From Siphonodentalium dalli (Eukaryota; Mollusca; Scaphopoda; Gadilida; Siphonodentaliidae), in NCBI GenBank assembly GCA_032622095.1, contig CP136068.1, forward strand, positions 60,100,025-60,164,024: DNA of 64,000 nucleotides, in the 5' to 3' direction. The notes below the pieces were generated by a model. That model had not been told where the DNA came from. It saw only the letters and a program-made list of their open reading frames with translations, and did not search any database. The position numbers and the translations under genes were made by a program. Each line of letters starts with the position of its first letter. Position 1 is the stretch's first letter. Of the stretch, positions 1 to 64,000 are shown piece by piece.

Positions 1-877
1 CCTTCAACCTGTATCTCGGCTCCTGCTGGGCCGATTTGGACCAAATTTTGTATGTGGGGGCAGTGTGAGGCGCCGACCGATTTCGTCACGCCCGGATGCC
101 CGTGCGGCTTGACCTTGGCCTTTCAAATGACCTTGAAACCGTATCTCGGGATCCGCTGGGCCGATTTCCCCAATTTTTGGGGTGTTGGTGTAGGTTGACC
201 CCAGGAGTAACACGGGCATGTCCGTCTGTCTGTGCGGTGTGACCTTGACCTTTGAGTGACCTTGAACTCATATCTCGGGATCCGCTGAGCCGATTTCCAC
301 CGAATTTGGTGGAAACGGGTAGTATGAGGCGCTGAGCAATTTCGTCACACCCGGATGCCTGTTCAGCGTGACCTTGACCTTCGAATGACCTTGACTCTCT
401 ATCTCAGGATCCGATGGGACAATCGTGATGAAATTTCGTTGGTAGGAATGGTTCGGGTAGCCAAAAATTTTCAACGGGTAGCGGCGTGACCTTGACCTTT
501 AAAATGACCTTGAACCTGTATCGCGGTATCCGCTGGGCCGATTTCCACCATTTTCGGGGTGTTGGTGTAAATGGGGATGCCAATGAATTTCGTCCCACCG
601 AGATGCCCGTGCAGCATGACCTTGACCTTCAAATGACCTTGACTCTATCTCAGGGTTCGATGGGACGATCAGGATGAAATTTCATAGGGAGGGATAGTTC
701 GGGTAGCCAAACATTTTCAACGGGTAGCGGCATGACCTTGAACTTTTAAATGACCTTGAACCTGTATCTAGTGATCCGCTGGGCCGATTTTCTCCATTTT
801 TGGGGTATTGGTGTAGATGGGGATGCCAATAAAAAACAACACAACGACTATCCCCGTCAGGACGGGTACCCAGCTAG
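1..877 (+). mobile_element. Helitron with ~125-bp tandem units, 3' part (family A)
   Basis: About six degenerate units of roughly 125 bp follow each other (recurrences near 98, 222, 355, 480, 606 and 722). Each carries GTGACCTTGACCTT, ATGACCTTGAACC and a CCGCTGGGCCGATTTCCACC word. The block ends with the stem CCCGTC/GACGGG (853-866), seven bases and CTAG (874-877), which is the canonical Helitron 3' terminus. The 5' end lies left of the window. No Rep/helicase coding sequence is visible, so this is a non-autonomous copy or only the tail of a longer one. Confidence 0.7.
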
Positions 878-1291
878 TCTAATATATATTTTGGGACTTC
901 TGTTTGTTTGTCTGTTTGTCTTTTAGCTATGGCCGGGAAAACTGCCGGACGGATTGAGCCCAAACTTCCTATCTAAGGGTAAAATCCCAGATGGAATGTC
1001 ATCGCACCGCTTCTGAGAACCTCAGAGCACTCATTCTCAAATCCCCCGCCACCGCAATAGGTAGTTCATGGGTTAATCGCGTGATAGTTAAAGAGCGTTC
1101 GTATCCGCAGTGTCGTTGATAAAGAACGTGGATGTGTCCAGACATGAGCGTGTTGTGTCTGTGTACAGACATGAGCGTGTTGTGTGATTCTGTGTTCGTA
1201 CTTAGGGGTTCCTGGCAATGGGGTAGATTTTCATCGGGTCAGTTTTTCCGCCCGAGGTGACCTTCACCTTGAAACAGGTACCCGCAAATGA
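878..1291 (+). mobile_element. Helitron copy with intact 5' end, 3' end not seen
   Basis: It starts with TCTAATATATATTTTGGGAC directly after the CTAG of the preceding element, as Helitron 5' ends start with TC. A GTTTGTCTG tract and the words GGCCGGGAAAACTGCCGGAC follow. The same beginning recurs at 1292. No CTAG terminus is seen before that second copy, so this one is broken by it or has lost its tail. Positions 1135-1180 hold a short local duplication of GACATGAGCGTGTTGTGT. Confidence 0.55.
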
Positions 1292-1501
1292 TCTAATATA
1301 TATTTTGGGACTTCTGTCTGTTTGTTTGTCTTAGCTATGGCTGGGAAAACTGCTGGACAGATTTCGACGAAATTTGATACCTACAGGTAATCTTGTCCGG
1401 GGAGTGTTTTGGACGGGTCAAATCATGACTCCGACCTGACCTTGACCTTAAAAATGGTCAATTCAAGGTCAAAGCCCGGACGATGTCGGGTCACCTGCTA
1501 G
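1292..1501 (+). mobile_element. Complete 210-bp non-autonomous Helitron
   Basis: The 5' end is TCTAATATATATTTTGGGAC. The 3' end is the near-palindrome CCCGGACGATGTCGGG (1475-1490), seven bases and CTAG (1498-1501). The flanks are A on the left and T on the right, fitting insertion between A and T without target duplication. The spacing of seven bases between hairpin and CTAG is the same as in the copy ending at 877. No ORF is present, so it must depend on an element elsewhere. Confidence 0.75.
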
Positions 1502-1574
1502 TATACATATATATAGGAATCAGGGAGCTAATTGTGTTCCAGAGTCGGGGAGCGAGTACACCGTGGAATGCTAA

Positions 1575-1606
1575 AGGTGAAGGTAACTGAAGAATGACCT
1601 TCACCT
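1575..1606. repeat. Short inverted repeat
   Basis: AGGTGAAGGT (1575-1584) and ACCTTCACCT (1597-1606) form a perfect 10-bp stem with a 12-base loop. The surrounding 1502-1806 has no gene that I can recognise. Confidence 0.5.
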
Positions 1607-1806
1607 AATACATGTGAAACGTTATTAAAGGATGACATCATGTTTATTTGATTTGGAACATCATACCTAAATAATTTAAACTGGTGAATTAATGGGGGAA
1701 TGGATTTTTGTTAGTGGGAAATTGATTTCACAAGCTGCTGTAGTTCTTGGTTTTTCCAGACCACATTTGGCTGTGGGATAGCCCTGTCGTACAATTGGGG
1801 ATTTAT

Positions 1807-2280
1807 TTAACCTTTTCAGTGCCAGGGGCAGATTTCATCGGCCCTAATTTACAGTCTGTAGAGCCCTAAAAAAAAAAAAATAAAAATAAAAAAATAATAA
1901 ATATTTGGGGTTGAATTTTTTTTAGGTATGCTTATAAGCATGCTATAGCGAATTTAAAAACAAACTGGATAAAACCTTAGGGGCATGTTATAACTCAAAA
2001 CTATCACCAAGTATTCATAGTAATAATTTTGATGCCCATGAAAAACGTAAGATTCCCTGGCACTAAACCTACAAAATAAGTCTGTTAAAGAATATAAGAA
2101 AAAATTATTAAAATTGTAAAAAATAGTAAAAAATAATAACAAATGGTGAAAAATTGTTAGGCCAATGCATTCTCTTATATATGCGAGGTGACCTATGGTC
2201 GACTCGCATATATAAGAGAATGCATTGGCACAGGGTATATGGGTTGATAACAAAATCGGACCTGGCACTAAAAGGGTTAA
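1807..2280. mobile_element. piggyBac-like MITE, copy 1
   Basis: TTAA flanks both sides (1807-1810 and 2277-2280). The ends are inverted repeats of the type CCTTTTCAGTGCCAGG and CCTGGCACTAAAAGGG. TTAA target duplication with C/T-rich ends is the signature of the piggyBac superfamily. There is no transposase. The interior carries a long perfect hairpin listed separately. A second copy lies at 3240-3698. Confidence 0.75.
2162..2228. repeat. 26-bp-arm hairpin inside the MITE
   Basis: The left arm 2162-2187 begins CCAATGCATTCTCTTATATA and the right arm 2203-2228 is its exact reverse complement, with a 15-base loop GTGACCTATGGTCGA. The same module recurs at 3582-3648, 49820-49888 and 50107-50175 and in degraded form near 46846-46906 and 20730-20755. 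Confidence 0.85.
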
Positions 2281-2439
2281 AAAAGTAAACACATGACCTA
2301 TGATTTTTCTTGCATTTTCGTGATCAACTAATGTCAATCTAGCTGGGTAAACACCACTGGAATGGCCTGAAGGCTTCAATTCAGAGAATTCGGTCGAAAC
2401 TTTATTACTGTCGCCTATGGGAAACCATTTAGTTCATTG

Positions 2440-3150
2440 ATTCCATTAGGCACACCATACAGGCTGCCAGCAGTCATCTTGGATTTTACTCTTTGCATGA
2501 CTAAATACTTTGGCACACCCTTGACCGATCATAACAAAACTTCATATAGATATTCAGGGTGACCTCTATATGGGAGCCATAGATTTTTCCAGAAATTTGT
2601 TGACAAACATGGCCACCAGAAGCCATCTTGGATTTCAAATTTGATTCCATTGGCACACTATGCAGCCCACATTTATCGGAAAAATATTTTTTTTAATTTA
2701 CAGGTATGTTTAGGATCACATCTAGATGGGAGCTGTCAAATACAGACCACATCCTTCATACGATTGTCACCAAACTTCATGTGGTTATTCTGGGTGACCA
2801 TTAGATGGGAGCCATCAAATTTTTCTGAAAATTTTTTTGAACAACATGGCTGCCAGACTTTAACTTTTTTCATGACTAAATCCAAATTTCATTTGTTTAA
2901 TCGAGGTGACCTATCCAATTTTTCTGGGATTTGTTAAAAACATTGATGCCAGCAGTCCTCTTGGATTTCACATGTGTATCCATTGACACACCCTGCAATC
3001 CACATTTATTGGTGAAATGAAAATAATTTCATCTACACAATACCTTTACTGAAATTTTTGACTTTCCTTCTTCATTTCATTCATTGCTGAGCAAAAAATT
3101 AAACTCTTCCCCAAGTTGAGCTACAGTGTCATTGACACTTTAATTTTTAT
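2440..3150 (+). repeat. Family E variant, 3' part with terminal hairpin
   Basis: About four degenerate units contain GCCATCTTGGATTT, TGGGAGCCATCAAATTTTTC and CACACCCTGCAGCCCACATT words. The block ends with AGTTGAGCTACAGTGTCATT and the hairpin AGTGTC/GACACT at 3125-3139, the same 3' end as the large E arrays. Short reading frames in it are interrupted and not conserved between units. Confidence 0.65.
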
Positions 3151-3239
3151 TTCACCAAAATAATTTTAACTAATAGATCGGAATTACGCAACAATTGAGC
3201 GACACCTCATTGTGAGGAGTGATCTATTTGTAAATGGAG

Positions 3240-3698
3240 TTAACCCTTTCAGTGCCAGGGGGCCGATCTCATCGCCCCTAATTTACGGTCTGTAAAATCG
3301 GCCCTAAATTTTTTTTAAATGAAAAAATGGGTTGTATTTTTTTTGGGTATGCTTAAGCATGCTATAGAAAATTTAAAAACAAAATGGATAAAACCTTAGG
3401 GGCATGTTATAACTCAAAACTATCACCAAGTATTCATAGTAATAATTTTGATGCCCATGAAAAATGTAAGATTCCCTGGCACTAAACCTACAAAATAAGT
3501 CTGTCAAAGAATATAAGAAAAAATTATTAAAATTGTAAAAAATTGTAAAAAATAATAACAAATGATGAAAATTGTTAGGCCAATGCATTCTCTTATATAT
3601 GCGAGGCGACCTATGGTCGACTCGCATATATAAGAGAATGCATTGGCACAGGGTATATGGGTTGATACAAAACTCGGACCTGGCACTGAAAGGGTTAC
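3240..3698. mobile_element. piggyBac-like MITE, copy 2
   Basis: Nearly the same sequence as 1807-2280, including the inner hairpin at 3582-3648. TTAA lies at 3240-3243; the right copy has decayed to TTAC (3695-3698). The ends read CCCTTTCAGTGCCAGG and CCTGGCACTGAAAGGG. Confidence 0.75.
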
Positions 3699-3840
3699 TA
3701 CAACTATTGGCTTGAAGGAAGCAGGAACCTGCAATCTATCTATCTCTGTATACTGGTTGATCCCCATTTGGGTATTGTCACCAGGCTCATCAGTGCAAGT
3801 GAGTAGGAAGTTGAGTGAATAGTAGTGATAATTTTGTCAG

Positions 3841-4138
3841 TTAAAAGAATATGTACAGATACAAGCATGTTAAAAACAAAGGTTGCTGTTGGGTTAATGG
3901 TTGAAGCTGATAAGCATTCCTCCTGAACTGGTCAGGATCAGGGAGTTGATTCCAAAGTGTAGCTGTGCTTGGGAAGAATGAATATCTAAAGTAATTTGTC
4001 CCATTGTGAATTCGACGATAAGTGTCAGCGTTGTCATATCTGCTATGCCTGAGTGGTTTCTGGAGGTAATCTTGAATAGTGATATCTACTTGGTTATGGA
4101 CAATGTTACTGAAGAAGGATAATTTTGAGATTGATTTT
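3841..4138 (-). pseudogene. LINE reverse transcriptase, C-terminal fragment
   Basis: Read on the minus strand without a start codon, an open frame of nearly 100 codons ends at a TAA at 3841-3843. It contains a run with HSRYDNADTYRRI followed by YFRYSFFPSTATLWNQLP. The pattern of aromatic residues, S-F-F-P and W-N-x-L-P is the usual C-terminal end of jockey/CR1/I-type non-LTR retrotransposon polymerases. An in-frame stop just upstream and the absence of the catalytic domain show a 5'-truncated dead copy. The right neighbour, 4139-4944, shows no related sequence. A polymerase fragment of similar type lies at 13425-13949. Confidence 0.75.
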
Positions 4139-4944
4139 TAGGGGGTAACATGACACTTTAAAGTGATGTGAAACGTAAATTGAACCTCACAATTGAGTTC
4201 CCTGCGTTATTCTGCGGGAAGAGTGAATAAAATAACTCAGATACACGAAATCCCCCATCCAGAAGTCAGTTTGTACACATTATACGGCCATTCGGCTAAC
4301 TATTTATATGTTATAAATCGTCCCGAATAATTTTGCCTTATTAACACGATATAAATAAACCAATGCGTTGTCTTGTACAGTCGCGGAAATGCCCGAGCAC
4401 TTCCGACTCGATCGGGATTGAATCGGGTTTCGTTCTCAGAAATGGCTTCTAGGGATGATGACTGTTCACTGGAATAGCGTCACATCAGAATATTAAAGCG
4501 AAAAACAAATTGACATTGCAATCGGTAGTCAATTCGACATGGGGAGGAATAGAAATGGAATTATTGCGTGAAATCACAAATGGAAGAACATTGACCGAGT
4601 TAGTGGCAAAGATTATAATCGAACAGGGGTCGAGAGGTAATAATTCCAAAATGTTACTATTTATAGAAAATTGTAAGCGCATTGACCGAGTTTTTACATC
4701 AATCTGGCCGCAAGCACTGAGCACAGTACCGTGCAGAAAGAGTTGTCTTACTTCTTTAACTCAAAATTGTTTAATTACATTATACATGTACAATAGTACA
4801 ATAATTGGTATTCAATATGCCAGTACAGACCATTTGTTAACTCATTGACGATGAAATAGTTTTAAGGGCAAATTCTGTTTTCCAGCTTTAGACAGCACTA
4901 TTCATTCTGATAGATGATGATAACTACAATGGAAGACCTTTTTC
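4139..4944. other. Unassigned sequence, no gene recognised
   Basis: The stretch is less repetitive than its surroundings and somewhat richer in CG dinucleotides. A 112-codon plus-strand frame (4510-4848) overlaps an opposite frame and has no recognisable domain, so I do not call it a gene. Confidence 0.4.
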
Positions 4945-5240
4945 ACATGTATTAGCTAATTGCACTTTAGCGTGAGTGAATTACACTTAAGTGTAACGCA
5001 TTACACTAGGCGTATGGGATGCCAAATTGACATTTAATAAATAATTGAGCTTAAGCGCAATAAGGAAATTCCTTATTGCGCTTAAGTGCAATAAGGAATA
5101 TGTTTTAAGCGCAATAAGGAATTTCCATATTGCACTGAAGCGCAATTAGATCAGCGCAATAAGGGATTCCTTATTCCTTATTGCCCTTAAGCGCAATTAC
5201 ATCCTTATTGTGCTTAAGCGCAATTAATATCTCCCTCATG
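4945..5240. repeat. Cluster of inverted copies of a GCGCAATAAGG word
   Basis: The word TTAAGCGCAATAAGGAAT and its reverse complement alternate many times, for example at 5051-5093 where two copies face each other, and again through 5100-5230. Related words (TTGCACTTTAGCG, TTACACTTAAGTGTAA) precede it. The block can fold into several competing hairpins. No terminal repeats or target duplication were found. Confidence 0.75.
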
Positions 5241-6351
5241 GGATCACCCCTCTGCAAATAGTAGAATTATCCTATATTTGCATGTTAACAGGGATAGATA
5301 TTGATTGGTTAGCTGAACATTATGGCATCTGAATAGGCCTACATACATGTGGACAGTCACCATGTGACCAATAAACTTATTTAAATGTTAAATGTTAATT
5401 TGGCTTCCTCCCATAGAGGTAAGATAGCTGATGAACCCAATTAAACTCTGCAAGCGTAATTCAAATGTATTACACTTATCGTAAAGTTAATCATGCTTAA
5501 ACAAATTAAAAAAAAATTCTCATTTATTTTGAAACTAATGAAAGACAAGGTATAATTTTTTACTGGTAATATTATAAACTTGTACAAATCTGAAAACAAA
5601 CTAAATTTTAATATTCAAGAAATTTAGAGTTCCCTCTCTTACAGCAGCGACCACTATATATAGATGCCAGGAAGACCAATCGATCTAGTTCAGCCCGATT
5701 GGGCTATTATAATTTATAGATCGATCGGTGGTTCACTCTCTGCATTTCAAATATTGCTAATAATTTCCATTTACAGAAGTCAATAATACCATTGCAGATA
5801 GCTTCATCTTGAATTCGGCCAAATATGTTGACGTTTGATAAGAAGGGCAGAATTCCCCGATTTGTTTATTTTCAATCGATGACTGATGAGAAGCATGACG
5901 AACTTGATTCAGTTCGGAGGTGTGCCAATCGTCTTTTGCATGCTGCGAATACCCATTCACGCCTAAATTTGCAAACAATCCATATATAACATATACACAG
6001 TGTGAACACTTTGTTAGTTGCCAATTAATTCTCGATATTTCAATTAGAAAACATGAGATGTCGATGCAAAAATCAAGACATTATCTTGTTTGTTTTTTGT
6101 TGAATCTACTTTCGGTTATCGACATGCCGGCTATTGTTTTTGGCTGTTCTGTCAACCGTGCGTGCCAGCCGATCGTTGTTTTTCGAGCGGTTCCGATTTC
6201 TTCCGAATATAATTCCATGACCTCCACGCGATAATTCGCTCCGAAAATGTGGTTGTATCTGAGAAGATTTCTTACTCTGACCGCAGTTTTCAACAATTTA
6301 ATACGGGGCGAATACCGCACCAATAATATGCCACCTTGGGGTTTTATTTCT
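5241..6351. other. Unassigned sequence, no firm gene
   Basis: Minus-strand frames at 5757-5978 and 6081-6323 are the most coding-like parts, with long opens and mixed composition, but I recognise no domain and no convincing splice sites. A palindrome AGCCCGATTGGGCT lies at about 5692-5705 between partially inverted words CCAATCGATCTA and TAGATCGATCGG. Confidence 0.3.
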
Positions 6352-6354
6352 AGT

Positions 6355-6760
6355 TTTTAGCTCACCGGTGGAGCTATAGTCATCACTACTCGTCCGTTGT
6401 CTGTCCGTCCATCCATCCATCCGTCCATCCATCCATCCGTCCGTCCTTCAACAATTCTTTAAACATCTTCTCCTCTGAAACCATCAGACCGATTGGGTTT
6501 ATATTTGGTGTGGATGTTCCCTAGGTGACTCTTATTCAGATTTGTTCAAATGAGGTCACCAAGTCAAATAGTTTTGATGTCAGGACCATAACTATTTTTC
6601 CACATAGTAATTCTTAAAACGACTTCTTTTCTGAAGTTGTCGGGCCGAATGGGTTCATATTTGGTATGAGGGTACCTTGGGTGACTGTGGTTCAGATTTG
6701 TTCAAATGAGGTCACTGGGTCAAATGTGGGTGGGGCTATGGACATAAATCTGAATATTTT
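6355..6760 (+). repeat. Family D element, 5' head and two cores
   Basis: It begins TTTTTAGCTCACCGGTGGAG, a shortened form of the D hairpin, and runs through a CCATCCGTCC tract. Two tandem cores of about 156 bp follow, each with GGGTTCATATTTGGTATGAG-like and CAGATTTGTTCAAATGAGG words. The cores end in RGGTCA half sites. 6760-6900 is AT-rich filler with a (TA)n run near 6806-6830. Confidence 0.75.
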
Positions 6761-6894
6761 TTTTAAATTTCGATTAAACTTATTGCTCAATTTAACAAAC
6801 AAAAAATATATATATATATATACATTGTATATTTAATTTTTAATAAATATTTTTTTTTATTAAATATTTTTTTTTTTTTAAATAAAATTAAAAA

Positions 6895-7190
6895 AAACTC
6901 ATTAAAATTTTGAAGAACCTATGACATTACATCTTTGGGAGGGGGAGGGGAGGTACATCTAGTCACTCCACTATATTTGATTGAAATCAGGGGTTTGGGA
7001 GAAAGCAGGAACAGACAGATGTACAGAAATGTTCAGTAAATTACTTTAATATCCTTGTATTCTCACTACAGCAAGCCACCCATGTGCTCTGATGGACACA
7101 TGTTTATAAAACAGTGCCAGATGGATAGATAACAACTGCTATGCCATAGTGCTCTCCATCCCCAGAGAGTGTAATTCATGTCATTCATAA
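6895..7190 (+). repeat. D tail segment, duplicated at 27770-28075
   Basis: This stretch (GGGAGGGGAGGTACATCTAG, CAGACAGATGTACAGAAATG, CAAGCCACCCATGTG) matches 27770-28075 almost base for base by eye. It is part of a duplication of more than a kilobase that includes the D head and the F element on its right. Confidence 0.65.
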
Positions 7191-7285
7191 TATAAATGAG
7201 ATTAATGGTGTTATCAATGAAGCACCCTTGTTGTTTACATTATCACTCAGTGGTCATTAATATCAGATTAATTTCATTTTTTCCA

Positions 7286-7710
7286 AGCTTGAATTAAGAG
7301 TGTCTGGCATTTGTAGAATGAGGTTCCCAGAGGGTGAATTTAATTATGTTGCTCCACACAGCAGGCTAGCATCACCAAATACACCCTCTGAGGACCTCAT
7401 TCTGCTTAGGCCTCATCTTCTGGGAAGTATCTAGAGTCTCAAATTGACATTTTTAGCTGCTTTTTTTCCTTCTGTTCAGATTCTATATCCCCTAATTTGC
7501 AGAAGATAAAATGCATAATTGAGGTGCCCAATGGGTGTGCATACATCGCCCACTTCAGCTGGAGAATTTCTATCTGTCCCTAGGTCTCCCATAGCAGTTG
7601 GGGATTAAGTAAAATTAGGTTCCCAGATTGTGAATTTGGTGATGCTATCCCACCTTACAGAATAGCATCACTACTTTCACTCTTTGGGGACTTCAGACAC
7701 ACTGAATTCA
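7286..7710 (+). mobile_element. Family F element, long form (degenerate)
   Basis: The left arm begins CAAGCTTGAATTAAGAGTGT and contains GAATGAGGTTCCCAGAGGG. The right arm has the inverted counterpart ending CTGAATTCAGACTTGG. The ~240-bp centre (TTCTATATCCCCTAATTTGC, ATAATTGAGGTGCCCAATGG) recurs in the copies at 28405, 32057, 32600 and 39436. No protein is encoded. Confidence 0.6.
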
Positions 7711-8640
7711 GACTTGGCTGTTCCAATATTTTCTTAACAACCACTTATCTATGTGAACTCATTATACCTAATTATGAACAAACAATGGAGGTATATTGCT
7801 GTTGGATTGAAACTGTTGGTCTGTCAGAGTGTCCTTCCATCCATTGGTCTGTCCCTCCAATCCGTCAACAATTGTTTTCTTCTCGAGATCCATATGAAAT
7901 CCTTACCTGTAGGCGACTCACGTTCAGATATGTTCAAATAAGTTCATCGAGTCAAATGGGAGGGAAGCCAGGGCCGTAACTTTCTCCCTCCATAGTAATT
8001 CTAACAACTATTACTTCTCAAGAACCTTCAAGTCTATTTAGCTTATATTTGGTATGCAGCGTCCTTGGGCGGCATGTTCAGATCTGTTCCAATGGGGTCA
8101 TTTTTTGGAAAATCAATTAACTTCAACTCTTAAAAGCCACTGTTTAAAATTACTAGATGAATAGATCTCATACATGGGGATTCATGTTTGTTCAACTAGG
8201 GGCAGAGGTAAGAGTTATAGCTCCCCCACCCACACTAACCTGTATCTATGTTGTATGCTACTGTTATAATAATATATAGATTCCTCTTGAAAATTTCATT
8301 TCTGATACAACATTATTTGTAGATTAGATTTTCACACCAAAAATAAAAACCACACTTAGACTCACTATATGAATAGTTCTCATAATTTGATTTTAATTTT
8401 CAACTAGTATGTTTTTAGCTCATTTTTAGCCCCCCCCCCCCCCCCACCCTCACATGACCCAGGACCCCACCCTGCCAACAGCCCCTTCACCCATATCATA
8501 TCACAACTTACCTCTCTCCAGAAGCAGTTATTATATCTGCCAATATTATATCTACAAGAGGACTCAGGGTCAGAGAGACACACAGTCAGGTCAATAATTG
8601 AGATCAGAATGACAGATTAGAGATTAGAATGTTATTGGAC
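7711..8640 (+). repeat. Mixed G/D-type repeat with D cores
   Basis: A GGAGGTATATTGCTGTTGGA head resembles the G family, followed by TCTGTCAGAGTGTCCTTCC and D-type cores (TTATATTTGGTATGCAGCG) with CATAGTAATTC words. A poly-C run lies at about 8431-8447. No gene is visible. Confidence 0.5.
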
Positions 8641-8710
8641 AGGTTTGTGTAAACACTGCACTAGCAATGGTGCTTGTTGTTAACATCAAATTAAAACAAA
8701 ATTATTTTCT

Positions 8711-8972
8711 CAAGCCTGAATTTAGTGTGTCTGACATTTGCAGAATGAGGTCCCCAGGGGGTGAATTTAGTGTTGCTACCCTGTACAGCAGGCTAGAATC
8801 ACCAACTTCAACAGTAGAACTTCAATCTGTTTCTAGGTTTCCCATGGCAGTTGAGGCCTAATCAGACTGAGTGTGAATTCAGTGATGCTAGCCTGCCTTG
8901 CGGAATAGTGTCATTCAATTCACCTTTTGGGGACCTCATTCTGCAAATGTCAGACACTAAATTCAGGCTTGG
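8711..8972 (+). mobile_element. Family F element
   Basis: Inverted ends CAAGCCTGAATTTAGTGTGT and its counterpart ACTAAATTCAGGCTTG bound the copy. Inside are opposed arms with GAATGAGGTCCCCAGGGGG and GGGGACCTCATTCTGC. The short frame 8667-8861 overlaps it and is not a gene. Confidence 0.65.
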
Positions 8973-9600
8973 CTGTTTCATATTATTTTCTTAACCACCA
9001 CTTGTCCAGGTGAAGAAAAATTGTGGGGTATATTGGATTGAATTTGTCTTCTGTCTGTCAGGCAGTCCTTCTATCCATCTATCTGTTGGGATGTCTATCC
9101 ATCTGTCTTTCAACAATTGTTTTCTTCTCCATATTAAAGACCAAATGTGTTTATATATTTTGGTGTGCATGTTCCCTAGGTGACTCACAATCAGATTTGT
9201 TCAAATAAGTTCATCAGATCAAATAGGTGCAAAGCCAGGACCATAACTGTTTCCCGCCATAGTAATTTTTAAAACAATTTCTTCTCAAGAACCATTGGGC
9301 CTATATAGCTTATATTTGGTATGGAGGGGCCTTGGGTGACCGGGGTTCAGATTTGTTCAAATGGGGTCATTTTTAGGAAAAGAGGCCCCCAGAGGGTGAG
9401 GTGAATTCAATGATGCTAGCCCACCTTGCGGAATAGTGTCATTAAATTCGCCGTTTGGGGACCTCATTCTGCAAAGGTCAGACACACTTAATACAGGCTT
9501 GCTGTTCCAAAATTATTTTCTTAACCACCACTTATCCAGGTGAAATCATACCCTGATTTTTCAAAGAAAAATGGGGGGGGGGGGGGGGGGGTATATTGAA
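8973..9600 (+). repeat. G-type head, D cores and right half of an F element
   Basis: GGGGTATATTGGATTGAATT followed by CTGTCTGTCAGGCAG marks a G-type head near 9025. Two D cores follow (GTTTATATATTTTGGTGTGC; CTTATATTTGGTATGGAGG). A right F arm lies at about 9385-9500. A G homopolymer of about 20 bases sits at 9572-9591. Confidence 0.5.
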
Positions 9601-9749
9601 TATTGGGGGTATATTGATATTACTAGATGAATGGATCTCATAGATGGGGATTCACATTTGTTCTAATATGGGCAGAGATAAGAGATTTAACTCTCCTCTA
9701 TGCTGTTTGGTACTGGTATAATAATATTGATTTCCAGGCAGCCTGGGTG

Positions 9750-10360
9750 GGGGCAACGTTTGAGGCAATGGGTAGTGAGTGTAGAGGGGGTGGAGTTTTG
9801 GCCCCCTACTTTAATCAAAATTTAAACAGTTGAAAATTTCATGCCTGATACAACATTAGTTGTAGATTAGATGTTCACACCAAAAAATTTCATGCCTGAT
9901 ACAACATTAGTTGTAGATTTTCCAATATTATTTTCTTAACCGCCACATGACCTTATTTTTATTGATCTCATAGTTGGGGATTTACATTTGGCAATGGGGA
10001 TGGGGTGTAGAGGCGGTGGAGTTTTGACCCCCTACCTTGATAAAAATAAAAACAGTTGAAAATTTCATGCCTGATACAACATTAGTTGTAGATTAGATGT
10101 TCACACCAAAACATTTCATGCCTGATACAACATTAGTTGTAGATTTTCCAATATTATTTTCTTAACCTCCACATGACCTTATTTTTATTTTTATTGATCT
10201 CATAGTTGGGGATTTACATTTGGCAATGGGGAGGGAGTGTAGAGGGGGTGGAGTTTTGACCCCCTACCTTGATAAAAATAAAAACAGTTGAAAATTTCAT
10301 GCCTGATACAACATTAGTTGTAGATTAGATGTTCACACCAAAACATTTCACCATTAGATG
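9750..10360 (+). repeat. ~230-bp tandem triplication
   Basis: AACAGTTGAAAATTTCATGC occurs at about 9823, 10051 and 10284. The intervening block (GTTGGGGATTTACATTTGGC, GGTGGAGTTTTGACCCCC, CTGATACAACATTAGTTG) is nearly identical between copies, so the triplication is recent. The phrase CATGCCTGATACAACATTAG is itself doubled inside each unit. Confidence 0.75.
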
Positions 10361-10429
10361 TTCACACTAAAAATCGGTTGGAACTGTTTTCATAGTTTGG
10401 TTTAATTCTCCAACATGTATGTTTTTAAA

Positions 10430-11347
10430 TCACCAGTCCATATATGTTCCTACTTCAGGTTAAACTGTTGGACAGAATTGGCCACAAATTTTAACTTTAT
10501 GGGGTTGTCAGGTTGGTAATTTTCAAATGAGGTCACCTGGTCAAATAGGGGCCAAGCGAAGAACAGTTTTCCTCTTAATATGCTTCCTTCACAAGGACCA
10601 TCAGGTCTATTTTACTGATATTTAGTATGAAGGGTTCTTCGGTGTATGGGATTCAAATTTATTCAGATGGGGTCACCAGGTTAAATAGGGTGGGACCAGG
10701 GACATAACTGTATGTCTCTATAGTAATACTTAAAATGTCTTCTCAAGATAGGTTGGACTATTTAGCTTAATACATATAGTATGGAGGATCCTTTAGTGTC
10801 TGAGATTCAGATTTGTTAACATCAGGTCAACCTGTTAAGAAATGACGGGGCTATGGGGACTTAACACTTTTGTGTCTAATAAAATCATTAAAATACAAAA
10901 TTCATTAAAACATCTACCTTGGAACTACCTGACTGATTAATCTGACATACATGTATGGTGTTTTGGGTCCATGGATAATTGGGCTTCAAACATGTCTAAA
11001 TGGTTTTATAAAAAGGCGCTTGTGAGATTGGAAATTTCCAACAATTGAGAAAGTTTGAGGTGTCGGTTGTGAAATTCCAACCTAAGACTTGGGAGTCTGG
11101 AGCCCGGTCGGGAGGGGACTTGTTGAGCTGGAGGAGGGGGTGGGGTGATCAGTAGTGTACAGTTGGTAAATTCAAGGTAGATATTCACTGATCTACATAC
11201 ATGAAGCCTCTCTAGTCACATATCCTGTTTAGATCTACTTCTTTTAAAATGATTATGAAAAGGTCTGACTGTTGTGGTCTCCAGAGTCCCAGTCTTATCA
11301 GTCTTTGTAGTCTGGTGAGCGACCCCACAGTCTTTGACTGTCTTGTT
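10430..11347 (+). repeat. Family D cores and 3' tail with terminal hairpin
   Basis: D cores (TTTACTGATATTTAGTATGA; GGATTCAAATTTATTCAGAT) pass into a unique tail with AGCCCGGTCGGGAGGGGACT and TCTGACTGTTGTGGTCTCC. The end is the hairpin CAGTC/GACTG and TCTTGTT (11328-11347). The same tail recurs at 34130-34248, 34620-34948 and 58740-59055. Confidence 0.65.
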
Positions 11348-11549
11348 AAACCAACAGTCCATATTTGCCGACTTCATGTTAAACTGGTGTAATGGGGCAC
11401 AAATTTTGACTTTATGGGAGATGTCAGGCTGGAAATTCCCAAAAGTTTGAGAGCTTGAAGCACCCATTCCAGTTATAAAATTTCAACATAAGAGGGATGT
11501 GCAAAATTAATTTTGTGAACTTAGGACTATGGAATGGTTAAGATTATCT

Positions 11550-11769
11550 TGTTTAAAAGGGGGTTGGAGATTTGACAGTAGTGTGCACTTTCAAATTTCA
11601 ATGTGAAGAGCTTGGCTCATCAGCAAATCCCGAGCTACATGTATGTCCCTGTTTAGAACTACTTGTCTTAACTTATTTTGACAAGTACTGACTGTGTTAG
11701 TCTTCAAAGTCCCTTTCTTCTCAGTCTTTACAGTAGGTGAGCGTCTCCACAGTCATTGACTGTCTTGTT
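11550..11769 (+). repeat. Second copy of the D 3' tail
   Basis: Diverged copy of the same tail: GAACTACTTGTCTTAACTT, TCTTCAAAGTCCCTTTC and the terminal CAGTCATTGACTGTCTTGTT at 11750-11769. Confidence 0.6.
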
Positions 11770-12400
11770 TATTACCATTCTTATGGTATATCCGATACAG
11801 TTCTGTCTGACATGAAATATATACCCACCGGGAGTGAAGCTAATGACTTTTACAATGAACCCTATGGAAGTTTTCTCTCTCTGACAGTCTCAAATATATC
11901 AAAGATACACAGTTTGCACTGTCCAGATATAATCTAATAAATCAGGATTACAATGCCATGAAGTTCTCTTCTCACACAGAACAACAGAGACAGTATCCAG
12001 TTACATTGACTCTCTCTTGCATTGAGATGTGTTGGCCATATGCTGAGATATCATAGATGGAATGTCTATACTATTATATTATATATGCATGGTTATTTAA
12101 ATTTTATCTTAAAGTCATAATCTGGTTTTATTGTTTAATAGCATTACTATTGGAGGTTAATAATGTGATTGTGTAGTAGATTCATTGGAATTTTGTTGGT
12201 TGCTTGGGAAGACAACTTTGGTTTTCAAATTCTTTTAAACTTGAGAGCTCTGTATCAGTCTATGAGAACAAAATAATTGTTCATAACACTTTTAGAACTG
12301 TAGGTCTAGTTTGTTTTATTTATATATTAATGGAAAGCTTTTTCGACATTGATTTCAATTGATTACAAATATGAATTGAAATATTAAAGGGGCACACCAG
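11770..12400. other. Unassigned sequence, no gene recognised
   Basis: A 66-codon plus-strand frame ends at 11937 but has no domain, and its start lies in the repeat tail to the left. The rest is AT-rich without repeat families that I can match elsewhere in the window. Confidence 0.4.
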
Positions 12401-12411
12401 GTTTGATATAT

Positions 12412-12780
12412 TTTTTATGTGTACCCATACCATAGTATGGTACAGTTTGTCTGTCTGTCCATCCGTAGACACTTTACGCATAATGCGATAACTCAAACAT
12501 TTTCTATTTGATCGGAACCATATTTTGTATATAGGTTTATCAGCGCAAAATACAGATCGAGTTCGAATATGGGTTTGATCCGAGTTTTGTTTACAGAGTT
12601 ATGGCCCTTTTACGACTTAGAATTCACACATGCTGCCATAACTCAAACATTTTTTATCTGATTGACACCAATTTTGTATGCGATATTGTCAGCCCAAAAT
12701 ACAGATCAAGTTCGAATATGGGTTTGATCCGATTTATTTTAAAGAAGTTATGACCCTTTTTTTTTTAATTTCAAAATTTG
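12412..12780 (+). repeat. Family H element, 5' head and two cores
   Basis: The head GTACCCATACCATAGTATGG folds back on itself and is followed by TCTGTCTGTCCATCCGTAG. Two cores follow, about 163 bp apart, each with GATCGGAACC-type and TTCGAATATGGGTTTGATCC words and ending in GTTATGGCCCTTTT or a variant. An AT-rich tail follows to about 12880. Confidence 0.7.
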
Positions 12781-13129
12781 TATTTTTAATTTTTGTTAGA
12801 TTGAACACATAAAAAATATTTAAAAACTCTTATAATAATAAAAAAAATATTTAATTAAAAAAAAAAATTGTCATTGACACTAATTTGTTTTAGTTGTATA
12901 CCATTAATTAGGTGTGATGTCCTGTTTTGAAAATATGAAGATTTTATTGCAATGATTCCATGTAATATAATGATATCAATAAATTACCATGTGAACATCC
13001 AATATCCAGAGTATATGAGAGTACCTTTAATAGATGTCATTCCAAGCGAAATCTGTTATTAATTGAGTGATGACATATGGTACAGAGCTCTAGGTGGTTG
13101 TATGAAGGTAAAGATAAACAACCTGCTGA

Positions 13130-13349
13130 CTGGATATTTGTTTATCCTATCTGTCAAATTGATTAATGGCTAAACCATTGGATATCACAGCGAGAGGTCC
13201 TTGTGTGAATAGGGACAGAGTTATGACATTTAAAACGACTCCTCCCCCACCCCAAATACTTAACCCCTTCTTATGACAAATTATTTGAGCTTTTGATTTT
13301 AAGTTATGTACTGATATATGGATTACTGTGATCATATCTTTGACCTATT
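13130..13349 (+). repeat. Repeat shared with 16085-16290
   Basis: Words CATTGGATATCACAGCGAGA, CCACCCCAAATACTTAACCC and ACAAATTATTTGAGCTTTTG recur in the same order at 16085-16290. The function and ends are not evident. Confidence 0.5.
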
Positions 13350-13353
13350 ATCA

Positions 13354-13419
13354 GTTATAGCTAATCGCTATCGCCAAGGTATGGGTTAAACATCTGCCGA
13401 TCGTGATCGGCCTCTCGTT
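13354..13419 (+). mobile_element. Family C 3' end (hairpin plus CTCTCGT)
   Basis: CTATCGCCAAGGTATGGGTT is followed by CATCTGCCGATCGTGATCGG with a GCCGATC/GATCGGC stem and ends CTCTCGT. Four copies in the window (this one, 20692-20925, 25763-25957, 35560-35619) share this 3' border and then diverge, which marks a true terminus. A hairpin just before a fixed 3' end without target duplication suggests a Helitron/Helentron-like unit. This copy abuts the LINE fragment on its right. Confidence 0.6.
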
Positions 13420-13424
13420 GACAG

Positions 13425-13949
13425 TCTTGAGAATCTTGAAAAATCGGAACGGATGGCCCGGTTTTGTACTCGTTCAATTTTAGTTATGCTTTCCAAAGTA
13501 TAAGGGGACCAAATTGCAGCAACTTTTGTCTAACCATGGCCTGATAAGCTGCTTTCTTGTCTTATTATGTGTTTTAACATTCCTTTTTAAGAATCCCAGG
13601 GACTGATTTGCACTTGAAGTTGTTTGTTGTATGTGGGCATTGAATGAAAGGTTGCTTATGAGGTCGATTCCCAAAATAACGCATTATTAACATGATCAAG
13701 TACTTGAGAGTGAAGGATGTAATAAAAAATTATGGGTTTTGCTTTGCTGACTGTGAGGAATTGACATTTTGAAGAGTTAAAGGCCATATCCCAATTTTCC
13801 TCCCATGTCTGTAGTTTGTTTAGGTCATTTTGTAATTTTTCGCAATCTTTTGAGTTATTTATTGTCATGTATAGTGCAGTGTTATCAACAAATAGGCATT
13901 TTTGAGAGGTAATGTGGTTTGGTAAATCGTTGATGTACAGCTGGAACAA
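13425..13949 (-). pseudogene. LINE reverse transcriptase, palm/thumb fragment
   Basis: On the minus strand a frame (13949 to 13656) reads YINDLPNHI, CLFVDNTALY and WEENWDMAFNSSKC, the order seen around the catalytic box in jockey/CR1-type polymerases. The catalytic pair of aspartates is F-V-D-N here, so the second one is lost. The sequence continues in a different frame (13674 to 13480) with GIDLISNLSFNAHI and ANQSLGFLKRN, then a third frame near 13440 with WSPYTLESITKIERVQNRA. The frame changes and the lost aspartate show an inactive remnant, truncated at both ends. It may be the same lineage as the fragment at 3841-4138. Confidence 0.8.
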
Positions 13950-14962
13950 TCAACTCCACTACGACAAATTGACATTCACACTAGCTATGGGCGCTGTTTT
14001 TCTTTTTAACAAAGCAATTAGCATTAGCAATTTTATAAGTATTTATGATAATGCAAAATATTAAGTAATAATAAAAAATAATATTTCCTCACTTGATAGT
14101 CATTATAGGACTTACTATGCCTCCAACCCCTGTAGGAGGTTTGTGGCATATAAGCCAAGGGCTCCTTCTGTCCATCGAGGCATCCATCTATCTGTGTTGT
14201 CTGGATGATAACGAGCATTGTTACCCTCCTCCCTATTTTCTGATTGGCCCATGTCCTGTCACATGCCGGGCGACAAATCACACTGTCGCCCGCTGAGCCG
14301 GGAGACATTGTTTTTGTCGCCCGCTTGATGTTATATTGCAAGAATATCTCCAAACACACTCTCCTTCACACAGTCGCAATGCAGTAACTCAGCTATTTCA
14401 CATCACTACGACGTACTAAAAATCATAGTTCTTATATACCCCACGGATTCGCAAAACACACCAGTTGTGGTGTTTGCTAATTTGCATATATTTAATGAAA
14501 ACTAATATTCGAACTTTTAAGTTGATACTTTTATCGGACAAGAGTTATTATGTACTTTTTACATCGAAACATCTCGGTGATTCAATATGTTCATGTCGAC
14601 ATTATAGTGCAAGATTGAATGAGTGGATCCCTTGAGGTTGGTTGGTTATAAATGTTTGCTGGTGGACAACGTAATGCATACGTTTGTCGCGAATTGAATA
14701 TGCCACATTGCAGAAGGCGATAACATACCTTATGGCTTATTGGTTTACATTGCATGGACCGATATTGACGATTTTACCACCAAAATGATCGTAAATACAC
14801 ACTGATTATCAAACGCTTAACGGCTTGACTATCGTTTATGGAACAGAAATCCTATACGACGATAAGTAGTTACTGAAAATATACATAATCAGGAAAAATA
14901 GCACTCGTGACTCAGTGTAACATCGTGCGTGTGGATGGCAAGGATCGTTTTCTGTGGTATAA
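13950..14962. other. Mostly unassigned; partial K-type MITE at 14225-14335
   Basis: 14250-14330 carries GGGCGACAAATCACACTGTC and GGGAGACATTGTTTTTGTCG words in inverted arrangement, related to the element at 14964-15123. The rest shows no gene and no family match. Confidence 0.4.
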
Positions 14963-14963
14963 T

Positions 14964-15123
14964 CGGATAACAAAACAGTTGTTGCCCTTTTTCTCGGGAG
15001 ACGTCAAGATTTGTCACCCGCTCGAGAACGGAATGTCTCCCTCGGAGCTGCGCTCCTCGGGAGACATTCCGTTCTCGAGCGGGTGACAAATCTCAATGTC
15101 TCCCTCGACAGCGGGCGACAACT
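14964..15123. mobile_element. Foldback MITE, family K
   Basis: The left side starts CGGATAACAAAACAGTTGTT and the right side ends CAGCGGGCGACAACTG. The inner arms are a near-perfect palindrome at about 15006-15093 (GATTTGTCACCCGCTCGAGA and its reverse complement). The complete relative at 60865-61074 shows both ends clearly. Confidence 0.6.
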
Positions 15124-15294
15124 GTATATATATATTCAACAGAATTTCTTGATTCAACAGAATTCAACAGAATTTCTTGATACATAGTTCACATTTGAGA
15201 ATATATAGGCCAAGTTTCAATTTTGTCATGGTTCAATGATTTTTTACGGGGTTATTCCCCCTATTATTTGTATTTAATACAATGTATGTATGTA

Positions 15295-15456
15295 CCATAC
15301 AGGTATGTACACATAATCCCGACATGTGGATCAACCATTCGTCTGTCCGTTCATCTGTCTGTGACACATGCTATTGAAGTGATAACCAAGTATTTTTATC
15401 GGATCATGTTCATATTTTATGTTAATATTTATGACACACCCCTCGCCTGTATAGTT
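15295..15456 (+). repeat. Family I repeat unit
   Basis: TGTACACATAATCCCGACAT, GTCTGTCCGTTCATCTGTCT and GGATCATGTTCATATTTTAT recur in the other I copies (18540-19270, 20926-21205, 29030-29400). Confidence 0.55.
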
Positions 15457-15830
15457 TTTAGCTCATCTGTGATGAAGTCTCCGGTGGAGCTATAGTCATC
15501 ACTCCTCTCCGTCCATCCATCCGTCCATCACGAATCATCTTCTCCAGAACCATAAGACCGAATGGGTTCATATTTGGTGTGGATGTTCCCTAGGTGACTC
15601 ACTTCAGATTTGTTCAAATGAGGTCACCAGGTCAAATAGTTGCGAAACCAGGGCCATAACTCTATTCCTCTATAGTAATTCTTCAAACAACTTCTCAAGA
15701 ACTATCGGGCTGATTTATCGTATATTTGGTATGGAGGGGCCTTGTGTGACTGGTGTTCAGATTTGTTCAAATGGGCTCACTGGATAAAATATGGGCGTAG
15801 CCAGGGATATAACTTTAAAAAAAAATAAGC
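15456..15830 (+). repeat. Family D element, head and two cores
   Basis: The head TTTTTAGCTCATCTGTGATG plus CTCCGGTGGAGCTATAG is followed by TCTCCGTCCATCCATCCG. Two cores follow with GGGTTCATATTTGGTGTGGA and TTTGGTATGGAGGGGCC. A perfect direct repeat AGGTCACCAGGTCA lies in the first core. Confidence 0.75.
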
Positions 15831-16317
15831 ATCCCTTATTACTCATGTTATTGTTATAAGATGATATCATAGATTTGAGAGAGAATCTCTAGTGTTGTTT
15901 TTAGGAGCATGGGGTGTCAAAAAATTTATAATTTCTCGTTAGAAGTGAGTGAGATGGTGTGTGTATAACCCACATAATATATTATGTGGATTGATTTGAA
16001 TATCTAGCTAGTCAATAGTTGCTGAGATAGAGATTTAACACTTTTGCTTTCAAAGAGTTGACTTCAACTCCTAACATATCTTCTGAAATCACTAGTTCAT
16101 TGGATATGATAGTGAGAGCTCTTTGTACGATGTGAATAGGGCAGAGCTATGATTTTAAAACTACCGCCACCCACCCCAAATACTTTAATCCCTTCTTAAG
16201 ACAAATTATTTGAGCTTTTGAATTCAAGTTGCATACTGATATAGGGATTCCTGTGATCATATTTTTGATAAATTACCAGTTATAGATGTAACAGGTGTAT
16301 ATATAGGCTGTTAACTC
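15831..16317. repeat. Unassigned sequence and second copy of the 13130 repeat
   Basis: 16085-16290 matches 13130-13349. The preceding 250 bases show only a small palindrome around CACATAATATATTATGTG (15971-15988). Confidence 0.45.
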
Positions 16318-18180
16318 TTTTTAGCTGAACTTTACTTTGTTAAGTTTGAGCTATTGCAGGGTTTCCGCCAGGGGGCAATTAATGAGTCCGTATTGGGAAA
16401 ACACATAACACGACGGGACGACCATGGTTCGTGCCGTCGGACGAAAATTTTGTTATTTAACACTGAAAAGAAGCTATTTCCTTGCACCTGAGTGTGCCAC
16501 AAAGCTACGTGTATTATGCAAGTCGATCATTTCCGTGGGTGCATTAATTCTGTTGATGGTATCCAAATAGTTAGTAATTACGTACGTAAGACAGCCGTCT
16601 GATTGAAGACTATATACATGAACGAGCTACGAGTTTAATACAGTGTTTTACAAATTTATAACATACAATAAGATTCCAACAGGTATAATGAATCTAAACA
16701 CTAAAAAGCATCTACGCATTGACCAATAATACTTAGCAAGGAGAATTGAATAACGTATTTCTTAGAATTTCAAGTAGCATCTGTGAAAATGAAACTGACA
16801 GGATTATATATTCTGTCAATCATAAAACTATTTGTGCGCAGTGACATCATACTGCAGGAGATATTTATAGTGGCGAAATACGAATGGTAGATAATTTTTT
16901 TTACCCGGAACGCGTAGCTTGTTCAATAGTAGGTATTAGTCCAACAACTGATGACCGCAGCTATAGAACAGAGTTTTAGCCAACGTGTTATAAAATATAA
17001 TTGAGTTTTTGGCGGGAAATGCGAACATGTGCGCCGTTGATTATTGTGCTTGGGGACCCAGGCGGGACAACTAAACTATTATTGACCGTACCTTGAAAAT
17101 TATCTCCATATTGGGGGGGGGGGGGTGGTATGTATTCGTGTTTATCCTCCATGTTTTTTCGGGAGATGGACTGTGGACATTTTGTCAATATTAATAAAGT
17201 GTAGATATATAGCCTGTCGACACAGACAAGATTGAAAAAGTTTTTAATAGCGTCATTTATTTGTGTGTGAGCGGGATTTCATGCAACAACCGACGGGGGG
17301 AATGGGTCCGTGGGACGGACCCGCAGCCGGCCTGGCGGAAACCCTGGCTATTGCCATAGCTTGGTATCCGTCATCCATTTGCATGCATGTTTGCTTTAGC
17401 ACAGGCTACAGGTCGTACCTTTGGTTGGATCACTATGAAATTTGTCATAGCTGTTATTGACATGTAGATGAGAACAAGTCATTTTGGGGTCATTCGGCAA
17501 AAAAACATGGCCATCAGCAGCCATCTTGGATTTCAAAATTTGATCCATTAGCACGGGCTACAGGTCATACTGTTCGTTGGTAAACATGAAATTTGTCATG
17601 GATTTTCATATTGACATGTAGACGGGAACGAGTCATTTTGGGGACATTCGACTATAGAACATGGCCGCTGGCAGCCATCTTTGATTTACTCTTTGCATGA
17701 CTACATCCTTTGGCACGGGCTACAGGTCGTGCCTTGGTCGGATCATCATGAAATTTGTCATGGATGTTAATATTCACATGTAGATGGGAACGAGTCATTT
17801 TGGGGTCATTCGGCCATAAAACATTGCCACTGGCAGCCATCTTGGATTTTACTCTTTGCATGACTAAATCCTTTGGCACGGGCTACAATTGGCACCTTTG
17901 GTCGGATCATTATGAAACTTGTCATGTCTGTTGACATTGATGTGTAGATGGGAACCAATCATTTTGGGATCATTTGGCTAAACAATATGGCCACCAGCGG
18001 CCATCTTGAATTTCAAAATTCAATCTATTAGCACTGGCTACTGGCCAGAGTGTTCATGTGATCATCATGAAATTTGTCATGGATGTTAATATTGATATGT
18101 GGAATGAGTCATTTCAGGGGTCATTCGGCCATAAAACGGCCATCTTGGATTTTACTCTTTGCATGACATATCACCTTTTG
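16318..18180 (+). repeat. Family E array interrupted by an hAT-like element
   Basis: The E head TTTTTAGCTGAACTTTACTT begins at 16318 and is cut at 16356 after GAGCTATTG. It resumes at 17347 with GCTATTGCCATAGCTTGG and then runs through about five cores of 150-170 bp to about 18180. Each core holds GGGCTACAGGTCGTACC, GAAATTTGTCATGG, TGTAGATGGGAACGAGTCAT and GCAGCCATCTTGGATTT. The uninterrupted head at 43657 shows the original join. Confidence 0.8.
16357..17346. mobile_element. hAT-like non-autonomous transposon, 990 bp
   Basis: Perfect 16-bp terminal inverted repeats CAGGGTTTCCGCCAGG and CCTGGCGGAAACCCTG bound it. Flanks GCTATTG (before) and GCTATTG (17347-17353) are a 7-bp duplication, or 8 bp (GCTATTGC) if the first C belongs to the target. 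CAGGG ends with an 8-bp duplication are typical of the hAT superfamily. The interior has no transposase frame: the longest frames are about 66 codons. The empty site is known from the related E head at 43657-43700. Confidence 0.85.
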
Positions 18181-18530
18181 TTTGGGTTTTTAAATCATTC
18201 AAAACACAACTTTCTAAAAACCATGAGAAGCTGGACAAAGTTTATGTCTATACTGTTCTTGCATACTGGACAACCTGATTGAGGGCTTTTATAGGCTCAT
18301 TAACCCTGTACGTTCCTAATCATATATATACTTATAATTTGTATTTTCCTCCAATAATGAAGAGTTACATAACACAGCCATATACAAATTAAATTACTAA
18401 GAACAGAGCTTATAGATATAATATAAATATTCACAACTTGCTCTTAAACAACTTTTTTTGGTACAATTTTTGAATGGCCATTAATATGGACTGATATAGC
18501 ATGTAAACCAAAAAGCACTTTAATAAACAC
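18181..18530. other. Unassigned AT-rich sequence
   Basis: No gene or family match was recognised. 18290-18530 is AT-rich with scattered ATATATA words. Confidence 0.35.
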
Positions 18531-18534
18531 CCTA

Positions 18535-19270
18535 TTATTGGTATGTCTCTCCGTCAGTCCATAGACACATGTTATGTGTCGCGATAACTCAAGTTTTGTT
18601 GTTTTTTTTCCAGATCATGTTCATATTTTATGTGCAGCTTGATGATGACACACCCCTCACCTGTATAGCTTTTGGTATTGATTGGTTGATCGGTTTAGAA
18701 AAGAATTAATCATTCACACACATGCTATCCAATGTAATATAAAGTCAAATACATTTCTTCTGATCTGCCTCATATTTCTTACCTACATTTTTGTTAGCAT
18801 GCTCTTCATCTGTATGGATTTTGGTATTGATTAATTAATCCTTTTACTCTTGAACCATATTTAATAGTTTTATACCATTGGATGTGATGTCATGTTTTGA
18901 AAATATAGAAAGCTATAAGGTGCACAACTCTATTTGAATGCAATGGCATTCGCTTACCTTTCAAAATCATCTCCACATCTTAGAATATATTAACCTTGTC
19001 CATCCATTCTATAGACACAAGCTATCCGATGTGATAACTCAAATATTTTTCACCCAATCATTGCCATAATTCAGATCCAGATTTATCATGCACACTTTTC
19101 CCGGGTATAGAATCGATATCGATTGATTGATTTTGTAAATATTATCCTTTCAATCCATGCCATATATAAACACACATGCAGTGACTTATCTGGTCATTCT
19201 TATCATGTTCAAGTTTATGATGGAAAACCCCTCATAGGTAGGTTAGACCTGTTTATTATAAACCAATGTA
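18535..19270 (+). repeat. Family I array
   Basis: Three or four degenerate units carry CAGTCCATAGACACATG, GATCATGTTCATATTTTATG, GATGACACACCCCTCACC and TTTTGGTATTGATTGGTTGA. A CTCTTGAACCATATTTAATAG word near 18846 is the sequence interrupted by the element at 21210-22435 in another copy. Confidence 0.55.
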
Positions 19271-19552
19271 ATGAAGTACTTTGACTTTTAGCACATGTGG
19301 ATAATAAAGATTCTGGTCTTGTGCTATATAATATCTCTTTCCAATCATCTTCACTTTTCGTGTACAGATGTATATTCAGTTCCAGATTGATGGTTTCAAT
19401 TGTTGCATTCAGTATGTTTGATTGTGATTAGCATAGTTGGTTTCGATTGTGGTTGTCATTATGTTTATTGAATAAAAAATCAAGTATTTTCTTTTACTCT
19501 TTGTCTATTGAATGTTTATTAATGTTTTCAAAATAATGTTATCTTCTTTTAG

Positions 19553-19681
19553 GATTTCTGGGAGATGTTTATCCACCATATTGCCACTATCTTCCTTATG
19601 ATATTCTCATGGATAATCAACTTTGTGAGAGTCGGCACATTAGTTCTTCTTGTTCATGATACATGTGATCCTTGGTTAGAG
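19553..19681 (+). CDS. Ceramide synthase, exon with the Lag1p motif
   Basis: Ceramide synthases N-acylate sphinganine or sphingosine with fatty acyl-CoA in the endoplasmic reticulum membrane. This internal exon of 43 codons lies between ACTTCTTTTAG-type acceptor sequence (AG at 19551-19552) and a GTAAGG donor (19682), phase 0 at both ends. It begins DFWEMFIHHIATIFL, ends HDTCDPWLE, and includes FVRVGTL. The paired histidines (exon residues 8-9) and the H-D pair (residues 35-36) fit the Lag1p motif of the TLC domain, where the family's essential residues lie. The hydrophobic run between them fits one membrane segment. Upstream exons (N-terminus, any homeobox-like region, first membrane segments) were not found in 1-19552, so the preceding intron probably exceeds 19 kb or the exons lie outside. 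Which CerS paralogue this is cannot be decided. Confidence 0.93.
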
Positions 19682-19720
19682 GTAAGGAATCTATTTTATA
19701 TTGATTAAATATTAGCTTTT

Positions 19721-20190
19721 TATGTTTACCCATACCATAGTATGGTAAACATAGTGTCGTTGTCCGGATTGACCACTCGTCGTGCGTCGTACCGTCCGTC
19801 TGTCCGTAGACACTTCATGCATGGTGCGATAACTCAAATATTTTATATCTGATCAGAACCAAATTTTGTATATGAATTTCTCAGCACAAAAGACAGACCG
19901 AGTTCGAATATGGGTTTGATCGGACTATTTTTAACTGAGTTATGGCCCTTTTTCTAAAAAAAAATATTCACTCTTTAAAAAAAATTAAAAAATTTTAGAT
20001 TGAATTTCTTGCTCAATTTAACAAAAACAAAACAAAAAAATAAATGAAAAAAAATATATAGTGAAAAATATATATTTTTTTTAAATAATTAAAAACAAAT
20101 TTTTTTTTTAAAGTTAACAAAATTTTAAAAACTAACACCACTATAACTCTGCCTAAGGTACCCCGAGTCACCAAACCAAATTTGTTTAAA
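19721..20190 (+). repeat. Family H element in the CerS intron
   Basis: The head ATGTTTACCCATACCATAGT is mirrored by ATGGTAAACAT, giving a strong hairpin, and is followed by GTCCGGATTGACCACTCGTC and CCGTCCGTCTGTCCGTAG. One core (CAGACCGAGTTCGAATATGG) and an AT-rich tail follow. The head is only about 40 bases downstream of the exon donor. Confidence 0.75.
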
Positions 20191-20239
20191 TCGGTCCAAA
20201 ATCTTGTGTTATGTACTGGTAAATTTGTTTGGAGCGACA

Positions 20240-20690
20240 TTAAATCCAATTCACCAATTCCATCCCATGCCTTTGGACTACTTAGCTATTGATAAGGCTA
20301 TATTATTTTCTGATGTCTCTTATGCCAATGTGCAGATAATCTGATAAAGAAAGCTATGGTATCTAATTTAAAATAAAGGTTCAACAATACACATCACATG
20401 ATATTAACAGTAGACTTGAACATCTTTGCTGCCTAGCACAGCTGAAGATATCAGATGGTCTGAGGTCATTATAAATGTTATTGGTTTAATAGAGATATCC
20501 AAGCTTTCAACATAAACTATTCCTGTGATTTGTTGACCGCTCTGCTATATAATTGATATTAATGGGTCAGCAGTGAGTTGGCTTATCTTGATCTATACTG
20601 TTGGTAGAATTTGATACCTTATCACTGTAAACTTAAATTGGACACTCTTAACCCAAGTATTCCATGTCCAGGTCACCTTTCACATTTAAC
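20240..20690. other. Intron sequence, nothing recognised
   Basis: I searched here for the missing CerS exon (an A-K-M-like start and R-L-x-x-x-P-like end) and found no open frame with suitable splice sites. Confidence 0.4.
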
Positions 20691-20691
20691 C

Positions 20692-20925
20692 CGAGGCTGT
20701 GGTGGTGCAGCATTACAGATCCTGTACCAGTGCATTCTCTTATATAAATGCGGGTGACCTATAAATTCCAATAATTTGTGTTATGTACATTTGTCTATAA
20801 TAGTACATAACAGTATACTCTATAATTCAACACCAAAACTCTCATTTATGATTCCGATCATAGTAATTTACTATCGCTAACAGATGGGTTAACATCTGCC
20901 GATTGTGATCGGCCTCTCGTTATGT
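20692..20925 (+). mobile_element. Family C element (Helentron-like), longer copy
   Basis: It shares ATTCCAATAATTTGTGTTAT, ACAGTATACTCTATAATTCA and the hairpin end with 25763-25957. The start, GGTGCAGCATTACAGATCCT and GTGCATTCTCTTATATAAAT, relates to the remnant at 46795-46910. The 3' border is CTCTCGT at about 20924. Confidence 0.55.
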
Positions 20926-22485
20926 GTACCCATAATGCCGATGTCCAGATCAACCATTATTCTGTCCATCTATCTGTCCATCTGACTGATCGTGTTCATA
21001 TTTTATGTGCAGGTTTATGATCACACACCCCTCACCTGTATAGTTTTTGGTATTGATTGGTTGATCAGTTTAGAAAAGTTTTAACCCTTCACACGTATGC
21101 TATCCGATGTAATAAGCCAAACACTATTCTCACAGATATCTGCGGCATGTTTCTTACCTAGGTTTTTCTTAGCACGTTCTTCATCTGTATGGATCTTTTT
21201 ATTGATTAACTCTTTCATCCCTGAATATACAGATATATATGTCCCAGAACCCTGGATTATCAGCTTGCTTATTATAAAGTAAAATTATGTATCCCTGATG
21301 TATTGCTGCAACACTACCTTTAGAGTGATGTCGGGTATGGTAAACTGCATGTTTTATGATCGTTAACAAGCGACTTTCAATTTGTGTTATATACCAGTTA
21401 GGGGCGTCACATCTAAATGATATATCAGGTGTGTGCAGGTGAGAACCGAGTAGGGACATTGAACCCCAAATTCCCCAGTATATGCTATAGTTGCATGTAT
21501 CACCTGTATCTGGGATATCAACTTCGCATATCAATGTTTTCCACAAATAAATTACATACATTTATGTGTCATTCTTTGTAAGTGTGGTGTATAAATGTGG
21601 TTGTGCATATGACACCCTGCATGGTTTCAAATGTTTTACCAATCGGTTCATTGAACAAAATTTCTTTATCAAAGGCAAGAGCAGACTAGTACTAACATAG
21701 CTAGTATGCACACAAAACGCTATTTGACCGAAACAGACATATATTCCCACATTTAGCAATTTTATACCAACATGGATTTACTTGTCAGTAAGATGAGGAA
21801 TTATGAGTAACATTCCAAATAAAACAACTGACAATGTCCTGATCGGATTCCCAAAATGATTATGAATGTCGATGTCATGTTTATAATATGCACGTGCAGC
21901 TATTATTATTAAAGTCGCGCCGTTGTGCGGCACGGTGATTTTCGTAACATTGCGTCGAAAATAGGAGACATTAGACGGATACCACAAATAAAACATCGTT
22001 GGAAAGGTCAAAGTTATCTTCTTTATTTCATAAACGTAATCATAATAATGTTATCGATATCTGTTTGTGATAAACAATAATCAAAATCGAAATGTGACTC
22101 AAAACACCACACCTATCGGCAGTATTGCGTCATCGATTTTTAGAAAACCCCAAAATTGTAATCGTGACGTCATACAGGAGCTGTCTATAATAATTAATTA
22201 GGCCCAGAAATTCTTTTAATGTCGCACATGCTAGGTATTCGTGAGCACCAATAAATTAGTATTGATACCGAATATCACCCAAAGGATATACAAGTCGCTA
22301 ACCAATAAAATCATTTGTAAATCTCTGGAAATATTGTATTATTCCCGACATTTGCGCTCTGCCCGCTAAAGCGGGCTGCCGGGATGAATGTAAATTACGT
22401 TGTGCCCGCTTTAGCGGGCTGCCGGGTTGAAAGAGTTAATTAACCCTTTTACTCTTGAACCAGATTTATTAATGAACACTCTATA
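20926..22485 (+). repeat. Family I unit split by a piggyBac-like insertion
   Basis: I-type sequence (GTGTACCCATAATGCCGATG, GATCACACACCCCTCACC) runs to ATTGA at 21205. After the insertion it resumes at 22440 as TTAACCCTTTTACTCTTGAA. The uninterrupted order, TTGATTAATTAATCCTTTTA, is seen at about 18828-18850. Confidence 0.65.
21206..22439. mobile_element. piggyBac-like non-autonomous transposon, ~1.23 kb
   Basis: TTAA lies at 21206-21209 and 22436-22439. The ends CTCTTTCATCCCTG and GGGTTGAAAGAG are inverted, with ends similar in style to the MITEs at 1811 and 3244. Near the right end GCCCGCTAAAGCGGGCTGCC (22358-22377) and GCCCGCTTTAGCGGGCTGCC (22404-22423) are direct copies of a perfect 16-base palindrome, probably subterminal repeats. 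The minus-strand frames inside (77, 65 and 120 codons) resemble no transposase that I can recognise. Confidence 0.75.
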
Positions 22486-22489
22486 ATAC

Positions 22490-22821
22490 ACATCTATATC
22501 TATATTTGAGAATAGCTGTCTGTCTGTCTGTTTGTGTTCTATAGAAATTCACAGGGGACTATCTAGACGGCACCAAAGGGGTCTACTAGGGGTAACTTTT
22601 TACGAGAAAGATAATGGTGAAGGTTAGGATTTTCTAAAGTGACGCCGTTGTTGTCAGGGGCAGAAAAGGGGCAGGGGCAGAACAAAAATTTGTCGCCGAT
22701 TGCCAAGAAACTTATATATAAAATCATCCCCATGATATAAGGTATCTGATGGTGTGGTTTAAATATGTCAAGAGTGGCGCCATTCCAGTCAGGGATGCAC
22801 AGAAGGGGAAAGGGACACCAA
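22490..22821 (+). repeat. Degenerate tandem repeat left of the gap
   Basis: After TCTATATTTGAGAATAGCTG and GTCTGTCTGTCTG the words GTCAGGGGCAGAAAAGGGGC and GTCAGGGATGCACAGAAGGG occur about 130 bases apart, so at least two units of a family-A-like array are cut by the gap. Tandem structure here is a likely cause of the assembly break. Confidence 0.45.
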
Positions 22822-22921
22822 NNNNNNNNNNNNNNNNNNNNNNNNNNNNNNNNNNNNNNNNNNNNNNNNNNNNNNNNNNNNNNNNNNNNNNNNNNNNNNN
22901 NNNNNNNNNNNNNNNNNNNNN
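22822..22921. other. Assembly gap of 100 N
   Basis: Exactly 100 N, the conventional size for a gap of unknown length. It lies in the CerS intron from which an exon is missing, and the sequence on its right looks like a different gene. Confidence 0.98.
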
Positions 22922-22982
22922 CTTACAATCGAATATACATATATATGTATGCGCCGAATTGTTACTGGCCTTGTCCGTTTAG

Positions 22983-23398
22983 ATGTTGGAGGATTTGGCC
23001 AACCTAATTGGGGAGATCAGGACACAAAACCTCAGTGGTGGCACGAGGCGATAAGTTGGACCAAAAACGGTGTTAAGTCCGGCGTAACAGTCCCGGAGCT
23101 CAGAGCATATCATTACCATGGACACGAGTTAGTACGAGAAACCATTGCATCACCAGAATCGGACTTAACAACCAAGTTAGACGTTATGACAATCGTGGAT
23201 CAAGATGAGTCAAGCGAAAGAGTGGAAATGGACAATGCAATTGGACAATTGGACATCACAGTTGATGCCGACCAAGAAGACGACTGCGACATACATGGGC
23301 GCATGGAAGATTTCACACCCACCACGATCACGCCCGCCACAACCAAGCAATCGACGCCAACGAAAGCCGAGAATTCATTATACGCCAAACTGATATAA
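22983..23398 (+). CDS. Terminal coding exon of an unidentified protein
   Basis: An open frame runs to a TAA at 23396-23398. It could start at ATG 22949 (149 codons) or, as I prefer, at an acceptor CCGTTTAG (AG at 22981-22982) because upstream residues look random. Near the start stands GDQDTKPQWWHEAISWTKNG, followed by VPELRAYHYHGHELV. The K-P-x-W-W ... I-x-W ... L-R ... H-G-x-E order is reminiscent of the DNA-binding region of the NRF1/Ewg/P3A2 family, but weakly. The rest is acidic (DADQEDDCD) and then threonine/proline-rich, as in activation tails. ATTAAA at about 23466 could be its poly(A) signal. Codon usage is markedly less AT-rich than the intron around it. It could be a retrocopy, a nested gene, part of a mobile element, or a contig misplaced at the gap. 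Confidence 0.55.
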
Positions 23399-23399
23399 T

Positions 23400-23945
23400 T
23401 ATAAAACAATTCATGTATTATTATTAGCCATGCATTATACATAACTATCGCATTCATAATTATCATTAAATAATGTATAAAGAAAGTGGTTCTTCTCAAT
23501 CAACAACACATTACCGACATGGCTCCCGGATTGTTTTATTTGTTTTATTATATTATTTTGAAAAAATAATTTGAAATAATATAATAAAATAACAAAATAA
23601 TGTTCCCGGACACCTTATCACAGAACTGTCAAGCCTCTAGTTAATTTCCTACCAGTACATACAGCCCTGAATTATTGGCCAAACCGCGGCGATCCCATTT
23701 GGGCGTAATTTGAACTGGAGCGCACAAATGGGTAATTGGATACTGTCCGCAACTGAGTAAAGTACCAACGCCGGTATGAGTGATTCATTGTACACAAGGC
23801 GCGTAACGCTCGATTAGGCGCTTTTGGGAAATTTACATACCTCCCCCCACTCCAAACCCTGACTCTAAAAACTTTTTATCAGAAGAAGTTAATTTCTTAC
23901 TGTTTCATGACTATATAAAGCAAAATAAGCAATAAAAACCATACA
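23400..23945. other. 3' flank of the orphan exon, no further gene
   Basis: An inverted AT-rich repeat lies at 23534-23600: TTATTATATTATTTTGAAAA faces its complement. 23640-23830 is CG-richer unique sequence without a gene that I can support. Confidence 0.4.
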
Positions 23946-24706
23946 ATGATTTTTTTGACATGTAGGTGCTGGGTGGGTGGGGGCGAATATCCAAGCCTGG
24001 ACATTTGAAAAAAATTAAAATAAATTGAATTTAAAAATAAATAAAAATTCTGGCCATTACAGGAACAAACAATCAAATGCGTGAACAAAAAAGTTTGTCA
24101 CTTTAAAAAAAAAAAAAAATTAAAAAAAAAAATTCTGGCCATATCAGGACCAAACGATATCAAATGAGTGAAAATATTTTTTAGTCGTACATGTGGGGAG
24201 AAGATGTCCAGGGGGAGATATCCTGTTACACCGGGTCAAAAATGTGCGGGGAGGGGGGGGGGGGGCAGGAACATAAATTTTTCCCTCCATAGTAATTTTT
24301 GAAATGTCTTCTTTTCAATAACCATCAGGCCTATTTGGCTTATTTTTGTACGGAGGGTCCTTGGGTGACTAAGATTAAAATTTGTTCAAATGGGATCCCC
24401 CGGTTATATTAGGACAAAGTCAAGGACATTAACTCTTTCCCTTCATAGGGCATTTTAGCTTACATATGGTATGAAGGGTCCTTGTGTGACTCGGATTCAG
24501 ATTTGTTCTAATGAGGTGACACGATCAAATATGGTCGGAGCCAGGGACATAACCTTTTCCCTCCATAGTAATTCTTAAAATATCTACTTCTCCAGAACCT
24601 CAAGACAAGGATTCAGATTTGTTTGAATGGGGATACCAGGTGAAATAGGGCAGGAGCAAGGGACATATCCCTTTCGGTAGGGCTCCGTCCCTATGTCTGT
24701 TTTGTT

Positions 24707-24707
<1 letters not shown>
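23946..24707 (+). repeat. AT-rich and G-rich filler, then D cores
   Basis: GGTGGGTGGGGGCGAATATCC and its relative near 24190 are two copies of a 230-bp unit. From 24270, three or four D cores follow with CCCTCCATAGTAATTCTTAA, TTCAGATTTGTT and GGGTCCTTG words. Confidence 0.5.

Positions 24708-24765
<58 letters not shown>
24708..24765. repeat. 58-base poly-C tract
   Basis: An uninterrupted C run between TTTGTTT and GACGTTCTG. It abuts the family N head, where AAGGGGGACTATAG follows, so C5/G5 arms of that head's hairpin may have been its seed. Its length may be uncertain in the assembly. Confidence 0.9.
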
Positions 24766-24766
<1 letters not shown>

Positions 24767-24972
24767 ACGTTCTGAAAGAAAAGGGGGACTATAGAAACGG
24801 GCTCTGTCCGTCTGTCCGTCTGTCCATCCATCCGTTCATCACACTTTTGAGTACCTTCATGGTGTAATCATCTCCTCCTACAGATTTCATCCCAGAGATT
24901 TCAAACTTCAGAATATTGTTGCCCATATATTGAAGACGTGCAACATGTTTATAGATGACGGATTTCTTTTTT
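24766..24972 (+). repeat. Family N head and one core
   Basis: AAAGGGGGACTATAGAAACG is followed by CTGTCCGTCTGTCCGTCTGT and then GTACCTTCATGGTGTAATCA, CTCCTCCTACAGATTTCATC and AATATTGTTGCCCATATATT, which recur at 26000-26300. Confidence 0.6.
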
Positions 24973-25680
24973 ATGTTTACCCATACCATGTATGGTAAAC
25001 ATAGTGTCGTTGTCCGGATTGACCACTCGTCGTGTGTCCGTCCGTCCGTCTGTCCGTCTGTCTGTCTGTCCGTCCGTCTGTCTGTCCGTCCGTAGACACT
25101 TTACGTGTAATGCGATAACTCAAACTTTTTTTACCTGATCAAAACCAAAATTTGTATATGGGGTTTTCAGCCCAAAATACAGATCGAGTTCGAATATGGG
25201 TTTGATCCGACTTTTTTTTACAGAGTTGTGGCCCTTTTTTTACTTAGAATTCACACATTCTGCCATAACTCAAACATTTTTTATCTGATCGGAACCAAAT
25301 TTGGTATGTGAGTTTCTCGGCCCAAAATACAGATTGAGTTCGAATATGGGTTTGATCCGAGTTTTTTTTACGGAGTTATGGCACTTTTTCGAATTAGAAT
25401 TCATTAATTCTGCCATAACTCTAACATTTTTTATCTGATTGGAACCAAATTTGGTGTATGAGTTTCTCAGACCAACATACAGATTGAGTTCGAATATGGG
25501 TTTGATCGGATTTTTAATGGAGTTATGGTCCTTTGACATATAATTCACACATACATGTACTTCGATAAATCAACCATTTTACATCTGATAGGAACCAAAT
25601 TTGGTATGTGAGTTTCTCAACTCAAAATACAGAACGAGTTTGAATATCGGTTAGATAAATAATTATATTATTTTGATATC
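24973..25680 (+). repeat. Family H element, head and four cores
   Basis: The head ATGTTTACCCATACCATGTA pairs with ATGGTAAACAT. A long CCGTCCGTCTGTCTGTCC tract follows. Cores with CAGATYGAGTTCGAATATGG occur at about 25189, 25340 and 25492, a spacing of about 151 bp. Each contains ATCGGAACCAAATTTGGT or a close variant and ends GAGTTATGGCNCTTT. Confidence 0.8.
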
Positions 25681-25762
25681 TCACATGGCAATTTGCAACA
25701 ACATGAATAGAACTGCTTACACTATGGTAGTGGTGACAGGCTCTAGAGTTAAGATGTTATAT

Positions 25763-25957
25763 TAACCCTTCTATATTGACGCATACATTCCAATAATTTG
25801 TGTTATTACTGGTTATTATGTACATTTGTCATATACTACTTTAGATCATAACAGTATACTCTATAATTCAACATTAAACGATTATGATTCTGATCATAAC
25901 AATTTATTATCGCCAAGGGATGGGTTAAACATCTGCCGATCGTGATCGGCCTCTCGT
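25763..25957 (+). mobile_element. Family C element (Helentron-like)
   Basis: Same sequence as 20692-20925 from ATTCCAATAATTTGTG onward. It ends with GCCGATCGTGATCGGC and CTCTCGT at about 25956, followed by TTTTTATGG. Confidence 0.6.
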
Positions 25958-26438
25958 TTTTATGGAGTTATTAACCGTTTTCGACTTTTTTTATAATTTT
26001 CAGTATGAGGGTACCTTCATGGTGTAATCAACTCCTCCTACAGTTTTCATTCTAGAGATTTGAAACTTCAGAATATTGTTGCCCATATATGGAAGATGTA
26101 TATAGATATATATAGATTTTTTTATAACTTTTTGTCTGTAATATCTTAATGCATACCATACTGCTGTGAACTGCGATAAGACTGTGATAAAAAAAGAAAT
26201 TTGACAGAGTTATTAACCCTTTTCGACTTAGAAAATTTCAACATTTTTTATAATTTTCTGTATGAGGGTACCTTCATGGTGTAATCAACTCCTCCTACAG
26301 TTTTGATCGTAGATATTTGAATTTGTGATGTGCAGAAGAATATTGTGGAAAAATTATTTTTTGACAGAGTTATTAACCATTTTCGACTTTCGAAAAATTT
26401 CAACATTGGGGGACACTGTGGTCAGCTGACCTTTTATT
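25958..26438 (+). repeat. Family N cores with 3' palindrome
   Basis: Three cores carry GAGTTATTAACCNTTTTCGAC and GGGTACCTTCATGGTGTAAT. The end is GGGGGACACTGTGGTCAGCT: GGTCAGCTGACC (26420-26431) is a perfect palindrome followed by TTTTATT. The same end, slightly decayed, stands at 41210-41227. Confidence 0.6.
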
Positions 26439-26580
26439 TTTTATGCAATCGTTATGGAATCTGATGATATCTGATTTTCACAATCAGGAATGCTTTCCGA
26501 TAGGGCTTTTTGCCATTGTTCACAGAATATTCATTCAAATAGTTGAAAACTGTCTAACTGATGACAATTTTTCTTTGCAG

Positions 26581-26743
26581 AGTGATATATTCAACACTGT
26601 TCCAAGCTCATACCATTGTTGGTTGGGGAACACCATACTATCTATTCAACTTTTTACTCCTATCACTGCAGTTCCTCCATATAATATGGACATACTTTAT
26701 CGTGAAGTACATCATCCAAGCTATAACAAGTGATGGATCAAAG
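26581..26743 (+). CDS. Ceramide synthase, exon with last membrane segment
   Basis: Acceptor TTTTTCTTTGCAG (AG 26579-26580) and donor GTGAGA (26744) bound an exon of 163 bases. It starts in phase 2 (one base completes a codon) and ends in phase 0, joining in frame to 35651. The protein is VIYSTLFQAHTIVGWG, then PYYLFNFLLLSLQFLHIIW and TYFIVKYIIQAITSDGSK. The L-Q-x-L-H-x-x-W pattern in a long hydrophobic helix is characteristic of the last TLC membrane segment of CerS. The preceding residues fall in the loop between the last two membrane segments, which is known to influence acyl-chain choice. The phase mismatch with the exon at 19553 requires an intervening exon of length 2 modulo 3, not visible here. 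Confidence 0.93.
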
Positions 26744-26799
26744 GTGAGACCCCCATTCATTCATAGCTCACTTCAAACTGCTCTATTCTATTGAAATCA

Positions 26800-27230
26800 C
26801 TGAATTGAAACCAAGAGTCATATTATTAAACCATAACTCATAATTCCATTTCCATTTGCATGTATTCAAAACAGAATAGAAAAATGAGGAAGTTATAATG
26901 TTTTGGAATGTTTGTTATTGGACAGGACAGAATTACTGTCACATAAAATGCTTTACTTACCACACCAAACGCAACAAAATTATGATAATTGGGTGAACTC
27001 AATTAGAATAAGCAAAGATGTGATTTAAATATTGCACTTTCGGAGGCAAGTTATATAAGAATGAAGTTCACGCATTGAACGGCAGGCTCAAAGTAGCAAC
27101 CACACTAAATATAGCTGGGACTACATACAAGTAGTGCTGGGTGTAGTGTCTACCATATCGAATGTATGCACTCTATTAAAGAGAAATAGGGGGACAGCTC
27201 TCAGTTCTAAAAATAGGATGTTTTCTGTTT
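26800..27230. other. Intron, nothing recognised
   Basis: Unique AT-rich sequence without repeats of the listed families and without an open frame worth noting. Confidence 0.4.
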
Positions 27231-27620
27231 TTAGCTCACATGAGACGAAGTCTCTGGTGGAGCTATAGCATTCACTCCTTGTCCGTCCATCTGTCAAGAA
27301 TCATCTTCTTCTCGAGAACCATAAGACCGAATCGGTTCATATTTGGTGTGGACGTTCCCTAGGTGACTCACATTCAGATTTGTTCAAATGAGGTCACCAG
27401 GTCAAATAGTTGCGAAGCTAGGACCATAACTCTTTCCCACCATAGTAATTCTTAAAATGACTTCTTCTCAAGTTCCATCGAGGCGAATGGGTTCATATTT
27501 GGTATAAAGGGTCCATGGGTGACTGTGATTCAGATTTGTTCAAATGAGGTCACTGGGTCGAATGTGGGCAGAGCCAGTGACTTAACTCCAGGGTACATCA
27601 ACTCATCCCACAAAATTTAG
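27231..27620 (+). repeat. Family D element, head and two cores
   Basis: The head TTTTTAGCTCACATGAGACG plus AAGTCTCTGGTGGAGCTATAG and GTCCGTCCATCTGTC precedes two cores. A perfect AGGTCACCAGGTCA lies at about 27389-27402. Confidence 0.75.
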
Positions 27621-27764
27621 TTGAAATCGGTCCAGGGGACTGGGAGAAAATCCTTGCCAATTGCCAATTGAGGGAGTCAAAGGTACTCCTATTACAAATG
27701 TTTTTCTTTCACATTCCTAATGCCACAATATTATTTGAGAAATCATCTCTCACTAATTTAAGAA

Positions 27765-28738
27765 ATATTTTTTTTTTATTAAATAAAATTAAAAAAAAAT
27801 CATTAAAATTTTGAAGAACTTATGACATTACATCTTCGGGAGGGGAGGGGAGGTACCTCTAGTCACTCCACTAAATTTGTTTGAAATCAGGGGTTTGGGA
27901 GAAAGCACGAACAGACAGATGTACAGAAATGTTCAGTAAGTTACTTTGATATCCTTGTATTCCCACTACAGCAAGCCACCCATGTATTCTGATGGACACA
28001 TGTTTATAAAACAGTGCCAGATGGATAGATGACAACTGCTATGGCCATAGTACTCTCCATCCACAGAGTGTGTATATTCATCACACCAGTCGATACATAC
28101 TGTGAACATTTTAACAAAATGACAAATACCTTCTTTCAATATTATTATTATGTACTTGTAACTTTAGCACAAGTCACATAATGCGCACTTTGGTACTAGT
28201 GCCCATATTAATTGGAAATGTACATTTGTGTCACAGTATAATTTATCCCTCGTTCACCTGCCGTGTATAAGTTATTTGACATGTATATAGAATATTGTTA
28301 TGTGTATATCTATACATCCAAAACCTTTATATATACGTTTAGCCTGTAGATATGTTTGTAACTCTTCATGATATTGGAGGAAATTAAAGTATAATAATAT
28401 TTAATTATGCTACCCCCACACGGCAGGCTAGCATCACCAAATACACCCTCTGATGACCTCATTCGGCTTAGGCCTCATCTTCTGGGAAGTATCTAGAGTC
28501 TCAAATTGACATTTTTAGCTGCTTTTTTTCTTCTGTTCAGATTCTATATCCCCTAATTTGCAGAAGATAAAATGCATAATTGAGGTGCCCAATGGGTGCG
28601 CATACGTCACCAACTTCTGCTGGAGAATTTCTATCTGTCCCTAGGTCTCCCATTGCAGTTGAGGATTAAGTAAAATTAGGTTCCCAGATTGTGAATTTGG
28701 TGATGCTATCCCACCTTACAGAATAGCATCAACTCTTG
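27765..28738 (+). repeat. Duplicate of 6785-7680, with a 325-bp difference
   Basis: 27770-28075 matches 6790-7165 and 28405-28738 matches the F element at 7345-7675 nearly base for base. Between them, 28080-28403 is unrelated to the first copy. The F portion ends GATAGCATC-like hairpin sequence and AACTCTTGTT. Confidence 0.65.
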
Positions 28739-29407
28739 TTTTTAAATATAATTCATCCAAGCCAGTATGACTCAAACATTTTTCATCTGATCGACACCAA
28801 ATTTGGTATATGAATTTCTGACCCCTAAATACAGATCAAGTTCGAATATGGGTTTGATCCGATATATTTTAACAGAGTTATGACCCTTTATAATTCAAAC
28901 TTGTTTGCACTATGAAAGTTTTAAGAGAAGATTACCCCACTGAGCACTGTGATATTGAATGAGACAATATACCAGTATGGACACCTGATACCACTGGTGC
29001 CTTGCAGACCTGTTTATTATCTGTCAAACTGTGACTGATGACTCTTTATATCAGTTTAGAAATTATTAACACTTTGCATCTGCACATAGGCATGAGCTAT
29101 GCGATGCTAGCTGTAACCAAAGTCTTTTTTGTCCGATTGTGTTCATATTTGATATGTAGGTTTATGATGACACACCCCTCACCTGTATAGTTTTTGGTAT
29201 CGATTGGTTGATTTGATTAGAAATAATTAACCATTTTACAGACTGCCATCCAAAGCAATAAGTAAAATATGTTTCTTCTGATTTACCTCATATTTCTTAT
29301 GGTACCTAGGTTTTCCATAGCACTATCTTCATCTGTATGAATTTTGGTTTTAATTAATTAACCCATATACTCTTGAACCAGGGTTATTAATGAACACTAT
29401 TTGATAG
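28739..29407 (+). repeat. H-like and I-like cores
   Basis: CAACACCAAATTTGGT-type and TTCGAATATGGGTTTGATCC words mark an H core at 28770-28890. GATTGTGTTCATATTTGATA and GATGACACACCCCTCACC mark I units at 29100-29390. Confidence 0.5.
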
Positions 29408-29800
29408 TTTTTATCTCACCTGAGACGAAGTCTCCGGTGGAGTTATAGTCATCACTCCTCGTCCATCGTCTGTCCATCCGTCCGTAAACAATTCTTTAAA
29501 CTTCTTCTCCTCTGGACCCATAAGACCGAATGGGTTCATATTTGGTGTGGATGTTCCCTAGGTGACTCACATTCAGATTTGTTCAAATGCGGTCACTGGG
29601 TCAATTAGTTGTGAAGCCAGGGCCATAACTCTTTCCCTCCATAGTGATTCTTTTAAATATCTTCTTCTCAAATACCATCAGGCCAAATGGGTTCATATTT
29701 GGTATGAAGGATCCTTGGGTGACTGGGGTTCAGATTTGTTAAAATGAGGTCACTGGGTAAAATGTGGGCAGGCCAGGGACATAACTCCAAAAAATATTTA
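29408..29800 (+). repeat. Family D element, head and two cores
   Basis: TTTTTATCTCACCTGAGACG and AAGTCTCCGGTGGAGTTATAG are followed by GTCCATCCGTCCG and two cores. A (TA)n run follows at 29838-29857. Confidence 0.75.
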
Positions 29801-29959
29801 AATTTTTGTTGTTGTATTAAACTCCATGGTCAATTATATATATATATATATATATTGTGCCCCTGGCCCTTTACTCAAGTTCACTGCTTCTGCCACCCTG
29901 GTCCCAAAAATAATATTTACTCAAATTCTGAACAGAGAATCATTAGTAAGAACCATTTA

Positions 29960-30535
29960 CTTTGGCTCTAACTGTATGCAGGGTATGCCTACACATGTCA
30001 AGTGAAATCTGACATTTTTATATACATTCCCTGGAGATCTGCTAGAGGTCATTAATTCCCAATTACAACACCAATCTATCATATGTATTGTTCACATTTT
30101 TCAACAGGACATTTAACACATTTATCAGGGTCACCTGGTCAAGTAGGTGCAAGGCCACTGGCCAGTACATTACTCTTTCTCTCCATAGTAATTCATGATA
30201 TGTCTTCTATGCAAGAATCAAATGGCCTATTTGCTTATATTTGGTATGAAATTACCTTGGGTGACAGATTTGTGAAAATGTGATCACAAAGTTGAATAAG
30301 GGCAGAGCCAGAGACATAACTATTTCACCACATAGTAATTCTTAAAATATGTCTGCAAGAGCCAAGAACTAGTTGGCTTATTTAGCATGGAATGTTCTTG
30401 TTTGACTGCAATTCAGATTTTTTTTAATGGGGTCACCTGGTCAAATAGGGGCCAAGCGAAGGACAGTTTCCCTCTTAATATGCTTCCTTCACAAGGACCA
30501 TCAGGTCTATTTTACTGATATTTAGTATGAAGGGT
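29960..30535 (+). repeat. D-type cores, matched at 39950-40440
   Basis: GGGTCACCTGGTCAAGTAGG, CATAGTAATTCATGATATG, CTTATATTTGGTATGAAATT and the following text recur in the same order at 39960-40440. Confidence 0.6.
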
Positions 30536-31110
30536 TTTTAGCTCACCTGAGACAAAGTCTCCGGTGGAGCTATAGTCATCACTCCTCGTCCGTCGTCCGT
30601 CCGTCCGTCTGTCCGTCTGTCCGTCTGTCCGTCTGTCCGTCAACTTTTTTAAAAACATCTTCTCCTCTTAAACCATCATACCGAATTGGTTCATATTTGG
30701 TGTGTATGTTCCCTAGGTGACTCTCATTCAGATTTGTTCAAATGAGGTCACTGGGTCAAATAGTTGCGAAACAAGGGCCATAACTCTATTCCTCCATAGT
30801 AATTCTTACAACAACTTCTTGTCCATAACCATTGGGCCAATTTAGCTAATATTTGGTATGGAGAGTCCTTGGGTGACTGGTGTTCAGATTTGTTCAAATG
30901 AGGTCACCCGGTCAATTAGTTGAGAAACCAGGGCCATAACTCATAGTGATTCTTACAATGACTTCTTCTAAAAAAATATTGGGCCGATTTAGCTTATATT
31001 TGGTACAGAGATACCTTGGGTGACTGGGGTTCATATTTGTTCAAATGGGGTCACTGGGTCAAATAGGGGCAGAGCCAGGGACATAACTTTAAAAACAAAA
31101 AATTTAATTT
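30536..31110 (+). repeat. Family D element, best head and three cores
   Basis: The head AGCTCACCTGAGACAAAGTC, CGGTGGAGCTATAG and CGTCCGTCCGTCCGTCTGTC is followed by three cores of about 150 bp. RGGTCANNNGGTCA direct repeats occur at about 30746, 30903 and 31037. Confidence 0.8.
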
Positions 31111-31139
31111 TTGCATTTTGACCTTTAATTTTTGTTTAG

Positions 31140-31590
31140 GACACATCACAGCCTCATATTTTTTACCTAGATTTTTCTTAGCATGTTCTTCATCTGTATG
31201 GATTTTGGTATTGTTTATTTAACCCCTTCCACTCTTGTTTTAATATAGAATTCATCCAAGACAGGATTACTCAAACTTTTTCATCTGATCAACACCAAAT
31301 TTGGTATATGAATTTTTGACACTTATATACAGATCAAGTTACAGATATATTTTAACAGAGTTATGGCCCTTTATAATTCACACCCCTTTGCTATGCACTA
31401 TTAATTTTTAAGAGGACACTCTAGCCTGTATTATTGAAAAAGCCAATGTATCATAGTGTGGTCACCCGATCCTCTTGCTGAATACTGCTTGCTTCAGACC
31501 AGTTTACCATCTGTCATTACAAGACATGACATTAGCCAAACAACTACCAGAGTCTACAAGGAATAGTTCATTTCTCCAAGCCTGGACATA
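31140..31590 (+). repeat. I-like and H-like remnants
   Basis: TTCTTCATCTGTATGGATTTTG and CACCAAATTTGGTATATG words are present; the order resembles 28739-29407. No gene is visible. Confidence 0.4.
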
Positions 31591-33020
31591 GTGTGTCTGA
31601 CATTTGCAGAATGAAGTCCCCAGATGGTGAATTTAGTGTTGCTACCCCATACAACAGGCTAGCATCACCAAATACACCTCAATTACCTTATTCTGCTTAG
31701 GCCTCATCTTCTGGGACATGTTTTAAAATTTGAAAAAAAGTGACACCATTATATATAACATCTGCAGAGTTATGAAACTTTACTCTTTAATGAAATTATG
31801 GAAACATTCCACCCTCCCCCACCCACCCCCTCCCATATGGCCCAGGCCCAACCCTGCCATCAACCAAGATCCCTTCCAAGCCATATCACCTCTCAATTTA
31901 ATATGTCTTCTCACCACAGAGGCATATATATCTGTAAAGGTACAGGTCATTAATTATATAAACTGGCCAGATGACATGTATTATTCTAATCTAAACATAT
32001 CTGTAGCAATTTAATGACTGACATTCAATGATACTGTGAATGGCTTTGATTTCTTCAAGTCTGGAAATAGTGTGTCTGACATTTACATAGTGAGGTCCCC
32101 AGATGGTGAATTTAGTGTTGCTATTCCATACAGCATGCTAGCATCACCAAATACACCTGCCAGGGACCTAATTCTGCTTAGTCCTCATCTTCTTGGAAGT
32201 AACCTAAGTATCAAATTGACAGTTTGATTTAGTCACTTTTTCCACCTGTTCAGTTTCAATGTCCCCCTAATTTGCAGAAGATAAAATGCATAATTGAGGT
32301 GCTCAATGGGTGTGTATCACCAACTTCAACTGTAGGACTTCAATCTGTTCCTTGGTTTTATTGGCCATTGAGGCCTAATCAGATTGAGGATGAATTTGGT
32401 GATGCTAGCCTGCCTTACAGAATATTGTCATTAAATCCACATTTTTGGGACCTAATTCTGCAAATGTCAGACATACTAAATTCAGGTTTGGCCATTTCAT
32501 ATTATTGTTTTAATCACCACTTATCCAGATGAAATCATACGACTAATATTCAAAGAAAAATGGGGGGGGGTATATATTGGATTAAATTTGTCTTCTATCT
32601 GGCATTTGCAGAATGAGGTCCCCAGAGGGTGAATTTAGTTATGCTACCCTGCACAGCAGTCTAGCATCACCAAATACACTAGCCAGGGTCCTCATTCTGC
32701 TTAGGCCTCATCTTCTGGGAAGTATATAGGCACTTAAATTGACATTTTTACTTACTTTAGCCCTTCTGTTTAGTTTCTATATCCCCTAATTTGTGAATAT
32801 AAAATGCATAATTGAGGTGCCCAATGGGTGCACATCACCACCTTTAACTGGAGAACTTCAATCTAATGCTATGTCTCCCATAGCAGTTGAGGCCTACACA
32901 GAATGAGGTCCACAGAGGGTGAATTTGGTGATGCTAGCCCGCATTGCAGGATTGTGTCATTAAATTCACCCTTTGGGGACCTCATTCTGAAAATGTCAGA
33001 CACTATGTTCAGGCTTGTCT
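31591..33020 (+). mobile_element. Three family F copies in series
   Basis: Left ends lie at 31591 (CAAGCCTGGACATAGTGTGT) and about 32057 (CAAGTCTGGAAATAGTGTGT), and a third copy starts near 32600 and ends near 33015 (CTATGTTCAGGCTTG). The first is cut after GCCTCATCTTCTGGGACATG. The frames 31730-32014, 32036-32227, 32272-32532 and 32903-33280 lie across repeat boundaries and are not genes. Confidence 0.6.
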
Positions 33021-33039
33021 GTTCGAATATTATGTTCTT

Positions 33040-33585
33040 AACCACCATTATCCAGTTGAACTCATTATACCCTGATTTTGCAAAGAAAACTTGGGGGGTA
33101 TATTGGATTGAATTTGTCAGTCTCTATGTCAGACTGTTCTCCCATCCATCCATCTGTCATTATGTCTCTATCCGTCCATCAATTGTTTTCTTCTCCAGAT
33201 ACATATTAAAGACCAAATGGGTTTATATATTTAGGTGTGGATGTCCCCCAGGTGACTCACATTCAGATTTGTTCAAATGAGTTCATGAGGTCAAATATGT
33301 GAGAAGTCAGGGCCATAACTCTTTCCTTCCATAGTAATTCTTAAAACAATTTCTTCTCAAGAACCATCTGGACTATTTAGATTATGTTTGGTATGGATGG
33401 TCCTTCGGTGACTGGGGTTTAGATTTTTTCAGATTTGGGGTCATTTTAGGAAAATCAGTTCAGTTCAACTCTTAAAATCTAATGTCTGAAATTACCAAAT
33501 GAATGGATCTCATAGATGGGGATTCACGTTTGTTCAAATAGGGGCGGAGATAAGAGATTTAATTATCAACCAGCCACCCTACCTG
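33040..33585 (+). repeat. G-type head with D cores
   Basis: AAACTTGGGGGGTATATTGG and CTATCCGTCCATCAATTG precede D cores with ACATTCAGATTTGTTCAAAT. This matches the layout at 8973-9380. Confidence 0.5.
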
Positions 33586-34250
33586 TGCTCCGGCGGAGCT
33601 ATAGTCATCACTCCTCGTCCGTCCATCGTCTGTCCGTCCATCCGTCCGACAACAATTATTTGAACATCTTCTCCTCTGGAACCATAAGACCAAATGGGTT
33701 CATATTTGGTGTGGATGTTCCCTAGGTGATTCTCATTCAGATTTGTTCAAATGCGGTCACTGGGTCAAATAGTTGCGAAGCCAGGGCCATAACTCTTTCC
33801 CACCATAGTAATTCTTTTAAACATCTTCAGAACAATAAGACCGAATGGTTTCATATTTGGTGTGGATGTTCCCTAGGTGACTCACATTCAGATTTGTTCA
33901 AATGAGTTTACTTGAAATAGTTGCGAAGCCAGGGCCATAACTCTTTCCCTCCATAGTATTCTTAAAGTGACTTCTTCTCAAATACCATCAGGCTATATGG
34001 GTTCATATTTGGTATGAAGGATCCTTGGGTGACTGGGGTTTCAGATTTGTTCAAATCAGGTCACTGGGTCAAATGTGGGCGGGGCCAGGGACATAACTCC
34101 AATTTTTTTGTTTTAGATTTAACTCTTTAGATATCTACTTCTTTTAAAGTGATTATGAAAAGTTCTGACTGTTGTGGTCTCCAGAGTCCCAGTCTTATCA
34201 GTCTTTGCAGTCTGGTGAGCGACCCCACAGTCATTGACTGTCTTGTTTGG
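33586..34250 (+). repeat. Family D element, three cores and 3' tail
   Basis: CTCCGGCGGAGCTATAG and CGTCCATCCGTCCG open it. Three cores follow. The tail from 34133 has TCTGACTGTTGTGGTCTCC and ends CAGTCATTGACTGTCTTGTT at 34229-34248. This is the most compact copy with both the D head (slightly truncated) and the 3' hairpin. Confidence 0.75.
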
Positions 34251-34950
34251 TGTCTGGGCTGGTCTGGGATTCAAATTTATTCAGATGGTGTCACCAGGTT
34301 AAATAGGGTGGGACCAGGGACATAACTATATGTCTCTATAGTAATTCTTAAAATATCTTCTCAAGAGAGGTTGGACTATTTAGCTTACATATATTTAGAG
34401 GATCCTTTAGTGACTGAGATTCAGATTTGTTAACATGAGGTCAATTTGTCAAGAAATGGTGGGGCTATGGGGAGTTAACACTTTTGTGTCTAATAAAATC
34501 ATTGAAATACCAAATTCATTAAAACATCTACCTTGGAACCACCTGACTGATTAATCTGACATACATGTATTGTGTTTTGGGTCCATGGATAATTGGGCTT
34601 CAAACATGTCTAAATGGTTTTGGAAATAGGCGCTTGTGAGATTGGAAATTTCCAACAATTGAGAAAGTTTGAGGTGTCAGTTGTGAAATTCCAACCTACG
34701 ACTTGGGAGTCTGTAGCCCGGTCGGGAGGGGACTTGTTGAGCTGGAGGAGGAGGGGGTGATCAGTAGTGTATAGTTGGTAATTTCAAGGTGGATATTCAC
34801 CGATCTACATACAGGAAGCCTCTCTAGCCACATATCCTGTTTAGATCTACTTATTTTAAAGTGCTTATGAAAAGTTCTGACTGTTGTGGTCCCAGTCTTA
34901 TCAGTCTTTGCAGTCTGGTGAGCGACCCCACAGTCATTGACTGTCTTGTT
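34251..34950 (+). repeat. D core plus full-length D tail
   Basis: It matches 10630-11347 (GGGATTCAAATTTATTCAGA, TAACACTTTTGTGTCTAATA, AGCCCGGTCGGGAGGGGACT) and ends CAGTCATTGACTGTCTTGTT near 34950. The minus-strand frame 34696-35073 lies in it and is not a gene. Confidence 0.7.
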
Positions 34951-35089
34951 TATATTCAACTTCTTGCTCAATTCAGCAACAACAAAAATAATTAAAATGT
35001 TTTTTATTATTAGTAAAAAATAATTTAAATTAAAAAAAGAAACTGTTTCTTCAATGAAAGTACTGAAATTCATTTAATCATATTCTCGG

Positions 35090-35555
35090 GAAGATTAATC
35101 TGACATGGTATGAAGGGGCCTAGGTATTCAGGTATTAACTCTTCATTCCCCACCCACCCTGTAAACACATGCTATCAATATCAAACTTAAATATTGGCTG
35201 GCCAATATGAATTATCTGTTCTTTTATACAGGCACAATTTGGAGACATAGCTCATTTACACAATGTCATGTTACTTCCTAGATAATTAATTAGTCTGACA
35301 GCATCCACTGAATAGATACTGTACCTCTGAGTGATACCTGTTGTAAAACATTGTAATGTGTGAAACCATTTTATTGAGGGCTACTTATTGTCTTTTATAT
35401 GAACTGTGGTAATCTGTTTCAGTTAGGGAGTCATTGGCATGATTGGGGTCAATATCCTCATCATATTATGGCTGTGTATAGATATATATTATATAGAGAA
35501 CACTTTAAAATTTGTATTTTTCTCTGAAGATATGGATTTTAGTGTCCAAGCTGAA
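35090..35555. other. Intron, nothing recognised
   Basis: AT-rich unique sequence between the D tail and the last CerS exon. Confidence 0.4.
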
Positions 35556-35559
35556 AATA

Positions 35560-35619
35560 GCTAATCACTATCGCCAAGGTATGGGTTAAGCATCTGCCGA
35601 TCGTGATCGGCTTCTCGTA
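35560..35619 (+). mobile_element. Family C 3' end next to the last CerS exon
   Basis: CACTATCGCCAAGGTATGGG, CATCTGCCGATCGTGATCGG and TTCTCGT. The end is only about 30 bases before the acceptor of the terminal exon, in the region where branch point and pyrimidine tract are expected. Confidence 0.55.
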
Positions 35620-35650
35620 CCTATAAATGATGATGATTTTTTTTCCACAG

Positions 35651-35821
35651 GAAACAAATGATACTCGGAGCTCAGAAGAGGAAGAAATATCTGATGATTA
35701 TATGAACAATGTTGTAAAGAACGGTACTAAACATGTTAGAAATGGATCTAATGGTCCTGTGAAAAATGGCTCCACTGTTATAAAGAATGGGCCAACTAAG
35801 AACATGAATTCTCGCATCTAA
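35651..35821 (+). CDS. Ceramide synthase, terminal exon with acidic tail
   Basis: The acceptor TTTTTTTTCCACAG (AG 35649-35650) opens 56 codons and a TAA at 35819-35821. The exon continues in phase 0 from 26743. It begins ETNDTRSSEEEEISDDY: the D-x-R-S followed by an acidic run is the conserved cytosolic C-terminal region of animal CerS, whose serines are phosphorylated in some family members. The remaining tail is basic and has a repeating K/R-N-G motif (VKNG, VRNG, VKNG, IKNG), which looks like a lineage-specific extension. With the two upstream exons it fixes the gene's 3' end on the plus strand. Confidence 0.92.
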   Translation, partial: ETNDTRSSEEEEISDDYMNNVVKNGTKHVRNGSNGPVKNGSTVIKNGPTKNMNSRI

Positions 35822-36430
35822 TTGTTTTTATCTCCACTACTGGCTTGTGCTTAATCCTCTTCTGGTGATGCTGACCTCAGAAGTAATGCCATCAGGGTTA
35901 AAATGAGCTCAATCTGTTTTTGCACTAACAGAATTAGGGAATTCTGGCAGTAGCTTGGCAAAGCTCACAAACAGATGAAGGATTCATCACAAGCTTATAC
36001 CTATCCAAGCTGTTGTTCTCTGCAACATGACCTGTTGATAGAGTTCATCATAGGAAGACATTAACTTAGTCTATTCTTAGTTGAGACAAGAGACAAACTA
36101 TACACCATAACATTATGGGACAGGCTTGCAGCAACGATGTTGATCATACACTCCAAGCCATCATTGTCAAATCATGTTCCCGTCAATCGACCACAATGAT
36201 TTTGTTCGTCATAAATGACGTCATGAAGATGCAGTCCAGCAAGACTTAGAGATAGCAGAACAGTTGTCTTGGTTTTACATTCTGTGTTGGAGATTTGTTG
36301 TGATTGTTTCAGAAAGTGTTGCAATGGAATATTATAGACATGCAAGTTATGTTTTTATTCTATAGATATATGAGTATCACACATAATCTGAATTTGAGGC
36401 GTTTATAAATTATAGCTTATGTTTTTCATT
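35822..36430 (+). other. Probable CerS 3' untranslated region and flank
   Basis: No good AATAAA was found before the next repeat starts at about 36448; TTTTTATTCTATAG and ATTATAG-like words are the only candidates. ATGACGTCATGAAG at about 36216-36229 contains a perfect CRE core TGACGTCA, of unknown meaning here. Confidence 0.5.
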
Positions 36431-36447
36431 TTCAAAATCAGAACTAT

Positions 36448-36840
36448 TTTTAGCTCAACTCGACTGCCATCAGTTTGCATCTGTCGAGCGTGCAAACATC
36501 AACAATTTCCTTCAGCACACCCTACAGGCCACATCCCTCATCTGATCTTCACAAAACTTCATATGGATCTTAGGGGTGACCTCTTATGGGAGCCATCAAT
36601 TTGTTCCCAAATTCCTTTAAAAAAATTGGCCGCCTCTAGGTTTATTTAGAATTATGGCCCTTAATTAGTTCATTTTCGTCAATGTTTAGCGTGTTATATT
36701 CGGTATATGAGACTTGCTCAACAATGTCTTAATCAAGTTCAAAACTGGCCAGGTCCATGTAATTTAGGTGGAGTTACGGCCCTTAATTAGTTTATTTATC
36801 TGTATGAGAGACTTCCTCAACAATTTTGTGTATGAGAGCC
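36448..36840 (+). repeat. Family E variant head and unrelated core
   Basis: TTTTTAGCTCAACTCGACTG and CACACCCTACAGGCCACATC give one E-type core. It passes into ATTATGGCCCTTAATTAGTT, which is repeated about 130 bases later. Confidence 0.5.
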
Positions 36841-37560
36841 AGTTGCAATTAATGCATTTACAATCCAATCCCATGTTTCGTGTAGCTACCGCAAGTCCAC
36901 ATATAACTCGACCCCGCATTTGTGATGTGAAATCTTGTTTTATTTTTATCTTAAATTCCAGTGAAGTATGTCTGCAGAAACTTATTTTGATCTTTTCAGT
37001 TGCAAGGAAAAGGGGGTTTTCTGCACATTATATTTCAAAATTCACAAACGACGGACTGGACCATGGTTGTATCCTAGGTAATACAAACCCGACCGGAAAC
37101 TCTTTCTATTGTTATTTTCTGGCTTATCCAAGCAAAAGAATTACCGATTAGACCAGTATGTTATACAAATGGTATAAAAACACTGATCGGACATTCGGTT
37201 TCCAGCTGGGTCTGTTTGGTCGGTTACAGACTCAAAATTCCATTCGGTGTTCAGATTGGAGAGGTTTCGGATTACAAAGGAAATTCTTAATGAGAATACA
37301 CTTGGATAAATTTGGGAATGGATAATTCGTCGTTGTGGAGAGAGATTTGGTTTATAGAGGTTCTACTGTACAATTAATCATGACAGACAGCCCTGCGATA
37401 TATGCCACATGATTTGATAATCTTATCTTTGGCTTTAGTGGCCTATGCTAGCTGTTCCCCGACATTCAGTCAGAGGACTATAGTAATGACCCTTGTCTGT
37501 GTGCGTGTGTCCCTCCGGAACATTGTTCGAACCTGTATTCTGTCAGTTTGTGGTCAATTA
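36841..37560. other. Unassigned sequence
   Basis: A 127-codon frame (36768-37151) begins inside the repeat and shows no domain; CG content is slightly higher than around it. I do not call a gene. Confidence 0.35.
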
Positions 37561-38276
37561 TTTTTATACCCCCACTTTCGAAGAAAATGGGGGGTATACT
37601 GGATTGACTGCGTCTGTCCGTCACACTTTCTCCCTCCGTGTGTCCGTCCGTCTGTCCGACCTCATAACTCGAACTATGAACCGATTTCAATAATTTTTTG
37701 TATGCAATCTCCTTAGGACCGCCTCTCCACATGATGTTAATTGCGGTGCGGTCTGACTTTCTTCTTTTAAGTTACGCCTTACTTTTCGACTTATTTTGAC
37801 TTAGAAAATTCTGTCTGACTTAATAACTTTAACAAATATGAACCGATTTCAATAATTTTTGGTATACATGCTTCTCACAACACCCTCTCTACATGATGCG
37901 GCTCAGGGTTGGCTCGGACTGTTTTTCCTAACATTACACTTCATTTTCGACTTATTTTGACTTTTTTTTGTGGATGCTATCAAGTTAGGATATTTTCCGG
38001 AAGTTTCTTCGAATATGGGTTCGGAACAATGATTTTTACCACATTTAAGTTGCGTTTCATTTTCTACCCTTTTTTGGGTTTCTGCAATCATTCAAACAAA
38101 TATGAACCAATTTGAATATTTTTGTCTGTACAAGCTTCTTGCGACACCATATCGATATTATTAATCCAAATTTTTCTTTAAAGTTAAAAATCTTTTTTGT
38201 TTTGGTTTACGGATAATGCGGGTTGAATTTGCCACGGTGGGGGTATGCTAGCACGCGAGTGCACACCTCTTGTTAT
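37561..38276 (+). repeat. Family G element, complete
   Basis: The head TATACCCCCACTTTCGAAGA pairs with AATGGGGGGTATA. CCGTCCGTCTGTCCG follows, then cores with ATGAACCGATTTCAATAATT at 37676 and 37838 (about 162 bp apart) and a third diverged one near 38100. The tail has CACGGTGGGGGTATGCTAGC and the small hairpin GCAC/GTGC (38251-38262), ending ACACCTCTTGTT. Confidence 0.75.
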
Positions 38277-38570
38277 ACTTGGCACATATATCAACCAGCA
38301 TGGGAACCTGTGCGCCTGCGATTTTGAGTTCAGTCGGACTAATTTTGGTGGAGTCATTGCCTTTTTTCGCCATAGAATCATACATCCTGGTCATCTTTTG
38401 TCTCTGAAATTTGATAAAAAAAACATGGCTGCCAGCAGCCATCTTGGATTTCAAATTTTAATCCATCGGCACACCCTGCAGCCCGCATATATCTAAGAAA
38501 TGTTTTGTAAATTTACAGGCATGGTTAGGATCACCTCTAGATTAGAGCTATCAAATTTGAATGATTTTTA
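38277..38570 (+). repeat. M-type unit and one E core
   Basis: CATGGGAACCTGTGCGCCTG and GGAGTCATTGCCTTTTTTCG recur as a variant at 40940-41030. An E core with GCAGCCATCTTGGATTTCAA follows. Confidence 0.45.
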
Positions 38571-38960
38571 GTTCACCTGAGACGAAGTCTCCGGTGGAGC
38601 TATAGTCATCACTCCTCGTCCGTCGTCCGGACGTCCATCCGTCATCAATTCTTTGAACATCTTCTCCTCTGGAACTGTAAGACCGACTTGGTTCATATTT
38701 GGTGTGGATGTTCCCTAGGTGACTCTCATTCAGATTTGTTCAAATGAGGTCACTGGGTCAAATAGTTGCGAAGCCAGGGCCATAACTCTGTAATTCTTAC
38801 AACAACTTCTTCTCAAATTTCATTGGGCCGAATGGGTTCATATTTGGTACAAAGGGTCTTTGGGGGACTGTTATTTAGATTTGTTCAAATGAGGTCACTG
38901 GGTCGAATGTGGGCGGAGCCAGTGACATAACTCCAAAAAATATTTAAATTTAAAATCAGA
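38565..38960 (+). repeat. Family D element, head and two cores
   Basis: TTTTTAGTTCACCTGAGACG, CTCCGGTGGAGCTATAG and CGTCCGTCGTCCGGACGTCC. Two cores, each ending GAGGTCACTGGGTC. Confidence 0.75.
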
Positions 38961-39346
38961 TTTTTTGAATTTTCACCTTACTCAATTTAACAAACAAAAA
39001 ATTATTTTTTAAGCATGTTATAAAATTTGAAAAAAGTGACACCATTATAACATCTGCAGAGTTACAAAGTTTAATCTTTAATCTTCTGAAATTACAGAAA
39101 TATTCCATTACCCATTCCCCTCCCACATGGCCCAGACCCACCCCCACCCTGCAGTGGCCTACACCCAACCAAACATCCCTTCCAACAGATATCATTTCCA
39201 GCTTCCAACATTAATACCTGTTCTATTAAAGTTGCAAATATCTCTTTGTGGATAGACAGAGAGAAACACAGGTCATTAATCTAGATTAGAATAAAATGTC
39301 ACTGACAGCTTGTATAAACATACTGCTAGCAATTTAAACAAACTGC

Positions 39347-39869
39347 CTGAATTTAGTGTGTCTGACATTTGCAGATCAGAGAATCATTAATAAGAGGCAC
39401 AATCTATCATGTATTGTTCAACAGGGCAAATAGGATGTCTGTCATTTGCAGAATGAGGTCCCCAGAGGGTGAATTTAGTGATACTATCCCACACAGCGGG
39501 CTAGCATCACCAAATTCACCCTCTGGAGACCTCATTCTGCTTTGGCCTCATCTTATTGGAAGTATCTATAGTATCAAATTAACATTGTTGTTAGTTACAT
39601 TTCCCTTCTAGGAATTTTCTATATCCCCTAATTTGCAGAAGATAAAATTCATAATTGAGGTGTCCAATGGGTGAACATCAACTTCAACTGGGGAACTTCA
39701 ATCTTATCCTAGGTCTGCCATAGCAGTTGAGGGCTTAGCAGAATGAGGTCCCCAGAGGGTGAATTTAGTGATACTAGCCAACTGTGCATAGCATCACTAA
39801 AGTCACCCTCTGGGGGACCTCATTCCGCAAATGACAGACACACTATCACACTATTTCAAGGCTTGATTG
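39347..39869 (+). mobile_element. Family F element, long form
   Basis: A left end fragment (TGAATTTAGTGTGTCTGAC) at 39351 is followed by a clear copy from about 39436 to 39869. Opposed arms with GAATGAGGTCCCCAGAGGGT occur twice, each followed by its inverted partner, around a ~200-bp centre. The right end is CACTATTTCAAGGCTTG. Confidence 0.65.
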
Positions 39870-39939
39870 TATATACATTGTGTTGCTTGAGGCCATGCAC
39901 ATACAATGTAGGAATAGACACACTATTTGCAGGCTTGCT

Positions 39940-40445
39940 CCTTTGGTGATTGTGGTTCAGATTTATTCAATCAGGGTCACCAGGTCAAGTAGGTGCAAGG
40001 CCAGCTACATTACTCTTTCTCTACATAGTAATTCATGATGTGTCTTCTATGCAAGAATCAAATGGCCTATTTTGCTTATATTTGGTATGAAATTACCTTG
40101 GGTGACAGATTTGTGAAAATGCGATCACAAAGTCAAATAAGGGCAGAGCCAGAGACTTAACTATTTCACTACATAGTAATTCTTAAAATATGTTTGCAAG
40201 AACTAGTTGGCTTATTTAGCATGGAATGTTCTTCCTTGACTGCAATTCAGATTTTTTTTTAATGGGGTCACTTGGTCAAATAGGGGCCAAACGAAGGACA
40301 GTTTCCCTCTTAATATGCTTCCTTCACAAGGACCATCAGGTCTATTTTACTGATATTTATCATATGTATGAAGGGTTCTTTGGTGTCTGGGATTCAAATT
40401 TATTCAGATGGGGTCACCAGGTTAAATAGGGTGGGACCAGGATCT
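39940..40445 (+). repeat. D-type cores, matched at 29960-30535
   Basis: Near-identical order of words to 30080-30535, including GGCCAAACGAAGGACAGTTT. Confidence 0.6.
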
Positions 40446-41227
40446 TGGATTTTACTCTTTGCATGACTTTTTCCTTAGGCAAAACCTACAGGCCACATCC
40501 CTCATCCGATCGTCACCAAACTTTATAAGGATCTTCAGGGTGACCTATAGATGGGAGCCAACAATATTTTCCAAACATGGTCGCCAGTGGCCATCTTGGA
40601 TTTTACTCTTTAAATCCTTTGTGCCACATCCCTCATCCCTTATCCAAACTTCATATGGTTCTTTGGTGTTTCCTCTAGATGGATGCTGTCCAATTCTTAT
40701 GAAATTTGTTAAAAAACATGGGCGCCTGGAGCCATCAAGGATTTCACATTTGAATCCATCGGCACACACTGCAGCCCACATTTAGTGGAGAAATGTTGGA
40801 AATGAAATTAATTTCATTTACACAATACAATCCATTTATTGACACTTTCTGACTTTCCTTCTTTATCATTCTATTGACTGCTTAGCATAAAATTATTAAC
40901 ACCTCCGCCAAGTTGAGCTATTGGACACTTTCATTTAAAAATTTGGCATCGGAACGTGTGCACCTGTAATGTTGAGCTCAGTTGGAGTCATTTTGGCAGA
41001 GTTATTGCTATTTTTCGACAAAGAAATGTTTTATGTTTTTTATTTTAAGAGTTATTGACCCTTTCTCGACACATTGAAGATGTGCAATATATTTAGTGAA
41101 TATGCACTTTGTATCATATTGGTGTATCAATTCCTCCTACAGTTTGTAGTATAGGGATCTGAAACCCATATATCCTTCAAACCTGCCACCTTCGTCGGGG
41201 GGACATTTTGGTCAGCGACCTTTTATT
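40446..41227 (+). repeat. E cores, M unit and N 3' end
   Basis: E cores (GCATGACTTTTTCCTTAGGC, GGCCATCTTGGATTTTACTC) end in GTTGAGCTATTGGACACTTT near 40936. An M unit follows (GGAACGTGTGCACCTGTAAT), then an N core ending GGTCAGCGACCTTTTATT at 41210-41227. Confidence 0.5.
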
Positions 41228-42780
41228 AACAATTTATTTAACTTTTTCTATATTTGTTATTATTTTATGTAAATACTCAATTTTTTTTATGTTTTCAGAA
41301 TTGTTTGTAACCTCAGGGCTATCCAACAAAATAGACATTCAGTTGTCTTTGTTAAACCCGTTAGATGAATGGAGTGGAGATTGTTCTTGATCACTGCTAA
41401 ATCAAGTGCAGATAAAAATTATGAATTTGAGAGAAATCTGCTTAGTATTATTATTATTATTATTAATAATTAGGGTTAGGGTTAATAATACAATAGTTTG
41501 TTGGTTTGTTAAAAACTGTTGGTTTGTTAAAAACTGTTGAAAATATATGGTTAAGATTGTCAAGATTGGCCAATACAAGCTTAAAGTTATAACGGACCAG
41601 AAAATCAAAGGTCAATAGTTAAAATTGTCTAAGAGAAAACTTTGTTGATTGCAAAACAGTTTGGTATTTTTAGGAGTTTGGTGTCAACTTGATCTCAATA
41701 ATTCGAAACAACTATTTAAACAGACTAATGTGATAAATTCAACTAACACAGCAAATGATAAGCTGGATTACTTTAACAGTTTTAACTTTCAGAGTCGGTC
41801 TCAGTCAGGGTTGACCTGATTGGCCCAAAAACAGTGTAATTACTATAATAGTGTCAAAACATATAGACTGTGTCAAAACCTATAGCAGGTATATTTTATC
41901 TATACGGTCAGGTATCGTTAAATGCAGATCTATTGTAAACCATAACCATGCCTTTCAAAATAATACTTTTTGAAATTTTGAGGCCAATATGGTCATTCTG
42001 AGCTCTAAAATCATTCGTAAGTGTTCTTGGGCATTAACCAATGATAGCAATTTTATTCCATAAAAGATTTTGTCTTCCTAATGTAGTCTTTTGCATTTGG
42101 TAATTGTGTGTTTGTTTAAATGATGTTGCATGTGAATGTGGCAAACAGCCTTTGATAGACTAACTACAATCACGCTGGTAGTTTATGGAAAGTGTACAGG
42201 TCTACTAAGTACTAGCCATTACAGAAATACAAGTTTTAATCCTGCTGTTATAAAGTTTAAAATAAAAAACTAAAGAATATATTTGACTTTTCATATTTAC
42301 CGTTACAAAACCATTTACTGGCTTTTCTTTGGCATTACATGTACCTGCAATGTATGTCTTGATGTCTTGCAGATCAGTAACATAAGGAACATTGTATGTT
42401 CACTCACTCAACTTTTCCTAGCTGGTGTTGTGTTGTTATATACATGCCTTAACCTCTTGCAGATAAGTTTTAGGTTCGTCTCACTAGATCATTATTATAC
42501 TATTTTAGCAGAATAACAGGATTTATGAAATATGCATTGGTAGTAGGAGAATCATTAACAGCAGTTTTCCACAATTTATATCACAAAGTGGAGACCTTTC
42601 CATTGTGATCCTCATAGACTGTTTACCACTATGTCAGTTAGTGTGAACCCACAGAATGAGCTCCCCTCCCCCTAAACCCCCCCCCCCCCCACGTATGTGT
42701 TGTCGTAGGATATTATTTTTCCGTTGACCGTTTATTTTAATATATGTTGTTGGTGTAGAAGAAGTCAGAATTTGATATTC
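41228..42780. other. Unassigned, repeat-poor AT-rich stretch
   Basis: It contains (ATT)n at 41449-41465, directly followed by TTAGGGTTAGGGTTAA, and a C run with flanking purines at 42670-42692. No open frame or domain is convincing. Confidence 0.45.
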
Positions 42781-42786
42781 ATTATA

Positions 42787-42999
42787 CAGTAATGCCCTAA
42801 GTAATTGACCTCTTAACCAAAGCAGAATTATGGGTAAATTTTCAGGATTTAGTCGGAAATATGGCTTGTTGCCAGTCATTGGAAAGCTCTCGCCGAGTGC
42901 TTTCCGATGAATGGCAACAAGCCATATTTCCGACTAAATCCTGAAAAGTTACCCATAATTCTGCTTTGGTTAAGAGGTGGATTACTTAGGGCATTACTG
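42787..42999. mobile_element. TA-flanked foldback MITE (Tc1/mariner-like)
   Basis: TA on both sides (42785-42786, 43000-43001) bounds CAGTAATGCCCTAAGTAATT and its inverted counterpart. Arms of about 100 bases each are almost perfectly complementary, with a short centre near 42885-42905. CAGT ends with a TA duplication fit Tc1/mariner-type MITEs. Confidence 0.85.
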
Positions 43000-43001
43000 T
43001 A

Positions 43002-43656
43002 TATTGTGTTGCATCCTGAGAAAGAACAGCATGGATATATGGAGGAAGAGTACCTCAGGGTTTGTAACCCTATATAGCCTTAGGATATAATGAGTTATAC
43101 TATTTAGCTGAATGGTTGAATCAATAGTTTCTCTCTACCTGTCATCTGTTTACGTTATCAGAACATCCCTAAATCTCAAGAATGGACCACATGTGCTTTC
43201 CAATGTGTAATGTAGAACTTTATAGGAAAATGCATGAAACTCGCTCAAGCACTGAACGAAAGTGTTGTTTTGGTTACAGAAGTGTTCCATTAACTTTCTG
43301 TAAATTTTAAGAGGTTGATGAAATTATATACTAATAAATCAGTATCTTCACATTATTCTGCACGGTAATAGTCAACAAAACAACCCTCCATGCGCAAAAA
43401 TATAAGAATTTTGAAAACAAAACAAAAGATAAATGAAATTAGAACTCTACAGCAGTCAGCTAGCTCTATATATCCATGTACATGTATACCTCTATAGACA
43501 TCAGTAGTTAATAAATTGAATCTTGTAAATACCATTACTACATAATAGTAAGATCTATATTGGCTGATCGACTGTTAATATGGTGGTGATTATTGAATCA
43601 ACGCAGCATTAATGTTATCCCATTTTGTTTTCTTATATAAATGCCTGTCCTCCATT
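43002..43656. other. Unassigned sequence, no gene recognised
   Basis: AT-rich, no family match and no convincing open frame. Confidence 0.4.
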
Positions 43657-45867
43657 TTTAGCTCAAATTTACTTTGTAAAGTTTGAGCTATTGCCATGGC
43701 TTTGTTGTCCGTCGTCTGTGTGTGCGTGTGTGTGTGTGCATGTGTGATGCCTCAACAATTTCCTTTAGCACGGGCTACAGGTCGTACCTTTGGTCGGATC
43801 ATTATAAAATTTGTCATAGCTGTTGACATTGACATGTAGATGGGAACGAGTCATTTTGGGTTCATTCGGGGAAAAAACATGGCCGCCAGTCTGATCATCA
43901 TGAAATTTGTCATGGATGTTAATATTGACATGTAGATGGGAACGAGTAATTTTGGGGTTGTTCGGCCAAAAAACATGGCCACCGGCAGCCATCTTAGATT
44001 TTACTCTTTGCATGACTAAATTCTTTGGCACGGCCTACAGGTCTTACCTTGGTCGGATCATCATAAAATGTGTCATGGATGTTAACAATGACATGTAGAT
44101 GGGAACGAGTCATTTTGAGGTCATTCGGAAAAAAAACATGGCCGCCAGCAGCCAGCAGCCATTTTGGATTTTACTCTTTGTATGACTAAATCCTTTAGCA
44201 CGGGCTACAGGTCGTACCTTTAGTCTGCTCATCATGAAATTTGTCATGGCTGTTGAAATTGGAATGTAGATGGGAACGAGTCATTTTGGGGTCATTCGGA
44301 CAAACAACATAGCCGCCAGTGGCCATCTTGGATTTCAAAATTCAATCCATTAGCACGGGCTACAGGTCGTACCTTTGGTCTGATCATCATGAAATTTGTC
44401 ATGAATGTTAACATTGACATGTAGATGGGAACGAGTAATTTTGGGGTCATTCGGCCATAAAACATGGTCGCCGGCAGCCATCTTAGATTTACTCTTTGCA
44501 TGACTAAATTCTTTGGCACGGCCTACAGGTCGTACCTTTGGTCGGATCATCATAAAATGTGTCATGGATGTTAACAATGACATGTAGATGGGAATGAGTC
44601 ATTTTGTGGTCATTCGGCCAAAAAATCATGGCTGCCAACAGCCATTTTGGATTTTACTCTTTGTATGACTAAATCCTTTAGCACGGGCTACAGGTCGTAC
44701 CTTTAGTCTGATCATCATGAAATTTGTCATGGCTGTTGAAATTGGAATGTAGATGGGAACGAGTCATTTTGGGGTCATTCGGACAAACAACATGGCCGCC
44801 AGCGGCCATTTGGATTTCAAAATTCAATCCATTAGCACGGGCTACAGGTCGTACCTTTGGTCTGATCATCAAGAAATTTGTCAGGGATGTTTACATTGAC
44901 ATGAAGATGGGAACGAATAATTTTGGGGTCATTCCCCAAAAAAACATGGCCGCCGGCAGCCATCTTAGATTTACTCTTTGCGTGACTAAATTCTTTGGCA
45001 CGGCCTATAGGTCGTACCTTTGGTCAGATCATAAAATGTGTCATAGCTGTTGACATTGACATGTAGATGGGAAACGAGTCATTCTGGGTTCATTCGGGAA
45101 AAAAACATGGCCGCCAGTGGCCATCTTGGATTTCAATATTCAATCCATTAGCACGGGCTACAGGTCGTATTGTTCGTATGATCATCATGAAATTTGTCAG
45201 GGATGTTTACATTGACATGAAGATGGGAACGAATAATTTTGGGGTCATTCCCCAAAAAAACATGGCCACCGGCAGCCATCTTAGATTTACTCTTTGCGTG
45301 ACTAAATTCTTTGGCACGGCCTATAGGTCGTACCTTTTGTCGGATCATCACAAATTTTTCCATGGATGTTAACAATGACATGTAGATGGGAACGACTCAT
45401 TGGGGTCATTCGGCAAAAAAACATGGCCACCAGCAGCCATTTTGGATTTTACTCTTTGTATGACTAAATCCTTTAGCACGGGCTACAGGTCGTACCTTTA
45501 GTCTGATCATCATGAAATTTGTCATGGCTATTGAAATTGGAATGTAGATGGGAACGAGTCATTTTGGGGGTCATTCGGACAAACAAAATGGCCGCCAGCA
45601 GCCATCTTGGATTTCAAAATTCAATCCATTAGCACGGGCTACAGGTCGTAGCTTTAGTCTGATCATCATGAAATTTGTCATGGCTTTTTAAATTGGAATG
45701 TAGATGGGAACGAGTCATTTTGGGGTCATTCGGACAAAAAAACATGGCTGCCAGTGGCCATCTTGGATTTCAAAATTCAATTCAAAATCTTTCCATTCAT
45801 TGCTCATCACACAAATTTAACTTCTTCCCAAAGTTGAGCTACAGTGTCATTGACACTTTCATTTATT
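43657..45867 (+). repeat. Family E array, complete with head, 13 cores and 3' hairpin
   Basis: The head TTTTTAGCTCAAATTTACTT pairs with AAAGTTTGAGCTATTG. GTCCGTCGTCTGTGTGTGCG follows. The TGTAGATGGGAACGAG word occurs about 13 times between 43834 and 45699 with an average spacing near 161 bp. Each core has ACATGGCCGCCAG and GCAGCCATCTTGGATTT. The end is AAGTTGAGCTACAGTGTCAT with the hairpin AGTGTC/GACACT (45843-45857) and TTCATTT. All frames listed inside it on either strand are frames of the repeat, not genes. Confidence 0.9.
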
Positions 45868-46063
45868 TCACACTGATGAAATGTTGACTTGTTTGTTCAT
45901 ATAATTAATTATTTTAATATGTTTAAATGCATTAATAGAATAAAATTAAAAAAACTCCCGGCAAGTTCTATACTATATTGTTTTTGGCATCTTAATTTGT
46001 ATGACTTTAATATCTTGTTTAAAATATAATTATTGTTTTCAAATTTACCTACCTTTATTAATA

Positions 46064-46635
46064 CTCGTATTTAAATTCGCGCAGTACTATTTTTCGCGCA
46101 CCCATCGGTGCGCGAATTTAAAACTGAGCGAAAAATAGTACGACTCCCAGTTTTAATCTAAACCACGGTCCACAGGTAATACAAGAGGGCTATGTTGCTG
46201 AGTTTACATATATTATGATCGGTTGAATAGACAATTACGCCTGTACATGTGTGCATATATGTTTACATTCGGCCAACCACTATCAAGACCATTGCTCAAA
46301 ATGCCAATTGACAAATCATGGTAACATAGACATTGTTGAACTTGTATAAGAAATACTAATAATACAGGTCGACAAAAAATGATGTATGTTGTTACTAGTT
46401 TATTTACTACACGATGTAAATCCACCGCAATGGTGGTTGTTATACACATACTATCTCCAGCAATGACTAAAAACAGAAACTGTCATTAACTCCAAGATAT
46501 ACGAAAATATCACGGAAATATTACGAAAATATTTTTGTCAGTTTTGAATTCGCGCAGCTAGGTGCGCGAATTTAAAGTGCGCAAATTCAAAACTGAGCGA
46601 AAATAGTACACGTACTGCGCGAATTTAAATACGAG
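46064..46635. mobile_element. TA-flanked inverted-repeat element, 572 bp
   Basis: The left end CTCGTATTTAAATTCGCGCA and the right end TGCGCGAATTTAAATACGAG are exact inverses, flanked by TA on both sides. Further inverted GCGCGAATTTAAA and GAGCGAAAATAGTAC words lie subterminally. It has no transposase; the 78-codon minus-strand frame has no domain. Confidence 0.7.
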
Positions 46636-46794
46636 TAACGTATAATAGATGACCTATTGGCATTGAGTGTTTAACGTAACATTAAATATCAACAGTTTCA
46701 GTCTAATGTTTATTTTAATTCAGTGAAATATCAAATGAAAGTTTAAATTGCCAATGCTAAAATCAGCTTCAAATTGTTCTTTGTTCTTTTAACC

Positions 46795-46910
46795 CTTTCA
46801 TGACGTGAGATATGCTGGTGCAGCATTAAAGATTATGTGCCAGTGCATTCTATTATATATATGCGAGTCTCCCAGAGAGCCTCGCATATATAATATAACG
46901 CAATGGCTTA
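46795..46910 (+). mobile_element. Decayed TTAA-type MITE with shared hairpin
   Basis: TTAACCCTTTCATGACGTG, GGTGCAGCATTAAAGATTAT and the imperfect hairpin GTGCATTCTATTATATATAT versus ATATAATATAACGCAATGG relate it both to family C (20692) and to the MITEs at 1807 and 3240. Confidence 0.5.
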
Positions 46911-46969
46911 CAAGGTCAATGTAAATTTTTTAGGGTTTGCAAAATTTAAGGAAGATCCAGTCATGGAAT

Positions 46970-47223
46970 CAAGCCTTGAAATAGGGTGTCTGTCATTTGC
47001 AGAATGAGGTCCCCAGAGGGTGAATTTAGTGATGCTACCCCGCATAGCGGGTTAGTATCACCAAATTCACCCTCTCGGAACCTCATTCTGCTGAGTTATA
47101 AGCAGAATGAGGTCCACAGAGGGTGAATTTGGTGATGCTAGCCCACTATGCGGGGTAACATCACTAAATTCACCCTCTGGGGACCTCGTTCTACAAATGA
47201 CAGGCACACTATTTCAAGGCTTG
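46970..47223. mobile_element. Family F element with perfect 8-bp target duplication
   Basis: CATGGAAT stands on both sides (46962-46969, 47224-47231). The ends are CAAGCCTTGAAATAGGGTGT and its inverse with a few changes. The interior is two palindromes in a row, so the ~45-base arm (GAATGAGGTCCCCAGAGGGT ...) occurs four times in alternating orientation. An 8-bp duplication fits hAT-type insertion, but the C-A-A-G end is not typical of it. No protein is encoded. Confidence 0.85.
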
Positions 47224-47390
47224 CATGGAATGGTAAAACCACAATTGACATTGTGACACTTTAACATGTTGGAGTGCCAACTACGAGTTGTCTCATACTT
47301 TTTGCATGCAATTGAATAGGAGCCAGCACTCAAAATGAAAAGAACCTACAGAAGCTCATTGTGGTCACATTAAGCCAATAAAAAAAATCC

Positions 47391-48650
47391 TTTTTAGCTC
47401 GACTTTACTTTGTAAACAATTTCCTTTAGCACGGGCTACAGGTCGTACATTTGGTCGGATCATTATAAAATTTGTAATAGCTGTTGACATTGACATGTAG
47501 ATGGGAACGAGTCATTTTGGGGTCATTCGGCCATAAAACATGGCCGCGGGCAGCCATCTTGGATTTTACTCTTTGCATGACTAAATCCTTTGGCATGGGC
47601 TACAGGTCATACCCTTGGTCGGATCATTATGAAATTTATCATGGGCATTGACATGTAGATGGGAATGAGTCAGTTTGGGGTCATTAGGCAAAAAAACATT
47701 GGATTTCAAATTTCAATCCATTAGCATGGGCAACAGGCAGGAGTGTTCGTCTGATCATCATGAAATTTGTCGTGGAAGTTAATATTGACATGTAGATGGG
47801 AACGAGTCATTTTGGGATCATTCGGCCAAAAAACATTGCCTCTGGCAGTCATCTTGGATTTTACTCTTTGTATGACTAAATCCTTTGACACAGGATACAG
47901 GTCGTATTTTTGGTCTGATCATTATGAAATTTGTCATGGATGTTAACATTGACATGTAAATGGGAACGAGTCATTTTCGGGTCATTTGGCAAAAAAACAT
48001 TGCTGCCAGTGGCCATCTTGGATTTCAAAATTCAATCCATTAGTACGGGCTACAGGCCGTACCATTTGTCTGATCATCATTAAATTTGTATGGATGTTAA
48101 TATTGACATGTAGATGGGAAAGAGTAATTTTGGGCTCATTCGGCCATAAAAAATGGCCGCTGGCAGCCATCTTTGATTTTAGTCATTGCATAACTAAATT
48201 CTTTTGCACGGGCTACAAGTCGTAGCTTTGGTCCAATCATTATGAAATTTGTCATGGCTGTTAACATTGACATGTAGATGGGAACGAGTCATTTTGGGGT
48301 CATTCAGCCATAAAACATATCCGCTGTCAGCCATCTTGGATTTTACTCTTTGCATGACTAAATCCTTGCAGTCCATGTCCCTCAGCCGATCATAACCAAA
48401 CTTCATATTAATCTTGATATTGATCTACTAGATGGAAGCTATCAAATATTTTTGAATTTCATTTGAAAATATACCTGCCAGCAACCATCTTGGATTTTAC
48501 TTTTATATATATCTCTTCATGTTGATAATCTAATATTACTTAGACATTTCAACTTGCCACATTTCTAATCGCTCCATTGACTGTAACACATGAAATTATT
48601 CCCTTTCCAAGTTGAGCTACAGTGTCATTGACACTTTCATTATTGCGTTT
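47391..48650 (+). repeat. Family E array with 3' hairpin
   Basis: A shortened head (TTTTTAGCTCGACTTTACTT) is followed by about six cores and ends GTTGAGCTACAGTGTCATTG, AGTGTC/GACACT at about 48620-48634. The last core carries the CAGTCCATGTCCCTCAGCCG variant. Confidence 0.8.
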
Positions 48651-48699
48651 AAACACAATAGTTCATTGTGTGTCAATGATGCAGCAGCTACATATAGGC

Positions 48700-49430
48700 T
48701 ACATGGATAAAGCGCCAGATATCAGTATGCTCGAGTGTTGCCTTTGGGCAGCGACCATTTTGGATCGAGTGAGAGAGTGGTTTGATAGGGGGTTTTGAGG
48801 GGGCCACCCTAAAACACCAATCGTTGACATAAATCGTCAAGGAACCATATTCGTACCGATCTGGTGATGGCCATTTTGGATTGGGGTGGGGTGTGTTGGG
48901 GGGGTCAAAAGGTTGTAATGGTTCCTGCCTACAACACCCTTTGTTTGACTGAAATCGGTTAAGATGACTGAACAATGACATGGGTGACCTACTAGGAACC
49001 CTTTTGGCGGCGTTTATTTTTAATTGATTGCCCCCAGATGTTGGGGTGTTTCAAAATACTGTCTTGTGGGCCATCCTACAACATGGGCTGAGAAATGTCC
49101 ATTTTAACTGGTGGGGTGTTTGAAAAAGACTGTCTTGTGAGCCACCATACAACATCCTATTTTGTCCGAATTGTCCAAGGGGGTTGAGAAATAACATGGG
49201 TGCCCTATACGGACCCATCTGAGTAGTGGTTTTGCATTTATTTGCAGTAGTATTGCATTTATTTGCAATAGCTTTAGGGTAGGCCCCCCAAGACACCCTT
49301 TCTATATACCCCCAACACCAACCCGATTCAAAATGGCCACCACTCAGATGGGTCCAAATACAGAACTCATGTCATTGCTCAGTCCTCTTGACTGATCTAG
49401 CCTAAATGTAGCTACAGCATCATTGACATG
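48700..49430 (+). repeat. E-related repeat with inverted segments
   Basis: ATGGCCATTTTGGATTGGGG, ACAATGACATGGGTGACC and AACATGGGTGCCC occur in degenerate units. 49290-49400 holds inverse forms (AATGGCCACCACTCAGATGG). It ends with GTAGCTACAGCATCATTGAC, similar to the E 3' end. Confidence 0.45.
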
Positions 49431-49765
49431 TTCCCTCTTAATTTTGCGTTCTAAATGCGAAACTATTGTGCATATATATAAAATTCAGTATAATATTGTT
49501 TTCTATATGGTTATAAATGTGACCGCAATGGGCTTCCGTAATAATTATTGATAACAATTCATAATCACACTGTCTGAACTTGATTTGAAAAATCCTTACA
49601 GTCTCACCATTTTCAGATACCAAGATCATTGAACATCTCTCAAGATCATTGAAGATCTTGTACAAAATTGAACTTGTTCACAAGGTCAGCCTATAGTTAT
49701 TATGAGATCTAGATTTATTCAGTCTTAAGCGGCAATGGAATAGAGGAAAAGTGTCTGCCTTATGA

Positions 49766-50230
49766 ATATGTGACCCGCCATATCAAATGCAGTCGTAAGT
49801 CGGGATTTTTTTACCCTGTGCCAATGCATTCTCTTATATATGCGAGTCGACCATAGGTCGCCTCGCATATATAAGAGAATGCATTGGCCTAACAATTTTT
49901 TATCATTTTTTTAAAATAAATGTTTCTTACAATTTTTAGGACATAAAATAAAAAACATCCATTACCCTGCAGGGATGCCCCACACATATATAGAAGCATA
50001 TAGAAGAGTGTCGTCTGCTCATGTTTGTCTGGTGCTCTGTATGGGGGAAATTATAAAATTGTTAAAGAATACAAGAAAAAATTATTAAAATTGTAAAAAA
50101 TTGTTAGGCCAATGCATTCTCTTATATATGCGAGGCGACCTATGGTCGACTCGCATATATAAGAGAATGCATTGGCACAGGGTAAAAAAATCTCGACTTA
50201 CGACTGCATTTGATATGGCGGGTCACATAT
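49766..50230. mobile_element. Large foldback element with two embedded hairpins
   Basis: The ends ATATGTGACCCGCCATATCA and the exact inverse continue inward for about 55 bases (to TTTTACCCTGTG). Just inside each end stands one copy of the 26-bp-arm hairpin (49820-49888 and 50107-50175) also found in the TTAA MITEs at 1807 and 3240. The central 200 bases are unique. No obvious target duplication beyond the terminal palindrome. Confidence 0.8.
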
Positions 50231-50985
50231 GTGTAAGCCCACGTGTGTAGGTCCATGACAGTGTGTTGACTGGATTAATAAATATGCCTTATTTGGAAAC
50301 ATGCATATGAATGAGATTTCCTGCATTCCTTAAATAATTGAGAACCCAGCTGTCTCTATGCTGAATAGTTAAATTACAATTTAGTCTTGGTTCACTCACA
50401 CTGAGATGTATTAATGTGCACCTTTTGTGGGGTTTTTTTTTCAGTAAATTTCCAAATATTATATGCAGTGAAAATAATATGTGAAATTCAAGAGTTTTCA
50501 CTGAATACATCCAGAAAAATACTTGGTGAAATATGCATCTAAGACTTAAAACACCTATGGCAAGATGCATGAAGCTTGTGTATTATTTCAGAAATATACT
50601 CATTATAAGTTACTGTGGCGATGGGATTAGCAATTAGTCAATGTTGCGGTTTGGGTTGCATTTTATGGAGTTTAAACAACATGGTTTGCCTACCTGGCAA
50701 CTCTAGTCCAGCCTTTAAAATGATTTATGTCTTGCAATAACTCGTCTAGCTTTCCTCATGTGGCCTCCTGCATATCTTTTGAAATATCATAGGTGATATA
50801 TTGAAGTAATTTTAATTAGACAGTCTTAACCACATTCGGGTGAATATTATTTTGACCTAATTGGGAAATTTGCAGTCTATACCCATATAATCTAGATTAT
50901 CAATATCGATCAAATGGCTGACTAGTCAAAATGGGGCTGAGATTAACACTTTGCTTTCATGATGAATTCACCTCAACTACTAAAA
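50231..50985. other. Unassigned sequence, no gene recognised
   Basis: AT-rich, no family match. The 93-codon minus-strand frame 50289-50570 has no domain that I recognise. Confidence 0.4.
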
Positions 50986-51565
50986 CATGTATATTTTGGT
51001 GTGTATATTTTGGGTGACCACTAGATGGGAGCCATAAAAATTTTCAAAATTTTGTTGTGAAAACGTAGCCACCAGTGGCCATCTTGGATTTTACTCTTTG
51101 TATGACTAAATCCTTTGGTACATCTTACATCCCTTGTCCAATTGTCACTAAACTGCACATGGATCTTCGGGATGACCACAGGTTGAGAGGAATCTAATTT
51201 TTCTGAATTTCATTAAAAAACATGGGTCACTGGCAGCCATTTTTCGATTTTACTTTTTGCATGACTAAATCGTTTAGCACACATACAGACCACATCCCTC
51301 CTCTGATCGCCACCAAACTTCATATTGATTTTCGGGGCGACCACTAGATGGGAGCTATCAAATGTTTTGAATTTCATTGGAAACATGGCCGCCAGGTGCC
51401 AGTGGCCATCTTGGATTTTACTTTATATGTATCTCATCATGTTGATATTTAGTATTATTTAGACATTTCAACTTTCCGCATTCCTAATCGCTTCATTGAC
51501 ATATGAAATTATCCTCTCTCCAAGTTGATCTACAGAGTCATTGACACTTTCATTTATCAATCTTG
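50986..51565 (+). repeat. Family E variant, 3' part
   Basis: Four cores with GGGAGCCATAAAAATTTTC, GGCCATCTTGGATTTTACTC and ACAGACCACATCCCTCCTC. The end is AAGTTGATCTACAGAGTCAT and GACACTTTCATTT near 51555. Confidence 0.65.
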
Positions 51566-51587
51566 TTGTTTAACATAAAGGAAGAAT

Positions 51588-51843
51588 TATGGGCAGTGCC
51601 TTAGGGTGTCTGTCATTTGCAGAATGAGGTCCCCAGAGGGTGAATTTAGTGATGCTACCCCGCATATCGGGCTAGCATCACCAAATTCACCCTCTGGGAA
51701 CCTCATTCTGCTGAGGTGTAAGCAGAATGAGGTCCCCAGAGGGTTAATTTGGTGATGCTAGCTCGCTATGTGGGGTAGCATCACTAAATTCACACTCTGG
51801 GGACCTCATTCTGCAAATGACAGACACCCTATTTCAAGGCTTG
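51588..51843. mobile_element. Family F element, second quadruple palindrome
   Basis: Nearly identical to 46970-47223 from AGGGTGTCTGTCATTTGCAG onward. The left end is altered (CAGTGCCTTAGGGTG), the right end is CCCTATTTCAAGGCTTG. No clear target duplication because of the altered left end. Confidence 0.8.
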
Positions 51844-52511
51844 AGAGAGCACTTATTTTCTCCCACAATTCCGAAGACCAGTGCAATTGTACCCGTAATA
51901 CAGTGTTGGGGTTGTCTCAAACAAAATGTCATTGTGGGATAGACTTAGTCCAGTTACTGTTTCACTTGCCCATAATTGAATGTAGATGGGACAGGATCTA
52001 AATAAACTTTCAAAATAGTTCAATATTGAATCAATGTTTATAGTCACCATAAGCAAGAAGGATGAATGCAAATTTTAGCATCCGTGATTGAAAATTGCCA
52101 GTGCGTACATGTGCGAGAGCTGGGATGGACTGAGTGCCTTGCTGATCAACCCTTTCCTAATTTTGTGCATCCTTTCCTAATTTTGTGCATCCTTTGGGGA
52201 CTATGTTATCAATTGACATGTTTTTAAGCTATCACGAAGGCTTGCATTATAATGGCTTCAATGCCAATAATATACAGTTCTCATGAAATTTTCAGCTTGA
52301 TAGCTACATGTGAGAGTGATTGAGAAGTTGTTAACATGTTTTAAAGTAGATTTGAATTGTACAGACGCAGTAGATTTCAAAGTCCAAGTCTTCTCAGTTT
52401 TATATTGGAATTCATACAACAGGAATGTGAAGAAATTGCACATGGCTGTGGTCTAAGGGTTTTCCTCTTGGAAACTGCGACTGAAGATCTTCTGAACAAT
52501 ATTGTTCATCC

Positions 52512-52590
52512 AAGGCAGAGTGGTTAGAATGTCTCACTGCACCCTAACTTTTTGTAAATTTTTTCAAAAGAAGTTGGATCGAAAATAGGT
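52512..52590 (+). repeat. tRNA-like SINE remnant
   Basis: AGGCAGAGTGGTTAGAATGT resembles a tRNA D-arm/box A, and GTTGGATCGAAAATAGG about 45 bases later is a weak box B. A similar text is on the minus strand at 60455-60505. No cloverleaf with a paired acceptor stem was found. Confidence 0.4.
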
Positions 52591-55229
52591 TGAGATTGTT
52601 AGATAGTTTAATTTTCCAGCCAATTTAAGAATATATGGATTTCATTGCTTTCAAATTCAATAATCTCACCCTTTACATCTGTTGACATGGAGTGGGGTAC
52701 CAGATATCTCAAGACTAAAACTGAGCTGTACCATTCGTCTTCTTTTTAACTTTCGGCATTTTGCTCTCCACCAATAATAATTCACGAGAGGCAGGGTACA
52801 AACACCGGAGCACATTGGGCTCAAGTCTTTTACAAAATAGTCTCTGCCTCAAATGAATTATTTCACATCACCATGCTGTTCAATCAAGTGATTATTCTGT
52901 TTATTATTTTCCACTATCAACATCTGATTTACCAGAAATCTGAATCATACCGCCATTATACCCATGACCAGTGTTCGCGCTGGACCGAAAAATCTTGTGG
53001 CCAAAAGTTTAGCCAAATGAAAAAAAAAAAAAAAAAGGCCAAATTAAATCCTCTTTTTCTCGGCGCTTCACAATTAATGACTAAAATATTTGTTTTAAAC
53101 TTTATTTGTTACTCAGAATAAAAACATAACTAAAACAAACATGATATTATACGAACATAGGTATGCGTTATATCGCACCGACAGATCAATTCATGTAAAG
53201 CATTAATACAAAATGCGTGTGATTTCACATCCGACCAAAAAGCCGATGCAAAGCCTGGTAAAAATCAGTCAGAAATTTTTCATCGCAGAGGTGATGGATT
53301 GTTCTCCTTTGGCTATGGTTGTTACTTGTATTTCCTTCATGTTTTTACTCTCCTTCAACATTTGTTCAAACGCACTATGGGAGTTGTTGCCTACAACGAA
53401 ATTCTCAAACATGAAACTAACATTCTATATAATTATAATCACATAAATCCGCTAAACCAATTGTAATAACTCTGTCACTGACACCATGACGGTCGCTAAC
53501 TATTGTTTATTATAGTAAGGTGATAACTGTTGAATATCTATTGTATTCAAACCTTTTATGATGTGAAGTGAGGTTGTTATTAGACGGGATGCAGTTTATG
53601 ACACATTACGTAACCATTGAGTTAAGAACTGCTCGCCTGTACATCCAATTAAGGAACAATGCATTTAGATATTTTATCTTACAGATGCTAATCAACAAAA
53701 AAGTTACATAACCAGTGTACAGATTAAGCGGTTTGATGATTAGGCTGGTTAAATGTTAGAGCTTACCTGTTGCTGTCTCCTGAAGTTTGATTATTTGCAG
53801 TGAATGTGAATGATTGATACTATTCCGATCCGCCAATGTATTGGACATTACAAAACGAATGAATACATAGCGCTCTAGTTAAAGTGACATAATTCACTAG
53901 TGAAATTATCGTGTAATCACTCGAGCAATCAAGGTAAATCACAGATAGGAATGTAATAAAAGATGATAATAGTGTTGCAAATATGTGTTACTGATCATTG
54001 AAAGGATACACCAATAATGTCTTGTTGCAAAAAAATTGTAATGTTTTGCTCCTCGATACAAATGTGTTTAATACTTGCTGTTCATGCATCTTGACACCAG
54101 GTATTTTTCTCCAAAATTTCTCAGTGTTAATCCTTGAATTTATTATTTAGAATTTGGGTCTCGAACATACTGTCAACTTTGTTACCAACTTCATTCATCA
54201 TGCATGCATGAAATAATCATTGATCTTAATTCATTGCATTTTTTTTCATCTCTGGCTCATCATCATTGCTTTTTCAGCTGTATTAAGTCATTGACATAGT
54301 AGCTGCCAAATATGCAAAAGCTCTGAGCTTAGCAATATATCTCAGCAGATGTCACGGTCTATGTGCATATGACTATTTGGCGTGACTGAGTGCCTTCTGA
54401 GGGGATCCTGCTTATAGTATTTTCTACCAAGTATATAATCTATAGATGTGATATTTTTACCATTAATGATTTCAGTGGCTAAATAGTCATTTACAAATAT
54501 TTTGGAACTGAAATTGATCATAATTGCTAATTTTGAATGAATTAAACCAGAATGGTAATCCACAACATTTTTCTAACCATGTAATCACATCCAAATAATG
54601 CTGGCATCCTTTCAGACTACATATTAGCTTTGGTTAACTGATCTTATAGAAGCAAACTGATGTTTTTTCTGCTGAATAATAATTTTTTTGGAGTAATCAA
54701 CACCTTGAAAAACTGAGCCCTTACCTGGTTACTGAAAGATAGATCCAAGGAAAATTAGTAGAGATAATCTCTCATAAGAGAAGCTTAAAATCCAGATTTA
54801 GTGTACAGTTCACCTTTAAGAAATGTCAGAAAGTTTTACTAAACTATAGAGTGCTTCCACATGATGTCAAACATCCCAGTTAGCATTCCGCTGCGCTATG
54901 TTGGATGTAGCAACGAGTATAAACAAAGCCACTTTTGTAGAAAGTTATAGTTATAATCAAATGTCCCTCATTCGTGTGCATTGCCTATCAATGATTGTTT
55001 TGTTAACAGTTTCGTAGACACAATGTTATTTAAAGTTGAATGTTAAGATACAAAATTACAAACCTAAAAAGTTTAAATAGTATAGTCCCCGATCGATGAT
55101 GTGTTATGAATATTAATTGCGCTGCGAGTATTTTTTATGTGAACTGATTTTTTGCTGTAAATGTACATGAAGCTGTTATAATATGGTGGTAATATTGACT
55201 TCCAGTGTCTGCTAATCACACTTTCAACA
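52591..55229. other. Unassigned repeat-poor stretch
   Basis: No listed family occurs here. Frames at 52873-53121 and 53213-53446 lack domains and the first runs through an A homopolymer. An intron or intergenic spacer is most likely. Confidence 0.45.
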
Positions 55230-55237
55230 TGCAGAAT

Positions 55238-56084
55238 TAGACCCCGAAGCCACGACAAATAGTTTTCATGGCTGGCTCAACCGATTTTCGTGGCTGGTTA
55301 GCTAGCTAAGCCGGCTCGGTCACGACGTTCGTGGCTGACGAAATATGGCGGCTCAGCCGGCTGAGATGTTATCATTCAGCGTATTTCCGTTTCCGAAATG
55401 TTCCTAATCCCCTGTTATCGGTTATAGATGACGTTTTTTTTAGCGTTTGTGGTGAACCCGTAGAATTCCAGACCACACGTAATCTTTTGATGTTGGGCTT
55501 TTCCATTACGGCGAAATTCACGAAGGACTGGCATGGATATACTATGTAGTTTCCCATCTAATCGGTATAAGTAGTTACATTGGGACTTCTGTCGACTTCA
55601 GACTGCTATCATCACTGCCATCTTGCGATATATGCATGCATCATTGCATGATGAACCGGATAGTAATGATATATACTATTTCAAACTATTTTCTATTCTT
55701 ATGTGACAAATGCCAGTGATGTCTGAGACTGGGTGTTGTCGATATAAACAATTTATATTTTAACCCTTTCAATACCGAATGGATGCGCCCATTCAGTTAT
55801 ATGAAAGCATGCATTGGGATAGTCTATTCCACATTAAGGGGCCAGATGTTCTGATAATATAACAAACATGCGAGTATGCCAATATTAGGCAATGCGGTTT
55901 AGTTCTTTGCGATTCACAGTACAGTTGTGCTTGACATATAAGCCCATGCACATGGCTCAGCCATTTTACAATTCCGGCGGCGGAGATTTTTAAATGTGGC
56001 TGGCGTTAGAAATAATATGGCTGGCGGCGGCTTGTGGCCAATATGGCTGGCGGCGGCGGCGTACGATGGCGGCTTCGGGCTCTA
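55238..56084. mobile_element. hAT-like non-autonomous transposon, 847 bp
   Basis: TGCAGAAT is duplicated exactly on both sides (55230-55237, 56085-56092). The ends TAGACCCCGAAGCC and GGCTTCGGGCTCTA are inverted repeats with one mismatch. Subterminal sequence on both sides is crowded with TGGCTGGC, GGCGGC and CGTGGCTG words (55245-55375, 55970-56075), as expected of transposase-binding sites. No transposase frame is present. Confidence 0.8.
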
Positions 56085-56092
56085 TGCAGAAT

Positions 56093-56740
56093 GAGAGAAT
56101 TACACAAGCAGTTCTGTATAAGTGAAAATAGGGCCTACATAGATCTGAACATTCACAAAGAAAGGATAGATTCCATGCAGAATTACGGAATGGTTTATTG
56201 CTTGACATGAATTAACATGTTACATGCAAAACATATATGATCTTCTGCGAACATTTTACTTAATCCATTTGAGAATCTAAAGCAATTTTTTTTTTTTCTT
56301 CAAATTATTTTTTGTTATTTTAATTGAGATTAATTTCCTGCCCAATTAAAAAATAATAACACCATTATTACATCCACCAGGGTGACTCAACCAAATTTGG
56401 TTTAAATCAGTCTAAAATCAAGAACATGCAAAAAGCTAGCAGATACTCCAAGCTCTATGAGGTATGATGAAGGTGTCTGCAATCACAGAATGTTTACTTA
56501 ACACCATATAGAAGTCACATTGATTATAAAGTAATAAATGAAATGGCAGTGTTAACAAAATCTGATTGGAATGACAGCTCCTTTGATTAATACCCAAAAC
56601 TTCACTGCCTGTTAGAGAGTTTGTATATAAATTACCCATGGCTTATGATAACAAACTCCCAAGGGCAAGTGTGAATGATGGATCTGACAGTTAGGCCATT
56701 AAAACTAAATACCTGTTTTCTGAGAAAGAAGGAGGCATTT
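56093..56740. other. Unassigned sequence, no gene recognised
   Basis: AT-rich in part; no family match and no supported frame. Confidence 0.4.
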
Positions 56741-59055
56741 TTCTTAGCTTACCTGAGATGAAGAATTGAGACATATTTTGTGTGGATGGTCCCCAGGTGG
56801 CTGGGATTCAGTTCTGTTCAAATGGGGGTCACATGGTCAAATGTGGCATAGCTAGGGACCTAACTATTTCCATCCATAGTAATTCTTAAAACATCTCAAG
56901 AATCATCGGGGCTATTTAGCTTATAATTGGTATGGAAGGTCCTTCGGTTTTAGGGATACAGATGTGTTAAAATGAGGTAACCTGGTCAAATAAGGGCGGG
57001 GCCAGCGACATAACTTGTCCATCCATTGTAATTCTTAAAATGTCTTCCTATCAAGAACCATCAGGCCTATTCAGCTTAAATTTGGTATGGGGGACAAGGA
57101 TTCTGATTTGATTCAGAATTGGATCACTGGGTCAAATAGGGTCAAAGCCACGGACATAATTCTTTCCCTCATTAGTTATTAGTCGAGTTTTTCAAAAACT
57201 CGACTTATGGTTTGACGAGGGACGGTTGGCGGGCGGGCGGACCTAAAGAATGCCTTATAATTTTGACATTTGTGAACGGATTCAAAAATTTTGGTATGGC
57301 AGTTTCTCCCAATGACTATTTACTGCCTGTAGAAAATGGGTCACGTCCGAACTTTTTAACAAGAGTTATCCATCTTAGATGGTTTTTAGTTCAGTTTTTC
57401 ACCGATAGCGATATTAACCAATTTCAACAATATTTGGTATATGAGACTCTTGCAACAATATCTCGGACGAGTTCGAAAACCAGGTTTGTCCAAATTATTT
57501 TCGCGGAGTTATGGGTCTTAGTTTGTCTATTTTTAGCAATTTTATCACCGTTAGCACGATAACTTGATGAAATATTAACTGATTTCAACAATATTTGGTA
57601 TATGAGTCTCCTGCAACAATCTCTCGGACGAGTTTGAAAACCATGTTTGTCCGAATTTTTTTCGCGGAGTTATGGGTCTTAGTTTGTCTATTTTTAGCAA
57701 TTTTCTCACCGTTAGCGCGATAACTAGATAAAATATTAACCGATTTCAACAATATTTGGTATTTGAGTCTCCTGCAACAATATCTCGGACAAGTTCGAAA
57801 ATCAGGTTTGTCCGAATTTTTTTCCCAGAGTTATGGGTCTTAGTTTGTCTATTTTTAGCAATTTTATCACCGTTAGCGCGATAACTTGATGAGATATTAA
57901 CCGATTTCAACAATATTTGGTTTATGAGTCTCCTGCAACAATATCTCGGACGAGTTCGAAAACCAGGTTTGTCCGAATTTTTTTTCGCAGAGTTATGGGT
58001 CTTAGTTTGTCTATTTTTAGCAATGTTATCACCGTTAGCGCGATAACTCAATGAAATATTAACCGATTTAAACAATATTTGGTATATGAGTCTATTGCAA
58101 CAATATCTCGGACGAGTTCGAAAACCTGGTTTGTCCGAAAAAAAAATCCGGAGTTATGGGTCTTAGTTTGTCTATTTTAATCACAATTTTATCACCGTTA
58201 GTGCGATAACTCAATGAAATATTAATGGATTCAATTGATATTTGGTATATAGGTCTATTGCAATAATATACCACCGTCCAACTTTTTTTCCCGGAGTTGT
58301 GCACCTTATTGGCAGAAGTTTGGTTCGACTGCCAAAAAACTCGACAAAAGCATCTTAGATGCGTACCCCTTGTTTTAAAAACATCTTCTCAAGAACCATT
58401 TGGCATATTTAGCATTCATTTTGGTATAGAGAGTCCTTGGGTGACTGGAATTCAGATTTGTTGAAATGAGTTAACCAGGTCAAATAGGGGTGCGACCAGG
58501 GACATAACTCTTCCCCATAGTAATTCTTAAAATGTCTCCTCCTCCAGAGCCATCAGTCGTATTTAGCTTATATGTAGTAACTAGTATGGAGGGTCCTTGT
58601 GTTACTTGGGACTGGGTTGCAGATTTGTTAAAATGGGTTCGACCAATCAAGAAATGGCATTTGGTGTATATGGCCTTTGGAGAGTTGGGATCAAAATTTG
58701 TTTGAATGGGGTCCCGTGACCATTAAAAAAGGGGGGCATGTCAGGTTGTAACTTTGCCACAGTTAGGAAAGCTTGGGGTATCAGTTGTAAAATTCCAACA
58801 TGTGCAAAGGAATTTTACGAACTTGGGAGTGTTTTTGCTTCAGTTGGGAGGGAGCAGACTATGGACTATGTGGGGTGGGGGGATATGGACCATATTTCAA
58901 GGTGGACACCCCACTGTAAACGGAGACCCTCTGCGCTACATCCCTCTTTAGAACTACTTGTTTTTAAGTGAATTTGACAAGTACTAACTCTTATGGTCTT
59001 CCGAGTCCCAGTCTTTACAGTCTGGTGAGCGTCTCCAGTCATTGACTGTCTTGTT
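56741..59055 (+). repeat. Family D element with a family J element inside
   Basis: A degraded head (TTAGCTTACCTGAGATGAAG) opens at about 56747. D cores run to about 57178, are interrupted, and resume at about 58375 with TTAAAAACATCTTCTCAAGA. The tail follows from 58740 (TTGCTTCAGTTGGGAGGGAG) and ends CAGTCATTGACTGTCTTGTT at 59036-59055. Confidence 0.7.
57181..58374 (+). repeat. Family J element, head, five to six cores and 3' hairpin
   Basis: The head AGTCGAGTTTTTCAAAAACT with CGAC forms a hairpin and is followed by a GGCGGGCGGGCGGACC tract instead of GTCC. Cores with ACCGATTTCAACAATATTTG lie about 161 bp apart (GCGATAACT at about 57718, 57879, 58040, 58202). Each ends with GCGGAGTTATGGGTCTTAG. 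The terminus is AAAAACTCGACAAAAGCATC with the hairpin GCATC/GATGC (58350-58362) and GTACCCCTTGTT. It sits inside a D core between T residues, with no added target duplication, which defines both ends. Confidence 0.85.
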
Positions 59056-59059
59056 GTGT

Positions 59060-60018
59060 ATGTTCGCGATACCTTTGTCAAAGACATGATAGTTATTTGA
59101 GGAAAATTAAACTTTTGACCAATTTGATGTATAATTGGACAGTGGATCTTTAAAATGGCTGTGTTTGGATACTTACTATCCCATGATGCTTCATTCTCGC
59201 TAGCCGTAAAATGGTCAATTGACTGTCTTGTTGTAGTCTATATCCAATTTTTTAATATTTGAAAGTATAACATGTAGTACCAGAGCTAACATTAGTTCTT
59301 CAATGATCAGTGTAGCAGGGCTGTGCACTCGATACCACATATACGAGCACATCACTACAACTTCTTCACTTATTTATCATCTCCAGTGATATGCATGACC
59401 AGTCACTGGTTCTATGAAGCTTTGTTGTTCTACTCTGTACATTATAATAAGAGAACAGTACAATCCTTTGGCCATTGATTTAATGGTGTCACTGCTGAAA
59501 TTAATTGTCCAATTAGAAAATAGCATCCCTGGTTGCTACTTGACTAATTGGTCATACACTTTTGAAAACAATAAGTCAATGGTTGGAATGTACAAAGTAA
59601 AATTTTATTGGTCTTTTATTTATTTCTTCCAGTTCGATTGTTTGCAGTCAATTATAATTAAGTGTTGGTCTGGCAATACACATATTAAGTGATCTTGGCA
59701 GATTGATTGTACTGAGATTGTGTGACTGATTGTCATGGAACCAGTGCCTTGTCAGGACTTCATCTCATATGTATTTGAATCCTAAATATTTATTTGCTCT
59801 GCACCCTTTTATATCATTCATTTTAATAACTTTGCTCAATGCATACTTCTTCATTAATAGACCTCATATTGTCAGTTCTTATATCTCTTTCCTGCTAATT
59901 TCAAAATTAATTTTAAGGCCTGTGACTTGTGTGACTTCCTATTGTCCAGTTAGTGTCTTTATCTTTCAAGGGTGTGTTCCATTTCATTATTATATATAAT
60001 AATTTATGAAATGGATGT
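59060..60018. other. Unassigned sequence, no gene recognised
   Basis: A second AATTGACTGTCTTGTT lies at 59215-59230. Otherwise AT-rich; frames 59414-59692 and 59730-59999 have no domain. Confidence 0.4.
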
Positions 60019-60140
60019 TGATTTGCTTGCATTCCATAGAGTATGGATGCAAGTTGGTCTGCAATTTGAAGGGTTCCACACTTAAAATGTCAGACCAACT
60101 TGCATCCATACTCTACAAAATGCAACAAAATCAACATACA
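60018..60140. repeat. Foldback repeat with ~45-base arms
   Basis: GTTGATTTGCTTGCATTCC and GTATGGATGCAAGTTGGTCT face their complements CAGACCAACTTGCATCCATA and CAACAAAATCAAC around a 30-base centre. A diverged half (GTTCCAAGTTGCATCTACAC) follows near 60226. Confidence 0.7.
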
Positions 60141-60454
60141 TTACTAATATTTACAATCAAACGAGTTAACTGGCAGATTAAAAGAGTATTTAGTGCCCCA
60201 TTTCCAACGTTATTCTCGTAGCTCGTTCCAAGTTGCATCTACACAATATGGAAGCAAGTAGGGATTTGAGCTCTACGTCGAAAGATGTAATTTTGATCAA
60301 CCAACTTCCTGCATTCATGTTCCACAGTGCGAATACATGTCTGAGTGTAAATATAATAATATAGACACATTCTACAGTAATAAATTATAATGAGTTGAAC
60401 AATTATAACCTCAGAACTGACATGCTGACAGATAGAGCAATGTAACTTCCATTC

Positions 60455-60510
60455 TAGAATTTCTGAACTAAGCACGAGTCAAGCATTCTAACCACTTGCC
60501 CACCATGTAT
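60455..60510 (-). repeat. tRNA-like SINE remnant
   Basis: The minus strand reads GGTGGGCAAGTGGTTAGAAT and GCTTGACTCGTGC, with box-A-like spacing, similar to 52512. AGTTCAGAAATTCTAG could be a decayed box B. Confidence 0.4.
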
Positions 60511-60864
60511 ACGTCTATGTTTTATTTAAGGGATAATCTTCCCCCTTTATATAGTCCTCATATAGTCAAAACAGTCTTTTGACAATTTCATATCCACAAA
60601 CAAATGTTAGCGTTCTTAACATTGACAATGTCTGCACTCATTTCAAATGAAAATATACATTTCGTGTCAATGGTAATCTACTTAATGCTTTACTCCTATT
60701 TCTGTCAACCGATTTGCATGATTTGACCAGCAAAATGACTATAAATTAACAGCTCTCACCATGAATGTGAATGTTTGATTTTTCAAAAGCAATTCTTCGA
60801 ACAGGATTCAAGAATGCACAAGTGCTTGAACAGTATAGGACTTTCATTGCACACTTAAAGGAAA

Positions 60865-61074
60865 CCTTTGCTGGATAACAAAACAGTTGTAATGCTTGCT
60901 TTTGGGAGACATTAAACCGTTGTCGCCTGCATTTGAGAATTGTCGCCCGCTCGAGACCTGGAATGTCACCAGAGGGCCACCAGGCCTGATGATGACATTC
61001 CAGGTCGAGAGCAGTGACAAATCCCTGCATCTCACGAAAACAAGGGTGACAACTGTTTTGTTATCCGGCAAAGG
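60865..61074. mobile_element. Foldback MITE, family K, complete
   Basis: Terminal repeats CCTTTGCTGGATAACAAAAC and CAGTTGT are matched by ACAACTGTTTTGTTATCCGG and CAAAGG. Inner arms GTCGCCCGCTCGAGACCTGG and CCAGGTCGAGAGCAGTGAC face each other around GAATGTCACC. Opposite frames on both strands are products of the palindrome. Confidence 0.75.
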
Positions 61075-61689
61075 AGTGCACACCTGCTCAATGACTGGCC
61101 TAAATGCATGTGTGTATTTTTTAATCCAATTCGAATAGTTCATTTTATTTTGGAATCCTCGCTTTTTAGAAAATAACTGTTCACATTTTGGATCAATTAA
61201 CACATCCATCATTGGCTTGTTATTTGTCAGTCATTTTTCTGGTCAAATTGTTTTAATTGGCTGTCAGATAGAGGAGTAAAACAATTTCGAAGTTGAGTAT
61301 ACACATGTGGCGAAATGTCCCGTTTCATTTTAAATGAATGTAGGCGTTAAGTTTAAGAAAGCTAACATCATTTGAAACTAACAGGGAATTTTACCTTAAT
61401 AACTTTCTGATATTAAATTTAAACATAGAAACCTTTTCATTATTTATTGACTTTCATAACCTTTCATTTAATATTTATATACATATAGATCAGGTTTTAT
61501 ATCTACTTTTGTTAATCTCTCAATTGTAATAATAAAACATTGGGTGTGCCCTGTTTGCTTCTCATAAGTTGTTATAATTTGTTTCCCAAATCCGAGACAT
61601 GGGTAGTAGAGGCTCTTATGTACTCCCATGTGCATTTTGTGAAGAAATATAGCGACTACATGTATGCTAGTGACGTTGCTTGATATCTC

Positions 61690-63160
61690 AAGTACCAGGA
61701 AAGTACCTCAGGCTGGGGGTCGCGATTGAGTGGATTTATGACGTCATCAAGATGGCCACCATCCCAAATTTCAGAGTATGCACTGTGTCAGTTTGATTAA
61801 TAGCTAATAGTGAATTTATGATAGAAAATTGAATATCTCACCACTGATGTGAAACTAATACACCATACTTCCACTTGACAGAAAAAGTGGCCACCATAAA
61901 TCAAGATGGCTGCCAACATGCGACCGAAATTCGGAAAATTTATGATTTTTCTCACTTTCCTCTTGAGTCATTAGCTGATGTTTGAAATTTGTAGCTAATA
62001 GCGACCTAAATTTTAATAAATTCTAGTATTCAACCATTTCGACAACATAATATGTCATATTTCGGATCTCATTCTTGCCAACTATCTTTGTGAATTCAAA
62101 AATATGCTATGAAAGTTACCAATTCAATTATGTGATTCTAGCCAAGTGTTAAACAGAAAATAACTGAATTTGATGAAGATAGTGTAAAGCTGTTTTAAAT
62201 ATGTGAATTGCCATATAATTACACTGAAAATAATGCATCTTCGTTTAAGATGGCGGCCAAGATGACTGCCAAAATGGAGAAATCACCCAAATCTGTCAAC
62301 TTTTCATTGATATCACTCATGTGCTGGGGAAAAGTGAATATATATGAATATATGTGCTCCCTGTTCGCGGAACACCATGGACTTATGGTATAATTTGTAA
62401 AGTTGATTAACCATAGCTGTTTATAACCGGGAATTCAACAGAATGATACCACGAAAAATAGATCAAATCATCATCATGACAGCCACAAATATTTGCAGAA
62501 TGGGCACTGACTGAGCAAGAAAATTTGATACAGAAAAGGTAAAATATTTCTACATCAACAATGAAATTGCACCAAGCTTCATTTTGAAGAACAAAATTTA
62601 TTTAAAAAGCACCCAAAATGGCGATCGAGATATAGAAATTTGTTGAATTGGCACACATGTCCCTTACATCATTTTCGGTTATTTGTAAACTGTGGCAAGC
62701 AGTACTTCTCTTTTTATCAGTTATGACATCTACGAAAACATGTTATGTTGTAATTTGGGTCTAATTGTTGTCCATACTCCAAAAAGTTCTAATGAAATAA
62801 TGTGCTATGTACTTTCACAAAAAAAAAACTTGCTTCGCGAGGTTATAGATTAACAAACAGAATAACAAACAACAATGTACACAGTTTAAATATGGTTAGC
62901 TCAATCATTTACTATCCACTTTGATTTATTTGACCCAAGATGGTCGCCAAAATGGCCACCAAAACTCACAATTATAAAATTTGACAAATGTTTATATTCT
63001 CCAATGGCATTTAGCAAAGGAGGTGCATATATTCGCCCAAAAATAAATTGGATAAGTATTTTGCGTCTGTTTGTACAAAAATGTTTTTTTTATAACCGAG
63101 AATATATCAAAATGGATTCTTAGAAACCTAACATGAAATTGCCCAATATAATTTAAATGA
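61690..63160 (+). repeat. Degenerate repeat with AAGATGGC motifs
   Basis: TCAAGATGGCCACCATCCC, AATCAAGATGGCTGCCAACA, TAAGATGGCGGCCAAGATGA and CCAAGATGGTCGCCAAAATG occur at irregular distances of about 150-700 bases. Flanks such as GAAAATTGAATATCTCACC suggest an old dispersed array. The frame 62208-62393 covers one motif and is not a gene. Confidence 0.4.
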
Positions 63161-63730
63161 TCCTGCCAGTTTTTGGGAAGGAACTCAAACCGTATATGTG
63201 CTGACTATTGCTATAAGAGCATAACGAGTGCTCGATCGCAAAAGAATCCCTGCAGTCATAATACAGAGAGAAATCCAACATTGCGGCTATATTATTTCGT
63301 TTGCGGCAATTCTAGTTTATTCGTTGTCTACTCTTGATGAACAGTTGGCCACATTGAATTCGTCTGGCCACAAATATTTAGAATATTCAGGAGCAATATC
63401 ACAACTTGACTTGCTATCATACTGCTTCGGTTGTGGCATGAATAATCCATAAAACAGATTTATGAAATAAATATCAACACGGCCTCTGACTTGCAGATTC
63501 ACTACAGCCTGTAGTCTAATAGAACTGTGCGCATAACCTAGTTAATGCTCGTCAGTTTATTTTAGAATATAAGAAAAACATCAGTGTCGGGGCAAAATAA
63601 CCTAAGGTTTGTCATTCTCCAAGTCGAATGCAGCAAGTGACAATAACGGCTCCTCAAATTATTCCTGGTTGTCAACAGAAAATATGGTGAAAAGCAAAAT
63701 GCCTAATGCCTGAATATATAGTTATGAAAT
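63161..63730. other. Flank of the possible exon; coding status unclear
   Basis: Open frames on both strands overlap at 63228-63502. Neither has a recognisable domain, and only one of them can be real. Confidence 0.35.
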
Positions 63731-63737
63731 ACCTCAC

Positions 63738-63892
63738 CGAAACACCAGAATGTCATCTTTGGTCCATGCCATATGGTGGGGCATCGAAGCAACTGGATAC
63801 AGTGACGGGTAATCGAGACCATTTAATGGAAAGTTTATTAAGAGTTCTTGCAAAACATCCACATGGGGATCTTCATTAGCATTATACAGCAA
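63738..63892 (-). CDS. Possible internal exon of an unknown protein
   Basis: On the minus strand an open stretch of 51 codons plus two bases lies between TCTAACGAACAG (acceptor ending at 63893) and the donor GTGAGG (63737-63732). It reads LLYNANEDPHVDVLQELLIN, then FPLNGLDYPSLYPVAS and MPHHMAWTKDDILVF. The composition, with evenly mixed residues and no low complexity, looks coding. I do not recognise the family. An unspliced reading opens at 63916. A possible next exon lies at about 63320-63425 on the same strand (SCDIAPEYSKYLWPDEF), but phases do not join cleanly. It would belong to a gene transcribed opposite to CerS and entering from the right edge. Confidence 0.4.
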
Positions 63893-64000
63893 CTGTTCGT
63901 TAGATATTAGAATCACAGAAACCCCACAATCTCATATGAAATCGAAGACATGCAGTTTATATAATTTGCTGGCAAACCATACAACCATAATAGTCGGATC

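Follow-up and report, generated by a model that had tools for sequence, protein, structure and literature searches.

Six new families of non-autonomous Helentrons (HINEs) in Siphonodentalium dalli and the shared orientation of neighbouring copies

The repeat elements of the families D, E, G, H, J and N are, with high confidence, new families of HINEs, an element type which is itself already described, and neighbouring copies of them were found to share their orientation over tens of kilobases in the sample tested. The observations as a whole are very probably best explained by HINEs which are moved by Helentron proteins and would join one exposed strand, with co-oriented neighbours as the outcome. 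The window analysed here is the whole 64-kb stretch C8:60100025-60164024 of a genome comprising 2.23 Gb in 9 contigs.

Layout, borders and identity of the elements

A mismatch-tolerant terminus scan with eleven patterns, controlled by 20 shuffles per pattern, detected 16 heads and as many 3' ends in the window and none in shuffled sequence. The lone match on the minus strand stems from the J head, a palindrome that also matches in reverse, and represents no extra copy. Many of the copies in the window are partial, consisting of heads alone or 3' ends alone. The features are as follows.

6355..6395, plus strand: D-type 5' head in its short form, AGCTCACC/GGTGGAGCT, with the start of the GTCC tract (terminus scan); most copies elsewhere begin at ~6362
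11317..11347, plus strand: D-type 3' end with subTIR, palindrome CAGTC/GACTG and CTTGTT (terminus scan)
11739..11769, plus strand: second D-type 3' end (terminus scan)
12419..13419, plus strand: H-type element with degenerate head, cores and 3' palindrome GCCGATC/GATCGGC (sequence, terminus scan)
13659-13949, minus strand, opposite to all HINEs: LINE reverse-transcriptase remnant (PF00078, E 3e-7)
15451..15814, plus strand: D-type head and cores (module library, terminus scan)
19613..19681, plus strand: ceramide-synthase-like exon end, ..FVRVGTLVLLVHDTCDPWLE, followed by GTAAG (by eye)
19717..20921, plus strand: H-type element in a probable ceramide-synthase intron (sequence, terminus scan)
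22922..23395, plus strand: Nrf1-like exon (PF10491, E 0.0014, under the curated cut-off)
24968..25958, plus strand: H-type element with 150-bp core array and 3' end with subTIR (TRF, terminus scan)
26408..26438, plus strand: N-type 3' end, GGTCAGCTGACC and TTTTATT, with weak subTIR GGGGGACAC (terminus scan, subTIR test)
26579..26743, plus strand: TLC-domain exon (PF03798, E 8.6e-5, just under the curated cut-off)
29408..29787, plus strand: D-type head and cores (module library, terminus scan)
30535..34247, plus strand: D-type copy inserted into a longer one of the same type (empty site at 10551-10712 of the window)
34920..34950, plus strand: D-type 3' end (terminus scan)
35587..35619, plus strand: H-type 3' end, variant (terminus scan)
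37561..38274, plus strand: complete G-type element (borders at 37561-37565 and ~38274 in most copies)
43655..45864, plus strand: complete E-type element with ~12 cores of 163 bp (TRF, terminus scan)
48609..48641, plus strand: E-type 3' end (terminus scan)
51522..51554, plus strand: E-type 3' end (terminus scan)
57176..58374, plus strand: complete J-type element with 161-bp cores, within a D-type core (borders at 57176 and 58374-58376)
59025..59055, plus strand: diverged D-type 3' end (terminus scan)

The original prediction, that families of differing sequence share one layout, is borne out for D, E, G, H, J and N, whose motifs are present at the predicted positions. Of the seven families named, six stand, and no separate element matched family I; the array near 17390-18103 is E-like. 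The predicted tandem cores were recovered by TRF in E (period 163-164 bp), H (150 bp), J (161 bp) and D (~147 bp), but not in G, whose cores are too diverged for a TRF array. Likewise, the small 3' hairpin ascribed to D, E, G, J and N is present in all five, but the list had omitted H, which features one as well (TAAACATCTGCCGATCGTGATCGGCCTCTCGTT at 13387-13419, 20889-20921 and 25926-25958, with a variant at 35587-35619). Fold-back heads were seen in D, E, G, H and J. The head of N, at 24690-24806, is resolved poorly; within what seems to be this head lie 58 consecutive C (24708-24765). Near-palindromic 103-bp units (GCAGAATGAGGTCC..) occur at 46999-47192 and 51619-51814 and are also scattered within long D-type copies.

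Genome searches with J and G returned dozens of copies at ~84-96% identity, with the full-length copies mostly bounded at query positions 57176 and 58374-58376 (J) or 37561-37565 and ~38274 (G). Ten J and ten G copies read across both borders confirmed that these are fixed and that the flanks are unrelated. Upstream, these copies usually adjoin a short T-run, and at the 3' border they read ..ACCCCTTGTT in J and ..CACCTCTTGTT in G, except for one copy of each. Insertion between T and T was confirmed by the nested D copy at 30535-34247, the excision of which yields the sequence at 10551-10712 with no duplication. The tandem cores of 147-164 bp could suggest plain dispersed satellites without insertion sites. 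Such satellites, as well as borderless copies, were searched for as the outcome contradicting the original prediction; the fixed J and G borders, the unrelated flanks and the empty D site refute this explanation.

In every one of the six families, a 3' subTIR, which the original prediction had not listed, repeats the first arm of the 5' head in inverted form, ~20-40 nt ahead of the 3' end and adjoining the 3' palindrome. In J, 13 of 14 positions match; the subTIRs of H, G and E are strong, those of D and N individually weak (shuffles reaching the score, per 5000: J 1, H 4, G 10, E 22, D 117, N 117). A palindrome or stem-loop directly ahead of the 3' end was found, as were a microsatellite and tandem central repeats, both optional features of HINEs, the G cores being undetected by TRF. 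The canonical Helitron type, which begins with TC, ends with CTRR and targets A/T, was rejected, as the elements end in ..CTTGTT or ..TTTCATT and are inserted T|T. HINEs are defined by a fold-back head, a GTCY microsatellite, cores, subTIRs, a palindrome and entry at T|T that leaves no duplication, and these non-autonomous Helentrons are known from Drosophila, mites and oyster (PMC7492417, PMC4067079). The architecture of the families in the window equals the published one, and they are therefore new examples of an already described element type. The notion of one architecture in many families is known biology as well, because 11 oyster elements of identical scheme, several with unrelated cores, have been described (PMC7492417). 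The suggestion of a single, perhaps Helentron-like mechanism was thus right as to kind, given the fixed borders, the T|T site and the HINE architecture.

Two further HINE-like elements were observed elsewhere in the genome. A chimeric HINE at L055:155-885 (C8:4.87 Mb) passes from a G-type head and cores directly into D-type cores and a D-type 3' end, and an additional family with fixed borders, ending ..CATCTCTTGTT (L054:1267-2480), is 91-95% identical at >20 other places.

Strand coherence of neighbouring copies

The plus strand of the window, on which the ceramide-synthase and Nrf1-like exons lie, also carries every one of the 32 termini recognised (heads and 3' ends), as well as 69 of 69 module matches obtained when the window was searched with pieces of the six families. 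Other loci holding such modules each show a single orientation, which in Helentron loci is that of the ORF. Genome-wide, an 18-base pattern for D/E 3' ends matched 10,359 times forward and 10,246 times reverse, compared to 12 matches of the reversed pattern used as control. Pairs were evaluated among the first 100 places, covering the first ~13.2 Mb of contig C1, so that loci were not hand-chosen. In this sample, 51 of 52 D/E pairs 1-25 kb apart share their strand, including 17/17 pairs of D with E, and agreement amounts to 33/43 at 25-50 kb, 49/68 at 50-100 kb and 41/95 at 100-200 kb. The H 3'-end pattern matched 4,585 places (control 0), and these ends follow the D/E domains at short range with the exception of single copies, e.g., C1:6405005, which opposes its neighbours. 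Pooled with H over 13 Mb of C1, neighbouring 3' ends agree in 45/48 cases at 1-25 kb (p 1.3e-10), in 27/39 at 25-100 kb and in 14/28, i.e., at chance level, beyond 100 kb; same-strand runs of at least three ends span ~10-300 kb in this region. The orientation data are correlated and derive from a portion of a single chromosome plus a set of loci, and neighbour pairs are not fully independent because several modules are nested in each other, so that the precise values call for caution. As a control, 5 of 7 LINE-HINE pairs <25 kb apart and 13/29 <100 kb apart agree, a sample too small to be informative. The orientation domains are real in the tested sample, and the effect is large. No previous account of orientation domains in Helitrons turned up in the openly accessible literature, and this coherence appears to be the new part of the findings.

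Three other explanations of the shared orientation have to be weighed. HINEs might enter the T-runs of older HINEs, which are T-rich on the plus strand, and thereby perpetuate the polarity of a cluster with no host process involved. The J element within a D core, the D copy within a D copy and one G copy that lies, co-oriented, within a core all fit such nested targeting, as does the surplus of T-runs of at least 5 over A-runs in the window (232 vs 164). Still, this 58:42 excess alone cannot yield 32/32 termini, the H elements in probable ceramide-synthase introns are separate insertions, and different families agree up to 25-50 kb apart, which renders the explanation rather unlikely. Alternatively, orientation could be random at insertion and selection could purge antisense copies, e.g., those with harmful splice or poly-A signals. 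The single window in which exons were seen does hold sense copies only, but an agreement of ~94% among neighbours demands very strong selection on a class with >25,000 exact 3' ends, and selection of this kind would have no effect in intergenic DNA; we regard it as improbable.

Moreover, the clusters might be pieces of large composite elements or segmental duplications bearing HINE modules in a fixed order. The D-lineage Helentron (see below) does carry D, E and G modules, all on the ORF strand; yet its few copies stand against >20,000 D/E 3' ends, the flanks of J and G are unrelated and the spacings between 3' ends vary widely. Composites are hence a quite improbable source of the coherence, and insertion of HINEs by Helentron proteins into one exposed strand is preferred.

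Helentron enzymes and the proposed mechanism

The PF14214 profile detects at least 151 Rep loci in the genome. Intact members of a weaker-scoring class feature ORFs of ~1800-2860 aa, in which OTU and DUF6570 domains lie upstream of Rep and are followed by a PIF1 helicase (PF05970, E 7.7e-23) and a C-terminal endonuclease/exonuclease/phosphatase (PF03372, Exo_endo_phos, E 6.5e-4, under the Pfam curated cut-off). Judged by this domain order, which matches the Helentron combination of Rep, PIF1 helicase and a C-terminal AP-type endonuclease, the members of the class are Helentrons. Three lineages of them were seen, with the D lineage comprising ~14 copies of >24 kb, much of which is 99% identical. 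In the comparison with HINE ends, the outer ends of the Helentrons were either not reached, the 3' border of the D lineage included, or not matched; the pairing of HINEs with Helentrons is therefore putative. The strong-scoring PF14214 class (ORFs of ~1600 aa) was rejected as a partner of the HINEs, as no D, E, G, H, J or N ends occurred in the junctions examined. This class is often arranged in tandem with copies 8-12 kb apart (C6:36.91-36.93 Mb, C1:114.63 Mb, C2:141.80 Mb, C1:179.79-179.82 Mb), which fits the expectation for rolling-circle elements. An array of 119-129-bp GTGACCTTGACCTT units at 58-1514 of the window resembles the DNA separating such tandem copies (L059, L061).

The leaders of the Helentrons consist of HINE modules on the ORF strand (L051-L054, L065, L066, L071; C1:169.48 Mb, C1:214.42 Mb, C5:98.61 Mb). 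The D-lineage leader places a D head with cores ahead of E-type cores, which are followed by three 3' ends of E type; the last of these lies ~25 bp before the ATG. The leader modules are H-type in lineage A/B and D-type in lineage C. An origin of HINEs as Helentron leaders that stop at a terminator inside the element is unsupported so far: the shared unit of the D lineage begins 48 bp upstream of the D head and homology in the A/B lineage extends upstream of the H head, so that nesting is as likely as an origin from the leader. In addition, upstream of one full D-lineage copy, the 5' part of the Helentron recurs in tandem at a spacing of 4,676 bp (G000:C6:18404766, 18409442, 18414118).

Helitron-type enzymes are HUH nucleases which transfer one strand. 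In the mechanism proposed here, the non-coding HINEs would be moved by the Rep/helicase proteins of Helentrons, with the fold-back head (subTIR and complementary arm) marking the start of the transferred strand and the 3' subTIR and palindrome marking its end; the action of the ends as start and stop would follow published work on Helitrons. The transferred strand would then join the host at T|T without duplication, the tandem cores being cargo. The target would be single-stranded DNA exposed on one strand only by transcription or replication forks, a strand-specific access which we infer by analogy to the bacterial IS200/IS605 elements. Helraiser, a Helitron, prefers transcribed genes (PMC4778049). 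The HINEs of the window share the strand of the exons and H elements lie in probable introns, consistent with a target strand that becomes accessible through transcription or at forks. HINE orientation might constitute a record of strand polarity, in which at least 25,000 insertions map the direction of germ-line transcription or of forks at a scale of ~50-150 kb; we give this somewhat less than even prospects. The orientation also offers in-genome evidence on the choice of the target strand by Helentrons, a step which for eukaryotes is unresolved in the literature found, and the new families provide a high-copy animal case of satellite-like cores on non-autonomous Helentrons.

Comparison with known systems

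Bivalve pearl elements are likewise repeat elements with tandem core repeats, and HUH nucleases are used by IS200/IS605 elements as well as by Helitron-type enzymes. Cg_HINE of Crassostrea gigas shares with the present families the 5' subTIR with its complementary inverted repeat, a GTCY-type microsatellite, the 3' subTIR and palindrome, satellite-like cores of 140-180 bp, TT insertion without duplication and the occurrence of several families with unrelated cores (PMC7492417). In contrast, the sequences differ, and the copy number is far higher in the genome studied here. Both orientations of Cg_HINE occur, with neither a neighbour test nor local strand coherence given (PMC7492417). HINE/DINE-1 and Helentrons likewise feature subTIRs, an inverted repeat near the 5' end, a 3' stem-loop, a T-rich TT target and a partner with Rep, helicase and endonuclease, and there the Helentron partner carries the same ends as the non-autonomous copies (PMC4067079). 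The bacterial IS200/IS605 elements (IS608, ISDra2) insert as single strands into the lagging-strand template, whereby their orientation follows replication (PMC5371812). They differ from HINEs in being bacterial and in belonging to another enzyme family. It was a comparable orientation bias that revealed the insertion of IS200/IS605 at the replication fork.
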